Assembly (NCBI GenBank): GCA_921293015.1
Contig: OV121098.1
Coordinates: forward strand, 14,669,016-14,733,015
From: Phorcus lineatus
Lineage: Eukaryota > Mollusca > Gastropoda > Trochida > Trochidae
DNA: 64,000 nt
Reading direction: 5' to 3'
Shown here: positions 1 through 64,000 of the stretch, one piece after another
How positions within the stretch are numbered: position 1 is the stretch's first letter
Layout: each line of letters opens with the position of its first letter
Made by a program: the position numbers and the translations under genes
The notes under the pieces: generated by a model
Seen by the model: the letters and a program-made list of their open reading frames with translations, nothing else
What the model was told of the DNA's origin: nothing
The model's database searches: none

Positions 1-2
1 CA

Positions 3-1277
3 AAACTCTCCAGATCATCAGGAACAGAACCTTCTTTGCATCTGATTGTCAAACAAGAAGATGATTCTGAAACAGACAAGCTACCCATCTTGTGCAATTT
101 GACAACACTAAGAAAAGAAACAGATCTTGAAACTCAGAAAACCCCAGATGATGAAAGTTTGACAACTGAAACTTCCTATGGTTCTGAGAAATCTCAGGAA
201 TCAATTATCCATCAAAATGTGGAACCTGAATCTGAAGTATGTTTGACAACAAAGAGAGGGCGTGGCAGACCAAGAAAGAAACCACGACCAGAGGTTAGTT
301 CAACATCTCTGGAGACTGAGAACATAACAGGAGATGAATGTTTGAAGTCTGCAACTGCCTTAGGAACTGAGAATTTCAACGAATCAATCATCAATCTAAA
401 TACACATTCAGAATCTACGATAGGCTTAATAACAAAAAGAGGACGTGGGAGACCAAAAAAGAAACCACATATAGATGTATCAAGCAGTTTGACAACAACA
501 GGAGAGAACAATCTGGTGGATACAGAAACTGAAGTTTCACCCATGGTAGGTTACAATCAACAACGAGAAATACCTGTCAATTCTGAAAGAAGGTCGCGCA
601 GAAAACGCAAACAAAGGGAAATGCCTGATTTTTTCATATTCAACACAAAACCATCTGCTATAAAAGAATGCCTTGTCAATATGCCTAGAAGACCTGTAAA
701 AGGACCCTCCAAAAACAAAATTATTGAGACCATGCCAAACATCTTCTGTGAGACCTGCGGGAAAGTCTTTATGGGCGCCAAAGCTTTTGCCGAACATCAG
801 TCAACTTGCAGAGCTCAAGAGCTGGACACTCCTGGATCAAGATACTTCCCTTGTACCAAGTGTCCAAAGGTTTTCCACAATGTATCTGTGCAACATCTGC
901 ACATGTTGAGGGACCATGCTGATTCCAGGAAAACTTGTCCATTCTGTGGCAAGCCCTTTGCTTACATTTCTGCTTTGAAGAAGCATATGTTAGTCCATAC
1001 GAACAAAGAAGTCAGAAAAGCGTTGACGTCCTTGGAATCCGATGAAGTGAACGATAAGGATTCCAGATTGGTGCACGTCTTGTCAAACCTCGGAGTTGTA
1101 ACTGATATTGATGATGATGACGATGATGATGCAGTGGACAGAGAGAAAGGCTTGGAACTCTCCATAGCCTTGAACTCTGTGAGTGGAGCTGAAGTGTTAG
1201 TGTCCAAATCTTGCTCATCTGATGGTGATATTGAAACCTCAAAATTGCCTTTTCAAAGTTTAATCTCTGACTCATAG
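3..1277 (+). CDS. AT-hook / C2H2 zinc-finger protein, copy A (5' partial)
   Basis: The reading frame is open from the first bases of the window to a TAG at 1275-1277, so the N-terminus lies off the left edge; no start is assigned. About 424 residues are visible. Two AT-hook blocks (core RGRP flanked by lysines and prolines) lie near 253-295 and 437-475. Three zinc fingers follow: C-x2-C-x12-H-x3-C at about 748-810, C-x2-C-x12-H-x4-H at 853-918 and C-x2-C-x12-H-x3-H at 938-1000. An Asp run (about 1108-1131) and an acidic Ser-rich tail close the protein. AT-hooks bind the minor groove of AT-rich DNA and C2H2 fingers bind DNA or protein, so a nuclear DNA-binding role is inferred; no specific orthologue is recognised. 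Copy B at 9384-12272 is a close paralogue. Copy A has no internal stop and looks functional. It may be single-exon here, but upstream exons cannot be excluded. Confidence 0.85.
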   Translation, partial: KLSRSSGTEPSLHLIVKQEDDSETDKLPILCNLTTLRKETDLETQKTPDDESLTTETSYGSEKSQESIIHQNVEPESEVCLTTKRGRGRPRKKPRPEVSSTSLETENITGDECLKSATALGTENFNESIINLNTHSESTIGLITKRGRGRPKKKPHIDVSSSLTTTGENNLVDTETEVSPMVGYNQQREIPVNSERRSRRKRKQREMPDFFIFNTKPSAIKECLVNMPRRPVKGPSKNKIIETMPNIFCETCGKVFMGAKAFAEHQSTCRAQELDTPGSRYFPCTKCPKVFHNVSVQHLHMLRDHADSRKTCPFCGKPFAYISALKKHMLVHTNKEVRKALTSLESDEVNDKDSRLVHVLSNLGVVTDIDDDDDDDAVDREKGLELSIALNSVSGAEVLVSKSCSSDGDIETSKLPFQSLISDS

Positions 1278-2689
1278 CACTCATGAATAGCATGGTGTGA
1301 GGTCGACAAATGAAGAACTATTGGAGGTGATGGTAGGAATATAATGAAATAGGTTAAAAGGTAATTGCTGGTCAGAGAGACTTGATCACGTCACCCTTGT
1401 ATTAAGTTTTAGTCACCCAAAGATGGATTCAGCAATGTGTCATATCTATGGTGCAATCAATACATAGAAATCTCTTGAAATTTCAAATAAAATCCTACAG
1501 ACATATTATTAAGAAAATACTAATTCTTTTCTCAAAAACAATTCATATGTCAACTTTCTTAGAGCCTTGGTGTTTTATATGCATAAAAGAATTGGTAGTT
1601 CCATAAAAATATTTTAGCATCTTTTTCCATATGTGGTTTTTAAAAAGAAATCCAGAGATCATGAAATCTAGTGGTATCTTGATAAATAAAGTTGGTTTTA
1701 GACTGTCCCTCGTATGTTAAATCAATTTACCTTTATCAACAGGTTTCAGTTATTCTCTTCCCAAAAAGGTTTCTCAAAGTAGTGGAGCACTTGCTTGGCC
1801 AGAAAAACAGATTCCTGTCTGGTTGAAGTCGAAGTTTTACGATAAGCGTCAGTGCTTAAAACTGAGCATTTGGCCTGTTCCTGTAAACGTTCATACTCTT
1901 CCCTGGTGAGAGCGATAGCTCATTCACAAATTCCAAAATGAACTTCTATTCTATTACAAGCTTTTTTATGGAAGTTCCCCTATCCTCAAATTATTTGTCC
2001 ACATGAAAATTAACTTTACAGAATTATTGTTACCTGCCCTACACTTTTCTTGTATATTTTTTTTTATGAATGAGATAAAAGGACTCAATTACACTTTTCG
2101 CGTTAGCGTTCGGATTTAGATCAATGAAATACCGTCTTATAACTGCACTCACCTTCAATGCATACAAGAACAAAAAAGGGAGTCGCTGAATAATGTTAAT
2201 GATAATAAAGTATAGAGCCCAAAGTTAGTTTTGTAACAAGAATATACTAAGCATTTATATAACTTTATTTAAAAAAGTAAGCACTTGAATCCTGAAATCA
2301 TGAGTAGACAAATTTGAAAACTGAAATATTGAATTGAAATATTTTAGTATGTTTAACTTTAAGTCATTGAATATTATAAACCTGTTATTTTCATATTCAA
2401 GTCTTCTACCTCAAACAATGAATCATGAAAGAATGATAAGCTTCAGAGCCAATGGCTTCAGTACTCTAACTGGAGGTAATTATTGAGGTACGGAGTGAAG
2501 AAAACATGGCTGCATAGTGGAACTAAGTACATTAATAAAATAGTCTCTTTATTTGTATTATTTTGTTATCATGTAAATTGATCTTTTGTTACTGAATAAA
2601 ATGTTACAAATCTTAACCAAATAAATACTATGAGATTTGTCCAGTGCTTAGATTTGGCTTTGTCATCTGTTTATGTAGCTTCTGCCAGG
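1278..2689. other. 3' UTR and flank of copy A
   Basis: No coding potential is visible. The stretch parallels 12273-14990 downstream of copy B, so it is probably 3' UTR plus flanking DNA. AATAAA at 2596-2601 (in 'gaataaaatg') is a possible polyadenylation signal and is retained in copy B. The TTAA at 1402-1405 is the empty counterpart of the element inserted at 12398-12863. Confidence 0.5.
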
Positions 2690-2912
2690 GGCTCGGCAAC
2701 CTTGCCTGCAGTAGTGGACTGGTCTCCACACAGTAAGGTTTTAGTACACTGAATTTCACAGAGTCCCACCAATGGTTCGCTGGTTACAAACTTTACTACA
2801 TGTAGAAAAATTCTCTACTACAGACAAAGTCGCCGAGACCCTGGCAGGATTCAAACTTTGGACCTCTTGATCCGAAGCCGAACGTGCTAACCACTGCGCT
2901 ATCTCGCCCCCC
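2690..2912 (-). mobile_element. tRNA-derived SINE (in copy A)
   Basis: Read on the minus strand the sequence starts near 2912 with a tRNA-like head: A box TAGCGCAGTGGTTAGC, an anticodon-arm-like GGCTTCGGATC resembling tRNA-Arg(TCG), and a degenerate B box TTTGAATCC, followed by an unrelated body. The same element sits at 15000-15216, so it entered before the segmental duplication. The distal end is not defined. Confidence 0.6.
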
Positions 2913-3397
2913 TCTATCTAAGGGCTTTCCTCACTACAACCGTCTGAAAGCAGCCTTGTAGCTCACATGTTCTGACAAGTTTAATGCAGACTAAACCTAG
3001 TCATTCGCAGACCAATAGCATCATCTCATTTAAAAGGAGGATGGTGGCGATCAAGTTAAACAAATGGTTAACGGCAGTTACTTGCCCATAAGATACTTTC
3101 ACCGAAGGCTTTAACTGGAGTCTTAGTGATGCAAAGGAAAGCCCCTGATAGAAGGAGTCCGAGTCCTGTTAGAATCAATTTTAAAAAACTAACTCCTTTG
3201 TTCAGAACACAGTTGATTTTAATCAGACTTGAAGTTGAATATGCATACAACTCTTTGATAAATGATTTAATTAAATAATCCCCTGATGCTCATAAATTTC
3301 TATGTTTTAGAGCTAGTATTAATGAAAAATATACATGTTGAAATTTGTTTGTATAACTATAAGTTTTCAAACGACTACCCCCCTTATCCTATTGGCC

Positions 3398-3808
3398 GGC
3401 ATGTGTAAGCTAAAGATACGCAGCTAGGCAGGGTTTTAATACACCTAACATTTCCATTATTATGATTTTGATAGATTTTAAAACTGTTTTCTAAATTTTA
3501 GGAAAGTACAAACCGATAGTCGGATCAACGTTTTGGTTTCCATTTACGATTTGTATGTGAGAAGTCAAACTGTTTGATGACGCCATGTTTGCTAGGAATT
3601 TTGTCAGTTTACACCAATTAACATGTCAGTCTTTAGTGCGACTAATCAACATTTAAGTCCTTTTATACCTTAACAATAATTCATGATATCTTCCAAATTG
3701 ATAAAATTGTAAAGACATCAATCTATGACAAGTTATCACGCATCCTGATTTACTAGGTTAAGTTTTGTGCGAGTGCGTATCTTTACCCGACATGCATGGC
3801 TGTACTTC
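3398..3808. mobile_element. Inverted-repeat element (MITE-like)
   Basis: The ends are imperfect inverted repeats of about 40 bp. The left begins GGCATGTGTAAGC and contains TAAAGATACGCA. The right, reverse complemented, reads TGCATGTCGGG then TAAAGATACGCA. A related end occurs near 35190-35255. There is no coding capacity and no clear target duplication. Confidence 0.45.
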
Positions 3809-5910
3809 TGAAGGTTTAAGTTTGGATGAAAGTTACATAATGAGAGATTTCCAGGGCATGGCTGCAGTGAAGAACAACATTATTTAAGGCGAACTTAAAA
3901 GTTTAACTATATTCTGTAATGAGATATCTTTTTCTTTTTTTGGATCTAAGTTCCGCTATGACTAATGACTGGATATAGCAATCGATTTATCATAAATTTC
4001 CAATTAACACTCTTCCAGTGAAGTTGAGTCACACGCCTTTACTTGATTTAACAAGCGGAAAACGAAATCGACAATGAAAGCGATCTTTTACTCGATCATT
4101 CCTGTATTGTTCATGTTTTCAAAGCTTTGTCAGGCAATAAAATGTTATAGAAATTGCTCTATCATAAATGTTAACAGCACATTCAAGTCAATTATGGGGA
4201 CATCTATTTGATAATTAATACACGACTACAATATATTTCGAACTAATTAAGCAAGCTGAAAATACACTTATCGATCTACTCAACAGATGTTTGAATTCAA
4301 AGTAAATTATTTCTCATTTTGAGGAGACAGGTTGTCATCATTATAGATGATGATATCGGGGGTCCTTAAACATTAACAATGCTGAAATTTTATTTCCTGG
4401 TCCCTAGTGGGTCAAATTAGTACTCTTGGACATAAAATCTCCCCTCCCCATTATCCCTTCCCTTATAACTTTGGTATGGAGAAATGGAGGGGGGTCGTCC
4501 TTAAAGTGATGAAATATCACCCACAATTTAAGGAAAAACTCATTCCACATCGTAATGTCCTAACATTAGACAGCTTATAACTACCCCCCTATCTTGAGGT
4601 GTGTATATCATGTTTTAAACAAAAACAATAATCCTGTTAATGCAATCATATTTTATTAGTCAAACAGTATATCTGTAGGCGTAGCATAAATATTATAACT
4701 TCAATTGTTCGATATTATGATGTCTCAAGATACGTGTTACTATCATCGAGCACTGAATTAATGTTTTTTTTAATACTGGTCAACTCTGCATTTGTTACTT
4801 GTAAAAAACACATGATAGCCTATTATATATTACCATAAGCACACGTTTGCCATTGCCCATTGTATGATATTATAACTGTATTACCATGTCATAGTCAATA
4901 CATATTTTTGCCTATATTATGAAATATGGAAAAAAAACGTAAATAAAAAAAGATTATTACATCCAAAGTCTCTCTGAATTTCTTAACCCTAAGTTTTCAT
5001 TGCCAAACTGGTTGAACCAACCGTTGCAATCAAAGGTACGTAACTCTTGAAAAGGTCTAGATAGTCTCTTTTGACTTAAAACGAAATCCACTGCTGTTGG
5101 TTTTATCGCTGATAATTAAACAAAGGTGAGTAAACATTAGGGATATGAGTGACTATCAAGAATATTGTAATGTCATTTTTGATTAAACAGCATCTGTTTG
5201 CGTCATTTGTCGTATATAATGCGTTGATATTTGCAACGCCGAGTTGACTTCGAGTTTCTATAAATAAGTTGCTGAAAAAGCTTTTTTTCCGATGCTTTAA
5301 AAGTGCAATTTACTCAACTTTTGTTTGCAAAAATGCTTGATGTTGATTTAAACTGATTTCAAATTGTTACTACATTTATATAGCTTTTAGTTACAGTATA
5401 ATTGAGTGTGAATTCTAATAGTTATAAAATAATTTCGGTCGGTCCAAGATGGCCGTAATGTGTGTCATGATTTCTCGACGGCCATATTGAAACTCATCGA
5501 TGGAATAATTTAAAATTGTCAAAAATTTCTTTTGAATACAAATTGTGACAAATATTTTGAGCAGCAGATTTTTTTTATTCATTATCGAAGTTTTAACTAC
5601 CATTAAGGGTTCATATATAATTTTTGTTAAAAATCTCAGTACAGAATGTTGTATAGGCAATCTATATATAGTTATAGATCTATTTTACTCAAGTTAAGTA
5701 AGGTTTATTTTAAAAATAACCAATTAAGTAATCTTTTTCATGTAATTTTCCCAAAAATATCCTCAGTTTAAAATTATGAACAAAACTCTAGTTCTTTTAG
5801 ACAATTTTTTTTTAATCCTGTGCAAAAATCATAATGACATAACAATCACACTTTCTGAATATTCTCATCATTGTCTAGATGGAAGATGATCCCAAAAATC
5901 ATGTCCAGAC
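3809..5910. other. Non-coding AT-rich stretch
   Basis: No credible exon, RNA gene or long repeat is visible. A short inverted pair (GATGGCCGT / ACGGCCAT) occurs at about 5447-5486. The stretch could be intergenic or lie in a 5' intron of the copy B gene. Confidence 0.4.
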
Positions 5911-6110
5911 TTAAAGGGGCAAGGAGTATGTTGTTTTGGTCATTGTGTCTCATAAATGGTGTCTTTTGATCGGGAACTACTGGTTTTTAAAAATCAATAT
6001 TTGAATGCTACTCAGTTCAGTAAAGTGATAAGAAAGAGGTTCAAGTAAAGATTTGTGATCGAAAACCGGACAGTCCCAGGTGTATGCCAATGACTGAAAC
6101 ATACTTTTGA
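5911..6110 (+). mobile_element. Remnant of TTAA element, family B
   Basis: It starts at a TTAA with AAGGGGCAAGGAGTATGTT, continues with the family text around 'ataaatggtgtcttttgatcg', and contains the shared core GATCGAAAACCGGACAG at about 6058-6074. The right terminus was not found, so the outer limit is approximate. Confidence 0.5.
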
Positions 6111-6867
6111 AAAATTATTTACTGCAGACACAGCGGCAAATTTCAGTTGGTAGTGCTCAATGTCTTTAAACTAATATAGTACATGTTTACAGACACAGAA
6201 TTTTGACTTTTAAACATTTATAGGATAATTTTTCATTTACTGTTCAATAAACGTTAATAGTTGATACCATAATGTTGACATTAGGTAGGTTATTTCTTGA
6301 AATTTTGAATAAAATCTTTTTAGTCTTTGCGTCATGCAAAGGGAAAAAGATAATGGAAGTTAGTTTTAAATGATATTTTTTAAATGCTTCAGCTGTTATT
6401 AAAAATTAAGTGTTTGAATAAAGTGTTTTTGATTTTTAGAAACATTCACAATTAAAAACCTTTGTGCGTCTTTTTATGTCTGCTGAATTCTTTTGAAGAT
6501 AAATCTTTGCAATGTATGATAATTTTATGCATGGTAGCAATTCTTTGTGTTATTTTCAAGTGGTCAAACTAATCTAATAGATCACGAGAGACTAATGAGC
6601 TACAGAGTCACAGTTGAATTGTTCTATAAATAGATATAGTCTCAAACTATATAGGTATAGTCTCATATATCAATAATAACTGTAATATCTTTATTCATTA
6701 CCTAAGAGGGCAATCATCACTTTTATATAGTGATCTCAAGCCAAAAACAATGCTTTGACGTCCCAGTTCACCTTTGACGTCCAAGTTTAAAATGGGCCTA
6801 TGCCTAAGCTTGGATGTTGATTTTGATTAGTTTCTTTGATTTCTTGACTTCGGTAATAAACAGAATA

Positions 6868-7490
6868 TCATATTCGTGTCCCTGACATACTATGATATAA
6901 TGACATTCGTGCCTAATATCAGTATATACCTCGCTCGGGAAATACTAATATTAAAGAGCCACTGCGTGATTTTCATTACATATTATTTACCTTTGATATG
7001 AACCTAAATGTCATATGTGGTGATATGAAATCAAATCATCTTAACTTTTCATGTGCAAAAGACGTATATATGACAAATGCTGGTTTTCCAAGAAAATCTG
7101 AAAACAGCCTTAAAAATGCACAGAGGTGTAGATATCGCGTCCAATATACATGGATATTAATTATATAACCTGACAAACACTATCAACTCCTAACTTCCAT
7201 CCTCGCTGTTTTAGATAAGTCTCCAAAATTACGTTTGACCATGTGACGCGCGCCACTGTCCATTTTTCGATCATAATTGCGACGTTCTACCTTCATATTG
7301 TCACTGTACAAAACAAATTAGTTTTTAAATGTTTCTTTTTGGTAACAGTAGATACTTTGTGATCAAACGACACCATTGATTAAGTTTGGCATATTTGACT
7401 CCAAGAACTCGTGGAGTGGCTCTTTAAGATCTCGTGTCGTAAACATAATAATTTATGTCATGGACACTCATATAATATCCTCTATGAATT
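6868..7490. mobile_element. Family G inverted-repeat element, interrupted
   Basis: The left arm (about 6868-6930) and right arm (about 7433-7490) are inverted copies sharing TGAGTGTCCATGACATA and GACACGAGTGCCTAATATCAG-like text. Similar single ends lie at about 22316-22410 and 63695-63775. The family A element 6951-7427 sits between the arms, so it was inserted into an older element. Confidence 0.45.
6951..7427 (-). mobile_element. Family A piggyBac-like MITE, copy A1
   Basis: Terminal inverted repeats AGAGCCACTSCGTGA are flanked on both sides by TTAA, the target duplicated by piggyBac-type transposases. It is about 470 bp and non-coding, and contains the core that reads GCGCGCCACTGTCC. Relative to 12398-12863 and 27242-27713 it is reversed. 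Confidence 0.8.
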
Positions 7491-7605
7491 ACATGTAGCC
7501 TCTTGTTTTAAATAGGATAAAAAATTGACACTTTTTTTCTGTTTCAGGATAACCACACTCCAGAGTTTGTCGAGATTTGACAAAGGAGGAAGCAATCGAA
7601 ACTTG

Positions 7606-8690
7606 AGCAGCTGATATGAAGTGTATTGGATAACTGAATGGAGGATAGTTTGTTCACAGGTTTTACAAGTAAACTGGGCAACTGTAGGTGTCTATCTGAA
7701 CTTATCGGAAAACAGATCTGTTTGGATGGCGATCCAAACAAGGACAGCTGGGATGAAGTGTATTGGATATCAGAATTGAGAATAGGTCATTGACTGGTGT
7801 TACAAGTAAACTGAGCAACTCAAGGTGTTTATCTGAACTTATTGGAATACAGATCTGTTTGGATGGCGATCAAAACAAGGACAGCTGGGATGAAGTGTAT
7901 TGGATATCAGAATTGAGAATAGGTCATTGACTGGTGTTACAAGTAAACTGAGCAACTCAAGGTGTCTATCTGAACTTATTGGAATACAGATCTGTTTGGA
8001 TGGCGATCCAAACAAGGACAGCTGGGATGAAGTGTATTGGATATCAGAATTGAGAATAGGTCATTGACTGGTGTTACAAGTTAACTGGGCAACTCAAGGT
8101 GTCTATCTGAACTTATTGGAATACAGATCTGTTTGGATGGCGATCAAAACAAGGACAGCTGGGATGAAGTGTATTGGATATCAGAATTGAGAATAGGTCA
8201 TTGACTGGTGTTACAAGTAAACTGAGCAACTCAAGGTGTCTATCTGAACTTATTGGAATACAGATCTGTTTGGATGGCGATCCAAACAAGGACAGCTGGG
8301 ATGAAGTGTATTGGATATCAGAATTGAGAATAGGTCATTGACTGGTGTTACAAGTAAACTGAGCAACTCAAGGTGTCTATCTGAACTTATTGGAATACAG
8401 ATCTGTTTGGATGGCGATCCAAACAAGGACAGCTGGGATGAAGTGTATTGGATATCAGAATTGAGAATAGGTCATTGACTGGTGTTACAAGTAAACTGAG
8501 CAACTCAAGGTGTCTATCTGAACTTATTGGAATACAGATCTGTTTGGATGGCGATCCAAACAAGGACAGCTGGGATGAAGTGTATTGGATATCAGAATTG
8601 AGAATAGGTCATTGACTGGTGTTACAAGTTAACTGGGCAACTCAAGGTGTCTATCTGAACTTAATGGAATACAGATCTGTTTGGATGTCA
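7606..8690 (+). repeat. 137-bp tandem array, about eight units
   Basis: Units begin with 'gacagctgggatgaagtgta' at 7743, 7880, 8017, 8154, 8291, 8428 and 8565, an exact 137-bp step, with a degenerate first unit near 7606. Units are almost identical and carry a few shared variants ('gatccaaac' against 'gatcaaaac', 'aagtaaactgag' against 'aagttaactggg'), which implies recent amplification in blocks. No long open frame runs through the units. Confidence 0.93.
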
Positions 8691-8869
8691 CATGAATTCT
8701 TGGTCTCAGTTTGAAAAACTTGAATGAACCAAACAAGGACTTTTCAATGACTCTGTGATGACGGTAATAGTTCTATTCTGACTTTCTGTGATGTGATTGA
8801 TTGACTGACCAAGTCTTTCAGAAACTCAGTATTTTCGTTAAGTGGTTAATGAAAAACCTATTTTATTCA

Positions 8870-9345
8870 GAGGTCAAACCAGGGATGCCATCTGAGTAAA
8901 TGTCATCAAGGTGCCAAAAAAACAATGAAGGAATCTTTCACCCTGATGAACCTGTTAGATGGTTTATGAAAAACATTTTATTTATAGGTCCAGCAAAAGA
9001 TGCAATCTGTGTAAATGTCATCAAGGTTGCAAAATAGCCCAAAAAGACAATGAAGGCATCTTCAACCATATGACCTTGACTCTGTCACATCATCAATGGA
9101 TTTGATAACATTGAACATTGAAAAATCCAGAGGAAAAAGTCATTAAGATTTCAGTCAGCAAAATCAGTAATAGAGAACTCTCTGGTCTTGTGATCTTATC
9201 TTTTAATTTATTAAGTTGAAAAATCCTGAGGAAAAAATAAAAAAGTGTCTTTATGATTTCAGTCAGCAATATCAATGAACTCCCTGGTCTCGTGATCTTA
9301 TCTTTCAATTTTGTGAAGTTTAAAAATCCTGAGGAAAAAATCTGT
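8870..9345 (+). repeat. Short direct repeats before the copy B start
   Basis: There are two copies of a roughly 125-bp unit (8872 and 8985, sharing 'aaatgtcatcaaggt') and about 2.5 copies of a roughly 100-bp unit (9115-9345, sharing 'atcctgaggaaaaa' and 'gtgatcttatctttnaat'). Together with the 137-bp array they make the presumed leader almost entirely repetitive. Confidence 0.7.
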
Positions 9346-9383
9346 TGACTTGACATTGAGATAAATAAAAAGCAGAATCAAAG

Positions 9384-11360
9384 ATGGAGTCTGTAGACTT
9401 TGTTGTGAAACAGGAACCAAGAAGTGATGTGGACGATGATTTGATATCAGATCATCAAAGCAGTGATGACGGTACCAAAAACCAACAAGTGGGTCATCAA
9501 GCTTTTGATGCTTCTGGTCCGTCTCATTCTGGTCAAGATGCTCTTGGTGGTGCAGAGGAAGCAGATTCCTTAGAAAATATAGAGTACGCTTTGGAGAAGG
9601 AAATGTGCACAGTTGATGGAGAAAAGTTTACAGTTGTGGAAGCTTCATGTTCTGAAGATGATGATGAAGATATGAATGAAGATGAAGATGTGAATGAAGA
9701 CGGTGATGAGCGTTACGATTTCATCGAAAACATTCATTTGGAAGATGAACACAATGTTCATGATGATTGGAATGATTCTACAAGAGGTAGTCAAATTGGA
9801 CACATCGATAATGTGAAAGGTTCTGTGAAGTATGGTAGGAACAGTCCTTCGTCATCAAATGGGATTGATGATTTTGAGATTGATTTTAAAATCAAGGAAG
9901 AGAAGTTAGATTCAGGGTATGAAGGTCATTTATATGAGGAAATGCCTGTCTCTGAAGGTATAGAAGATACTTCAGGAACTCAAGAAACTTCTAGAAGAAG
10001 CAGGATGTTTGAAACTGCAAGAGGACATCAATGTCATGATGATGACATCCCTATTCAGAAAGACTTTCCTGGATTAACCCATGACAATGTCAACGTTTTC
10101 AAAAACAAATATTCTGACATGGAGGATCCTCTCAGTGATGAAGAATCTGATGAAGAATGGCGGTATGGTAGGAAGAAGTTCCTTTACTCAGACAATGTAG
10201 CGTTGCATATTGAGCAGGCAGGATCTAAACATACAAACGGGAGTTCAAGCAAGGGGAGAATCACAAGAAAAGTAAAGGCTGAAAATGGAAGCAGGAAGAA
10301 AAAAGCTTCTGCAGGGAAAGAAGAAGAGCAGTTGGATGATGTTCAGGTCTATATAGATAATGCTTGGGAGGACCTGAAGAGAGATAACCCTGAATACAGC
10401 AATATCAAAGGAGTCATCGTAAAGAGAGACAGGAATGAACACATTATGATCGCCCAGTATGCCATCATTGATCGTGAAAAGAAGGAAATGGTTGGGATAA
10501 AGTCTGTAAACCCAAAGCAGTGTCATATCTGTGGGATGGAATTTGAGTACGAGTTCCACCAGAAGTTCCATGTGCAACAAGTCCATCCAGACACTTTGAA
10601 GGATGACAAACGCACAGCTGAAGTCAAGAAGAAGTATGATGCTCGGTACAACAAAAAATGTTTCATATGCCAATCGACAGCGTTCTGTCATCCCTATTAT
10701 CTGAGCTGCCATATGCAAATGGCACACCCAGAGAATTTGATCGACATCAGAATGATCAAGGAACTGACTGCGGAAGATCCTGGAGCTGTAACTGTGTCAA
10801 AGAAGAAGTGCCCAGTTTGTGCAGAGACCTTCATATTTGCCTTCCAGTTCAAGTACCACATTCAGAAATCTCATGCAGAGGTTCTTGTAGAGGATAAGAG
10901 AGCAATGCCATGGGACCTGCCGGAGTGTTTCATTGAAGATCGGGAAGAGGATGGTGAGATTAATGACTCTGAAGTATGTTTGGCAATAAAGAGAGGGCGT
11001 GGCAGACCAAGAAAGAAACCACGACCAGAGGATGAGATTAATGACTCTGAAGTATGTTTGGCAACAAAGAGAGGGCGTGGCAGACCAAGAAAGAAACCAC
11101 GACCAGAGGATGATGAGATTAATGACTCTGAAGTATGTTTGGCAACAAAGAGAGGGCGTGGCAGACCAAGAAAGAAACCACGACCAGAGGATGATGAGAT
11201 TAATGACTCTGAAGTATGTTTGGCAACAAAGAGAGGGCGTGGCAGACCAAGAAAGAAACCACGACCAGAGGTTAGTTCAACATCTCTGCAGATTGAGAAC
11301 ATAACAGGAAATGAAAGGTTGAAGTCTGCTACTGCCTTAGGAACTGAGAATTCCAACTAA
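9384..11360 (+). CDS. AT-hook / C2H2 zinc-finger protein, copy B (truncated by TAA)
   Basis: The 658-aa frame starts at an ATG with A at -3 and G at +4. Residues 1-370 are acidic and low-complexity, with Asp/Glu clusters and VKQE/IKEE motifs resembling sumoylation sites. Three C2H2 fingers follow: C380-C383-H396-H401, C426-C429-H443-H448 and C476-C479-H492-H497. Four AT-hook blocks then begin at residues 536, 562, 589 and 616. The frame ends at TAA 11358-11360 exactly where copy A reads GAA (Glu). Beyond the stop the same frame stays open for another 303 codons with a fifth AT-hook and three more fingers. The ancestral protein therefore had six fingers and about 960 residues. A truncated nuclear protein keeping the first three fingers and the AT-hooks is possible. 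It could also be a pseudogene in progress, a strain polymorphism, or an assembly error. Confidence 0.85.
   Translation: MESVDFVVKQEPRSDVDDDLISDHQSSDDGTKNQQVGHQAFDASGPSHSGQDALGGAEEADSLENIEYALEKEMCTVDGEKFTVVEASCSEDDDEDMNEDEDVNEDGDERYDFIENIHLEDEHNVHDDWNDSTRGSQIGHIDNVKGSVKYGRNSPSSSNGIDDFEIDFKIKEEKLDSGYEGHLYEEMPVSEGIEDTSGTQETSRRSRMFETARGHQCHDDDIPIQKDFPGLTHDNVNVFKNKYSDMEDPLSDEESDEEWRYGRKKFLYSDNVALHIEQAGSKHTNGSSSKGRITRKVKAENGSRKKKASAGKEEEQLDDVQVYIDNAWEDLKRDNPEYSNIKGVIVKRDRNEHIMIAQYAIIDREKKEMVGIKSVNPKQCHICGMEFEYEFHQKFHVQQVHPDTLKDDKRTAEVKKKYDARYNKKCFICQSTAFCHPYYLSCHMQMAHPENLIDIRMIKELTAEDPGAVTVSKKKCPVCAETFIFAFQFKYHIQKSHAEVLVEDKRAMPWDLPECFIEDREEDGEINDSEVCLAIKRGRGRPRKKPRPEDEINDSEVCLATKRGRGRPRKKPRPEDDEINDSEVCLATKRGRGRPRKKPRPEDDEINDSEVCLATKRGRGRPRKKPRPEVSSTSLQIENITGNERLKSATALGTENSN
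10953..11270 (+). repeat. In-frame AT-hook minisatellite (4 units)
   Basis: Four tandem units of 78, 81 and 81 bp spacing each encode a short acidic linker (NDSEVCLA) and a basic KRGRGRPRKKPRP block. They are nearly identical at the DNA level, so the expansion is recent. Copy A has one matching block plus an older diverged one. The unit length is a multiple of three, which keeps the frame open. Confidence 0.93.
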
Positions 11361-12085
11361 TCAATCATCAATCTAAATACACATTCAGAATCTACAATAG
11401 GCTTAATAACAAAAAGAGGACGTGGGAGACCAAAAAAGAAACCACATCCAGATGTATCCAGCAGTTTGACAACAACAGGAGAGAACAATCTGGTGGACAC
11501 AGAAACTGAAGTTTCACCCATCGTAGGTTACAATCAACAACAAGAAATACCTGTCAATTCTGAAAGAAGGTCGGGCAGAAAACGCAAACAAAGGGAAATG
11601 CCAGATTTTTTCATATTCAACACAAAACCATCTGCTATAAAAGAAAGCCTTGATAATATACCTAGAAGACCTGTAAACGGACCCTCCCAAAACAAAATCA
11701 TTGAGACAATGCCAAACATCTTCTGTGAGACCTGTGGGAAAGTCTTTATGGGCGCCAAACCTTTTGTCGGACATCAGTCAACTTGCAGAGCTCAAGACCT
11801 TGACACTCCTGGATCAAGGTACATCCCTTGTACCAAGTGTCCAAAGGTTTTCCACAATGTATCTGTGCAACATCTGCACATGTTGAGGGACCACGCTGAT
11901 TCCAGGAAAACTTGTCCATTCTGTGGCAAGCCCTTTGCTTACATTTCAGCTTTGAAGAAGCATATGTTAGTCCATACGAACAAAGAAGTCAGAAAAGCGT
12001 TGACGTCCTTGGAATCAGATGAAGTGAATGATAAGGACTCCAGATTGGTGCACATCTTGTCAAACCTTGGAGTTGTAACTGATGT

Positions 12086-12126
<41 letters not shown>

Positions 12127-12272
12127 CAGTGGACAGAGAGAAAGGCTTGGAACTCTCCATAGCCTTGAACTCTGTGAGTGGAGCTGAAGTGTTAGTGTCC
12201 AAATCTTGCTCATCTGATGGTGATATTGAAACCTCAAAATTGCCTTTTCAAAGTTTAATCTCTGACTCATAG
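11361..12272 (+). pseudogene. Orphaned 3' part of copy B (AT-hook and three zinc fingers)
   Basis: It continues in the same frame as 9384-11360 after the TAA and runs open to the TAG at 12270-12272. It encodes the counterpart of copy A's C-terminus: an AT-hook (about 11414-11455), fingers C-x2-C-x12-H-x3-C (about 11723-11785), C-x2-C-x12-H-x4-H and C-x2-C-x12-H-x3-H, an expanded Asp run and the same Ser-rich tail. No other frame disruption separates it from the upstream part. It could be reached by readthrough, reinitiation or a separate transcript, but nothing in the sequence supports those specifically. Confidence 0.75.
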
Positions 12273-12397
12273 CACTCATGAATAGCATGGTGTGAGGTCG
12301 ACAAATGAAGAACTATTGGAGGTGATGGTAGGAATATAATGAAATAGGTTAAAAGGTAATTGCTGGTCAGAAAAGACTTGATCACGTCACCCTTGTA

Positions 12398-12863
12398 TTA
12401 AAGAGCCACTCCGTGAGTTATTGGAGTCATATATGCCAAACTTAATCAATGGTGTCATTTGATCGCGAAGTATCGACTTTTACCGAAAGGATACAATTTA
12501 AAGCTTATTTGTTTTGTACAGTTACAATATGAAGGTTGAACGTCACAATTATGATCTAAGAATGGACAGTGGTACTGGTCAAATAGTCAAACGTAATTTT
12601 GGAGACTTATCTAAAACAGCCAATTTGGAGTTGAAAGTGTTTTTTTAGGTTACATAACTAGTATCCATGTTTATTGGACTATATCTACATCGCTGTGCAT
12701 TCATAAGTCTGTTTATAGATTTTCATTGAAAACCAGTATTTGTCATATATGTCTTTTGGACATAAAAAGTTAAGATGTTTTGATTTTATATCACCACATA
12801 TGACATTTAGGTTCATATCAAAGGTAAATAATAAGTTATGAAAATCACGGAGTGGCTCTTTAG
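12398..12863 (+). mobile_element. Family A piggyBac-like MITE, copy A2
   Basis: Ends read TTAA-AGAGCCACTCCGTGA and TCACGGAGTGGCTCT-TTAG. The right TTAG is one base from TTAA. The duplicated site in copy A (1402-1405) is a single uninterrupted TTAA in otherwise matching DNA, so this insertion is younger than the gene duplication and duplicated TTAA. Confidence 0.88.
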
Positions 12864-14999
12864 GTTTTAGTGACCAAAGAATATGTTCAGCAATATTTCA
12901 TATTTAGAGATCATGCAATACATAGAAATCTCTTGAAAAAAAAAAAAATCCTCCAGACATTTTATGAAGAAAATACTAATTCTTTTCTCAAAAGCATTTC
13001 AAATGTCAACTTTCATAGAGCCTTGGTGTTTTATTTGCATAAAAGAATAGGTATGTCCACAAAAATATTTTTGCATCTTTTTCAATATGAGTTTGTAAAA
13101 AGAAATCCAGAGATCAAGAAATCTAGTGGTATCTTGATAAAAAAAAGTTTGTTTTAGACTGTCCCTCATATTAAATCAATTTACCTTTATTAACAGGTTT
13201 CATTCATTTTCATCCCAAAAGGTTTCTCAAATAGTGTCTTCCACAGTATATATTAAATATATATAAAGTATATCTAAAATTAGTAGATATTTAAGTTGTG
13301 GAACACTTTCTTGGCCAGAAAAACAGAATCCTGTCTGGTTGAAGTCGAAGTTATTTTAACGATGAGCGTCAGTGCTTAAAACTGAGCATTTTGTCAGTTC
13401 CAGCAAACATTCATACTCTTCCCCAGTGACAGATGTAGCTTTTTCACAAATTCCAAAATTAACTTCTATTCTATTACAAGCAATTGTGAGCAGGTTCCCC
13501 TATCCTCAATTTATTTGTTAACATGAAACTTAATTTAACTTTTTTACAGAATTTAAGTTTCCTGCCTTACACTTTTCTTGTATATTTTTTTTCATGTATG
13601 AGAAATAAGACTAGTTTATCATTTTTGGAACTAATTTGGGAAGTGTGTGCTCCCCCACAACCCAGTCTGATTAAAATCGACCATGTTCCGAAGAATAAAA
13701 GCTTCAAAATATTGACTCTACCGAGATTCGAACTCTATATGTGTAGGCTATCTTCTCCACTAGGTCTGACCGCACCCTACTGGTCGATTTTAATGAGACT
13801 GCCCCACAACCCCTCTCTAGATCTTCCAAACATATCCTTTTACTATTGAAAATAATTGTTATGCTTGAAATGGTCTGGAAAGAGATCTAAGGGTTTTGTC
13901 TGTGAAAGTGTAATGTCATATAATGAGAATCATGCAGAATATGATTTTAAAAAAGTTGAAAAATAAATTTAATTAATTTAGATCAATGAAATACCGTCTT
14001 ATAACTGCACTCACCTTCAATGCATGCAAAAACAAAAAGTGGAATCGCTGAATCCTTAATAATGTAAGTGATAATAATTCTCTATAAGCCTGAAAAGGAA
14101 ATTGTTGTACATGAAAATGCTCATATTCAGTTGGCAGTTAAAATGGCATTATCTTTTGAGTTATTGGCTGCTGGTATATTTAGCGACACAGGACATGTGG
14201 TCTTATAAATATCAGGGAAGGAGCTCTGCAGAATTATTACGCTGATACGGAAAGATTTCTTAGCATGAAACTGAATGTCCTGTATGTTTTATCATACAGT
14301 TTTGTGTTGGAAATTGTATATGGTGCCTTGTTCAAAACATTTTTTGTCACTATGTGTTAATAGTATAACAAGTTCTGTTCATATTATAACAGACAATTGT
14401 TTGCCTCGCTGAATTTAAATAGGCAAGATTGAAAATTCTTGAATGAAACATCTGAATCTCTTCCTTAAATCCAAACTTACTGATAACCAAAGGCTATGTT
14501 CAATAAATTGGTATGCTCAAGAGCCCAAAGTTAGTTTTGTAACAAAATATATACTTTATATGACTTTATTTTAAAAAATAAGCACTTGAATCCTAAAGTC
14601 TTGAGTGAACAAATTTTGACCAAAAAATTATTATTTTAGTATGGTTAACATTAAGTCATTGAATGTTAAAAACCTGTTATTTTCATATTCAAGTCTTGTA
14701 CCTCAAACAATGAACCATGAAAGAATGATGAGCTTCAGAGCCAATGGCTCTATTTTATTCCACTTTAGAACTTTAACTGGAGGCAATTATGGATGTTCAT
14801 TTTGTTGGAATGAAGAAAACATGGCTACATAGTGGAACTGAGTACATTAATAAATAATAATATTTATTTGTATTATTTTGTTATCATGTAAATTATCTTT
14901 TGTTACTGAATAAAATGTTACAAATCTTAACCAAATTAATACTATGAGATTTGTTCAGTGCTTAGATTTGGCTTTGTCTTCTGTTTATGTAGCTCCTGC
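12864..14999. other. 3' flank of copy B
   Basis: Non-coding; parallels 1406-2689. It contains the 139-bp element at 13663-13801 and a 430-bp segment (14090-14515) absent from copy A, in which I see no coding signal. AATAAA at 14919-14924 is the equivalent of the possible poly(A) signal in copy A. Confidence 0.45.
13663..13801. mobile_element. 139-bp MULE-like MITE with tRNA-like boxes
   Basis: The 21-bp terminal inverted repeats differ at one position (CAGTCTSATTAAAATCGACC core). They are flanked by a perfect 10-bp direct repeat CCCCACAACC at 13653-13662 and 13802-13811. Target duplications of 9-11 bp are typical of Mutator-like elements. Inside, on the minus strand, an A-box-like CCTAGTGGAGAAGATAGCC and a B-box AGTTCGAATCTCGG resemble the pol III promoter of a tRNA or SINE head. 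The segment is absent from copy A. Confidence 0.75.
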
Positions 15000-15216
15000 C
15001 AGGGGCTCAGCAACCTTGCCTGCTGTAGTGGACTGGTCTCCACACAGTAAGGTTTGGGTACACTGAATTTCACAGAGTCCCTACAAAGGTTCGCTGGTTC
15101 CAAACCTTACTACGTGTAGAACAGTTCTCTACTGCACACAAAGTTAAGGAGCCCCTGGCGCAATTCGAACCCTTGATATCTTAATCCGAAGCTGAACTCG
15201 CTAACCACTGCGCTAT
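15000..15216 (-). mobile_element. tRNA-derived SINE (in copy B)
   Basis: Duplicate of the element at 2690-2912, with A box TAGCGCAGTGGTTAGC reading on the minus strand from about 15216 and a better B box GGGTTCGAATTG. It was carried along in the segmental duplication. Confidence 0.6.
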
Positions 15217-15624
15217 CTCGCCCCCCTCTATCTAAGGGCTTTCCTCACTACAACCGTCTGAAAGCAGCCTTGTAGCTCACATGTTCTGACAAGTTTAATG
15301 CAGACTAAGCCTAGTCATTTGCAGACCAATAGCATCATCTCATTTAAAAGGAGGATGGTGGCGATCAAGTTAAACAAATGGTTAACGGCAGTTACTTGCC
15401 CCTAGATACTTTCATCGAAGGCTTTTGCTGGAGTCATTGTGGTGCAAAGGAAAGCCCCTGACAGAAGGAGTTCGAATCCCAATTTTGAATAACTTACTCC
15501 TTTGAAGATCAGAACACAGTTAAATTTAATCAGAAATGAAGTTGAATATGCATACAACTCTTTGATAAATGATTTAATTAATTAATCCCCTGATGCTCAT
15601 AAATTTCTATGTTTTAGAGCTAGT

Positions 15625-17096
15625 TCTTCATGGCTTAAAGGTGGCTCATTTTTTCATTCAACAAGTGTCCATATTCTTGGGAACCTGAGGCTAATTATCT
15701 TGAATAATGGACGTCTCATCCTGACTTGCTAGAGTTGGTGATTTCATTGGCTGTTATACAAAGCAGTAAGAGGCAAATGCTGTTATAGATGTCAGGGTTT
15801 TGTATAACATTCGAGCATTCTCATATGCTAATGTTGCAGGGTGACTGGCATTTACATTTTAGTTATTTGCCTCTTTACATTCAAAGTTAATTGAAGATCT
15901 GTTACCAAGAAAAGACATGATTTTGATTCTAACATATTCTGGAAAAAATAGAAAAAAAGGAATGGAGTTATTACTAAAATTTTATTAAAATGATTATCAA
16001 CAATATATACATACACTGCTTACATAATTCAATTTTCTTTGCATGAGTTTGAGATTGGAATGTGCAGATCTCTTAAATACATGAATTTCAGATTATGATT
16101 TTTTTTATAAATTTGGATGAAATATACAAAACTTACATGTCCAAGAAAATTTTCCATATGAAATAAAAAATGTTATTTTGATTGATTGAAAAAATGTTTC
16201 GCAACAAAACATGTAAGACTCTCAATAAAATTCAATTATAATTAGAAAGGGAAACAATGAAATTTAATGGAAACAATATGGATTTCCCTTCCTATAAAAA
16301 CAAAGCCATTGATATAATATTGTAATATCAAAAATACCTATTTCTTGTACATAAAGAACATAAAGCCTTTCCTTGAGTAGAATTATTCAGTCTACTGAAA
16401 TCTATTATCAAACCAATATTGAATTTTAGTAAAAGAGATGATTTATATGTAAATTTCATGAAACTATACTCATATACGAATATAAAAGATACATCTGAGT
16501 AAAAATCGACTAAATAATATTCACAGTTCTTATTAAATGTATGAATATATACAGATGTGGTATAAAATCATCCATGATTTAAGTTCCTTGTTTTCCATAT
16601 ATACAATACATAATCATTGCGTATGATACTTTTTTATAATAAATGAAGTTACTGGAATGTTTAACTATTGAAATACAACTGCCTGAGTAAGGGATATTTT
16701 TTTAATTTCAAGTTCGGCTTAGAAACATTCTGTCTTTAGATTAATGGGTTTGACTTTCTAAGCTGACAAACTATTCTGATTTTCCCGTTTACTGAATCGG
16801 GGACTGGTCAACAGAGTAAGTCAGGCCCTTGATTTTAAAAGTGTTCAATACTAAAGAGAGCTTTGGAATTATGATGAAGTAAATTAAACCTTAATCATTT
16901 AAAAAAATTGGAATGAAATATATTTGTCCATGATTAACATATGGCAAGTTGCGCATGAAAAAGAAACTACTCTCCCAGAAAGATTTGAACAATGATCTCG
17001 TTTCCAATTATTTCCATTGATGATAGGGAGGCTCTGATTGGTCGATTTGTTGCTGAACCAAATTCAATGATGAAAGGATGGCTCTGATTGGTTGCT
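15625..17096. other. Gap between copy B and lachesin, including its likely 3' UTR
   Basis: The stretch is AT-rich and shows no exon. On the minus strand AATAAA (plus-strand 'tttatt', about 15980-15986) could end a roughly 1.1-kb 3' UTR of the lachesin-like gene. 16980-17090 has two 'ggctctgattggt' repeats. Confidence 0.35.
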
Positions 17097-17218
17097 TTAC
17101 CACCAGTTGAGTCTATGTAAGAGGCAGGTGAAGAGGAGCATAATGATTGTTGTAATTCCTGTTGTGAGAGTTGACGATGAACTGACGATTCTACCCGTTC
17201 TGTCTGGTGTAGGCATGT
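17097..17218 (-). CDS. Lachesin-like exon 8: GPI signal and stop
   Basis: Acceptor 'ttttagccacag'. It encodes residues 330-369, a Ser/Thr-rich spacer then a hydrophobic C-terminus, with TAA at 17099-17097. Its acceptor and first roughly 40 bp are the source of the array at 17190-17880. Confidence 0.85.
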
Positions 17219-20200
17219 CTGTGGCTAAAATAAAGATTGTGGACTTGAATGAATTAAATCCAGTGGCAGAATAAAAAATTTTGAAAGGGGGAGGGGGGAG
17301 CATTTCCACAAAGGGGAGGCGGGAGCAATTCTACCGCTTATATCTGAAGTTGGCATGTCTGTAGCAAGACCAAAGATTATGAACATGAATGAATTAAGTC
17401 CATTAAAAAAATTTGAAATGGGGAAGGAGCGATTCTACTCATTCAGTCAGGAGTTGGCATGTCTGTGGCTAAAACAAAGATACTGCTATTGAATTAATAA
17501 AGTCCAGTGGCGGATTCAAATATTTTTAAAAGGGGGAGAGGGGAGCGATTCTACGGGCTCTGCCTGGAATCGGCATGTCTGTGGCTAAAACAAAGATAGT
17601 GTTATTGAATTAAAAAAGTCCAGTGGCGGATTCAACAATTTTGAAAGGGCGAGGGGGGAGCGACTCTACTGGTTCTGTCCAGGGTTGGTATGTATATGGC
17701 TAAAACAAAGATAGTGTTTGAATTAATAAAGTCCAGTCCAAACATTTTTAAAAGGGGAAGGGGAATGTGATTCTACCGGTTCTGTCTGGACTCAGAACCA
17801 AAGATTATGAACATGAATGAATTAAGTCAAGCGGATCCAAAATTTTGAAAAGTGAGGAGGGGTTGGGGAGGTGGGAGTCACGTTTAGAAGGGTTTGTCCT
17901 TTTTTCAGTAGATTGTTCTTCTAAGTATCAAAAGGGGCAGGATGTTTGCCTTTAATGATTTAAATAATATTTCTTATAACAGGTAACATTTGTTTACCTT
18001 TTTCGCTAGATCCAGTTCATATCTCGTATTAAGAACATGCTACAGTGGCTTCAATGTGTAACGTCAATGAGAGTGATCCTTTATACATACCATACAGTTC
18101 AATCTTGGCAGACTGATCGCCTTGTTCGTTGGTTGCTGCACAGCTGTAGATTCCGTAGTCCGACGAGTGAACTCCAACAATTGTCAATATGCTGGTAATT
18201 CTATTGTAGGCCCCAGGGATGGTCCGAATAACAAACCTAGAAATGAATTTAGAACTGTAGTTTGCTTTTGAAGAAAATTTCATACTACATGTGACGTTAC
18301 TTTGAGTTTTATATCTCTTATTTCCCTACTTATCAATTTTCAACTAATTAATTTGCTTTCATCCAAGCACGTTTCCAAATTTCTAGATTTCTAAAATCTT
18401 ATATTAGGACAGTGGTTTGTATAGGTATTTATGACAAAGCTACCTCTGTTAGAAGAAAATGACGATGGTAAGAATCTATGGAAAAACATTGATAACAACT
18501 AGATGATTTGAAATAACTGGCCAATCACATTAGGTATACAGCGAGGATGTAAGGCATGAACTGTTTTTAATGAGATGTATGTAAGATCAGCTTACCTGCC
18601 ACTGTTGTAGAGCTGTTCATTGGCATGAGACCATGTGACCTGTTCTGCGCCTGGCACAGGGTACGCTCGCACGTTACACACCAAATCCTTCACGTAGCCT
18701 GGGGACTGGCCCACACGCGGACTCTCTGCTCGCACTCTCGGGGAAACTGAAATGTGCAATCTGAATAAAGCCCATTGACATGCTATCCTACATGAGTGCA
18801 TGCTTATTATCATACATCGGTTTGCATAAGGAAGAGTTAATAATGCCTTTCACTCACTGAGTGGCAGACTTGCAGAATCTTTATTTTTAAATATTTCGAG
18901 GATTGGCAGACTCAGTCCCATTCAGGTCCCTGCAAGGGTTTCTCAAGTCATAAGATTCTAAACTAGCCTGTATGATAATAAGCACATCTTTCGCTCCCAT
19001 CAGATTGACCCTAGTGGTCAAATCTTGCAACACAAACTATCTACAAAATTTCAGCCAATGAAAACACTTCTTGCATTGATAGTTTTCTTTTTGTTACCAA
19101 GGCCTCAGTCGTGATTTAGTTGCCATATTATGTGAAGAAGTCATGTCAATATCAGTGTGAAGTGCACATCGAGGCTTCTCCATTTAAAGCCTGAGAAATG
19201 CTTGTATTCAAACAGAGGTTAGATCAGGAATGATGGAATACCAGATTCATTTAGGAAACTTAACTCAAAATGTATCTCTGTTCATCTAGCTGTGTAATTG
19301 GGTACCTTGGAAGTGATGGCAATTCGAGAGATAACCATGAAATGTTTAACTAACTCCTGGGTTGGACATTCTAAATAAGATAGGAATGAAAAAGTTGAAT
19401 CATATTAGTCCTTAGCATATGGTTCTTTGAGCATGCCTTTGTGGTGTATCGTCTGCTGCAGTATTAGTATCTTCATTACAGCCACAAATTTATGAATCAT
19501 ATGAACACTAGACTATCTGTTTCAACCAAACATCGCAGATGTTATAAATCTTATTCATCATATGTGGCAAATACGGAATTGAAAAAATACATATACAACA
19601 AAATGTTGTTTTTTTAGCTGAATTTCTTATGCTTAAACAGTACTGAAATTTGCAAATCATTTTCTTAGATTCCAATAATTTGAGCTACATACACAAAATG
19701 AGAAAAAAACTTACATTTGACCTGAAGGAAGATGGACCTGTAGTCCATTCCTGCGAAGTTTGTAGCTGTACACTTATAGGTGCCAGCGTTTTCAGGAACA
19801 ACACTGGGGATGTTCAAAATGTAGTCCTGATAATGAAAAGAGAATGTAATGAAACATACAATAAAAAATTACTGCTTCAACATCTGTGGTCTCCAGCGTC
19901 TTTGGTGAGGTGTTAGGGGGGTATGTTCCCAATGTGCCTACAGCCCAGTTTGCCTACACTGTGATCAAAACAAATCCACGCATGAGGGGTTTGTGTATCG
20001 GGTTCCTCCACCCTATGTTTGATAATGGACTCTTCCACTTGATCCATTTGTTGTACATTAACACAGGGCTCCAGATAAGATGTGTATCTGCATAAAATAC
20101 GCAAGGGTAATTCGTATACGCATTTAAAATGAAATCAATGAGTGACAGATACGCACAACTTTCCCAGAATAGGAGTCAGATATTTATTTACAGGAGTGAT

Positions 20201-23200
20201 CGTGACTTGTCAAAATAAAGTTTGAGTTCTATATGTCTGATCTTTACATCTCGAATAGTAGCCAACTTGATGCCAACCTGTATGAAAACAAAGATTACCA
20301 ACAGCTTAAATGTGTGGAAAATATAACGAACAAATAAAAATCGAAAAAAAATACTTACTTGGAATGAGGATCTGAAACGATAAACCTTAAATAACCCTAG
20401 TTATTTTCACATAGTAATTTTACTCCTCAATTTATATTTTTAGGAGTGAAATACCCCTGAGTACAAATAATTATCTGGAGCCCTTCATATACTAAAGTGA
20501 CAGGTAGGGCTTCTTCGATTACTGGAGTACTTGAAGGCAGTCAGGTCCAACTGGACATGAGTCCTGATATTTTTCTTGGATTTGGGGACTCAAGAAAGTG
20601 CCAGGTACATGTACCATGTATACTTATGTTTGGTAAGAGCATTTGTGACTCGCTTATTTTGAATTTTAATTTTGGATCCAGATGTTTATCAGATGTGACT
20701 CTAAAGTATATACATGTAATAGAATCCTGTTTGAAGTGACCAAAAGGGTTTGATTTTGGATGTTTAATCCCTCCCCCCTCCTTTGAATCTGTACTTTTAT
20801 TTATCATAAATTGGGAAGGAATAGACAATCCATACTCACAATTATCAAAAGGTGATACCAACTTTGGAAATGTCCAGAGTCAGCAAATAACCATGGAAAA
20901 TTTATGAAAGGAAGTTCATTTGCAAATCTAGGAATTTTGAAGGGGAGGGGGTTAACCTATTGAAAACTTGGTCCACCCTTGTGGGTCACATATTTTATGG
21001 TTGATTTTGATAAAATTCCAAAGGGGGAGTTTCGACCCCCCCTGAGTACCCCCTTGGTCTGGCACTGAAATCTGATATCAACTCACATGCAGCTCGATGC
21101 CGCCATTTGGCAAGTGCTCCCCAGCGAGTCGTCTCCAGGACACGATGGGGAAGGGTCGCCCGGTGGCGTTGCATGTGAGTCTCACATTATCTCCCTCCTT
21201 CACCGTTGTGTCACTGCTTGTCTGCAGGTCAGCGATCCTTGGAACCTCTGTAAGAAGGTATTGTGAAACATATGTAGTGTCATATTTTTCATATATGAAC
21301 AAGTGTAAGTATCACTTTTGGCTGTTTCGGAGCAATTCCAAGCAAAGAAACCAATTATGGAACCTTTGAAGGGAGGAAGATACAAATGTGTTTATTCCCC
21401 AAAAGGGTTATAATCCAGGGTAAGAAAGTGGAGAGGCAGAATATAACTTTTTTGTAGTAGTTGCAATAACATAGGGGTAGGATCTCTCCAAAAGCTGATT
21501 TCTTCAGTAAGCATAATCATAAGAGGCTTTATGTATCCTAATTTTGATATTGGTGCCAAAATAATTGCCCAATCTGCCTCTGCATAATAGAAGTCGCCTT
21601 ATACATTGTAATATACCGTAGTAATAATCACAACAAACAGTAGTAGGAGTAGTAACAGTAGCAGCAGTGGTAACAGTAGCGGCAGTAGTAACAGTAGCGG
21701 CAATAGTAACAGTAGCGGCAGTAGTAACAGTAATAGCAGCTACGGGACCCAACTTTCCTGAATATTTGACGCAGAAAATGTCTGGAGGATCCCCCAAAAA
21801 ATTTCATATGGGTTCCTTGGATTTTTCTGATAAAAATATATATCTTTTGATAAAAAACAGATTTTAGTATGATTTTCATGACAAAATGTTATTAAAAACA
21901 TCAACCATTAATAATCTAAAATAGATAAATCTTCATCAACCTGTTATCGAGTGTGAAACATCCATTGTATTTTTGGAGGACTCCGAAAATAGGAAATGGG
22001 ACTCCAAAAAATATGGGACTCTCAGTTTTGATTGGCTATGTAAAAGAAGCAGTTAGTATTATCAGCCGACTGAAATCTAATACAAACCTGTCACTCGCAG
22101 AACCGCAGATTCGCCGACGTAGAGCTGAGGGCCAGTTTGCACACGGCACATATATTTTCCCTCATCAGTGACCTGCACGTTTTGTATCTTGAGACGCCAG
22201 GCTGTAGGCGAGGGTTTCTCCACGTTGTACTTAAAAGGGTCCCTGCTGTTTCGGTCTGTGCTGATTGGCAGACTCCTATTGTCACTGACGAATACCACCC
22301 ATTTTACCTGTCATATATAGAGGATTTTATGTGAGTGTCCATGACATACAGTGTTTATGACACGGATGCCTAAATATCAGCATATATATGTATTGATATT
22401 TTGCCCTAGGGCATGATATGTATGAAAAATATTACCCCTGATATGATTGCCCTCATAATAAGAAAAAAAAAGAAGACATATTCATTGATATCCCCAGCCA
22501 GGTTCCTTATGTTCTTAATCAGAGCAAAAGAAACATAACAAGGGCAATTGCTCCAGAAAAAAATAGTTACATGTAACTTACTCTAAAACTCAATCAACAT
22601 ATTGAAATCCTGAACCTACACTTCAAATTAGGTTATCCTATTATAAACTGTTCCGAGGGAAAGTCTTCCCCTTTGCAGATGCCCTCAAACAGAGCCCAGG
22701 AAATGAAACAAGGAGAGTTAATCGAGAGATAAAAAATGCACACTTCTCATTTTTGAAATCCTACGAGGTATCAATTCCCTAAAGCCACACACAATATTTG
22801 GTTATCCTATCTTTAACAGTTTCTGAGAAAAAGGTTGGAATTATCGATGAAAACGATGCTGTACTCCTACCAAGAATTTTAGCACTAAGTTTTAAGAAGC
22901 AAGGTTTAGATTAGCAACAGACGAAGATTGGTACAAATTAGGCCTTGCAAAGAATGAAACACTTTTATAAAACAATGATTAACAAGTGAAAATAATTGAA
23001 GGCGCTTTAAAAGTGTTCTTATAGAAATGAAGGGATTTCATAAAACAGACAAACATATGTTACAATTTGCATAACCATGTTTTTTTAATAAACACTTGAA
23101 GGTAGAAACTTAACAAATTTTGAATTTTAAAAAGGAGTTTACGCTTTGAAAAACCATATTTAAAACTTTAGTCAAAAACTTTAATGGGGAAAATTTTAAC

Positions 23201-25045
23201 TAGCAGCCAAAAACTCATACTCATTTACTGAGGACTGAATATTCCAATGCTTTTCACTATATCACCCCTGGGACTTTTCATTGGAAAATCTCTACTGAAA
23301 TAACCTACCTATACTTTGATTAAGCGGATGAAAGTGCTATTTCTATTGGACATAATCTGTGTTTGCAACAAGGATATTAGCTCAAATTTCAAGGTCTTAG
23401 CTCATACTTTTGTGATCCCAGCCAATCAGGAGGTAAGATTTCCTTTTAAATTTCAAATTCAAATTCCTGAGCATTTGCTCGGAAGGACTGTTTAACACTC
23501 TGTGTTACTAAACACGTTAACCCATATCAAGCGATTTCATATGGTAATGGTTTCATAACAAAACTCAAGGGCGGGTAATTTGAGTTCAATTTTCACAATA
23601 AGTCGCGGAAGTGATTTGTGAAGAGTCTAGAAACATTAAGCCCTGGGCAACAGAGTATGCCAAAAACTGTGACATAGTGCCTTTAAGATTTTGAAGTCAC
23701 ACTTACATCTGAGTCAACTGGTTTGTAATTGAGTATGCCAAAAACTGTGACATAGTGCCTTTTAAGATTTTGAAATCACACTTACATCTGCCAAAAACTG
23801 TGACATAGTGCCTTTAAGATTTTGAAGTCACACTTACATCTGAGTCAACTGGTTTGTTAGTGAGTATGCCAAAAACTGTGACATAGTGCCTTTTAAGATT
23901 TTGAAATCACACTTACATCTGCCAAAAACTGTGACATAGTGCCTTTAAGATTTTGAAGTCACACTTACATCTGAGTCAACTGGTTTGTTAGTGAGTATGC
24001 CAAAAACTGTGACATAGTGCCTTTAAGATTTTGAAATCACACTTACATCTGAGTCAACTGGTTTGTCAGTGAGTATGCCAAAAACTGTGACATAGTGCCT
24101 TTAACATTTTGAAGTCACTCTTACATCTGAGTCAATTGGTTTCTTAGTGAGTATGCCAAAAACTGTGACATAGTTCCTATAAGATTTTGAAATCACACTT
24201 ACATCTACCAAAAACTGTAACATAGTGCCTTTAAGATTTTGAAGTCACACTTACATCTGAGTCAATTGGTTTGTTAGTGACCGCACAAGTGAACAATGCA
24301 TCTGCATCTTTAGGACACTTGACATAGTCATCGACCGGGTCTTTCAGCGGCGTCGTCTGAGTGATGACAACAACGGGGTCATCCCCGGAGACTGAAAGTA
24401 GAAATATTATAGAGCCATTTATAAACGATGACGCTTTCACTCTGAAGATCACGCCACTTGAATAACTATGACAGGTATTTTTCTCTCCGAACTCAAAGTT
24501 TCAAAATCTTATGCTCCAGAATTGAAATGAGGTTTGTAAATTTCGCCATTTTGGCCCAGTGCACTATGAATGCACGATCACATGCATTTTTCAAACATAT
24601 AATTTTTAATATGCTCAGATATAACAATATCTTCATTGGTTTAGAAATTAGTTAATAACAATCATTAGAATTTTTTTTATATATAGTTCTTTATCATCAT
24701 ATCAATTCTAAAAGAGACAAAGCAGTTGTTTAATATCTGAAATGTGTTTTGTATACATTTGTAATTTTCCATGTAATTAGCAAATTTAAACATCACGTAC
24801 ATGTCAATTTGTCAAAGTTTCAATTCATGAAAATTTATTTCACAAGTTTAAAACTTATTACAGCGATGGCACTATAGAGGTATTGTAATGGACATCTTAG
24901 AATACCGGGTAGCATTCGAAAAGTTGATTTGGGATAAATAATTATGGATAAGCAACTTCTTTATTCTGAGAAAGCACATTTTCAACATAGATTCTAAAGT
25001 GGTTGTCAAGCAAGAGATTATCAAATGAATATGATTGATGATGAT

Positions 25046-25091
<46 letters not shown>

Positions 25092-25093
25092 GG

Positions 25094-25124
<31 letters not shown>

Positions 25125-25945
25125 GATTGCTTGAGAGTTTAACAATGACAAGATGACTTCACACTCGACCATCAGAGTAGGTTTGAGAAAATATAATGAT
25201 GGATTGTTTATACAATAACTAGTTTTGATGTACCATGTTTTGATACAAGATTGAGCAAAGTTGATTGGTTGTTGTAAGTGCTGGAAAAAGAGATAAAGCT
25301 TCTGTTTGGAAGCCATGTGAATGTTTTTACAAAAGATAAGGTTGATTTATAATGATGATAGATCTTGAATGAGTCTTTAAGTCCAACTTGCATGTTTATA
25401 CCATTCTTCAGACAAGTGTAAAAACTATCACGTAAAACAATATTTCAGTTTGATAGTATAGGGATGACTGTAAATAAATTTCACTTTCTTCACCATTTCC
25501 ATTCAAAAATATATCATATATTCACTTGATTATAACAACATTATTTCTTTTTTTCATGGTTAGTAATGATTGTCTCACGGGGAATTGTTAAAAATCACAA
25601 ATAGTAACCTCGAGCTCATGGAATTAAGAGACATCATCAACTTTTTTAGTTTTATTTTATATTTGCTTTTTGGTATTTCCATGTTTACTTTTTACCTCTA
25701 ATTTACAAGGTAATGGAAATCCGTGACATCTTATTTAGATGGCCATCGAAGATATGGTGTTGTTAATAAAGTATAATGTAAATTCAAACTAAACAACTGA
25801 GTAGTGTTGTAATCATTTGCGGAAGTGATCACTAGTTTGAAATATGCCAGTAATCCAGGTGTGATAATTACCTAAAGGTCTTACCTGTATGTAAAAAAGC
25901 TACAAACGCTGCTACAGCAAGGAATAAATTTATCCCCTGCCACAT
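17097..25945 (-). CDS. Lachesin-like GPI-anchored Ig-domain adhesion protein (8 exons)
   Basis: Exons (minus strand): 25945-25885, 24391-24255, 22307-22088, 21247-21087, 19826-19715, 18746-18596, 18236-18091, 17218-17097. They sum to 1110 nt (369 aa plus stop); every junction has GT/AG and the phases agree. Residues 1-23 are a signal peptide. Ig1 has C56, W69 and C120; Ig2 C165, W177 and C212; Ig3 C254, W269 and C313. Each shows the D-x-G-x-Y-x-C signature of an Ig fold. After Ig3 a Ser/Thr-rich stretch (340-349) leads into a hydrophobic tail (350-363), which fits a GPI-attachment signal near S342-S345. Length and the Ig2 opening ('EGDNVRLTCNATG.P.P.VSWRR') match lachesin, a neuronal and septate-junction homophilic adhesion protein (about 360 aa in insects). 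Cell-surface adhesion is inferred. Exon 2's donor and exon 8's acceptor have been copied into tandem arrays. Confidence 0.93.
17190..17880 (-). repeat. Degenerate tandem array copying the exon 8 acceptor
   Basis: Six units of about 100-140 bp begin near 17189, 17329, 17431, 17550, 17662 and 17770. Each shares an 'attctac...' segment (the inverse of the exon 8 start), 'ggcatgtctgtggctaaaa' (the inverse of the acceptor) and a G-rich end. The genuine exon 8 start is the unit at 17189. Units near 17456 and 17572 keep a full 'ttttagccacag' acceptor; that near 17352 reads 'cttgctacag'. Confidence 0.88.
18091..18236 (-). CDS. Lachesin-like exon 7: second half of Ig3
   Basis: Encodes residues 281-329, with SSDYGIYSC (C313). 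Acceptor 'atttctag', donor G|GTATGT. Confidence 0.93.
18596..18746 (-). CDS. Lachesin-like exon 6: first half of Ig3
   Basis: Encodes residues 231-280 and part of 281, with C254 and W269. It includes the lachesin-like 'RVGQSPGY..DLVC.V.AYP.P' pattern. Donor AG|GTAAGC. Confidence 0.93.
19715..19826 (-). CDS. Lachesin-like exon 5: second half of Ig2
   Basis: Encodes residues 194-230, with NAGTYKC (C212). Acceptor 'attatcag', donor T|GTAAGT. Confidence 0.93.
20064..20485 (-). mobile_element. CAGGGCTC family element, copy C1
   Basis: It starts at CAGGGCTCCAGATAA and ends in the inverse TTATCTGGAGCCCT, and is about 420 bp with no ORF. It lies in lachesin intron 4 and matches copies at 31585, 34439, 43584 and 44077. 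Confidence 0.82.
21087..21247 (-). CDS. Lachesin-like exon 4: first half of Ig2
   Basis: Encodes residues 140-193, with C165, an N-glycosylation sequon at N166 and W177. Donor CAT|GTGAGT. Confidence 0.94.
21640..21742 (+). repeat. AGT/GGC-rich minisatellite
   Basis: About seven imperfect 15-bp units of the type 'agtaacagtagcggc' lie in lachesin intron 3. Apparent frames through it are low-complexity and not coding. Confidence 0.85.
22088..22307 (-). CDS. Lachesin-like exon 3: second half of Ig1
   Basis: Encodes residues 67-139, with W69 and the DEGKYMC motif ending in C120. It starts in phase 0 and ends in phase 1 at donor G|GTTTGT. Confidence 0.94.
23655..24260 (-). repeat. Tandem array copying the exon 2 splice donor
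   Basis: Units of about 78 bp, some interleaved with a 52-bp shorter form, run downstream (in transcript sense) of exon 2. Five long units at about 23702, 23833, 23964, 24041 and 24120 repeat the exon's last roughly 27 bp plus the GATGTAAGTGTGA donor, then intron sequence ('gtatgccaaaaactgtgac'). The genuine donor is at 24254-24253. Confidence 0.9.
24255..24391 (-). CDS. Lachesin-like exon 2: first half of Ig1
   Basis: Acceptor 'ctttcag' and donor GAT|GTAAGT. It encodes residues 21-66 including C46 and the Ig1 cysteine C56. The last 29 bp and the donor are repeated in the downstream intron array at 23655-24250. Confidence 0.93.
25033..25122 (+). repeat. (GAT)n microsatellite
   Basis: About 90 bp of GAT repeat with occasional GGT units in lachesin intron 1. 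Confidence 0.92.
25885..25945 (-). CDS. Lachesin-like exon 1: signal peptide
   Basis: The ATG at 25945-25943 opens a short hydrophobic leader (MWQGINLFLAVAAFVAFLHT), followed by donor G|GTAAGA. The exon ends in phase 1. Confidence 0.88.
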
Positions 25946-26060
25946 ACTTCTTTAAAAAACACACAAATATGTACTAGATGGTACAAATAACATCAATTTG
26001 ACCTGAATGCGACATCCGTTCGCGCATGCGCAGTTACTGTCACACCTGGATGGTATGTCG
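25946..26060 (-). promoter_or_regulatory. Putative lachesin promoter with NRF1-type palindrome
   Basis: About 75 bp upstream of the lachesin ATG lies a perfect GCGCATGCGC (26022-26031), the binding palindrome of NRF1/erect-wing-type factors. It sits in a locally CpG-containing patch within AT-rich DNA. No TATA box is evident. The position suits a promoter, but the TSS is unproven. Confidence 0.45.
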
Positions 26061-27092
26061 TTTGGGCAGGTGAGTCACAGATACAGGTAAAAGTCGGCTA
26101 GACGCGAAACGAAATATTTATATCATTGGAGTTTTCACATCAATAAACGTATATATACTAATGATCTGTTAAGTCGCTTTCTTGTAAAAAGTTGATATTG
26201 GTGTACAAGAAAATTTGAAATTCGACAATATTTCTGTTTTGTCTTCGATTCATTGGTCTACAACACACAATCTAAATGGATATTATCTTAATTTAAGGCC
26301 TTATTATCTTCCTTTATTTTGAGACAAGTACATATCGCATATAAAACTAATTATCTTTAATGCTTGCATTGATTATTGGGAAGGCAATATTTGTAATATC
26401 TTAAAAATAGTTGTTTAATTGTCGAGCCTAAAGTCACTGTGGCAAGTTTTATATCGGAAATTAGAGGATCTCAATAAATGGAAAACAAAGGTTACCAATT
26501 GCTAGAAATTTTATTTTAATAAATGTAAGGATTTCGAAGTTCGGTTAACATGGGCCCTCTTTAGCCTCACCTACATTATTTCAAGGTGTTCACACCAAAA
26601 TGGCTAAATGCAGGTTTTGTCTGACACTTGAACTTTTTCCTTCCGTTACTGATGTTCGGGTTAAGTTATGAGATGTTTAATCTTCTGAAGAAAATACAAG
26701 TTGAATTAACTAGAAACAAAAGGTGAAATTTAAAAAATAAAAATTCAAAAATGTGCTTTAATGCCTTTGAAATGTGTGTTTTTGTTTTTCGGCCTTGTTT
26801 CTTGATGATTAGCCTGTAAAGAATAAATCCTTACTCTGTGTTTTGTGATAACGGTCTTGTATGGTCCCTCATTAGGAAGAGTAAAATGGCACATGCGTGT
26901 TTGAAAAGGATTGTTGCAATGTGAAGGACTTGTGGTCGAGTTGGTAAGTTGTTTGCATTGTCAGTGCTAGTGTCATCATCTGATTCTCACGGTGGAGGTT
27001 CGAATCCACAAGAGGTTTGACCCGAAGAAGACAATGTGTTCATAAATATAACAATGCTTAAGTTACTGACAGCCAGTAAGGCTCGTTCGAGC
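26061..27092. other. Intergenic region
   Basis: Between the lachesin 5' end and the repeat block at 27093. No exon is recognised; it contains a tRNA-like sequence at 26929-27012. Confidence 0.4.
26929..27012 (+). tRNA. tRNA-like sequence, probably a relic
   Basis: An 84-nt segment has a perfect 7-bp acceptor stem (CTTGTGG / CCACAAG), an A-box-like GGTCGAGTTGGTAAG and a canonical B box GGTTCGAATCC. That is the length of a long-variable-arm tRNA (Ser/Leu), but no convincing anticodon stem forms. It is probably a tRNA pseudogene or SINE head. Confidence 0.35.
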
Positions 27093-27790
27093 TTAAAGGC
27101 ACTATTGCACGCTTTTCAGGTTCAAATTAGCTATTTTAAGGTATATATATAAGGACATTAAGTCTTTCACTTTAGCTTTCTATCGATGCAGTGAATTACT
27201 TATCATTGTTTACAGTTGACATTCAGTTAACAACGAAAGTGTTAAAGAGCCACTCCGTGAGTTGTTGGAGTCATAGATATCAAACTTAATCAATGGTGTC
27301 ATTTGATCGCGAAGCATCTACTGTTACCAAAAAGACACATTTTAAAGGTTATTGTTTTTTTTACAGTGACAATATGAAGGTAGAACGTCGAAATTATGAT
27401 CGAAAACCGGACAGTGGCGCGCGTCAAATAGTCAAACGTAATTTTGGAGACTTATCTAAAACAGCCAGGAGGGCAGTTTGGAGTTGATAGTGTGTGTTAG
27501 GTTATATAACTAGTATCCATGTATAATGGACGTTATATCTACACCTCTGTGCATTTATAAGGCTGTTTTTAGATTTTCATGGAAAACCAGTCATATATAT
27601 GTCTTTTGGACATGTAAAGTTAAGATGTTTTGATTTTATATTATAACATATGACATTTAGGTTCGTAACAAAGGTAAATAATAGGTTATGAAAATCACGG
27701 AGTGGCTCTTTAAGACAGCCGCTATCTGCTTGGACATAGACTAAATCTATGGTCACCTGTGCACAAAACGGATAAATAAATGACGGCTCA
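27093..27790 (-). mobile_element. Family D element, copy D3, split by a family A insertion
   Basis: It begins TTAA-AGGCACTATTGCACGCTTTT and follows the reverse of 29931-30558. It is interrupted at 27242 by element A3 exactly at a TTAA that is unbroken in D1 (30412-30415), then resumes GACAGCCGCT. The far end is truncated near 27790. Confidence 0.75.
27242..27713 (+). mobile_element. Family A piggyBac-like MITE, copy A3
   Basis: Perfect ends TTAA-AGAGCCACTCCGTGA and TCACGGAGTGGCTCT-TTAA, internal core TCGAAAACCGGACAGTGGCG at about 27400. Inserted within D3. Confidence 0.9.
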
Positions 27791-29930
27791 CCAAGCAGGC
27801 ATCTGACGTCATTTCGACGTTGAAATTCGGTTGGGTTTTAAAGGTTGTTTAAACGTCATCAGAACAACTTAGAACTGACAAGTGATTACTTTTATAAAAT
27901 TTCATTATCATTGATAACCTCAATTAAGTTATGGATTTCTTTAAATAATGAAATGAAAAATGAAAAAATGAACAGCTATCATTGACATTTACAGGTGTCA
28001 TCACTTTTAGATTTAGTTAGATAAAAGCTAATACCTTTCATTTTCACAATAAAGGGAAGTAACTCTGTCCTTAGCTCTACAGGTATATGGTATTTTTCAA
28101 AAGTTTTTATTTTTTAAGTTTTCTTCACAACTGACAACATATATTTTCGATTTGAATAAAGTTAGTAATTCTTACATTACGGTAATTGCGCATTTGTAAT
28201 CAACTTTTTCGGGGGACACTCTGCTCTAAATCGTTGCAGTGTCATATAAACATTAATACCTTAAAGCAAAGTTAATGTCCATTAAATGGATAGTTCCCCA
28301 AGAAGATTAATCTTACTCTTGTACTAATACTTTGTGTAAGAGCTAAATTGGAGAGCATATGCAATATAACATAACAAAGCTAACACAACGTGAATGATAT
28401 GGCGGTTCAGGGGGATTATAGGTTCGAGTCAATAAAAATAATTTGAAAATCATATGTTATAACGTTGTAACGTAACCCTGACCTGAGGTAAGCTGAAATC
28501 GCTTATCTAAAGTTGCATATTTATCTCTAAATTGCAAAAATTATGATATTTTCATGTATTCAATTAATATCCAAAACGGCGATATTAATGTTAACAGGTG
28601 GAAACAGCGTTCCATTAACATGTAGATTTGTTAAATGGTTTAAACACATTTTTATTTCGTATAAAAATTTAAATTATTTAACGCCGCTCCAACATAAAAT
28701 TCATCAAGCTGGATACAGAACATAACAACGAAACCGAGAAATACACAATTAGTGAAAACATATTTGTGATATAAATATCAAAGCATAGTAAAAAATACCA
28801 AGTGTTGTTTGGTATGCCTAGTCAATGGGTTAACTGCAGCTTATGATTATAAACGTTAATTAAATTCAAAATAATTTAAGTGATTGAGGAAATCAGGAAA
28901 TCGTTTACTTTTGTTGATTAACTCATGTAGAGAATGAAAGTGACAAAGGGTACGTTTGATGATTTTATGTGTGGCGTAAATAAGAACCAAAATACCATAT
29001 ATATGTCCTCCGTCAAGTTCTAATCTTCCCTCTACAGTTACATTTTTATTGCTAAACTGCCAAAATTATGACATTTTCTTGTTTTCAAAGATTTATGAAA
29101 AACGGTCATATAAATGTAAAGAATTTAAATATATATCAGTTAAATGACCTACTGAACACCACCAATCAATATTTGTGTTTGTGTCTTCTGTAAATAAGTT
29201 TCCAAAATTACGTTTGAGTCATTGGCGCGCGCCGCTGTCCGGTTTTCGACCACGAATCACGACTTCAGCATGTGTATTGTCACTATGCTGAACTAATAAA
29301 CACTTAGATGCTGATTTTCAGAACCAACCACTACTTCTCTATAAAATAACACCATTTGTGAAGTTTGACATATTTGAACACAACATACTCTGTGGCCCTT
29401 TCAGGATGTTACTGTTCGTTAAGTAGCTCAATTTGCCACTTCCGTATAAAACTGTCGTTACATCATATCTATGAATATAGAAATACATATTTGTTCTTAT
29501 ATTTTAATAGTTCCAACAAATTAAGAGATAATGAATCACGTCTTCATGTACGTGTCCGCATGAACATCTAGACGTGTCCGATATGTCTATTACATATTTG
29601 TGTACAACCAAGCTTGCGGCGACAATGGATTATCTGACAAAATCTAGACCCTGAATTTAAATTGAAATAACTTTGCGTTCCTGCTGGATTTACCACACTT
29701 TTAATTGATTCAGGGAAGGGGCGTGAGTGGTTTGAAATGGCAGGGAATTCCACAGCGTTATGGTGCTTGGTAGGAAAGATTGAAAATATCTTTGTGTTCT
29801 GCAATTATTTTCTTAAATGGAAAAACGGTTTCTGAGATAATAGTCACTTTCTTCAAATACTCTTCCTGGTATAAGATCTCTTAAATAATCTGGAGCCATA
29901 TTATAATACATTTTAAAAAAGGTAATGAGT
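27791..29930. other. Intergenic region with a family B relic
   Basis: No gene found. 28937-29404 is a family B element; the rest is AT-rich sequence without a recognised signal. Confidence 0.4.
28937..29404 (-). mobile_element. Family B TTAA-type element, decayed
   Basis: Ends AAGTGACAAAGGGTACGTTT and the inverse AACATACTCTGTGGCCCTTT resemble the B termini AGTGACACAGAGTATGTT. The core is present inverted (GCGCGCGCCGCTGTCCGG at about 29224-29241). The TTAA flanks are eroded. Confidence 0.6.
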
Positions 29931-30558
29931 TTAAACGCACTAGTGCACGCCAATATTTCGTAAACACAACGAACGCACAGATACTGCATATCTCTCGATA
30001 TTACTCACTATGCTCACTCAAGTAATCTACCTCGTAAGTTATTCAACAAATATTTACGTATTCAGGTAGTAAAGTTGATTTTTAAAGGCCGGAAGTATTT
30101 AATGTTACGTTACATTAAATCCGCATGAACTACGATATCGGAAATATTAAAATTTTGCTCATAAACACAAAAGCGGAAACGGCAGCCGCTATGGTCAACC
30201 TAATAACAATGCTAATAGTGTATTATTAAATCGGTTAATTTACAACGTTGCTTTCATAAAACGTATTTCATGATTGTTCTCAGTTCAGAGTTTAGGTTAA
30301 TTCAATAGCTGCACACAGTACTAGTTCAGCCGTTTCCAAGTGTCAATAATGTATCCGTTTTGTGCACAGCTAACAATAGATTTTTAAATTTCCAAGCCGA
30401 CAGCGGCTGTCTTAACGTTTTCATTGTTGATTGCAGGTAAATTGTAAAGAATGTTTAGTATTTCATCGCATCGATAGAAAGTTTAAGTGAATGCATAAGT
30501 TCTAGTAAACCTTAAAATAGCCAATTTAAACCTTAAAAGCGTGCATAAATGCCTTTAA
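29931..30558 (+). mobile_element. Family D element, copy D1 (complete)
   Basis: It runs from TTAA-ACGCACTAGTGCACGC to the inverse GCGTGCATAAATGCCT-TTAA, about 628 bp, non-coding. Copies D2 (58901-60194) and D3 (27093-27790) align along it. It contains CCGGAAGTA, a chance or carried ETS motif. Confidence 0.82.
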
Positions 30559-31447
30559 ATCAATACCGCTGTAGTAGGTTTCTTCATATATTTTACCATG
30601 GCATGTGCCACGTACCGCGTCGCCGGTTTCTAATAACGCGTTCATTTGTGCTGTTATCCCATATAAGACAGCAGTAATCAAACATCGGTAAAACAAAGGA
30701 CTTATACAATGTGTCTAGCATTTTCCGAGATAGACGAAATTCCAAACTTACCAGACAATTTATCATTGGACTAGTTCCTTTTATAGTTTAGTTTCAGGGG
30801 AATGTAGTTAAAATGAGCAGTTATGTGAGAATTAACAACCGATTTCCTGATGCGAAACCACAAAACTATAGATCATGCGAAGCTATTCAATTGCATATCA
30901 ATGGTTTGAATCAATGTTTTGCTGGGTTCTGGACCTAAGAAGATATGATGGTATCATCAAAACAATTATATCGAAGGTAAAACATTTGTATTCATTATTT
31001 GTGCAGAATTTTTTGTAATATATTCTGATAATCACAAAAAAGCATTTAAGGTTAAATTTAGATTAAAGTCATAGGATCACTTTTGCAAAGCAGCTAAACT
31101 GAACTAATTATTCTTCACAAGCAAAATGCTTTCCTTGAGGTGCTTGTATTTGAACAGAGAGTAGTGTAGGATTTTATGCCTTGAGCTACCTCTTTTTGAA
31201 GAGAATGTTCATTGTGATGTCAGTGATATTTCCGAATCACCACACAATAAGTAGCAACTCACAAAAGAACACAACTCAAACAAAATTAAAGTGTTGATAA
31301 CAATTTAATGTCCGAACTATGTACACATTTTCACGTTGACATTTCACTAATGATTCTTCAATTAGAACACTCAATGCAAAAGACTCTGCTGCTGGAAATG
31401 CCAGAGCTTACGCCCCACAGTTAATGAGATTAAATTTGAATAATTTA
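30559..31447. other. 3' flank of ATP5PF
   Basis: Downstream of the ATP5PF stop on the minus strand. ATTAAA (plus 'tttaat', about 31303-31308) is a candidate poly(A) signal. 31147-31195 resembles one end of the family F element. Confidence 0.4.
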
Positions 31448-31563
31448 TTAATATTCATAATATGCCTTGTTGTCCGCTTCCGCTGTATCTAAAATGGACT
31501 CTTGGACTACGGGTGTAGGGGCTTCTTTCACCTCGCCAAGTCCTACCGATTCAAGGTCGGGGT
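31448..31563 (-). CDS. ATP5PF: ATP5PF coding exon 3 (C-terminal extension)
   Basis: Residues 98-135 and TAA at 31450-31448. It opens DPDLESVG, the counterpart of human EDPKFEV, then continues into an acidic tail ending in YYEY. Confidence 0.9.
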
Positions 31564-34500
31564 CTGAAACACATGTTAAACATTCAGGGCTCAAGATAAT
31601 TATTTGGAATTTCACTCCTCAAAATAAAAATTGAGGAGTAAAATTACCACATGAAATAAACTAGGAGTATTTCAAGGTTTATCGTTTTCAGATCCTCATT
31701 CCAAGTGAGCATCTTCTACGATGTTATTGTCGTTGATTAAATTTTTCACACGTTTAAGCTGTAAATAAACGAGTGATTTATCCTGTACACTCAATAATCT
31801 TTGGCATCAAGTTGTAAGTTACATATTGTGAAACAAAATATATCACTCAAAAACATATGTCACTCAATGATTTAATTTTTAATGCGTATATATGAATTAC
31901 CCGTGCATATTTTACGCAGATATGCATCTTATCTGGAGCCCTGACATTTAAGCCATTGTAGCACATTTTTTTATGTTTTATTCATAAAAAGTTTTGTACA
32001 TGAAATATCAATTTATCCACAATGTTATATTTTTTATAGAGGGATAAACCGTTTTGGACTTTTTTTTAATTAGAAGACATAAAAAAAGAAAAGCACTTAG
32101 TTTATAATCATTTACTGATGGTCAAAGAGACTTGACTTTTTTGTGAATATTTTTGAGTAGAATTATTTATCTTTTAGATCTATGTTTTTTAGATCAGAAA
32201 ATTCATGATTTATGTGTCAGGCGAGACAGTTTTTTGAAACAGACATCATAGAGTCACAGAAGGACATGTCAATTTCTGCGTCTCTGAGTTTTACAATATT
32301 TTTACAATACACTGCAGAAATACAAATACCTTCACATAACATAATGTAATTTGAATACATATAAGTTTAAAATAACAATGAATGACAATCCCATTTACAA
32401 GACAATGTTGTTAAAGATCTGTTTAAAGAGAAGTCAAAACAGAAACATTTGTATTTGAAAAGGATCTTATCTAAATAAACAATTTATCGATTCAAGAGAC
32501 TAAACAAAGTCATGACATTTTGCTGTCTTTGGGCAATGGTGTCTATATTGTCATCCCTCTAGATAAGAAGTATATTTGTGTTAAAATGTTAAAGAAAAGT
32601 TAAAATACGCAGGGATAATAATGTCTGTCTCAACCTCATATTCTTTGCTTAAGTTTCATTAAAGCAACAATTTGCCAATTTCATACTAATTATGATGTCT
32701 ACTGTATCAAATCATCGAAACAAATAGATACACGAAATTTTTAAAAATAAACCCTGAAGCTTGTGTCATCTGATAAACTATCTATAGACATCTATGATGA
32801 GAATAAAGTAGATTTTATCATTAAAACCCTAAATTTAATACACAACTAGTTTTCCTAAACTTAACACTTATTTATGGCATGGTTTGTAAGAAATTTGAAA
32901 ATAATTTATGTTTTCCAAATTTAGGACCTCTTTATTCATGTGTTCACCCACAAAATTGTGTTTATTTCATGGGTTAATCCACATTTACTTAAAGAGATTC
33001 AGGGCTAAAATAAGTTTCAAGCTCACAATAGGACATTAATTGGAAACCTTAAAAATAACATTTTGTACCATGCATTTATTCATGATGGAGCTTTTTCTAA
33101 GCAAACAGATTTGTTCCATACCTAGAAAGAATTCTTCTTAGAATAACCGGGCACGCGACTGTATAGGTATCACGTGTGTTAAAGTACCAATTTGTAAAGC
33201 TTGTTGAATCAACTCGGCAATGTCACAGGAGGTACTCGACTATACATTTAACCAGGAGCTATACCTTTGCAACAACAAATTATACCTGGACAGTTTTTCT
33301 GTGAGAACCTTTGCTGCACTTGTAGCGACAGTTTTAATTATTGCCAAACTGTAACAATTAAATTTGTAAGATATGATATTATGAACCTTTTTCTCCAGAT
33401 AAGTGCAATGCCATGAGAAGGATAAGTGTTCTATTATTTTCATAAATGCCAATTTCAAGCGACTAGAGATCACAGCCGGTTTTTAGCATTTTTTTACGCG
33501 AATGATGATAGATTTCTGAAGATCATCAGATCAAGAAACGCAGCGAGGTACGAGGGACAAGTTTCGGGCTGATTTCAATGAGATTGATTATGAACCTTTT
33601 TCTGCAGATATGTGCAATGCCATGAGAGGGATAAGTGTTCTATTATTTTCATAAATGCCAATTTCAAGCGACTAGGGATCACAGCCGGTTTTTAGCATTT
33701 TTTTACAGGAATGATGATAGATTTCTGGAGACATACCTGAGAAGTTGAAGGTAGGGAACTGTGTCATATCCTTGCCGGCGGCGCTGTACATACGATCTAC
33801 CTTCTCCAGTTCCTCCTTGAAAGCAGCCTCAACCTGGGCGGTGGCATCGACCAGCTTTCCTCCTGCCGATCTGCAAATAGGAGTGTTAGTGTCTTTGAAG
33901 GGTAGAGACACAAAATGTTCGTTTGACAATGAAATGAGACATGTATATCCCTTCTTCTTGTTCAGGACATACTAATATTTGGGCACAAGTTTAATGATTT
34001 TAGAAATTTATCATATCTTTATGAAAAAAGAATTTTGAAATTATCCCTAAAGATTTTATCAGACCCGGATCATGTTTTATACAGGGAGTTTGTTAAGCTT
34101 CCTTCAGGCAGAAGATTTTCATTACCCCGTTATGAAACCAATAGAGGTAAAAATACATTCATTCCTTCCAGCGTTCGTCTGTTAATTGATCTTTCATTGA
34201 ATATAATGTCTGTTTATGTATCACATGTATGTTCGTGCATGTTCAAGCTCTGTAATGATACAAACTGAATTCCCTTCGGGGTAATAAAGTATTATTATTA
34301 TTATTATTATTATTAATCAAAACATGTCCTGACCCTAAAATACTGTTCTCTATTTATCAGCTGGAAACACATTTTCACAATAATCCATGTCCATACCAAG
34401 AATGAATTTGACGTGTATGTTGCAGAAAACTGAATAATCAGGGCTCCAGATAATTATTTGGACTCAGGGGTATTTCACTCCTCAAAATAAAAATTGAGGA

Positions 34501-35150
34501 GTAAAATTAGTTATTTTAGTCGTTGATTAATTTTTCCACACGCTTAAACTGTAAATAAACAGGTGATTTCTCTTCGACGAAATATAAAATCGTGATCTTT
34601 GTTTTCATACAGGTTGGCATCTAGTTGGCTACTATTAGAGATATAAAGTTTACACATGTAGATATGAAATTTTATTCTGACAAGTCACGATTACTCCTGT
34701 AAACAAATATCTGACTCGTATTCTGGGAAAGTTGTGCCTATCTGGCACTCATTGATTTCATTTTTAATGCTTATATATCTGAATTACCTGTACATATTTT
34801 ATGCAGATACGCATCTTATTTCCATCATTGATAATGTTGTCTGATCAAGAGTTTTGTTAATCAATCATTAGTTGACATTCTACAAACACTTGAAAACTGG
34901 TAATTAGTGCATAGTAGTTAGTTAGTACCAGGTTTAAACCCCCTTTTCCCCTTGGGCTACATACAAATCAAGAGTTATAACCTCACACATACTTGCTCTT
35001 GCTGGAGTATTCACGGATTTTGTCTACAAAAAGCTGTTGGATGGGGTCAGTCTTCTGCGCTGCAACGGCGGTGAAGCCAATGTTCCGTCTGGCTTGCTGG
35101 AGAACCATCTGCCGGACACAGCCTAGACCGGTCAATACTTGGGACAGCAT
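31448..35150 (-). CDS. ATP5PF: ATP synthase coupling factor 6, mitochondrial (subunit F6)
   Basis: Coding exons (minus strand) 35150-34993, 33870-33737 and 31563-31448 total 408 nt, 135 aa; phases and GT/AG junctions agree. F6 is a peripheral-stalk subunit of F1Fo-ATP synthase on the matrix side, linking the F1 head to the Fo membrane sector. Residues 1-31 form an Arg-containing, acid-free presequence with an RRNIG motif also present in the human protein. The mature part opens with TDPIQQLFVDKIREY (34-48), then an acidic helix (65-80) and the FPTFNF motif (91-96) of the family. The C-terminus runs about 25 residues longer than human F6 (108 aa precursor). The ATG is preceded by an acceptor one base upstream, so a non-coding first exon lies further up, probably near 42.3 kb beside GABPA. 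Identification rests on recalled family similarity and is firm. Confidence 0.95.
31585..31943 (+). mobile_element. CAGGGCTC family element, copy C2
   Basis: Ends CAGGGCTC and GGAGCCCTG, flanked by perfect 5-bp repeats ACATT (31580-31584 and 31944-31948). It lies in ATP5PF intron 2, 22 bp from the exon 3 acceptor. Confidence 0.88.
31949..33378. other. ATP5PF intron 2 body
   Basis: AT-rich intron sequence without recognisable features apart from the element beside exon 3 and the direct repeat beside exon 2. Confidence 0.5.
33379..33735 (-). repeat. Roughly 147-bp direct repeat abutting the exon 2 donor
   Basis: 33379-33525 and 33588-33735 are near-identical ('gtgcaatgccatgagangg', 'agcgactagngatcacag', 'aatgatgatagatttctg'). 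The second copy ends right at the exon 2 donor. The first diverges there and carries no donor. Confidence 0.85.
33737..33870 (-). CDS. ATP5PF: ATP5PF coding exon 2
   Basis: Residues 53-97, including the acidic helix and FPTFNF. Acceptor 'tatttgcag', donor G|GTATGT. About 147 bp of intron directly after the donor is repeated further downstream. Confidence 0.95.
34020..34318 (+). mobile_element. 5'-truncated LINE, 3' end of the reverse-transcriptase ORF
   Basis: The frame ending at 34268 contains LPSGRRFSLPRYETNRGKNTF followed by IPSSVRLL, the C-terminal signature of many invertebrate non-LTR retrotransposons (LPSGRR...TNR.KNSF.P.AI.LLN). It is followed by 'gaattcccttcggggtaataaagtatt' and a (TTA)n tail, the usual LINE 3' end. 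It lies in ATP5PF intron 1, antisense to the gene. Only the last fraction of a percent of a full element's enzyme survives, so it is inactive. Confidence 0.8.
34439..34820 (+). mobile_element. CAGGGCTC family element, copy C3
   Basis: The left end CAGGGCTCCAGATAAT is intact. The right end stops at 'gcatcttatt', missing the terminal inverted repeat. In ATP5PF intron 1. Confidence 0.75.
34993..35150 (-). CDS. ATP5PF: ATP5PF coding exon 1
   Basis: Presequence and start of the mature protein (residues 1-52). Acceptor 'tatgttccag' places its last base at 35152, one nucleotide before the ATG. Donor AA|GTATGT. Confidence 0.94.
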
Positions 35151-35152
35151 TC

Positions 35153-37920
35153 TGGAACATATATCACAAGCTAACACTCCTCAAGCACTTACTAGGTAAA
35201 GTTTCGTGCAAGTGCATATTGGTATCTATACCCAACACGGCTGTATCCTGACCTTCCAACGGACAGATTTAAATGACGCTGAGATTGTTGAGAGTAAGGA
35301 AGAATATTGTCACAAAATTGAACATTTGTCATAGTGCGATCAGTTTATAAAAGTAACCGTTACTTGACTGTCTACTCTCTCTGAATATTCTTTTGCGTAA
35401 ATGTTTGTCAAAAATTTATATGCAAATAATCAGGGTTTTCATTAAGAGCCGGCTGCCGGCGTAAACGGCCGCTTATTATCACAACAGCGCCGGCTACTTT
35501 TCCTCAAATATAATTTTTATGAAATAAATAAGTATCATACAAAATTTCTCAATAACAATCAAAGACGTAGAAAATAACGACTATTGATTAATATTAATGT
35601 ATTGAAAATATAGCCCGTCCACAAGTCTCAACTGTCAGAAAATCTCAGGCAATTTATTTTAAGTTGTACATGCAGTTACTATACCCTCCCGCCGATAACT
35701 TCAAGTTTCGGTTTCGGTTTACAAGCTCCATGCATCGACTTAGCTACAAGATTTATTATGAAACAAGCCAACTATGTTTGGAGCTTGCATTAAGGAAGGG
35801 GGTGCAAAATAACAGCAACCTCTATCATCATATCTGCAGTGATAGCGAAAAGAAAACAGACAGCTTGATCTTTTGGCATTTTTGACAGGGTAAAACAACT
35901 TTCTTGGCGTGTGCCAAGTAGTTGTAACGCATCATTAACTGTATCCAATGAAACAAAATTTCACAAGCCCGTCGGACTACTAACTCTTATCAATTTTTTC
36001 TTTGGAAGACGTTTATTGCTTCAAATAAGGTTTTGAAAACATTAAATAGTCTATTATTCATATGGGAATGGGAAACAATGGGAATTTTGAAGGTAGGTTG
36101 AATTATCAAAGATTATTTCTAAAGGACTAACATCAATCTGTTGAGGAACCAGGAGTGGGAATTACCGGTCTATTTATAGATTGATGAACCAAACAAGAAA
36201 ATTACTTGAATTCATTTCAATATCAAAGGCAAAATCTAATTAAATATTGCTATAAATGTTCAAGAAATATGCTCAAGATGATGAATATCTTCATACTTCC
36301 ATAAAATTTAACCATCAGTACATTACTGTTAAAAAGAATTCAGTTAGGACATGACAAAGTCGGCAAATCAACTGTGACAATCTACTGATGGGAACATCCA
36401 CTTGTTAAAAGGGGAGACAGGTGTAATAACTTCTTCTCAAAATATTTGTACATTTATTCAAATCAAGGTGACTTATCTAAAGCAATGAAAATAATCAAAT
36501 ATTCTAAAATAAATTCAAGACATTTTGAGTCATTTAAAACATAACTGTCAACCCATATTCTGTAATAGACTCTTCTAGCAAGGTTTTCATGGAATTAGGT
36601 CAAGGTATTTCCTGTCGAAGTAGTGGATGGATACAGCTTGGTGACTGCTTCATATTTAGTTACAGAATTGATGTTATTCTAAAATCATAATAGATCAAAA
36701 TAGCAATGTGTGTACTTTGAGAAATTGATAATGAAAATATAAAAATTTATATATGTCTGCACTTTGTACTACAGGTAAAAGAATGTGCCAATATTTACCC
36801 ATTATGTGGTGGGATATTTAGGTTACTTTATAATATATGAGTTCATGTGGTATACAATATATGTCAGATCAACAGTTCAAATCAAAACTTTTAAAATCAT
36901 GCCTTGATAAATCTAAAAGAAAAGTTACATTGAATTTTTTTTTTAGGATTATTCGATTTATTTTCATAGAAACACTAGCTATAATTTTGTTCTCATAAAC
37001 TTGTCATCACTATCATATTATTCAAACACACAGGTTTATTAAGAATTATCTCTGGACATGTCAACAACTTAAGACTAGGCTGAAAATAATGCAATTGACT
37101 GTTGATGGTTTGAATAATATTAAATTTCTCGGGCTAGTTGAATTGTTTGTGCGCTAGTGACATTTTAAAGTTACTAGCCCGAAAGGCGTGTGGTAGATTT
37201 TGGTTAGTTTCTAGCCCTGACTGCCGATGAGTAAAAAGTTGCATAATTAAATATAATGCTGTAGATTGCAAATGTTTTGGATTTTTATTTTTTTTAAAAG
37301 ATACAATGAAAAGATTTTTAACTACAAATAAATATCTTTTTGTCAATCAGTTTCAGTGTAAATAATGAATATATATCATATTTTTGTTATGGAACTAATA
37401 TTTTCGTGCAAGATACAATAGTTACTCATATGTGTAATTTTTTTAGTCTAGATTATAATCTACCACATTCCATTTAATTTTAGATAATGAGTTGATTTAC
37501 GAAATTGTTTTGTCTCCTACAGTTGACAGGTTGATAGTCTTAGTTCTAATTTTGAAATTGATGAAATTGGTATATGAGTGACTTGTCAAAGGATTGATTT
37601 AATCTTGATCAAAGTATTCGTTTGTTTCTCTTGTTCATTTGTTAAGAACTGTACTGCTATCATAAACTTTGTATTTTGAATGATTATCTTAATAAATTTT
37701 ATTAGCTGTCATGAATCAAGATAGCTGTAAAAAAAACAAAAAAAACATCTTAAAATCTTTTTTGGAAGTGTGGTATGTGAGATACATCTGTAGCAGGAAA
37801 ACACCTCAACCAGAATCTTACATATAAAATCTGCAATTTATATTCAATACACAAATCTAAATTCAAGCCCAAGTGTGCTTAAAATGGCACTATTGCATGC
37901 TTAAAACTACAAATTTTCTA
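35153..37920. other. Presumed 5' intron of ATP5PF, distal part
   Basis: No coding exon is seen. Notable bits: a GC-rich dyad 'gccggctgccggcgtaaacggccgc' near 35449-35473 and an inverted pair TCGGGCTAGT / ACTAGCCCGA at 37128-37182, both probably ends of decayed elements. Confidence 0.4.
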
Positions 37921-38032
37921 TGGGGGAGGCCCCCCAAACCCCCACCAATGGGAGGGCGCACCCTCCCATACTCTCCCCACGACGTCTACGCCGTCGTTAT
38001 GACCCTTGCGGGGTCATGGGCCTCTAACTTTC
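37921..38032. repeat. Cluster of four GC-rich hairpins
   Basis: Successive dyads: GGGGGAGGCCCCCC (37922-37935), TGGGAGGG-CGCA-CCCTCCCA (37949-37968), ACGACG-TCTACGC-CGTCGT (37979-37997) and ATGACCC-TTGCG-GGGTCAT (37999-38017). The patch is far richer in GC than its surroundings. Just upstream is 'ggcactattgcatgctt', resembling a family D end, so it may be part of a mobile element. Confidence 0.7.
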
Positions 38033-38879
38033 TTGGTTAGGCCTCTTACCTAATTATTTAATGAAAAGGCTGAAATAAGAATATTATCCATGCAAATGTC
38101 ACTTTAATGAATCAAGGGCATGCGTTAGTGATGTTAATGTTTCAACAACAACCTTTTTTCAATAAATATTTACCTGAAATGTTTTTATGTATATTGACCT
38201 AACATATTTCTTTACATTCTTTATTACCATGATATGCTGAGATAATGATGAATGGTATTTTGGATAGGTTTGCATGAAAATGTGAACCATGCATGCAAAT
38301 AATTGATCATCCCAAAAAATTATAAGATATTTAAAGCCTCGCGATCATACAAATGTTCTTTTATATGCAAAATGTGAGAACAAATCCACAAAAACACGAA
38401 GAAGCGATCAAACATACTTTAAGCCTTGGTTAGTTGAAATTTAGAACGGAGGTCAACTCCAAAAGGACGACTGTACAACACGAAATAACCCGACCGGTGC
38501 CCTTAGAGTTGATATGATATATTCCTTACAACTGTTTTGTAATGTAAGTTGGTTAGAAGACTTCTGGTGAAGAAAACTACAAAAATGAGTTTATTCAACA
38601 TTTTTTGCTGGAAAGTTCTTATTGAGCTAAAATGTTAAAATCTTTACTTTAGAATGTAAGAATTTAAAATTCAAACAAACCAAAACATTTACAAATATGC
38701 AATAATCCAACACAATCTTACACTCAGAATATTCTCTTTTGCCATCTGGAAAACGTTTTAATGTTCCTTACCATAGGTCAAATCGAACCAGGAAATCATT
38801 CATACCCTCGAGTATTACAATTTTAAACAAGAGTTCTGAACATTGTTAATGATATGAAAACTGCTTTGTGCGGCTTGTG

Positions 38880-39062
38880 TAATTATATAAATATGTATGT
38901 GTGTTGTTGTTTTTGTGTGTATCTATATTGCATTGCATAGTATTATCCTTCCATAGTATTGAATTCTTATTGTTAAGTTTTACATGTATCTTGTCATGCT
39001 CTGTCGGATGTAAGAAGAATTCCCTTCTGGGTAATAAAGTGTTATCTTATCTTATCTTAATA
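38880..39062 (+). mobile_element. LINE 3' end relic
   Basis: 'gaattcccttctgggtaataaagtg' followed by a (TTATC)n tail parallels the LINE end at 34268-34318. No protein fragment is recognisable upstream. Confidence 0.6.
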
Positions 39063-39451
39063 AAAGTCGTTAAAATTATATTTTTCAGTTACATTTTCTC
39101 TCATGGTCATAAAGCAAATTTTCATTTGTATGTCGTTTGATTTTGTTACATTTTGATTTAAACGAATTACAGATAATCTACCTCGTGGTAAAAAAAAAAC
39201 AAGTAAAAAATTTATTTGCATATCAAGAACTAACTGATCCATATTGCAATCGTTGTGGATATATCAAATCAAATTGATTACAATATCGTTGAAACAAAGC
39301 TGATAGTATAACGACAAACTTAAACTGTTCTTCTGTGTAAGAGCATTGTAATGCGTGTATTCAGGCATTTTATGTCCTTTTCAAGGTATGTCAAACTCAA
39401 ACATAGGGTTGCTGGTGTTATCAAATTAGGATGTCAGAATATATATGTAGG

Positions 39452-39979
39452 ACTCAGATCTGTGGCGGGTCTCTAATCTATGGCGGATCTCCTTATCTGT
39501 GGCGCGTTTGATTGTTAGACTGTTTCATGACGTCATGCTAAGTGACGTCATTGTGCGATGACGTCATAATAGCTAACTGTTCCCGTCGTAAAGCCCAATT
39601 GCGTCGCTAGCGAAATAATTAGGGAAGACACAGAGAGATATTGCAAACGGATAACGACCAAATAACAAGAGTCCATATCCCAATTACGAAAATACATTAA
39701 ACAATACCTTACATGTAAACAGGACATTTACGGCTTCATGCCACATCAATTGTGTTTATTTTGTAGGATCTTTTTCGCCCTCGGTGAGTCTGTCTTCTTT
39801 AGCCCTAAGATATTGAAAGACTATCTTTTTTAACCCTTGGATTCCTGTCGACGGATTTTAGGGTAAGTTTGTCTGGCGTAAGGTTTGGTTAATCATTGCA
39901 GAAAAATACAAAAAAAGGTACAAATGTCAGGCATTTGAAAATCTGCCATAGATTTGGAAATCCGCCACAGATTTGAGGC
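39452..39979. mobile_element. MITE E with long inverted repeats
   Basis: The left end CTCAGATCTGTGGCGGGTCT continues to ATCTATGGCGGAT. The right end, inverted, is CTCAAATCTGTGGCGGAT followed by ATCTATGGCAGAT. Together they give about 37-bp imperfect inverted repeats around 530 bp of non-coding DNA. It contains three CRE palindromes. Confidence 0.75.
39528..39566. promoter_or_regulatory. Three perfect CRE palindromes
   Basis: TGACGTCA occurs at 39528-39535, 39543-39550 and 39559-39566, spaced 15 and 16 bp. CREB/ATF bZIP dimers bind this octamer. The cluster lies about 2.8 kb from the candidate ATP5PF/GABPA promoter, inside element E. Confidence 0.65.
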
Positions 39980-40089
39980 CCGCTATAAAACGACAAGTTA
40001 TTGAATAATTACATTAGCACGGGTAAATTAAAAAAAATCATATTATCTTCATTACCTCATGGGACATAAAGTAATGAGTGTTGTTAGTG

Positions 40090-40521
40090 TTAAAGTGACA
40101 CAGAGTATGTTTATGAGTTTTCCATGTCACTTCAATACGATCCAAAATACCAAATATGCTGAGATATGCTAAATCACCACTGACATCTTTATCTCTAAAG
40201 AATGATAATCGGAAAACTGTCATAGAAATGTTACGAAGTCGAATTTCTGCGTCCCATTTACATGTATCTTTCTTAAATGATCTACTCAACACTACCAAAC
40301 CATGTTGGTTTTAACGCCTTCTGTTAATAAGTTTCCGGAATAACTTTTGGGTCCTTGTCCGGTTTTCGATCACAAAACATGACTTAAAACTGTTAATTGT
40401 ATAAATGCAGAGCCTACAATCATTTTGACACTGATTTTCAGAGACAACCACTACTTCTCGATGAAATGATACCATTTATATAGGGTGACATATTTGACTC
40501 CAACAACATACTCTGTGGTTC
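40090..40521 (+). mobile_element. Family B TTAA-type element, copy B1
   Basis: Left end TTAA-AGTGACACAGAGTATGTT, right end AACATACTCTGTGG with the final bases lost. The inverted core TTGTCCGGTTTTCGATC is at about 40357-40373. Confidence 0.75.
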
Positions 40522-40524
40522 GCT

Positions 40525-40670
40525 AGTTCCAGCCGTTGCTCGCAGGTTTCACCGCAATGCATAGCCACGATGGTGTACCGGGCTTTATCCCCGCAATAAT
40601 ACTAGCAGCCGTGATATAAGTGAAATAATCTTGAAACGGCGTTAAACACCAACTCACCGCACCTAACCTT
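40525..40670 (+). mobile_element. SINE tail, molluscan type
   Basis: The segment ends 'gtgatataagtgaaataatcttgaaacggcgttaaacaccaactcac', a form common at SINE 3' ends in bivalve sequences (recalled, not searched). 44830-44885 is a related tail with (CACT)n. Confidence 0.45.
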
Positions 40671-41149
40671 TAAGTATAAATGTATTACGGGGTCTAAATT
40701 CAGACTTTGCCTTGAAATTTCATTTGAAAACATTTATTTGTAGATTTTTAACAACAATGGCATCATTGATATTCTGTTTGTCTAGATCTAACTTCAGAAG
40801 AGAGTTTTGATTTAAGTTGATTACTTCGATATTTTGTCATCTTTCATAGGAGAAAGCGCAACCGGAATACTTATCTTGGAGAAAATAATTTGAAAGGGGA
40901 GTAACGTTTTCACAATGATGATGCCATGCAGAATAAAAAAACGCCAGACCTTTGAAACATAACTCTAAGCATGTTTTTAAAGTTTACAGGATAGCTCATA
41001 AAAGCAACTTTTGTAAAATTAAAGAAATGTGCATGGTATACAAGTCTATATAATAAATCTGAACACTCCGTGACTCGTTGATGTCACGTATGCCATACGT
41101 CATCACTGGTGTAATCGAAGAGTACCGCTTGCTTCTGAAAAGTATAATA

Positions 41150-41594
41150 TAAAGGGGCAGTAATAATTTGTTTTGAGAATTTCTTTCTTCAAATATTCCC
41201 CAATAAACATAATATTATGCCAATCGTCTTATCTTCAGAGTGGCCGAATATCTCGTTAGTCAACCAATGGTCGTTTAGAAGAAATTATTAGTATCAACCA
41301 AAAATCATTCTCGCCCAACAGAGTTGAAATCTGATTGGATGCAATCAAAGTTAATTGTGCAATCAGCGACGCCATTACAAAGATATCATTCCATGCGCTT
41401 CAGATATTTCCGTATGCTAAATATTATTCGAATATGAACTATGCGCTGAGTCGTTACACAACACATTCGCCTAATTTAGCAACTCCATCATTGTATAGGC
41501 CTGTGTGACGACAAATTTATCCATGCATGCGGTGTTTTCATTGGCTGAAATATTGGATGGTTGTTGAATTGTTTCCTTCAATGCCCCTTATATA
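41150..41594. mobile_element. Inverted-repeat element with TATAAAGGGGCA ends
   Basis: Ends TATAAAGGGGCA and TGCCCCTTATA. Most of the interior (about 41320-41560) matches the reverse complement of 50950-51220 in element F, including a 'gattggatgcaatcaaagt...gtgcaatcagcgacgcc' module. Confidence 0.6.
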
Positions 41595-42299
41595 TCATAG
41601 AAAGAACAAAAATGTTTAAATCTCTAGTAAACATTGTTAGAAACAGCTAGAGTTGGAATCGATGATAATCTTATCTTCGATGGCAATGCATGTCTAATTT
41701 TTTTCGAAAACCAGAATGTTTACAAATATTTCCATATTTATATCTCTCAAACTAAACGTTTTCAAATAAATTCCTGTACATATCTCTTTCCGCATCTTGC
41801 TGTACATTGTTGTAAGATAAATGCTGTAAATATTTTGAGAGGGCTTATCTAAGTTTTATAAATTGTGCCAAATCTTTTTTTTGAATGAATAAATTATGTT
41901 TCAATCAAAACCATTTCGTTTGCCATAATGCCAAATATCATAGTCTATATCAGATAACTTACTGACAAATGGATGCAAAAACGCATCATTTAAGTAATTA
42001 TAACCATAACAAACCAATAGGGGCTAATATCCTAAAACAATAATGAAACAAACCCGATCGTGGCCCAATGTTTTAAGAATTTAGCCTTGTAGAAAATTCT
42101 TGTATTTTCGGAAATGTAACTGTTCAAATGCTGTGATGGCAGCATTTTATTCGTATTTCTCATGTAAATTTGAATAGGAAAAATCATGGTATTTATATGT
42201 TTGTGAAACAGCTATTTTATTTTGCACTTTTTTGACGATGACATTTGAAAATACGCAAGAAGTCGTTAGGTGCCGCTTTTGAGAATAAATAAGTTGTAG

Positions 42300-42442
42300 G
42301 AAAATGCAACTTTGCGGATATCACGTGACTCAAGGTGGAGAATTTTGCGCTTTTGTGTTCAATTTCCGCTTATCGCAAGTTTCCGGTTCGATATTTTACA
42401 AAAACAACGAATATTTTGTTTGCCAGTGACTTTATAACACAC
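42300..42442. promoter_or_regulatory. Candidate bidirectional ATP5PF/GABPA promoter and GABPA exon 1
   Basis: The patch holds an E-box TCACGTGAC (CACGTG at 42322-42327) and two ETS cores (TTCCG at 42364-42368 and TTCCGG at 42381-42386, i.e. CCGGAA on the minus strand). A near-consensus donor CAC|GTAAGTAT follows at 42442/42443 on the plus strand. A short non-coding GABPA exon of about 50 nt ending at 42442 would splice to 45367. ATP5PF would start from the same patch leftward, but I could not place its first donor. In mammals the two genes share a GABP-bound bidirectional promoter, which supports the reading. No TATA box is seen. Confidence 0.6.
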
Positions 42443-42581
42443 GTAAGTATCTTCGACTTAAGGTTTGGTTAGGTTTTAACGTTTTCTATTCGATATTTGG
42501 ACATACAATGTTTTTTTCTTGGCGTGTGGCTGACCGATGCAAGCCTCATCTCGAACAGGATGTTGAGCATGTTTAGGCTGG

Positions 42582-42748
42582 CCGGAAGTTTTCGTTATGA
42601 ACAAGAAGCAGACACCTATTTCCTCTCATGCTTTGTACATTTCATGATGGTTTTACATGTACAGTTAATAGTTAATGGTCACGTACCCTTTTACTGACCC
42701 CGAAAATTCTAAGAGCATGTTGGGTTTTTGCCACCGCCATTTTTCCGG
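42582..42748 (+). promoter_or_regulatory. ETS and YY1 motifs in GABPA intron 1
   Basis: CCGGAAGT at 42582-42589 is the best GABP consensus in the area. CCGCCAT (42734-42740), a YY1 core, is followed by TTCCGG (42743-42748). All lie within 310 bp of the putative exon 1 donor. Confidence 0.4.
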
Positions 42749-43583
42749 TTCGGCGAAACTAGGACAAACGACAACCAATCGTTCAAACAAGGATGGATGT
42801 TATTTTGAACCCGGACACGGTTTAACATATATCTTCTTCCTTGAGAAGTTGTGTTTTTCACACGAGAGGAATGTTACGAATGGTTGTTAAGTGTTGACTA
42901 CCATAACGGGATGATAACCTCTGGTTCTAGCTATTGAGAACGTTCATTATTGGAACTGTCATTGTGGTCTATGTTTACTTTGTTTGGATTGGTGGCTATT
43001 GACATCGGATGTTAAGGTTTGTTGTGGTGTTCCGTTATGTTAAAGTGAGTTCATTATTATATTCAATAGTTTAAGAACCTGTTGGTTGGAGGTCAAGTAC
43101 TTGCCAGATTTTAGTATTGTTCAACAAACAGTTATAATGTCAATTTGTCAACTGACTTTCCCCTCATGAAGTAAAGAAAAATAACAAATGGTAAAATTTC
43201 AAAAAGAGTTTTGTTCAAAACCTGTTTGTTATCGATAGAGAAAATATTTTGTGTAATCATTAGATTATTATTTGGAAGTTGTCTTGTTTCATATTTAAAA
43301 TATATTTTCTATCCCTTATAAAATGTTAGTTAAAAAAATTCTAGAGGGGGTCCGGGGAAAATTTGCCCTCTCTTTTGGCTTGGTGTCCCTTAAAATTTTA
43401 ATGCATGGGATATTTTCATCATCAAAAGGGATCCCATCTCAGAATACACCCAATGACCCCCCAATGCTAATCTCCGAGGAAGAACACTGTACATTTGTAG
43501 TCAAAATATGAAGTCTAATTAAAAATCATTTTAAATAGCAAACCAATAAATCACCTAACTTTGAATCCTGCTTTCAAAAGAAG

Positions 43584-43802
43584 CAGGGCTCAAAATAAGG
43601 TGCGTATCTGCGTAAAATACGCACGGGTAATTCATATATAAGCATTAAAAATGAACTCAATGAGTAACAGTTACGCACAACTTTCTAAGAATACAAGTCA
43701 GATATTTGTTTACAGGAGTAAGTAGTCAAAATATAATTTAGTTTCTGCATGTTTGATCTTTACATCTCGAATAGTGAGTCCAAATAATTATCTGGAGCCT
43801 TG
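43584..43802 (-). mobile_element. CAGGGCTC family element, copy C4 (internally deleted)
   Basis: Both ends are present (CAGGGCTC, TCTGGAGCCTTG) but only about half of the interior remains. Confidence 0.78.
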
Positions 43803-44076
43803 CAGAAACATGAAGAATGTCATATTAGGGGTATGGATTAAGTACCAAATACAGAGGATATAAATGTCAATGTCATGACATGTTTACAGCATAGAAACCT
43901 GAATGTATTTTATAAGAGTGAGCAAGAGCGGACAGGATGTTATTAATAGTTAAACATACCATGACATGAATTTTTAAAAATGTTTTTCATATGCAAGAAA
44001 TCATAAGTTTAAGGAAAGTACCGTCTTTGAAACAGTTGGCTATGACATGAAATAAGACATTTATAAGAAGTCATTA

Positions 44077-44536
44077 CAGGGATCCAGATAATTATTTGGA
44101 CTCGGGTATTTCACTCCTCAAAATAAAAATTAAGGAGTTAAATTACCACATGAAAAAGACTAGGAGTATTTCAAGGTTTATCGTTTTCAGATCCTCATTC
44201 CAAGTGAGCATCTTTGTCAATGTTAGTCGTTGATTATATTTTCCACACGTTTAATCTGTAGATAAACAAGTGATTTCTTTTTGATGAAATATAAAATCGG
44301 CAATCTTTGTTTTCATACAGGTTGGCATCAAGTTGACTACAATTTGAGATGTAAAGATGAGACATGCAGAAATGAAATGTTATTTTGACAAGTCACGATT
44401 ACTCCTGTTAACAAATATCTGACTCGTATTCTGGGAAAGTTGTGCGTATCTGTCACTCATTGATTTTATTTTCAATGCGTATATCTGAATTGCCAGTGCG
44501 TATTTCACGCAAATATGCATCTTATCTGGAGCCCTG
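44077..44536 (+). mobile_element. CAGGGCTC family element, copy C5 (full length)
   Basis: About 460 bp, ends CAGGGATCCAGATAA and TTATCTGGAGCCCTG, flanked by perfect 5-bp repeats CATTA (44072-44076 and 44537-44541). The longest copy in the window. Confidence 0.88.
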
Positions 44537-44829
44537 CATTAGCAGTGATCCTGGTCTATGGTTTTTAACACTGAACTTCCTTCAAAAGGTCCTGTTTATT
44601 TAGTGTAAATATAACTCAAAAGAGTGTAAATGTTATATATTCTAACTATTATAGTTGAGCAATCTTATTAAAATCACATCGTCGATTCACTCCCCAGTCT
44701 AATATTGCGTTGTTACTTTTCATTATTCCATGATCTGACAAAATCTCATAGATATATGCATCCAAATGAACTTTTACCAGGAAATGACCCCAGAAAGTCT
44801 CTCTGACATGTTCTCTCTACTTTCTAGTA

Positions 44830-44885
44830 ACTAATGACTGACATATTGCCGAAGCGCCGCTAAACAGTAACACACTCACTCACTC
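44830..44885 (+). mobile_element. SINE tail ending in (CACT)n
   Basis: 'gactgacatattgccgaagcgccgctaaacagtaac' followed by 'acactcactcactc' parallels the tail at 40640-40670. Confidence 0.45.
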
Positions 44886-45312
44886 TACTCTCTATTGTGT
44901 GTATGCAACAAGAACTGTGTAAGCAAGCTTATTTTTATTATACCCGGTCACCAAGAAGAACAGATATGGATTTTGGCTATTGCTATGTCCATGTGTGTCT
45001 GTATCTGTCAGATTAAACTTTTCTCAGCAACAGTTTGAAATAGGATAACCAAATTTGTTTTGTGGCTTCAGAATACCGATTACTTGATGGAGTTTCCTAA
45101 ATGCATTAATTTTAACCTGAGTTAATTCCCTTGTTCGGTTTTTGGGAGGCTACAGGTTTCTCTACAACTATTTATGATAGGGTTACTAAATTTAGTGAGT
45201 GGTTTCAGGGTATCGATCCCTCGATGGAATTTTAAAATGAGAATTATTTATTATATTTGGAGTTATTGCCCTTCTTCAGTTATGTTCGGTGATAAAGGAA
45301 AATAGTGAGAAC

Positions 45313-45324
45313 CAAGATGGCGGG
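45313..45324 (+). promoter_or_regulatory. TISU/YY1-type initiator (possible alternative GABPA start)
   Basis: CAAGATGGCGGG matches 11 of 12 positions of the TISU consensus SAASATGGCGGC, an element that doubles as YY1 site and start codon in genes with very short leaders. Its ATG (45317) is in frame with the GABPA ATG at 45368 and would add 17 residues. A competing acceptor signal at 45366 argues that this DNA is normally intronic. Confidence 0.45.
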
Positions 45325-45367
45325 GATCACTTTGTCACCTTTTTTCATAATGTTCTATGTTCACAGA

Positions 45368-45489
45368 ATGAAGCGTGCTGGGTCGCCGGTAGCGGTGCTA
45401 GGGGAGGACGGGACGGTGGAAATACAGGTACAGGAGGAGAAACGGGCTCGTACCGAGGGGGACGAGGAAGAGGTCTGCATAGATGAGGG
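45368..45489 (+). CDS. GABPA: GABPA coding exon 1
   Basis: The acceptor 'ctatgttcacag' ends at 45366, one base before the ATG. Encodes residues 1-40, acidic and Arg-containing. Donor GG|GTACGT. Confidence 0.85.
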
Positions 45490-48400
45490 GTACGTTGCTA
45501 TGGCTACTGTCACATGGGTCCCGAAATCTGAACCAAGAACTCTCCTAAAAAATCTGGCTGAACCCAACAATCCTTTTCCCTGTGTTACTTCATAGTTATG
45601 TCATAACTAATATTGATTGCAGATATGTTTAAATGAAAATATCATATAAAAACAGAAATACAAGTGTTACATGAATGAAAAATGAACATTAGATAAATCA
45701 AATACCAGCACTCTTTCAATTATTCTAGATGTACCAACAATTTAAAGTTAAATGTTTTAAAACTCGACTATGGTTTGATAATATAACAGAAACATCTTGT
45801 GAAAACGATGTATCCAATGACAGTTGCAATTTGTTAGGTAATGGCTATTTTCCAGTCCAGTTATCACTTCTATAACATAATTGATGATGGATAAGAAGAA
45901 ATGCATGGACCATTTATTTATATAAATCTATATAACAAGTCTGGATTATATAGTTTATGTGCTGAGCTAAGTATTGAGATAGAAATCTGGGCCGACTTTC
46001 ACGTAGCTCACTTAGGCTAAGGTGATCGGAACCCATGTCAAACGTATTGGTTAAGCATGCCCTTAGCACTTGATGAGATTTGTAAAATTTGGAACTGATG
46101 CATTGTTTGACTAGAACATCTTGCCCAAATCATATGGAACTAGTCCAAGGCTAAAATGAAGTTGTATCTCTTCCCAGTGTTGTGTACGAGGAGGAAATCC
46201 TGCAACCCCAGCAGCCTCCGCCCCAGTATCAGAACCTCATCATCCAGCACATGGACATAGCCGAGCCCCTGCAGACTCTCAAGCGACTCCTCGAGGTGCG
46301 GCTGCAGTGTTCTCTTGGGGAGCACCAGTTTTATCTACAGGACAGCATACAGGTAGGTGCACCGTCTCGGTCAACATTTTCTCATTAGGGCACATTGTCT
46401 TATGATTGGCTGAATCAATACGTCAGCTTTGCAATAGTAATCTGTCAAATAAATGTGAATGCATAATCGATGGAGCGACAATGCTGTAAACTATCGGTAG
46501 TTTAATGGTGTCTTCTGGATAATACTAATTAGAAGATAAATAGTTGCGTATGTAAAATTTCCGGGATTCATTGTTATTCAACACCCGCAAATTTAGTTTA
46601 AAACCGACGGCGTTGATAGTCTTGTTACAATTTGCCAATGCTTTTAACTTGCCATATATTGCAAGACGGGACTCTGTCTACTTGATTTGGTGTAATCACA
46701 TGGCAAAATATAGATAGTACTGACCCTTATTTACAATAACATAATTCATATTATTACGAGACCCCCACGTTTAGGTTTAATGATATTATAATCCTACCAT
46801 TTGTTTGTGTCAGCGTTAAATTTAGATATTAATTATCCAATATCTTACCCAACTCTGATAGCCATAGACGATGTATATTTCAGCTGGATGCCAATAAGAG
46901 CCTGGTTGACCAGTGTGTGCAGGGTGATGGCATGGTCCAGATCAACCTGGAGGTCAAATCGCAGCCAGGTACAGGTAGATTGGGTACTGACCACCGGTCA
47001 GAGAATACTTTGTTCACGGTTTGTCAAAGAATACTTTGTTCACAGTTTTTCAAATAATATCTTTTCAGTATTTTTCAATGAAAATGCATGAAATCAGACA
47101 TAGTCCACACAAAAAAATTCATTTCAGTGATGTTAAAAGTTATGTAATTATCTTTAATCATATGAGATCATTGAAAGGGTTGATTTTTTTGTACCGGAAT
47201 GTTTTATCTAGAAATGTTGTTTCTCTTTCAGGAGTGAAACCAAAGATAAATATATTGGACATCCTGAAAACAGCAGATGAAATTGAAGCACCAGTCACAG
47301 AAACAGGTGATAAATTTTGATTTGGGCTAGAAAAAAATATGAAATTTGATAGTAAATAATATTATATCTTAACTGTCGTGATACATTTCAATTTGTTTAG
47401 ATTATGTATCCATTTGCACATTTACAGCATTCCAGGTCAATAGTTTTTTTTTTTTCAAGATTATCAGGGAAAAGGGGAGGTGCCGACTAAGGATGTGCCG
47501 CATTATCGGTATACCGGTTTATTGCAATACAGAAACAACACGATACGTACCTGTACACTCATCTGAAAATATCCAATAAATTGGAGGTTTTAAAATGAAC
47601 AATTTCCGTGTAAAATTGCAGAAAAAATGTAACCAAAAAAATTTGATTTAACTGAAAGTTTTAACACATAGTGTTAACATGGAAAGTGAAAATAGCAAAG
47701 ACATGTAAAAGTCCGAAACCAGTCACTGAATTATCTCTCTTTATAAAGCGATGGGACAGTTAAGAAAATTGGCAACTGCAATTCCATCTCTTAGCTCGCA
47801 CTTCATGGTTCACAGCCAATAATGAGAGTGTTACCTTTGAAATTTCAAATTCACAAGTCTCTTACCGGTCACTGTAAATGACAGTTTTAAGCTCAGTGTT
47901 TCAAAGCACTCATTTCCTTTTTATCGTATCAAGCCATTTCAGTGGGTTAATGTTTCAAAACAAGACTAAAAGGGGGATGATTTGAGTACAAACATTTCTG
48001 AAAAAACATCTTGGGGGTGATTTGGGAAGAGCAACCTAACATTAAGCCCTGCGTGCCAAGGATGCTTTTCTTGATAATAACCAAGATGCCATGATGAAAT
48101 AGCATTCTTTCACAAGTGTCTGCCTTTGATTAAATTTATCGAATGTTTCTTTTCCTCCACAGTTACCCAGACTACACAGCAAACAGGTCAAGGCAACACA
48201 AAGGTGGTGATCCCCCTCCCAGAAGAATCAGAAAATGTTACGAGATGGATTGTCGACCAGAATTTCCGAAGAGAACAGGAACGCTTGAAGATACCGTTTG
48301 GTGAGTCACTCATGAGTGCCACTTAAAATTAACCCTGTTTTGGCGATTAAAATTTCAATATATTGTCTCTTGGGTAAAAGCTTTATCTGAAGGTTCGAGT

Positions 48401-51400
48401 GCACTTTTTGATGCATTGCATGTTCGGAGGCTGGTGCAGTAAACCAATTTTAAATTTTTTCCAACGTAATCTTCCTTTGTTTTTACCATTTGGTGATGAA
48501 AGGCATTAACAATTTTTGGTGGATTCTCCTATATTTTGCTTCAATTGGCCGTGGTGAAGAAACTACTAACCTAATTGTTACTCTGGGGAAGGCAAAATTT
48601 TGTAAGGAAACAGGGTTGATTTTAGAATATTTCTTTACTGGATTGATTGTATACAAACATTATGCGGAAAACTGTGCTGGTTGAAGCTTTGAGAGAAGGA
48701 AGGAGACATTCATAATTTAGGGGTGCAACCATGCAGGTAGGTCACGATACGATACGTATCTCGATACAGCAGCCACGATACGATACGTATCGCGATACAC
48801 AAAATAAAAATCACACAAGAAAATTATATGAAAAAAATGGTCAAATACCTTCTGTTTGAAAAGAATCAATTTGAACACAAAATCGATGATCTACACTTTA
48901 CATTGGAGGAGTGTCTAACATTTGTGACAACTGACAAATACATAGAAATTCAGGTTAAACAGATAATCGGTTTCAATTGTTTAAACTTTCAAGAAAACAA
49001 AAGTGTCTATAACATATTTTTCGAGGGATTTTATTAATTGTGGTTTTATATCAGTTGATAAAAATAAATAATAATTAAATTCTAAGTTGAAACATCATTA
49101 AAAAATTCAAGTGATCAATGATCATGCCAGATATTCCGGCCATTCTAAAGCTGTTTTGAAACTTCCTGTATAGGCTAGATGATGCTATCAAACGATGGCC
49201 GAATGAGTTTAGATGGCGACAATATCAAACTTGAAGTTGAAAAAGTCCCTTCTTCACTTAAATCTTCCGTTTGGCAAACATTTGTTTTTCCAGTGGAATA
49301 CGATGACGGGGAAAACTGTCAAAAAAGGATGAGATGGTATATCGTCTTTGTCAACTAAGAATGAAGAAGGCTAACATTGAAATCGAACTGGGCCTTACCG
49401 ATCAAGCGAATTGATCTGATTGGCCATTCGCTTAACTTTCAACCAATGAGTAAACAGCATAACAATGTACTTTCGCTTTAGATCGTTTTCCAAGAAAGCT
49501 GTGTTTGTGTGAAGTGTTTTGAGTCTCAGAACACGTTATCATTTATAATATTATGAAATTATTTTTAAAAAATAAATAAAGTTTGATTGTCTTAATTATA
49601 TCTAGTACAATTAGGATTAATGTTTATTTATTTTGGTTAGAATTTACATTATATACGCTTTGTATTTGAAATTTTTCGAAAAAATATTCATTGACGATCA
49701 CAGAACAAAAAGTGAAAACATTTGAGCAATTACAACAGTTTGTTTAATAACGACGATCTCATATTGCATTGTAGAGAAATTTTTAAGCATTTAAGGCAAG
49801 TTACGAGCTTAACACAAACCAAACGATTAATCTACTGGGGAAATGTGAAGATTGATATGTTTGAAAAGGATTAAATTTCATTACATTTGTATCACGTAAC
49901 GTATCGTATGTCAAAAATCGCGATGCACCGGTGTATCGGTGTATCGTTGCACCCTTAATTCATATGGAAGAAAAGAGTGTCAACTTGATATGAAAGCTTG
50001 TTCAAAAACTTGAAACATCTTCTATTATAATTAACTGTATATCTTTGTGATGCCAGATCCTGTACAGTGGAGCGAGGTTCATGTTCGACACTGGATTCAG
50101 TGGGCTGTGAAAGAATTTGGACTCGCTGGAGTGGACATTGACAACTTCCGCCTGAGCGGCAAACAACTAACTGAACTGACGCACCCAGAATTCATACAAT
50201 TCATACCTCAGGACCCGGGCGATATATTCTGGACACATCTTGAACTTCTACGCAAATGTAAATTTGTTGGTAGGTGACTTTGTTTTCTGTTTATTATCAA
50301 CTCAATAAAAGATCAAAACGAATTTCAGATTTAACTTTTAAAAGCACATCTGTAACAAACTTTCATTCTTGAGGCTTTCATTTATACAAACGATTATCAA
50401 AATATCAAAAAGTAAACCTTGATGTTCAACAAGATTGATGAATTTCGGATGAAAAATAAAACGCTTTTTATATTATTATTTTGCCCACCACTATAAACCA
50501 AACTTTTCCTATTTTCATATCGGATATTGATTTACAATTCAAGTAATGATCTTTCAGCTGTGATGCAACAACCAACTCCACACGCCATCACCACCATCAC
50601 TGTTTCCACTTCGGACACTGACGGTAAATATTAAAGGATGTTCAACATTTCTCATCACATATCACTTATATCTAAGCAAGTGAACTATAGATTCAAATTG
50701 CACAGAGGATAAGTGTAGCAGTAAAGAAGCATCCAGAAGGCCTCCCTTATTATCCCCCGCAACTTTGGACAACTATTGCATCATATTTGACATCATATAG
50801 AATTTCATTTCACTTTGTAGAATCAAATTTCACTTGGTGAAAGTAACATCCATTCTCTTCCCACGGAGGTACCTCCGTCATAAATTCCTATACAACCTCT
50901 GTCTTAATATAAAGGTTTGTGGACTTCCGTCAGTTTCCCCTGCCGGCTCAATATTGCAACTTAAACTACCAGGCAATATTTCAGCCAATGAAAACACTGA
51001 ATGCATGAATAACATATTTGTTGGCACATAGGCCTATGCAATGATGCAGTCGCTAAATGAGGCGTAAAGATGACTCAAAGTGCAAGGTGCATATTACAAT
51101 AAAGTTTACCTTTTGGAAAGCTTACAGAAATAATCTAGGCTATTTGAATGATAAATTTTGAAAAGGCGTCGCTGATTGCACAAGTTACTTTGATTGCATC
51201 CAATCAGCATTCTCCATTTCCAGCCCAAGAAACCCTCATATTAAGACAGAGGTTGTACAGGATTTATGACAGAGCTACCTCTGTTTGGAGAGAATGAGAA
51301 CCATCCTGTTTGGGGCAAAATGAATATGCTCTCAGTTCATGTCAAATTTAAAAATTCTTTTGCAGGTCGGGTAAGGACAATGTCAAAATCATCTCGGCCA

Positions 51401-52948
51401 AGATCTCCCAGAATAACTGGGGAGGAGCGATTATCTCCAGGGAACAGAACAGGTATGATTTGACTGTTCAGTCATAAGTTCAGTAAAATTCTCACTAAGA
51501 TTTTCACTAATAACTGAAATCGTTAACACTCCCTTTCCAAGAGTTATCGCTCGTTATTCCGTCACTCCTGTCTGCTCCAGGTAACAATGGACAGATCCAG
51601 CTGTGGCAGTTCCTCCTGGAGCTCCTGACGGACAAGGACTGCCGCGAGATCATCCAGTGGGTGGGAGACGAGGGGGAGTTCAAACTCAACAACCCCGAGA
51701 TGGTCGCTCAGCTCTGGGGACAGAGGAAAAATAAACCAACCATGAACTATGAGAAACTCAGTCGTGCCTTGAGATATTACTATGATGGAGACATGATTGC
51801 TAAGGTGAGGCTTACATGCTAAGGTCTGCAATGTTTCGCAGGCTCAAGAACATATAAACCATAACTACTAAATCTCACTTCTTCTTGTGGTCACACTATG
51901 CTGGGCCCATGTATGCTAAAGTCAGTCAAATTGTCTCCGATATTGCTAGGTTGGTACTAAACAATTTTTATTCCCCAAGAAAAGTTTTCCGGTCCAGAAA
52001 ATTGTAAGGCCTAGCTCAATCATCCTCATGTGAAGTAGTGTCTTTTGGAGTTGTCATTTTCTTCCTACATTTATTTTTGGCCGTTTCCATGGAAATGCAA
52101 CATCGAATTTTGTGTCTGGACCAGAACTTAAAAACTACAAGGCCAAGTGCATTGAAACTTGGTATATGGAATAATCATCTTGTGAAATGGTGCCGTTTGG
52201 GATTTTTATTTTCTTCCTACATTTATTTTTTGCCATTTCCATGGAGATTAAACTTAAAATTATTGATTCCAACTTATCGATACCAACTTTAAAACTTGAA
52301 CAGGTAGTAATATGAAACTAAGTAGTTAAAGAATCATATTCTGAGGAATGAATTTATTACCAATGATCTGCTCAGGAAACTTACAGATAAGAATATAAGT
52401 TGTTAGAGTTTTCTAAAGAATACAGTGTCTGAGCTGTTTTTCAATATATTTCACCCTTGTACTACTAGGCAGGGGATATAGCCCATTCTGTCTGCTTGTT
52501 TCACGTGTTAAAGAAGGTATATATGCTGAAAAGAGGTCAGCCTACCTGGCTTGTACAATTTTAAGTACACCAATTGTCAACACATTACATGACATTGCAG
52601 AAATGTTTAGGAGGGCTGAATAATTCTAAAACCACAAGCCCTGCTTGTCGGCAAGGTATGTAACTATTTGAACACTGAATTCGAGGGCCCTTACCAGATT
52701 AGAAGTAGTCATGCCAGGCCTCTCATTGGCACCAAGTAATTCTAATCTTTGACGACTTGTTCCAGGTGCATGGAAAGAGGTTTGTGTACAAGTTTGTGTG
52801 CGACCTCAAAATGCTCCTCGGTTACAACGCGGGGGAATTGAACCGACTGGTAGGAGAATCTGCGGAGAAAAAGTTACAGAGAGTTCGGGAAAATCTTCGG
52901 CCCTTGGGAGTTAAACGTGTGGACCAGAAAACTCAAACGATGTGTTGA
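45368..52948 (+). CDS. GABPA: GA-binding protein alpha (ETS transcription factor, NRF-2 alpha)
   Basis: Ten coding exons: 45368-45489, 46178-46352, 46884-46968, 47232-47306, 48163-48300, 50057-50269, 50558-50623, 51366-51452, 51581-51804, 52766-52948. They give 1368 nt, 455 aa (human 454), and all phases agree. GABP alpha binds GGAA sites and, paired with ankyrin-repeat GABP beta, activates nuclear genes for respiration and translation. The N-terminal OST (ubiquitin-like) domain spans about 68-140, the PNT/SAM domain 199-268, the ETS domain about 325-410 with recognition-helix arginines R382 and R385, and the GABP-beta-binding C-terminal helices follow (411-440). The linker before ETS keeps [20 protein letters not shown]. 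The start is the first ATG after a strong acceptor and gives MKRAGS, resembling human MTKREA. It diverges from ATP5PF, as in vertebrates. Identity is certain on the ETS exons. Confidence 0.97.
46178..46352 (+). CDS. GABPA: GABPA exon 2
   Basis: Residues 41-99, with the start of the OST domain ([20 protein letters not shown]). Acceptor 'tcttcccag', donor CAG|GTAGGT. Confidence 0.95.
46884..46968 (+). CDS. GABPA: GABPA exon 3
   Basis: Residues 100-127, OST domain continued. Two in-phase donors exist: after 46968 (GTACAG) and after 46974 (GTAGAT). The first matches the human spacing without an insertion. Confidence 0.88.
47232..47306 (+). CDS. GABPA: GABPA exon 4
   Basis: Residues 128-152, opening [12 protein letters not shown] (human IEPKLNILEIVK). 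Donor G|GTGATA. Confidence 0.93.
48163..48300 (+). CDS. GABPA: GABPA exon 5
   Basis: Residues 153-198, Gln/Thr-rich then [21 protein letters not shown] before the PNT domain. Donor G|GTGAGT. Confidence 0.94.
48718..49957. mobile_element. hAT-like non-autonomous element in GABPA intron 5
   Basis: Ends TAGGGGTGCAACCAT and ATCGTTGCACCCTTA with subterminal GATACGATACGTATC repeats are typical of animal hAT-derived elements. It is about 1.24 kb and no transposase is readable. No clean 8-bp target duplication could be aligned. Confidence 0.65.
50057..50269 (+). CDS. GABPA: GABPA exon 6 (PNT domain)
   Basis: Residues 199-269 hold the whole Pointed/SAM domain, from DPVQWS to WTHLELLRK. Donor G|GTAGGT. 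Confidence 0.96.
50558..50623 (+). CDS. GABPA: GABPA exon 7
   Basis: Residues 270-291, a short Thr-rich linker. Acceptor 'tgatctttcag', donor ACG|GTAAAT. Weakly conserved; supported by phase on both sides. Confidence 0.82.
50866..51283. mobile_element. MITE F in GABPA intron 7
   Basis: About 48-bp inverted repeats (GAGGTACCTCCGTCATAAAT..., inverted partner GAGGTAGCTCTGTCATAAAT...) surround about 320 bp. It ends 82 bp before exon 8. Single ends of the family appear at about 18402-18455 and 31147-31195. Confidence 0.75.
51366..51452 (+). CDS. GABPA: GABPA exon 8
   Basis: Residues 292-320, including the basic linker and [14 protein letters not shown]. Donor G|GTATGA. Confidence 0.94.
51581..51804 (+). 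CDS. GABPA: GABPA exon 9 (ETS domain)
   Basis: Residues 321-395: most of the ETS DNA-binding domain, with [20 protein letters not shown]. Donor AAG|GTGAGG. Confidence 0.97.
52766..52948 (+). CDS. GABPA: GABPA exon 10
   Basis: Residues 396-455: the end of ETS ([13 protein letters not shown]) and the C-terminal helices containing AELNRLV-like [11 protein letters not shown] at 52946-52948. Confidence 0.96.
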
Positions 52949-54998
52949 TAAGGTGTATCACTGAGAAGATTACACCTTATATATGTCTCAGTTCTGTTGT
53001 TCAAATTTTGGCTCAAAGTTTTTAAGATATCTTCTATGCAGAGTATAGGAGAGTTATTTTATAAAATACCTTTTTTTGTGTATCTTAAGGGTAAAATTCA
53101 AACCAAAACTTTCTTTAAACTTTGGAGAGCAGAAAACGCTAAAATTATTACAATAGAGGCTGTTTCTTTATAGGTTTCCACTGTGATAAGTGACTAGAAA
53201 ATGTCGTCAGTGGCTCCCTATACTCAAAGGTGATCATGCCTCAAGTGTAAATCTACTTTGTCATTGGGAATCATTCAAGGACAGCCACCCATTGCATATT
53301 TGTACCTCTTGACAAAACGCTATTGGTCAAACTTGACCACTGATTACGTCATCAACTTTGAGGTTCAATTTCTTTATTTTGATACAATGGAGTTGGCCAT
53401 CTGGTCTAAGTACAGATGTGACTAGTTTTACGCTATATTCTCAATATAGCTTGACCGACACAACGAAACAAAGACCAACACAGCTTAAAGAGCCATAGCA
53501 TTGAGTCAGCGGTGGTCAATCACCTTCCCTCCTTGCTTGACCAATTTGACAGCTGGTCAAGCATTAAAGATATTCCTTGACCAACATCCAACAAGATTTA
53601 GAAGACTACTCTGAATTTAGTCAAACATGTTCCCTTGAAAGCTTGACAAAGATAACTGTTTGATCAGTCTCCTTGACCATTACTTGACCAACAGGGCAAT
53701 AGTGATAACTTTCACCTTATAATTATCATTGACGAATATTATATATTTGTCAAATATCTTGATTACAGTTTGACAAACGGAAGCCTCAATTTAACTTCTT
53801 CACTGAATGAAACTATATGATAAAAAAAAAGTGGTCAAACATCTACTTATAATATTTCTTGATCAGAACTTAATTTGCCAAGTACCTTTGTATGTAATGA
53901 CGGACACAAACTTTAGCTACCGTTTTGTGTGCAACAGAAACTTGACCAACAGTACTCAACACAAATGGTCAAGCATATATTAAATATGTATATTGCTTGA
54001 CCAGCCGACAGTATGAAATGCTTCTTGAAATTAGCATTTTATGTACCATCTTTGTATACCGAACAGAATTTAGCTACAATGCTAAGCTAAGTAAAAGTAA
54101 GTAATGAAAAGATATATATATTATATATATATATTGCTTGACAAGACAAGTTGACAAGAACAAATAACTTCCCTGACACAAAATCCAATTTCAAAACTAT
54201 ACTGAATATAGTTTGACGGACACAATTGGTCAAACATTACTTGACCGACAAGTGGACAAGAGACCTCCCGACACACGAGGCAGCTTAAAGTGCTTGTACA
54301 GTTTTTATATATTTGTGAATTCCATTCCTGATCTCATGTCGGAGATTGTTAAAGGGTGTATATTGAACATGTATATTACTTATATCATTTCCCCTTCTTC
54401 ATTTCTCATCAGAGTCCTGAACATTCATTATTATCATGTGTGTTTGAAAGGTTATGATATAATTCAACTTCTGAGACTTCATGGGAGGAACTTTCATATA
54501 TTTTGAAAACCTAGGAACACTTCAGTTTAGTGGGGACTAGACTGGGGGGAAGGAGGGTTGGGAGGGATAGAATCCAAATGTCACATAATCTAAAACCATA
54601 TCAATTATACAGAGATCATAGCTGTACTATTTGTTATTTCAATATTCATTTTTACAGCAATTTCTATTTTTTGAACTTTAGTCTATGAAAAGTTCCTTCC
54701 ATGATTATGCAGATGTTTGAATGGTGATATAACTATCGACAAAAATAAGATTTTAGAGGATATATATTACTACATAGATGCAACGAAAACTTGAAGAAAT
54801 AAATGTATGAGAGAAATCACATTTCATCATGGTGAAAGCTGTATGCTTGATATTGAAATTAAATTGCAAGATTGTGTTATTTGTTGACTTGGATGTGTGT
54901 ATATAGATAAGTATTTTATTGTACATATGTTGACAGTGTACATAATGTATATGGTTATGCAATTGACGACATGAATAAAGGAGATCTGAATTTCATGA
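52949..54998 (+). other. GABPA 3' UTR (probable)
   Basis: No further exon follows the stop. A canonical AATAAA at 54974-54979 gives a roughly 2-kb UTR; a later AATAAA near 56615 could serve a longer form. The part 53330-54260 is rich in CTTGACC and its complement. Confidence 0.55.
53330..54260 (+). repeat. CTTGACC-rich degenerate repeat region
   Basis: CTTGACC occurs about nine times (for example near 53449, 53516, 53575, 53670, 53680, 53940, 53995 and 54240). Several inverse GGTCAAGC/GGTCAAAC copies occur too, often with CAAC or CGAC following. It has no fixed period, so it may be a decayed minisatellite. Confidence 0.55.
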
Positions 54999-57900
54999 AA
55001 TTTACATTTCTCATTCCAATATTTTGACCAGCTACATTTATTACTTTCCTTTTTTTCCCTTTCTCTTATATGGAACTATTTGTCAATATACTTAGTGATA
55101 ATAGGAAAGTCGCAGGGTTTGTAATAAATTAAAATGAAAACTTCCATTTGTGTAAATTTATGAATTTATCGAAAAGCACATTATGGCTTTATTCTTTTAC
55201 CATGTTACATTATATGTAATAAATAACATTAAACAATTATTTATAATTACAAATGTTCACCCATATGAAGGGAATTATGAAGGGAATTATTAAAATTTAG
55301 GAATGTTTCTTTGGTATAATTTTGAGTTATTTTTTTTAGGAGTGAGTTATTTCTCGAATTTAATATTTGTAATTCTGACCTGATTAAAAAAGAATGAACT
55401 AGATTGTCCATAAAATGATTGTTAATGTAACTTTCGTTTTTTGGAGTAATTGTAACTTTTTCTGTATAAAGTCACATTTGTAATGGATGCACCTTTCAAT
55501 TTTAGTTTGTTAATAAATTTCTATTTTGTTAAATTTGAAACAAGAATTTACAAAGTTTAATGGTTTTAAGTACAACTTATTTAAAGTTATGATGAATAAT
55601 TTATTCTAAGGAAATTCAACCTTTATCGATTTTTCTGTTTAAAAAAAAAGAATGTTTTTTTGATAATAAGAACATTTTTGACTCGTAGAACTATGAAGAA
55701 CTTAGCAGTTTTCCAACATCGATTTTATATTTTAGATGGTTAGACACAAGGGTATTTTTTCATTTTTTTAGGGAAAATGTTTGATAAGTATTAATGGCAA
55801 TGAATAACAAATAGCATTAGTTACTTTTAAATGAAGTATATGCCAGGAATGTTCTTGAATATATATATATTATCAACATTACTTAAGGTTTGCTTTATGC
55901 AAAGAACTTTGTTCTATAGATGTATAATGTTTGAAAATGGTAGAAAAGATGAAATTGAATTTATTTATTTACTCTTTCTTTTCAATCTCATTAAAATCAG
56001 TTCAAACCTATCACATGTACATCGCCGCGTTTCTGATCCGAGAACTACTAAAAAGAGGTTGTGTTAGATGAGCTTTGCTCTCCAGCCAATCAGTGACAAG
56101 GATGGCATTCGACATCATCATGCTTTGATATTTGGAAGGTGAAGGTCACAGAAAGGTCAATCTGACACCTCAGTCTGATGAAGGGTTCACAGGACTTACT
56201 TGCCCCTAGTTTCTGTCAGGGAAGGTTTCTGCAAGAGTCTTTGTGAATTGTAAACTGAGCTTACATCAGAACATGGGTATAACAGGGCTGTAGTCAGACC
56301 TAATTGCGAGGAAACCCCCTGTTAGAATAAGTTTTAAGTTTGTATGTCGGTAGACTCGATGTTTTGAACTTTCATTCCTAGGCACTTTGTTGTTTTATAT
56401 CGGACTGCTTGGCACCACTGTGAGAAATGCTCGGATAAGAAACACACCAAATACAGGTATCAGCTCCCTTATCTAATTACAAGGATATTGAGTTTCTGCT
56501 TTTGATACATTTGTTCATATGTTTCATTGAATTATGTTGTAACTTCAGACAAGATATCAACATCACATTTTTCATCATTAATTTGTTCATCCTCTCATAA
56601 TGTAAATATGCATAAATAAAGCTTTCTATAAAAATGTGTTAGATATTTTTGTTATCGGTTCACTAAAGTGAACTTTGAAAAGTTGAGGACAGCATAATTG
56701 ACTCTCATAAAAAATATTCATGAAATTTAATTTGTTATTAATACATACCTTTCAAAATCATCTTTCAATTCCCAAATGTCTAACAGGTAACCATTACCAG
56801 TTTTTCTATGTAATTTAAGCAACACCCTTTTAAATTCCTGAAGTTATTTCTGGTAGCCACCACAGTTGATCAGTTGACAGTCTCCATCACTGGTCAATTC
56901 AAGGTCATTCTTATAAAATTAAGATCGAATTTTCTGCTTGACACACTCCCGTTTGTTTTCGTAGTAATCGCTTGCTATCCAACATTGATAAAAAAAAAAT
57001 TAGTTGTGTACTAAAACGAAATGCGATCAAATGGTTGATCTTATTTCAGTGAGATTTATTCATGGTTTTTGCAGGTCCTTCGTTTGCAAAGTTTTGTATT
57101 TTCTTTTATTTTTATCATTGGATTTCACCTTTCATTGAATGTATTTTTACAATTTCAACGCCCTTCGGATCATGCCCCCTCACTGAGCTTCCACCTCTCG
57201 CCAGAAGATAATAGGAGATGTTGAACCCCCTGAAAAAGCTATTTTGTTGGGGGGAATTAAGTAAGACAAAAAACATGCTATTTATAAATTGTTCATGAGT
57301 TTTTTGCGACCGTGAAGAGAAACAAATATGATTAGACCGGCATACTTCTTTAAGTATGTTGCTTATCGTAACATCTCACCTTGTTAATTATTGTTGAAAT
57401 CGGAAATGGCCGAACTGGTCTATTTCTAAATGACATTCGAAATTCAAGAGGTCGGTAAATCACCAAACTTATCAATAATGGCAAATATGGAGTCTTACTT
57501 CAAACATCGGAATGCATGAAACAAACAGCAGGATAAAAACGTCGTGTGCTTCTCACTCGGGTAAAACGTCTTGTGTAACGTTGTATTTGTGACATCCCTC
57601 AAACGACAGTGCTTCAAAGATGGTTCTTCAGGCCCCATATACCTCGAGAACGGCATACAATTATTGGTGTTATAAATACACGGAGAGTAATACATTTTAT
57701 CAACTGCTTTTTTAAAAGAAATTGAAAGAGAAATTTTATAAACCTCGAGAAGCGCTCATAAAATACTTATTTGCAGCCTATTTGGCTTTGCAGGTATCTT
57801 ACTTCCCCGAACGTGCCACTTAACGATGTTAGTATGAGATCATTAATGACATTACTGAACCCGGTAAACGGATCCAAATCTGACTAACCGGTAAATGTAT

Positions 57901-58900
57901 TAAAAAGTGACTTCATTAAGAAAATAATGTATTCAATTTTGAAAATAATTCATTCAACTTTATTAAAGTTCGTCTTAATTTTTGGTAAAATTATATCCCT
58001 ATCTACAAACTGACATGATTTCTATCCTTTTTGCTCACACCAAACTTACATATAGATTACTCGGGTCATTTCTCAAACCTTAAAGTGGCAGTAGCCCGAT
58101 TTTAAAAATAAAGAGAAATTAAGTTTTTCATGAAAATAGATTTAAAAAAATTTCCGAGTGCAAGACAATGTCCGTAATTTAAAAGAAGCAGTGTTAAAAC
58201 GAACGTACTTTTATCGTTTAAAGATGCATTTTCAATTCTGCATTCCTAAAAACTCCCTTTTCATATATCGCACATCCAACAATACAGTTCGGTTGAAAAA
58301 TCTTTCAACAATTTTTTTAGACCAAAAACAGAATTTATAATCAGCGAGAAAGTATTAAATTTTAATTTCAAAGTACACCACCCTCCAAAACTTGCCTTAT
58401 CCAAAAACGAACCCACAATCCGTGACGTCACAGTTTTCTGTATAGGATTTTCCACACTTCCTGTTTGAAAATTCATTTCCCTGCCTCGAATGATTCAAGG
58501 TGTTCACACGAAAAAAAACGCCAGTGGTTTTTCCTTTATACTCGATTATTTCCTCTATAACTACGGATGATCTGTCGAGTTGGAAGTGTTGCATTTCCTT
58601 TTGTGTGCCAAGCATTTAAAGGCACCATTCGAGCGGGGTATTTCAGCATCTTAGTAATTTTGATCTGGTGTAAAGATCATTAACAGAACCTAGTTGATAC
58701 CTTTTGTTCTTGAGAGTTCCCATCATGATACCCTATGTCCCAAACTACCCCGGTCTCCCGCTCCTGGTTCTACACCGTTAGCCAGTATGCCTTATTTGCC
58801 TTATAGCTAGCACAAAGCCAGTACTGGTCCAGTAAAGTAATATTTGTTTAGAATACCTCGTAGAATAGTGACAAGAACTCCTAAATCTTGTCACATAACT
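54999..58900. other. Intergenic region downstream of GABPA
   Basis: AT-rich with no coding exon seen. 56190-56330 resembles the SINE-adjacent sequence at 3080-3190 ('acttgcccctag...cccctgttagaat'), so it is probably an old repeat. Confidence 0.4.
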
Positions 58901-59221
58901 TTAAACGCACTAGTGCACACCAATATTTCGTAAACACAACGAATGCACAGATACAGTTTATTTTCGTTACACCCCTTGGGAAGTTATTTCCTTTGTTTAT
59001 TTGAAGGTTATATGCCATAACCACTATGTGCGCAGGTTGGTTATCTCATAACTACCATGGTCGGTTATGAGTGAGTAGATGAGGTGGTGTTTAACTTGTT
59101 TTTAAAAAACAACATTTCAGTTAGTAAACCCCTGATTTGGTTATGAAATGTTCAATGTGAACAAACAAATGAACTTGTAAAATTTTGAAAATTCAAGAAG
59201 CTAGAAATATAAGATTTCTAT

Positions 59222-59297
59222 AGAGCGTAAGTGGATATCGAACCCAGGATCTCTCCGTTGACTAGCAACGCCTCTACCACTTGAGCTGACGAGGATC
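59222..59297 (-). tRNA. tRNA-like sequence (SINE head or pseudogene)
   Basis: On the minus strand it has A box TCAGCTCAAGTGGTAGAGGC, an anticodon-arm-like CGTTG/CAACG stem with a 5-nt loop, and B box GGGTTCGATATCC. The anticodon loop is two bases too short and the acceptor stem does not pair well. Confidence 0.4.
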
Positions 59298-59595
59298 TTT
59301 GTCAGCTGAGATACTTTTTGTTGTGTCATATCTACACTGATTTCCCCCTGTATATACTTAAAGGTAATATAAGTTTTGTATATTTCTCATGTAAAGGATC
59401 TAGTTTTTAGCTTTAAAATCTAAATCAGGCGTATTTTGTAAATATTCTATTGGGCTCGTTCGGTCAGAAAACATGAACCCGCAATGTGTAAAAGAATCAC
59501 GTTCTTAAATTCATTAAATATAAATAATTTAGTTTAAAATTATGTTGGGAGTGTTCCGCGGGAGTGTAAGCCAAACAATGACCCGATTGCCTCGC

Positions 59596-59650
59596 GTTAT
59601 GGCAATAAACTCGGCTAGGGCTACGCCCTCGCGAGTTTATTTGCCATAAC
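59596..59650. repeat. Near-perfect long palindrome
   Basis: GTTATGGCAATAAACTCG pairs with CGAGTTTATTTGCCATAAC (one bulged base). The loop between contains a second dyad, AGGGC-TAC-GCCCT. The outer bases (CCCG / CGGG) extend the symmetry. Confidence 0.85.
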
Positions 59651-60194
59651 CGCTCGGCACCGGGTCATTATTTACTACATATTACTCACGATCCTCACTC
59701 AAGTAATCTACCTCGTAAGTTATTTAACAAATATTTACGTATTCAGGTAGTAACATTGATTTTTAAAGACCGGAAGTATTTAATGCAACGTTACATTAAA
59801 TCCGCACGAACTACGATGTCGTAAATATTAAAATCTTTCTTTTAACTAGAAAAGCGGAAACGGCAGTCGCTTTGGTCAATATAATAACAATGCTAAAACA
59901 TATTTCATTCTCTGTTCTCATTTAAGAGTTTAAGTAAACTCAATAGCTGCACACAATACTAGTTCGGCCGTTTTCAACAGTCCATAATTTATCCGTTTTG
60001 TGCACAGCAAACCATAGGTTTTTTATATGTCCAAGCCGACAGCGGCTGTCATAACGTTTTCATTTTTGATTGCAGGTCAATTGTAAAGAGTGTTAAGCAT
60101 CTAATTGCATCGATAGAAAGTTTAAGTGAATGCATAAGTCCTCGTTAACCTTAAAATACCTAATTTAAACCGTAAAAGCGTGCAATAGTACTTT

Positions 60195-61597
60195 GATGGA
60201 TCTGAGCCGGCTTCCAAATTTAAGTAAGAATCAAGTTAAAAGTGCTCTGTTCGACATAAAACTGTCAAAATAATTTAGCGACATTCGAAGATACCAGAAG
60301 ACTCTATCCTGTTAAAACTCTTCGATCCCAGAACTCAAACTTCTCAGGGTACGAAATAAAAAAACAACAGTTTTGGGATGAAATCATTATTATGATCTCT
60401 CGGTAGTCTCTCAAACCAACTCCCTCAAGCCCACAATATGTCACCCTGAATCTTTTTGTTCAAAACTCCTCTATTTTCAAGCTGTACTCTCCGACTTTAT
60501 TTCATGATAAATCCCCACAGACTAAATTAAGTAATATAAAAGCAATAACAACGTCAGTTAATCAGTAAATTTCAAGCTCTTCCAACATAATTTATTCCAT
60601 ACTAATAATTCCTTTAACGTTTTATTCTCACATGTCTAAAACCTTTATGCATGTACCTTAAAAATAATAATTACCGTATTTCCTCTTAATAATTATTTCC
60701 AGTGCCTCTTGACCTTTTGGAGACCCGGTGCTTTTTCTTTTAATAGAACAATATTTTTTTTTACATAATTTATAATGTTTACCATGGGAGTATGTATCAA
60801 ATATTTTAGACCCGGCGATTATTTAATGTCCGGCGCTTACTTTCTCAACTATTCTTGACCCTCCCGGCCTTTAGTAGACGCCCAGTATGGTCACTTCAGT
60901 GTATGGTATATTCAAGATTCGAATTCAGTCATGTGAAAAAATTTGTGACATTTGCTCTACAAATTCTGTAAATTCTGATAAATTAAACAATTCGTTTATA
61001 TCTTTTTGAAACCGGATATGGTACCCGAATTTATTTTATTGACATCAATGAACATGACTTTTTCCCTGTCGATAGGATTTAGTCGTTTTTTAACATTCAA
61101 TTTTTTACCATCTTCTGCACACCGACTTTTACCATTTGTGCACACCGACTTTTAACATTTTGTCAACACCGACTTTTACCATCTTGATCCACGTTTGGCG
61201 AACATTTGCAAACTTTACAAATCAAAAATAATAAACTTGGGACAGATAATCCGTAATTCCACGCAGCCTGTTTTAACAGTAACTAATCGTTGTGTATTGT
61301 ACGATGTTTTCTTCACATGGAAATCTGTCGCAAAGCAATAATGTTAATCATTTACCCTTTGTTGTTTCAGCACTTTTTTTTTAAAGAAGAACATACTCAT
61401 CCCCTTCAATGTATATGAAATTCTTGATATTTTCGAAATAAACATATATTGATTTAGTAAATTTTAAATTATAGTTTTGCTGTAATTTCAAGCACCAAGA
61501 TACATTTTTTGGATTAGGATCCAAGATACAATTTGTAAATTTTCGTCTTTGTATGATACCCTCGCTCAATTTTATATTACATAATTGTTTTTCATAC
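60195..61597. other. Intergenic region
   Basis: No gene. 61110-61190 has three short 'cacaccgacttttaccat' repeats. Confidence 0.45.
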
Positions 61598-62637
61598 TTA
61601 AAGGGCATAGAGTATGTTTTTTGAGGTAAATATGTCAAACTTTATAAATGGTGTTATTATATCGAGAAGTAGTTGTAGTTTCTGAAAAACACCATCTTAA
61701 GGCTTTTCAGTACAATATCGTGTCAATAAACAGGTTAAGGTCGTGATTTGTGATCGAAAACCGGACAATGGCGCGCGCAAATGTCTCAAACGTAATGTTT
61801 TAAACTTATTCACAACAGACACAAAGACAAATATGATTTGGTAGTGTTTAGAAGGACATTAACTAATGTCTATGTAAATGGGAACCATAATTTCGACCTC
61901 TTAAAGTCATAGTCTCATTGCAAGGCAAATTGTAATAAATGCCGAACAAATAGTTCACCACTCACAGAAATCTTTCCCCTGACGTTTGCAACAATTTTCA
62001 CTACTCTGCAGGCATTCTAACCCTCAATAATGAAGTTCAAACTACCCTACCCTACCCGAATATTATGTTTTTTGCGAGCGTTAGTCCTTACCACGTCATT
62101 TCACTAAGGCCGTGACGAAGAACACATAAAATTTCCCAGCTGAATATCCAATGAAAATAGCTAATAGCTTACGCTTTTTCAAATACAGAAATAACAAAAA
62201 GGTGGTAAACTCAGTGAAGAATGCGTCTGTCATAAGTATCGGTGCTAGATTTCTCGCGATGGGATTGCGCTTGATTCGGTACCTCATCGGTCTGAAACGG
62301 CATAGGCCAATAAGCTGCTTCATCCAAAACTGTAAAACGGGCATAAAAATGAAAATCTTTGCAAATGCGACAGGAAATATTTGTTAGTGATAAGATTTTG
62401 TTCGTGAAGAATAATTAGTTCAGTTTAGTTGCCTTACAAAAATGAGACTATGACTTTAACATTTATATGGTTGTTTTAAGATTATCTTTGAAAGATAGAA
62501 AATATCATCATATTAGCATTGTAGAGATAACTAAGCAAGTTTAGGGATGCGATTTGAACTAGACTCACGACATATTGTATTTTGGCTCTTATACAAGTAA
62601 CATAAAAATGTATGAAACATACTCTGTGTCACTTTAA
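61598..62637 (+). mobile_element. Family B TTAA-type element, copy B2 (host of a nested element)
   Basis: Outer ends TTAA-AGGGCATAGAGTATGTT and AACATACTCTGTGTCACT-TTAA. The core TCGAAAACCGGACAATGGCG is at about 61757. A separate TTAA-flanked element occupies 61901-62459. Confidence 0.82.
61901..62459. mobile_element. Nested TTAA element
   Basis: Ends TTAA-AGTCATAGTCTCATTG and AATGAGACTATGACT-TTAA; about 555 bp. The frames inside it are short and show no transposase motif. Confidence 0.82.
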
Positions 62638-64000
62638 CGAAATGACATTTTTCGCCCTGGGCGTATACGAAAACGAGGCTGAGCACGTGCAACCTCCCAT
62701 GAAAGAAAAAAGAGTCGCATTGTGATCATACTGCAACCATATGCTTACAATTATACAAATCCGCTGAGGATAGTGTGTCTTCGGCATAAACTTCCGGACG
62801 TAACAAGCGGAAGATAGTGACGAAAAGACAAAGGGTTTTTACGACAAACGGATTCCGGTTGGACGATCTTATTTTTAATAAGGGGTGTCCGGAAGAAAGG
62901 ACGTCTTGAAATGTAGTCTCGAGGGGTGACCGTCAATGAGAGGGCAGTCTAATGACAAGTGATTAGCCGCTAATTAAGTCTCTAATGACCTCAATTTAAC
63001 TTGCTAATTAAAAACCTTGCTGTGGCTATTCCCAAGTCGACAGATGAGACGAGTTTTGTCGTTCCCTGCGATGTCATTCACGCATTTTATTACACTTGTC
63101 TTGTCAATAATGCCAGCAATAACTCGTCTTAGTGGAAACCTTTTTATTATGCATCATTGTCGAGTTTTTATTTTTTGGGATAATTAGTTTTTAGCACAAA
63201 TAAGAGGTAACCGTAATAAATATTTTATAATTCCACTAATTATATATTTACTTTATTTTTGGTGTTTTTTAAATGTAAAGAAATGTTAAGTTCCCTTATG
63301 TTGAACTTTTCAGCCTAAAGAAAAGTTCAGTTCATTTCTGGAGATTAGACAGTCAAAATAAGTTTTCGAATTCATATTTATATTCATTTTCTTGACGTTT
63401 ATGTTGCAAAGATGAGATTTTTATGGAATAAAAAAATTAAATCTATAATATACAATGGCACTAGAATACTCGTTAATATATATTGTACTTCAAATTAAAC
63501 CTCGATTTGAGCTGCCATGATAAACGCAACCTTTTCAAACGACGCATTTAAGAGTGACACAGAGTATGTTTCATAAATTTGTATGTTTTTTTAATAAGAG
63601 CTTGTGCTTGTTGTTAAAACAATGATTAAGTAGAATATGAAAATCAAGTGTAAATGCTAAAGTAAACTCCAATAATTGTCAATTATGTTATAGTGTAGAT
63701 GATATTATATGAGTGCCCATGACATACTATGTTTACGACACGAGTGCTTAATATCAGTATTTCCCGAGCTAACCTGTTCCATTTATTTATAAAACCACTA
63801 ACATTTTATCTACTTATTTATATACACAGTACTTCACGTCTGGCTGTTATCTAAACTATATAAGTTTTCGCTTGAAATTAGATGATTTTTAGAAAAGATA
63901 CTGAAGCTGATGCTGTTAGTTGGATATTTCTATAGCACGTGAGAAAGGATCACTATCTTTCAAAATTCCTCAACCTGCCACAGAGAAAAACGACTTTTAA
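62638..64000. other. Intergenic region to the right edge
   Basis: No exon seen. One family B-like end (GAGTGACACAGAGTATGTTT) lies near 63551-63571, and a family G end at about 63695-63775. Confidence 0.45.

Follow-up and report, generated by a model that had tools for sequence, protein, structure and literature searches.

The locus examined here raises the question of why the genes for ATP synthase coupling factor 6 (ATP5PF) and for the alpha subunit of GABP (GABPA) are divergent neighbours in the gastropod Phorcus lineatus. In mouse, the same pair, Gabpa/Atp5j (coupling factor 6), is reportedly driven by a bidirectional promoter, as described by Chinenov in 2000 and Patton in 2006. A sequence-only reading of the 64,000-nucleotide stretch analysed here (the window) had proposed that the arrangement dates to early bilaterians and is held by shared regulation.

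The divergent gene pair

ATP5PF on the minus strand (coding 35150..31448, three exons) and GABPA on the plus strand (coding 45368..52948, ten exons) are both complete and point away from each other. The outer coordinates that the sequence-only reading gave for the pair, 31448 and 52948, are exactly the stop-codon ends of the two genes.

34993..35150, minus strand: ATP5PF coding exon 1, start codon at 35150; assembled reading frame, with a strong acceptor-like TTCCAG/AATG just before
33737..33870, minus strand: ATP5PF coding exon 2; assembled reading frame
31448..31563, minus strand: ATP5PF coding exon 3, C-terminus and stop; assembled reading frame
45368..45489, plus strand: GABPA coding exon 1; assembled reading frame
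46178-46352, 46884-46968, 47232-47306, plus strand: GABPA coding exons 2-4, GABP-alpha N-domain; reading frame, Pfam
48163-48300, 50057-50269, 50558-50623, plus strand: GABPA coding exons 5-7, PNT domain; reading frame, Pfam
51366-51452, 51581-51804, 52766-52948, plus strand: GABPA coding exons 8-10, ETS domain and stop; reading frame, Pfam

The ATP5PF product (135 aa) belongs to the ATP synthase coupling factor 6 family (PF05511, E=3.8e-30), and the ten PDB sequences that it matched are all coupling factor 6 / subunit F6 of ATP synthase. The GABPA product (455 aa, internal exon borders GT-AG) combines in one protein the GABP-alpha N-terminal (PF11620, E=4.3e-31), PNT (PF02198, E=3.7e-26) and ETS (PF00178, E=1.4e-34) domains of a GABPA orthologue, all above cut-off, and its top PDB match is GABP alpha (1awc). 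Profile searches with PF05511 and PF11620 across the whole 958-Mb genome (957.8 Mb), whose mitochondrial gene order has a molluscan look, gave two matches each, all within exons of the window; each gene is single-copy as far as found. Pseudogenes or paralogues were ruled out because the reading frames are complete and the family matches are confined to this locus.

The spacer

The sequence-only reading had also placed no gene between the two, and none was detected. Among the 16 stop-to-stop ORFs of at least 60 aa lying wholly in the spacer, 11 were scanned against Pfam (the remaining five are within repeats and were left out) and none reached cut-off, two giving weak sub-cut-off matches (E 0.06-0.23); across the window, neither a tRNA nor an Rfam match at gathering score was found. 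Searches of this scope could still miss a non-coding gene or a short coding exon. Within the scope of the ORF, Rfam and tRNA searches, ATP5PF and GABPA are thus divergent and adjacent, and full exon models together with Pfam and PDB matches bear out the identities and strands first assigned to them.

35151..45367: spacer, start codon to start codon; of its 10,217 bp, 41% or more are identified repeats
35431..38072: non-autonomous DNA-transposon-like element, 2,642 bp; five other copies among those listed, 99-100% identity
39439..39986: MITE-like repeat, about 548 bp; ~65-bp inverted ends, many copies at 95-97%
43583..44537: fold-back repeat, about 955 bp; ~200-bp inverted arms, 82% alike

Repeat DNA makes up at least 4,145 bp of the spacer. 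The largest repeat comes to within 280 bp of the ATP5PF start codon. Judged from its sequence, it is young and transposon-like: read by eye, six other copies have 5-6-bp target-site duplications (one of the six sits in a TA run, where the duplication is uninformative), and the duplication is imperfect at the window copy. Stretches that by eye resemble the fold-back repeat are also present in the ATP5PF introns.

Age and descent of the pair

A table in PMC3121118 places murine Gabpa/Atp5j among experimentally validated bidirectional-promoter sites, for both GABPA and SP1. With the Phorcus lineatus genome and, from the literature, mouse, the genes are adjacent in at least two distant lineages, the mark of a conserved microsyntenic pair; among the titles and abstract openings listed, we found no report of the pair outside vertebrates. 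If 20,000-30,000 genes are assumed, the two would be divergent neighbours by chance with a probability of about 2e-5, rising to 5e-4 to 7e-4 when both are placed on one chromosome. Descent from the bilaterian ancestor is therefore the best reading, drawn from a single invertebrate genome, and the age of the arrangement is then probably more than half a billion years. By parsimony between this one genome and the mouse literature, the proposed early-bilaterian origin stands, at or before the protostome-deuterostome ancestor.

Two readings would remove either descent or constraint. Independent joining of ATP5PF and GABPA in this lineage, by convergence or chance, gains from the sample of one invertebrate genome and from the Drosophila orthologues Ets97D and ATPsynCF6, which are not known to be neighbours; but the odds above, with their assumed gene number, and a divergent orientation identical to that in mouse make it very improbable. 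Alternatively, rearrangement in this lineage may have been slow, leaving the pair together without functional constraint. APP lies about 4.5 Mb and an ETS1/2-like gene (a resemblance that we assume) about 4.0 Mb from the pair on the same contig, so large-scale linkage has been kept, and the spacer tolerates large insertions, both of which favour such neutral retention. The order of genes around the pair argues against it. Among the nameable genes in the window and 60 kb on each side (ABCC-like, zinc-finger-like, Ig and bHLH, labelled mostly by eye) no mammalian neighbour was recognised, JAM2 not being among those compared with the Ig gene on the left, so this order has not been frozen. On balance we regard neutral retention as somewhat improbable.

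The wider mammalian block, whose order we take to be MRPL39-JAM2-ATP5PF-GABPA-APP, was rejected as conserved here, given the distance of APP. A TGS-domain search aimed at MRPL39 gave two matches, both on other contigs, and the Ig gene at 18-22.3 kb, with I-set/V-set domains, is lachesin-like by eye.

Candidate transcript starts

42301..42850: candidate promoter region; E-box, three ETS sites, YY1, CCAAT, raised CpG o/e
42687..42745, minus strand: hypothetical leader exon of ATP5PF, non-coding, with AAAAGG/GTACGT as its donor
45312..45325, plus strand: YY1/TISU-like element CCAAGATGGCGGGG; its ATG lies 51 bp ahead of the presumed GABPA start codon and shares its frame

The motifs of the candidate promoter are an E-box at 42322, ETS sites at 42380 (minus), 42582 (plus) and 42742 (minus), YY1 at 42734 and CCAAT at 42775. 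CpG o/e is 0.9-1.4 in 500-bp windows across the region, against 0.65 for the whole window, and GC is at most about 0.41. Four motif kinds come together at three places in 184 kb, one of them the 600-bp windows at 42201-42301, under a cluster score that is not validated as a promoter predictor. The other two such clusters are outside the window, at about -6.7 kb and -59 kb relative to its first base. Two further CpG peaks were rejected as promoters: that at 35.0-36.0 kb, considered for ATP5PF, is over half inside the mobile element, with no listed motif at 34.9-35.8 kb, and that at 39.25-40 kb is mainly MITE.

YY1 at 42734 and the adjoining minus-strand ETS site form a composite that faces ATP5PF. 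The pattern CCGGAAN{0,6}ATGGCGG, selected only after its spacer site had been seen, matches the 957.8-Mb genome at 53 sites, against 9 for a reversed-pattern control; one of the 53 falls in the spacer, where 6e-4 would be expected for its size. In a splice model trained on only 11 sites, all from ATP5PF and GABPA themselves, the acceptor of the ATP5PF start exon is among the best 1.1% of the 6,833 AG sites, and 55 bp past the composite there is a minus-strand donor of the top 1%. That donor, which would end the leader, is one of nine on the minus strand of the spacer to reach the top 2%, and three of the nine outscore it. At 30 of the 53 composite loci, strong donors gave no clear enrichment beside the composite (6/30 sense vs 3/30 antisense, three of the six sense donors being one tandem repeat). 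An out-of-frame AUG in the proposed leader would overlap the ATP5PF start, unless the transcript begins just downstream of that AUG.

AAGATGGCGG occurs five times in 184 kb on both strands (the site at GABPA included), so that about 8e-4 occurrences are expected in 60 nt of one strand. According to PMC2518114, TISU is found downstream of the transcript start, no further than +30, and 64% of the genes that bear it take their start codon from it. For a sponge, PMC4773876 reports a YY1/Kozak motif some 10 bp downstream of the start site, and a fourfold higher frequency of E-boxes in bidirectional promoters. Between the YY1/TISU-like element and the presumed GABPA start codon, close to the latter, there are a T-rich tract and an AG; this acceptor is weak (score 0.5; 22% of AG sites score as high).

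Regulation of the pair

Transcript starts less than 1 kb apart would mark a bidirectional promoter; here the start codons are 10,217 bp apart, the candidate leader lies at 42.69-42.75 kb and the TISU-like element at 45.31 kb. A single shared promoter and two promoters about 2.6 kb apart would both fit this sequence. The sequence-only reading is thus upheld in its identities, orientation, adjacency and ancient origin, but not in the claim that the pair is held by shared regulation, given the 10.2 kb between start codons, a young element close to the ATP5PF start codon and a sequence that suits one promoter or two.

The best explanation, to which we give a probability of roughly 0.6, is that an ancestral divergent pair has been retained, with ATP5PF transcribed from the mid-spacer ETS/YY1 promoter and GABPA from a shared or its own start. 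The pair would have stood together in the last common protostome-deuterostome ancestor and been kept in the mollusc lineage, while the genes beyond it changed order and insertions of mobile elements lengthened the spacer to 10 kb. ATP5PF is most likely transcribed leftwards from about 42.7 kb, and splicing would remove about 7.5 kb between a short non-coding leader exon and the exon with the start codon. Rightward transcription of GABPA would begin either in this same region or at a YY1/TISU-like start of its own, about 2.6 kb on. GABP at the ETS sites could then activate an ATP synthase gene together with the gene for its own alpha subunit.

Close to an even chance, in our estimate, is that the retained pair has two independent promoters, ATP5PF starting at about 42.7 kb or nearer and GABPA at the 45.31-kb element, with adjacency a relic or held by chromatin or an enhancer in place of any single shared promoter. 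The in-frame YY1/TISU-like element is comparably rare to the ETS-YY1 composite and points to a separate GABPA start, as TISU lies near the transcript start and often supplies the start codon (PMC2518114). Against this, the rare composite, which lies in between with CCAAT and E-box close by, could serve both directions, and the T-rich tract and AG after the element also count against it, though that site scores low. It is unlikely that, taken jointly, GABP forms a self-reinforcing circuit through one ETS/YY1 bidirectional promoter that predates the protostome-deuterostome split, has constrained gene order since, and survived mobile-element invasion by intron growth on either side.

Comparison with known systems

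Like murine Gabpa/Atp5j, the Phorcus lineatus pair joins the same two orthologues in the same divergent order, and the GABPA sites reported in mouse have a counterpart in the predicted ETS sites of the spacer; here, however, the start codons are far apart, the spacer is repeat-filled and GC reaches at most about 0.41 in the candidate promoter region. According to an analysis of eight eukaryotes, conservation of bidirectional pairs is confined to vertebrates, and the pairs were shuffled between invertebrates and vertebrates (PMC3403606). A mammalian bidirectional pair that is divergent in a mollusc is a counterexample to that statement, at the level of gene order. The pair is a clean test case for what keeps such genes together, shared regulation or slow rearrangement, and bears on the age of GABP control over respiration genes.

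Conserved metazoan microsyntenic pairs are described as neighbours with common cis-regulatory elements, or as a developmental regulator and a bystander (Irimia 2012, as cited in PMC5429095). ATP5PF-GABPA resembles them as orthologous neighbours kept over very long times and differs, from that description, in pairing a general activator with one likely target gene. NRF-2 (GABP) and YY1 drive the human PREPL-C2ORF34 bidirectional promoter, according to reporter, EMSA and ChIP evidence reported in PMC2713978. The genes differ, and that promoter is compact and experimentally backed, whereas the region here is a candidate predicted from sequence; in both, two divergent genes flank one compact region that combines GABP-type ETS sites with a YY1 site.

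Anatomy and copy number of the gene pair

ATP5PF, encoding ATP synthase coupling factor 6, and GABPA, encoding GABP alpha, stand in divergent orientation at exactly the coordinates of the sequence-only reading (window at C41:14,669,016-14,733,015; the assembly spans 957.8 Mb and has 74 contigs).

35150-34993, 33870-33737 and 31563-31448, minus strand: ATP5PF coding exons, product of 135 aa
35431-38072: mobile element of 2,642 bp, its nearer end 280 bp away from where ATP5PF translation starts
Spacer between the start codons: MITE-like repeat of 548 bp
Spacer: fold-back repeat of 955 bp
45312-45325, plus strand: YY1/TISU-like element CCAAGATGGCGGGG, in frame with GABPA
45368 to 52948, plus strand: ten GABPA coding exons, product of 455 aa

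The ATP5PF product is coupling factor 6 by Pfam (PF05511, E=3.8e-30) and by PDB matches to coupling factor 6 chains; that of GABPA carries the GABP-alpha N-domain, PNT and ETS domains (Pfam, PDB comparison). PF05511 and PF11620 each had two matches in the whole genome, all within exons of the window, and both genes are therefore single-copy within reach of these searches.

Age and linkage of the pair

With 20,000-30,000 genes assumed, a given pair of genes would be divergent neighbours by chance with a probability of 1.7e-5 to 2.5e-5; if both lie on one chromosome, the figure is 5e-4 to 7e-4. The adjacency is far more likely to have been inherited from a common ancestor than to have arisen independently. 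The adjacency and its proposed origin in early bilaterians are well supported by one invertebrate genome together with literature on mouse, for which Gabpa/Atp5j is a row in a table of experimentally validated bidirectional-promoter sites, with GABPA and SP1 (PMC3121118).

Nearer neighbours were labelled mostly by eye: the left side has an ABCC-like transporter, several zinc-finger-like genes and a gene with Ig domains, the right side a bHLH gene resembling NHLH and another of Ig/FN3-like type. No mammalian neighbour was recognised among the nameable nearby genes, comparison of the Ig gene with JAM2 being left out. APP lies some 4.5 Mb from the pair on this contig, which fits retained linkage with the genes of human chromosome 21.

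The zinc-finger-like genes (by eye) at 3-1274 and 9369-12269 are recent tandem duplicates with RGRGRPRKKPRPE repeats inside, and similar frames occur just outside the window, in the adjoining 2.6 kb on its left side; a Pfam scan of one long ORF among them (9369-11357) gave no match. At 7842-8608, tandem units spaced at 137 bp or multiples of it retain minus-strand open frames that are nearly identical.

Spacer and candidate promoter

A distance of 10,217 bp separates the two start codons, and identified repeats fill at least 4,145 bp (41%) of the spacer, a lower bound because the repeat search skips common words. The 2,642-bp element is young, non-autonomous and DNA-transposon-like, with CAGGGTTTTCATTAAG-type ends and a longest open frame of 95 codons. 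Among 39 copies scored from 11,726 candidates, at least five others share 99-100% identity and the rest 88-97%; near-identical copies are spread over several contigs, and a group at about 93% comprises about 2.1 kb, then a separate 0.47-kb end piece. Target-site duplications of 5-6 bp were seen by eye at six other copies with ends read (one, in a TA run, is uninformative), and that of the window copy is imperfect (AAATAA).

A scan of 184 kb in 600-bp windows, covering eight kinds of motif, found four kinds together at three places only. One is in mid-spacer (windows starting 42201-42301; seven pattern matches at six distinct sites, as a YY1 site matched two patterns). It includes an ETS-YY1 composite (YY1 at 42734, ETS at 42742) on the minus strand, oriented towards ATP5PF. 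The pattern CCGGAAN{0,6}ATGGCGG has 53 matches genome-wide (three in a single tandem repeat on C12) against nine for the reversed pattern, a roughly sixfold excess; 6e-4 are expected in spacer-sized DNA, for a pattern picked post hoc once the spacer site was known. Median CpG o/e at these loci is 0.97 in 600 bp (30 of 53 loci, the window's own left out), compared with 0.65 for the window. The excess suggests a promoter grammar in use in this genome. GABP and YY1 are described as driving a human bidirectional gene pair (PMC2713978), and sponge promoters as carrying a YY1/Kozak motif about 10 bp past the start site, with E-boxes more numerous in bidirectional ones (PMC4773876).

A non-coding ATP5PF leader exon (42687-42745, minus strand) could lie here: 55 bp past the composite lies the donor-like AAAAGG/GTACGT (score 8.4, top 1%), and the acceptor of the start-codon exon is strong (8.8; 1.1% of 6,833 AG sites score as high). 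Several points count against such a leader. The splice model was trained on 11 sites, all from these two genes; nine minus-strand spacer donors reach the top 2%, and three of these outscore this one; strong donors accompany 6 of 30 composites in sense (three being one repeat) versus 3 of 30 in antisense; and the joined leader would contain an overlapping out-of-frame AUG.

GABPA may start separately, about 2.6 kb from the composite and with the fold-back repeat between. Counting both strands, AAGATGGCGG occurs five times in 184 kb, the copy upstream of GABPA included, so 8e-4 are expected per 60 nt of a single strand; TISU elements are reported to lie no further than +30 from the transcript start, where they frequently provide the start codon (PMC2518114). 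This rarity, frame and position favour a separate start. Alternatively, a GABPA leader from mid-spacer would be spliced to the acceptor before 45368, from donor-like sites at 42442, 43016 or 43044, but that acceptor scores low. Both starts are compatible with the sequence, which alone cannot decide between them.

Mitochondrial contig

The mitochondrial contig (C74, 19.1 kb) has two gene blocks on opposite strands, each read along its own strand: cox3-nad3-nad2-cox1-cox2-atp6 and nad1-nad6-cob-nad4-nad5. Ten ORFs were called by Pfam and cox1 separately, with atp8, nad4L and rRNAs left out; the nad6 match was below cut-off, and nad2, matching only a general antiporter family, was named by position. 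Such a two-block order is typical of chitons, vetigastropods and octopus. The order of the vetigastropod Haliotis rubra is given as that of Octopus vulgaris except for three tRNAs (PMC2291457). By its mitochondrial gene order the animal is therefore likely to be a mollusc. Translation of the contig shows, at about 6.2-9.2 kb, a stretch of some 2.8 kb made up almost entirely of TA.

Possible shared regulation and comparison with known pairs

The sequence-only reading held that shared regulation maintains the pair. The distance between the genes today is not enough to show this; with a concrete candidate region in the spacer, shared regulation is plausible, if unproven. According to one published view, conservation of bidirectional pairs is limited to vertebrates (PMC3403606), and the ATP5PF-GABPA case is therefore worth pursuing. 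Very old conserved microsyntenic pairs are described as an established class (PMC5429095), to which ATP5PF-GABPA thus adds a case.
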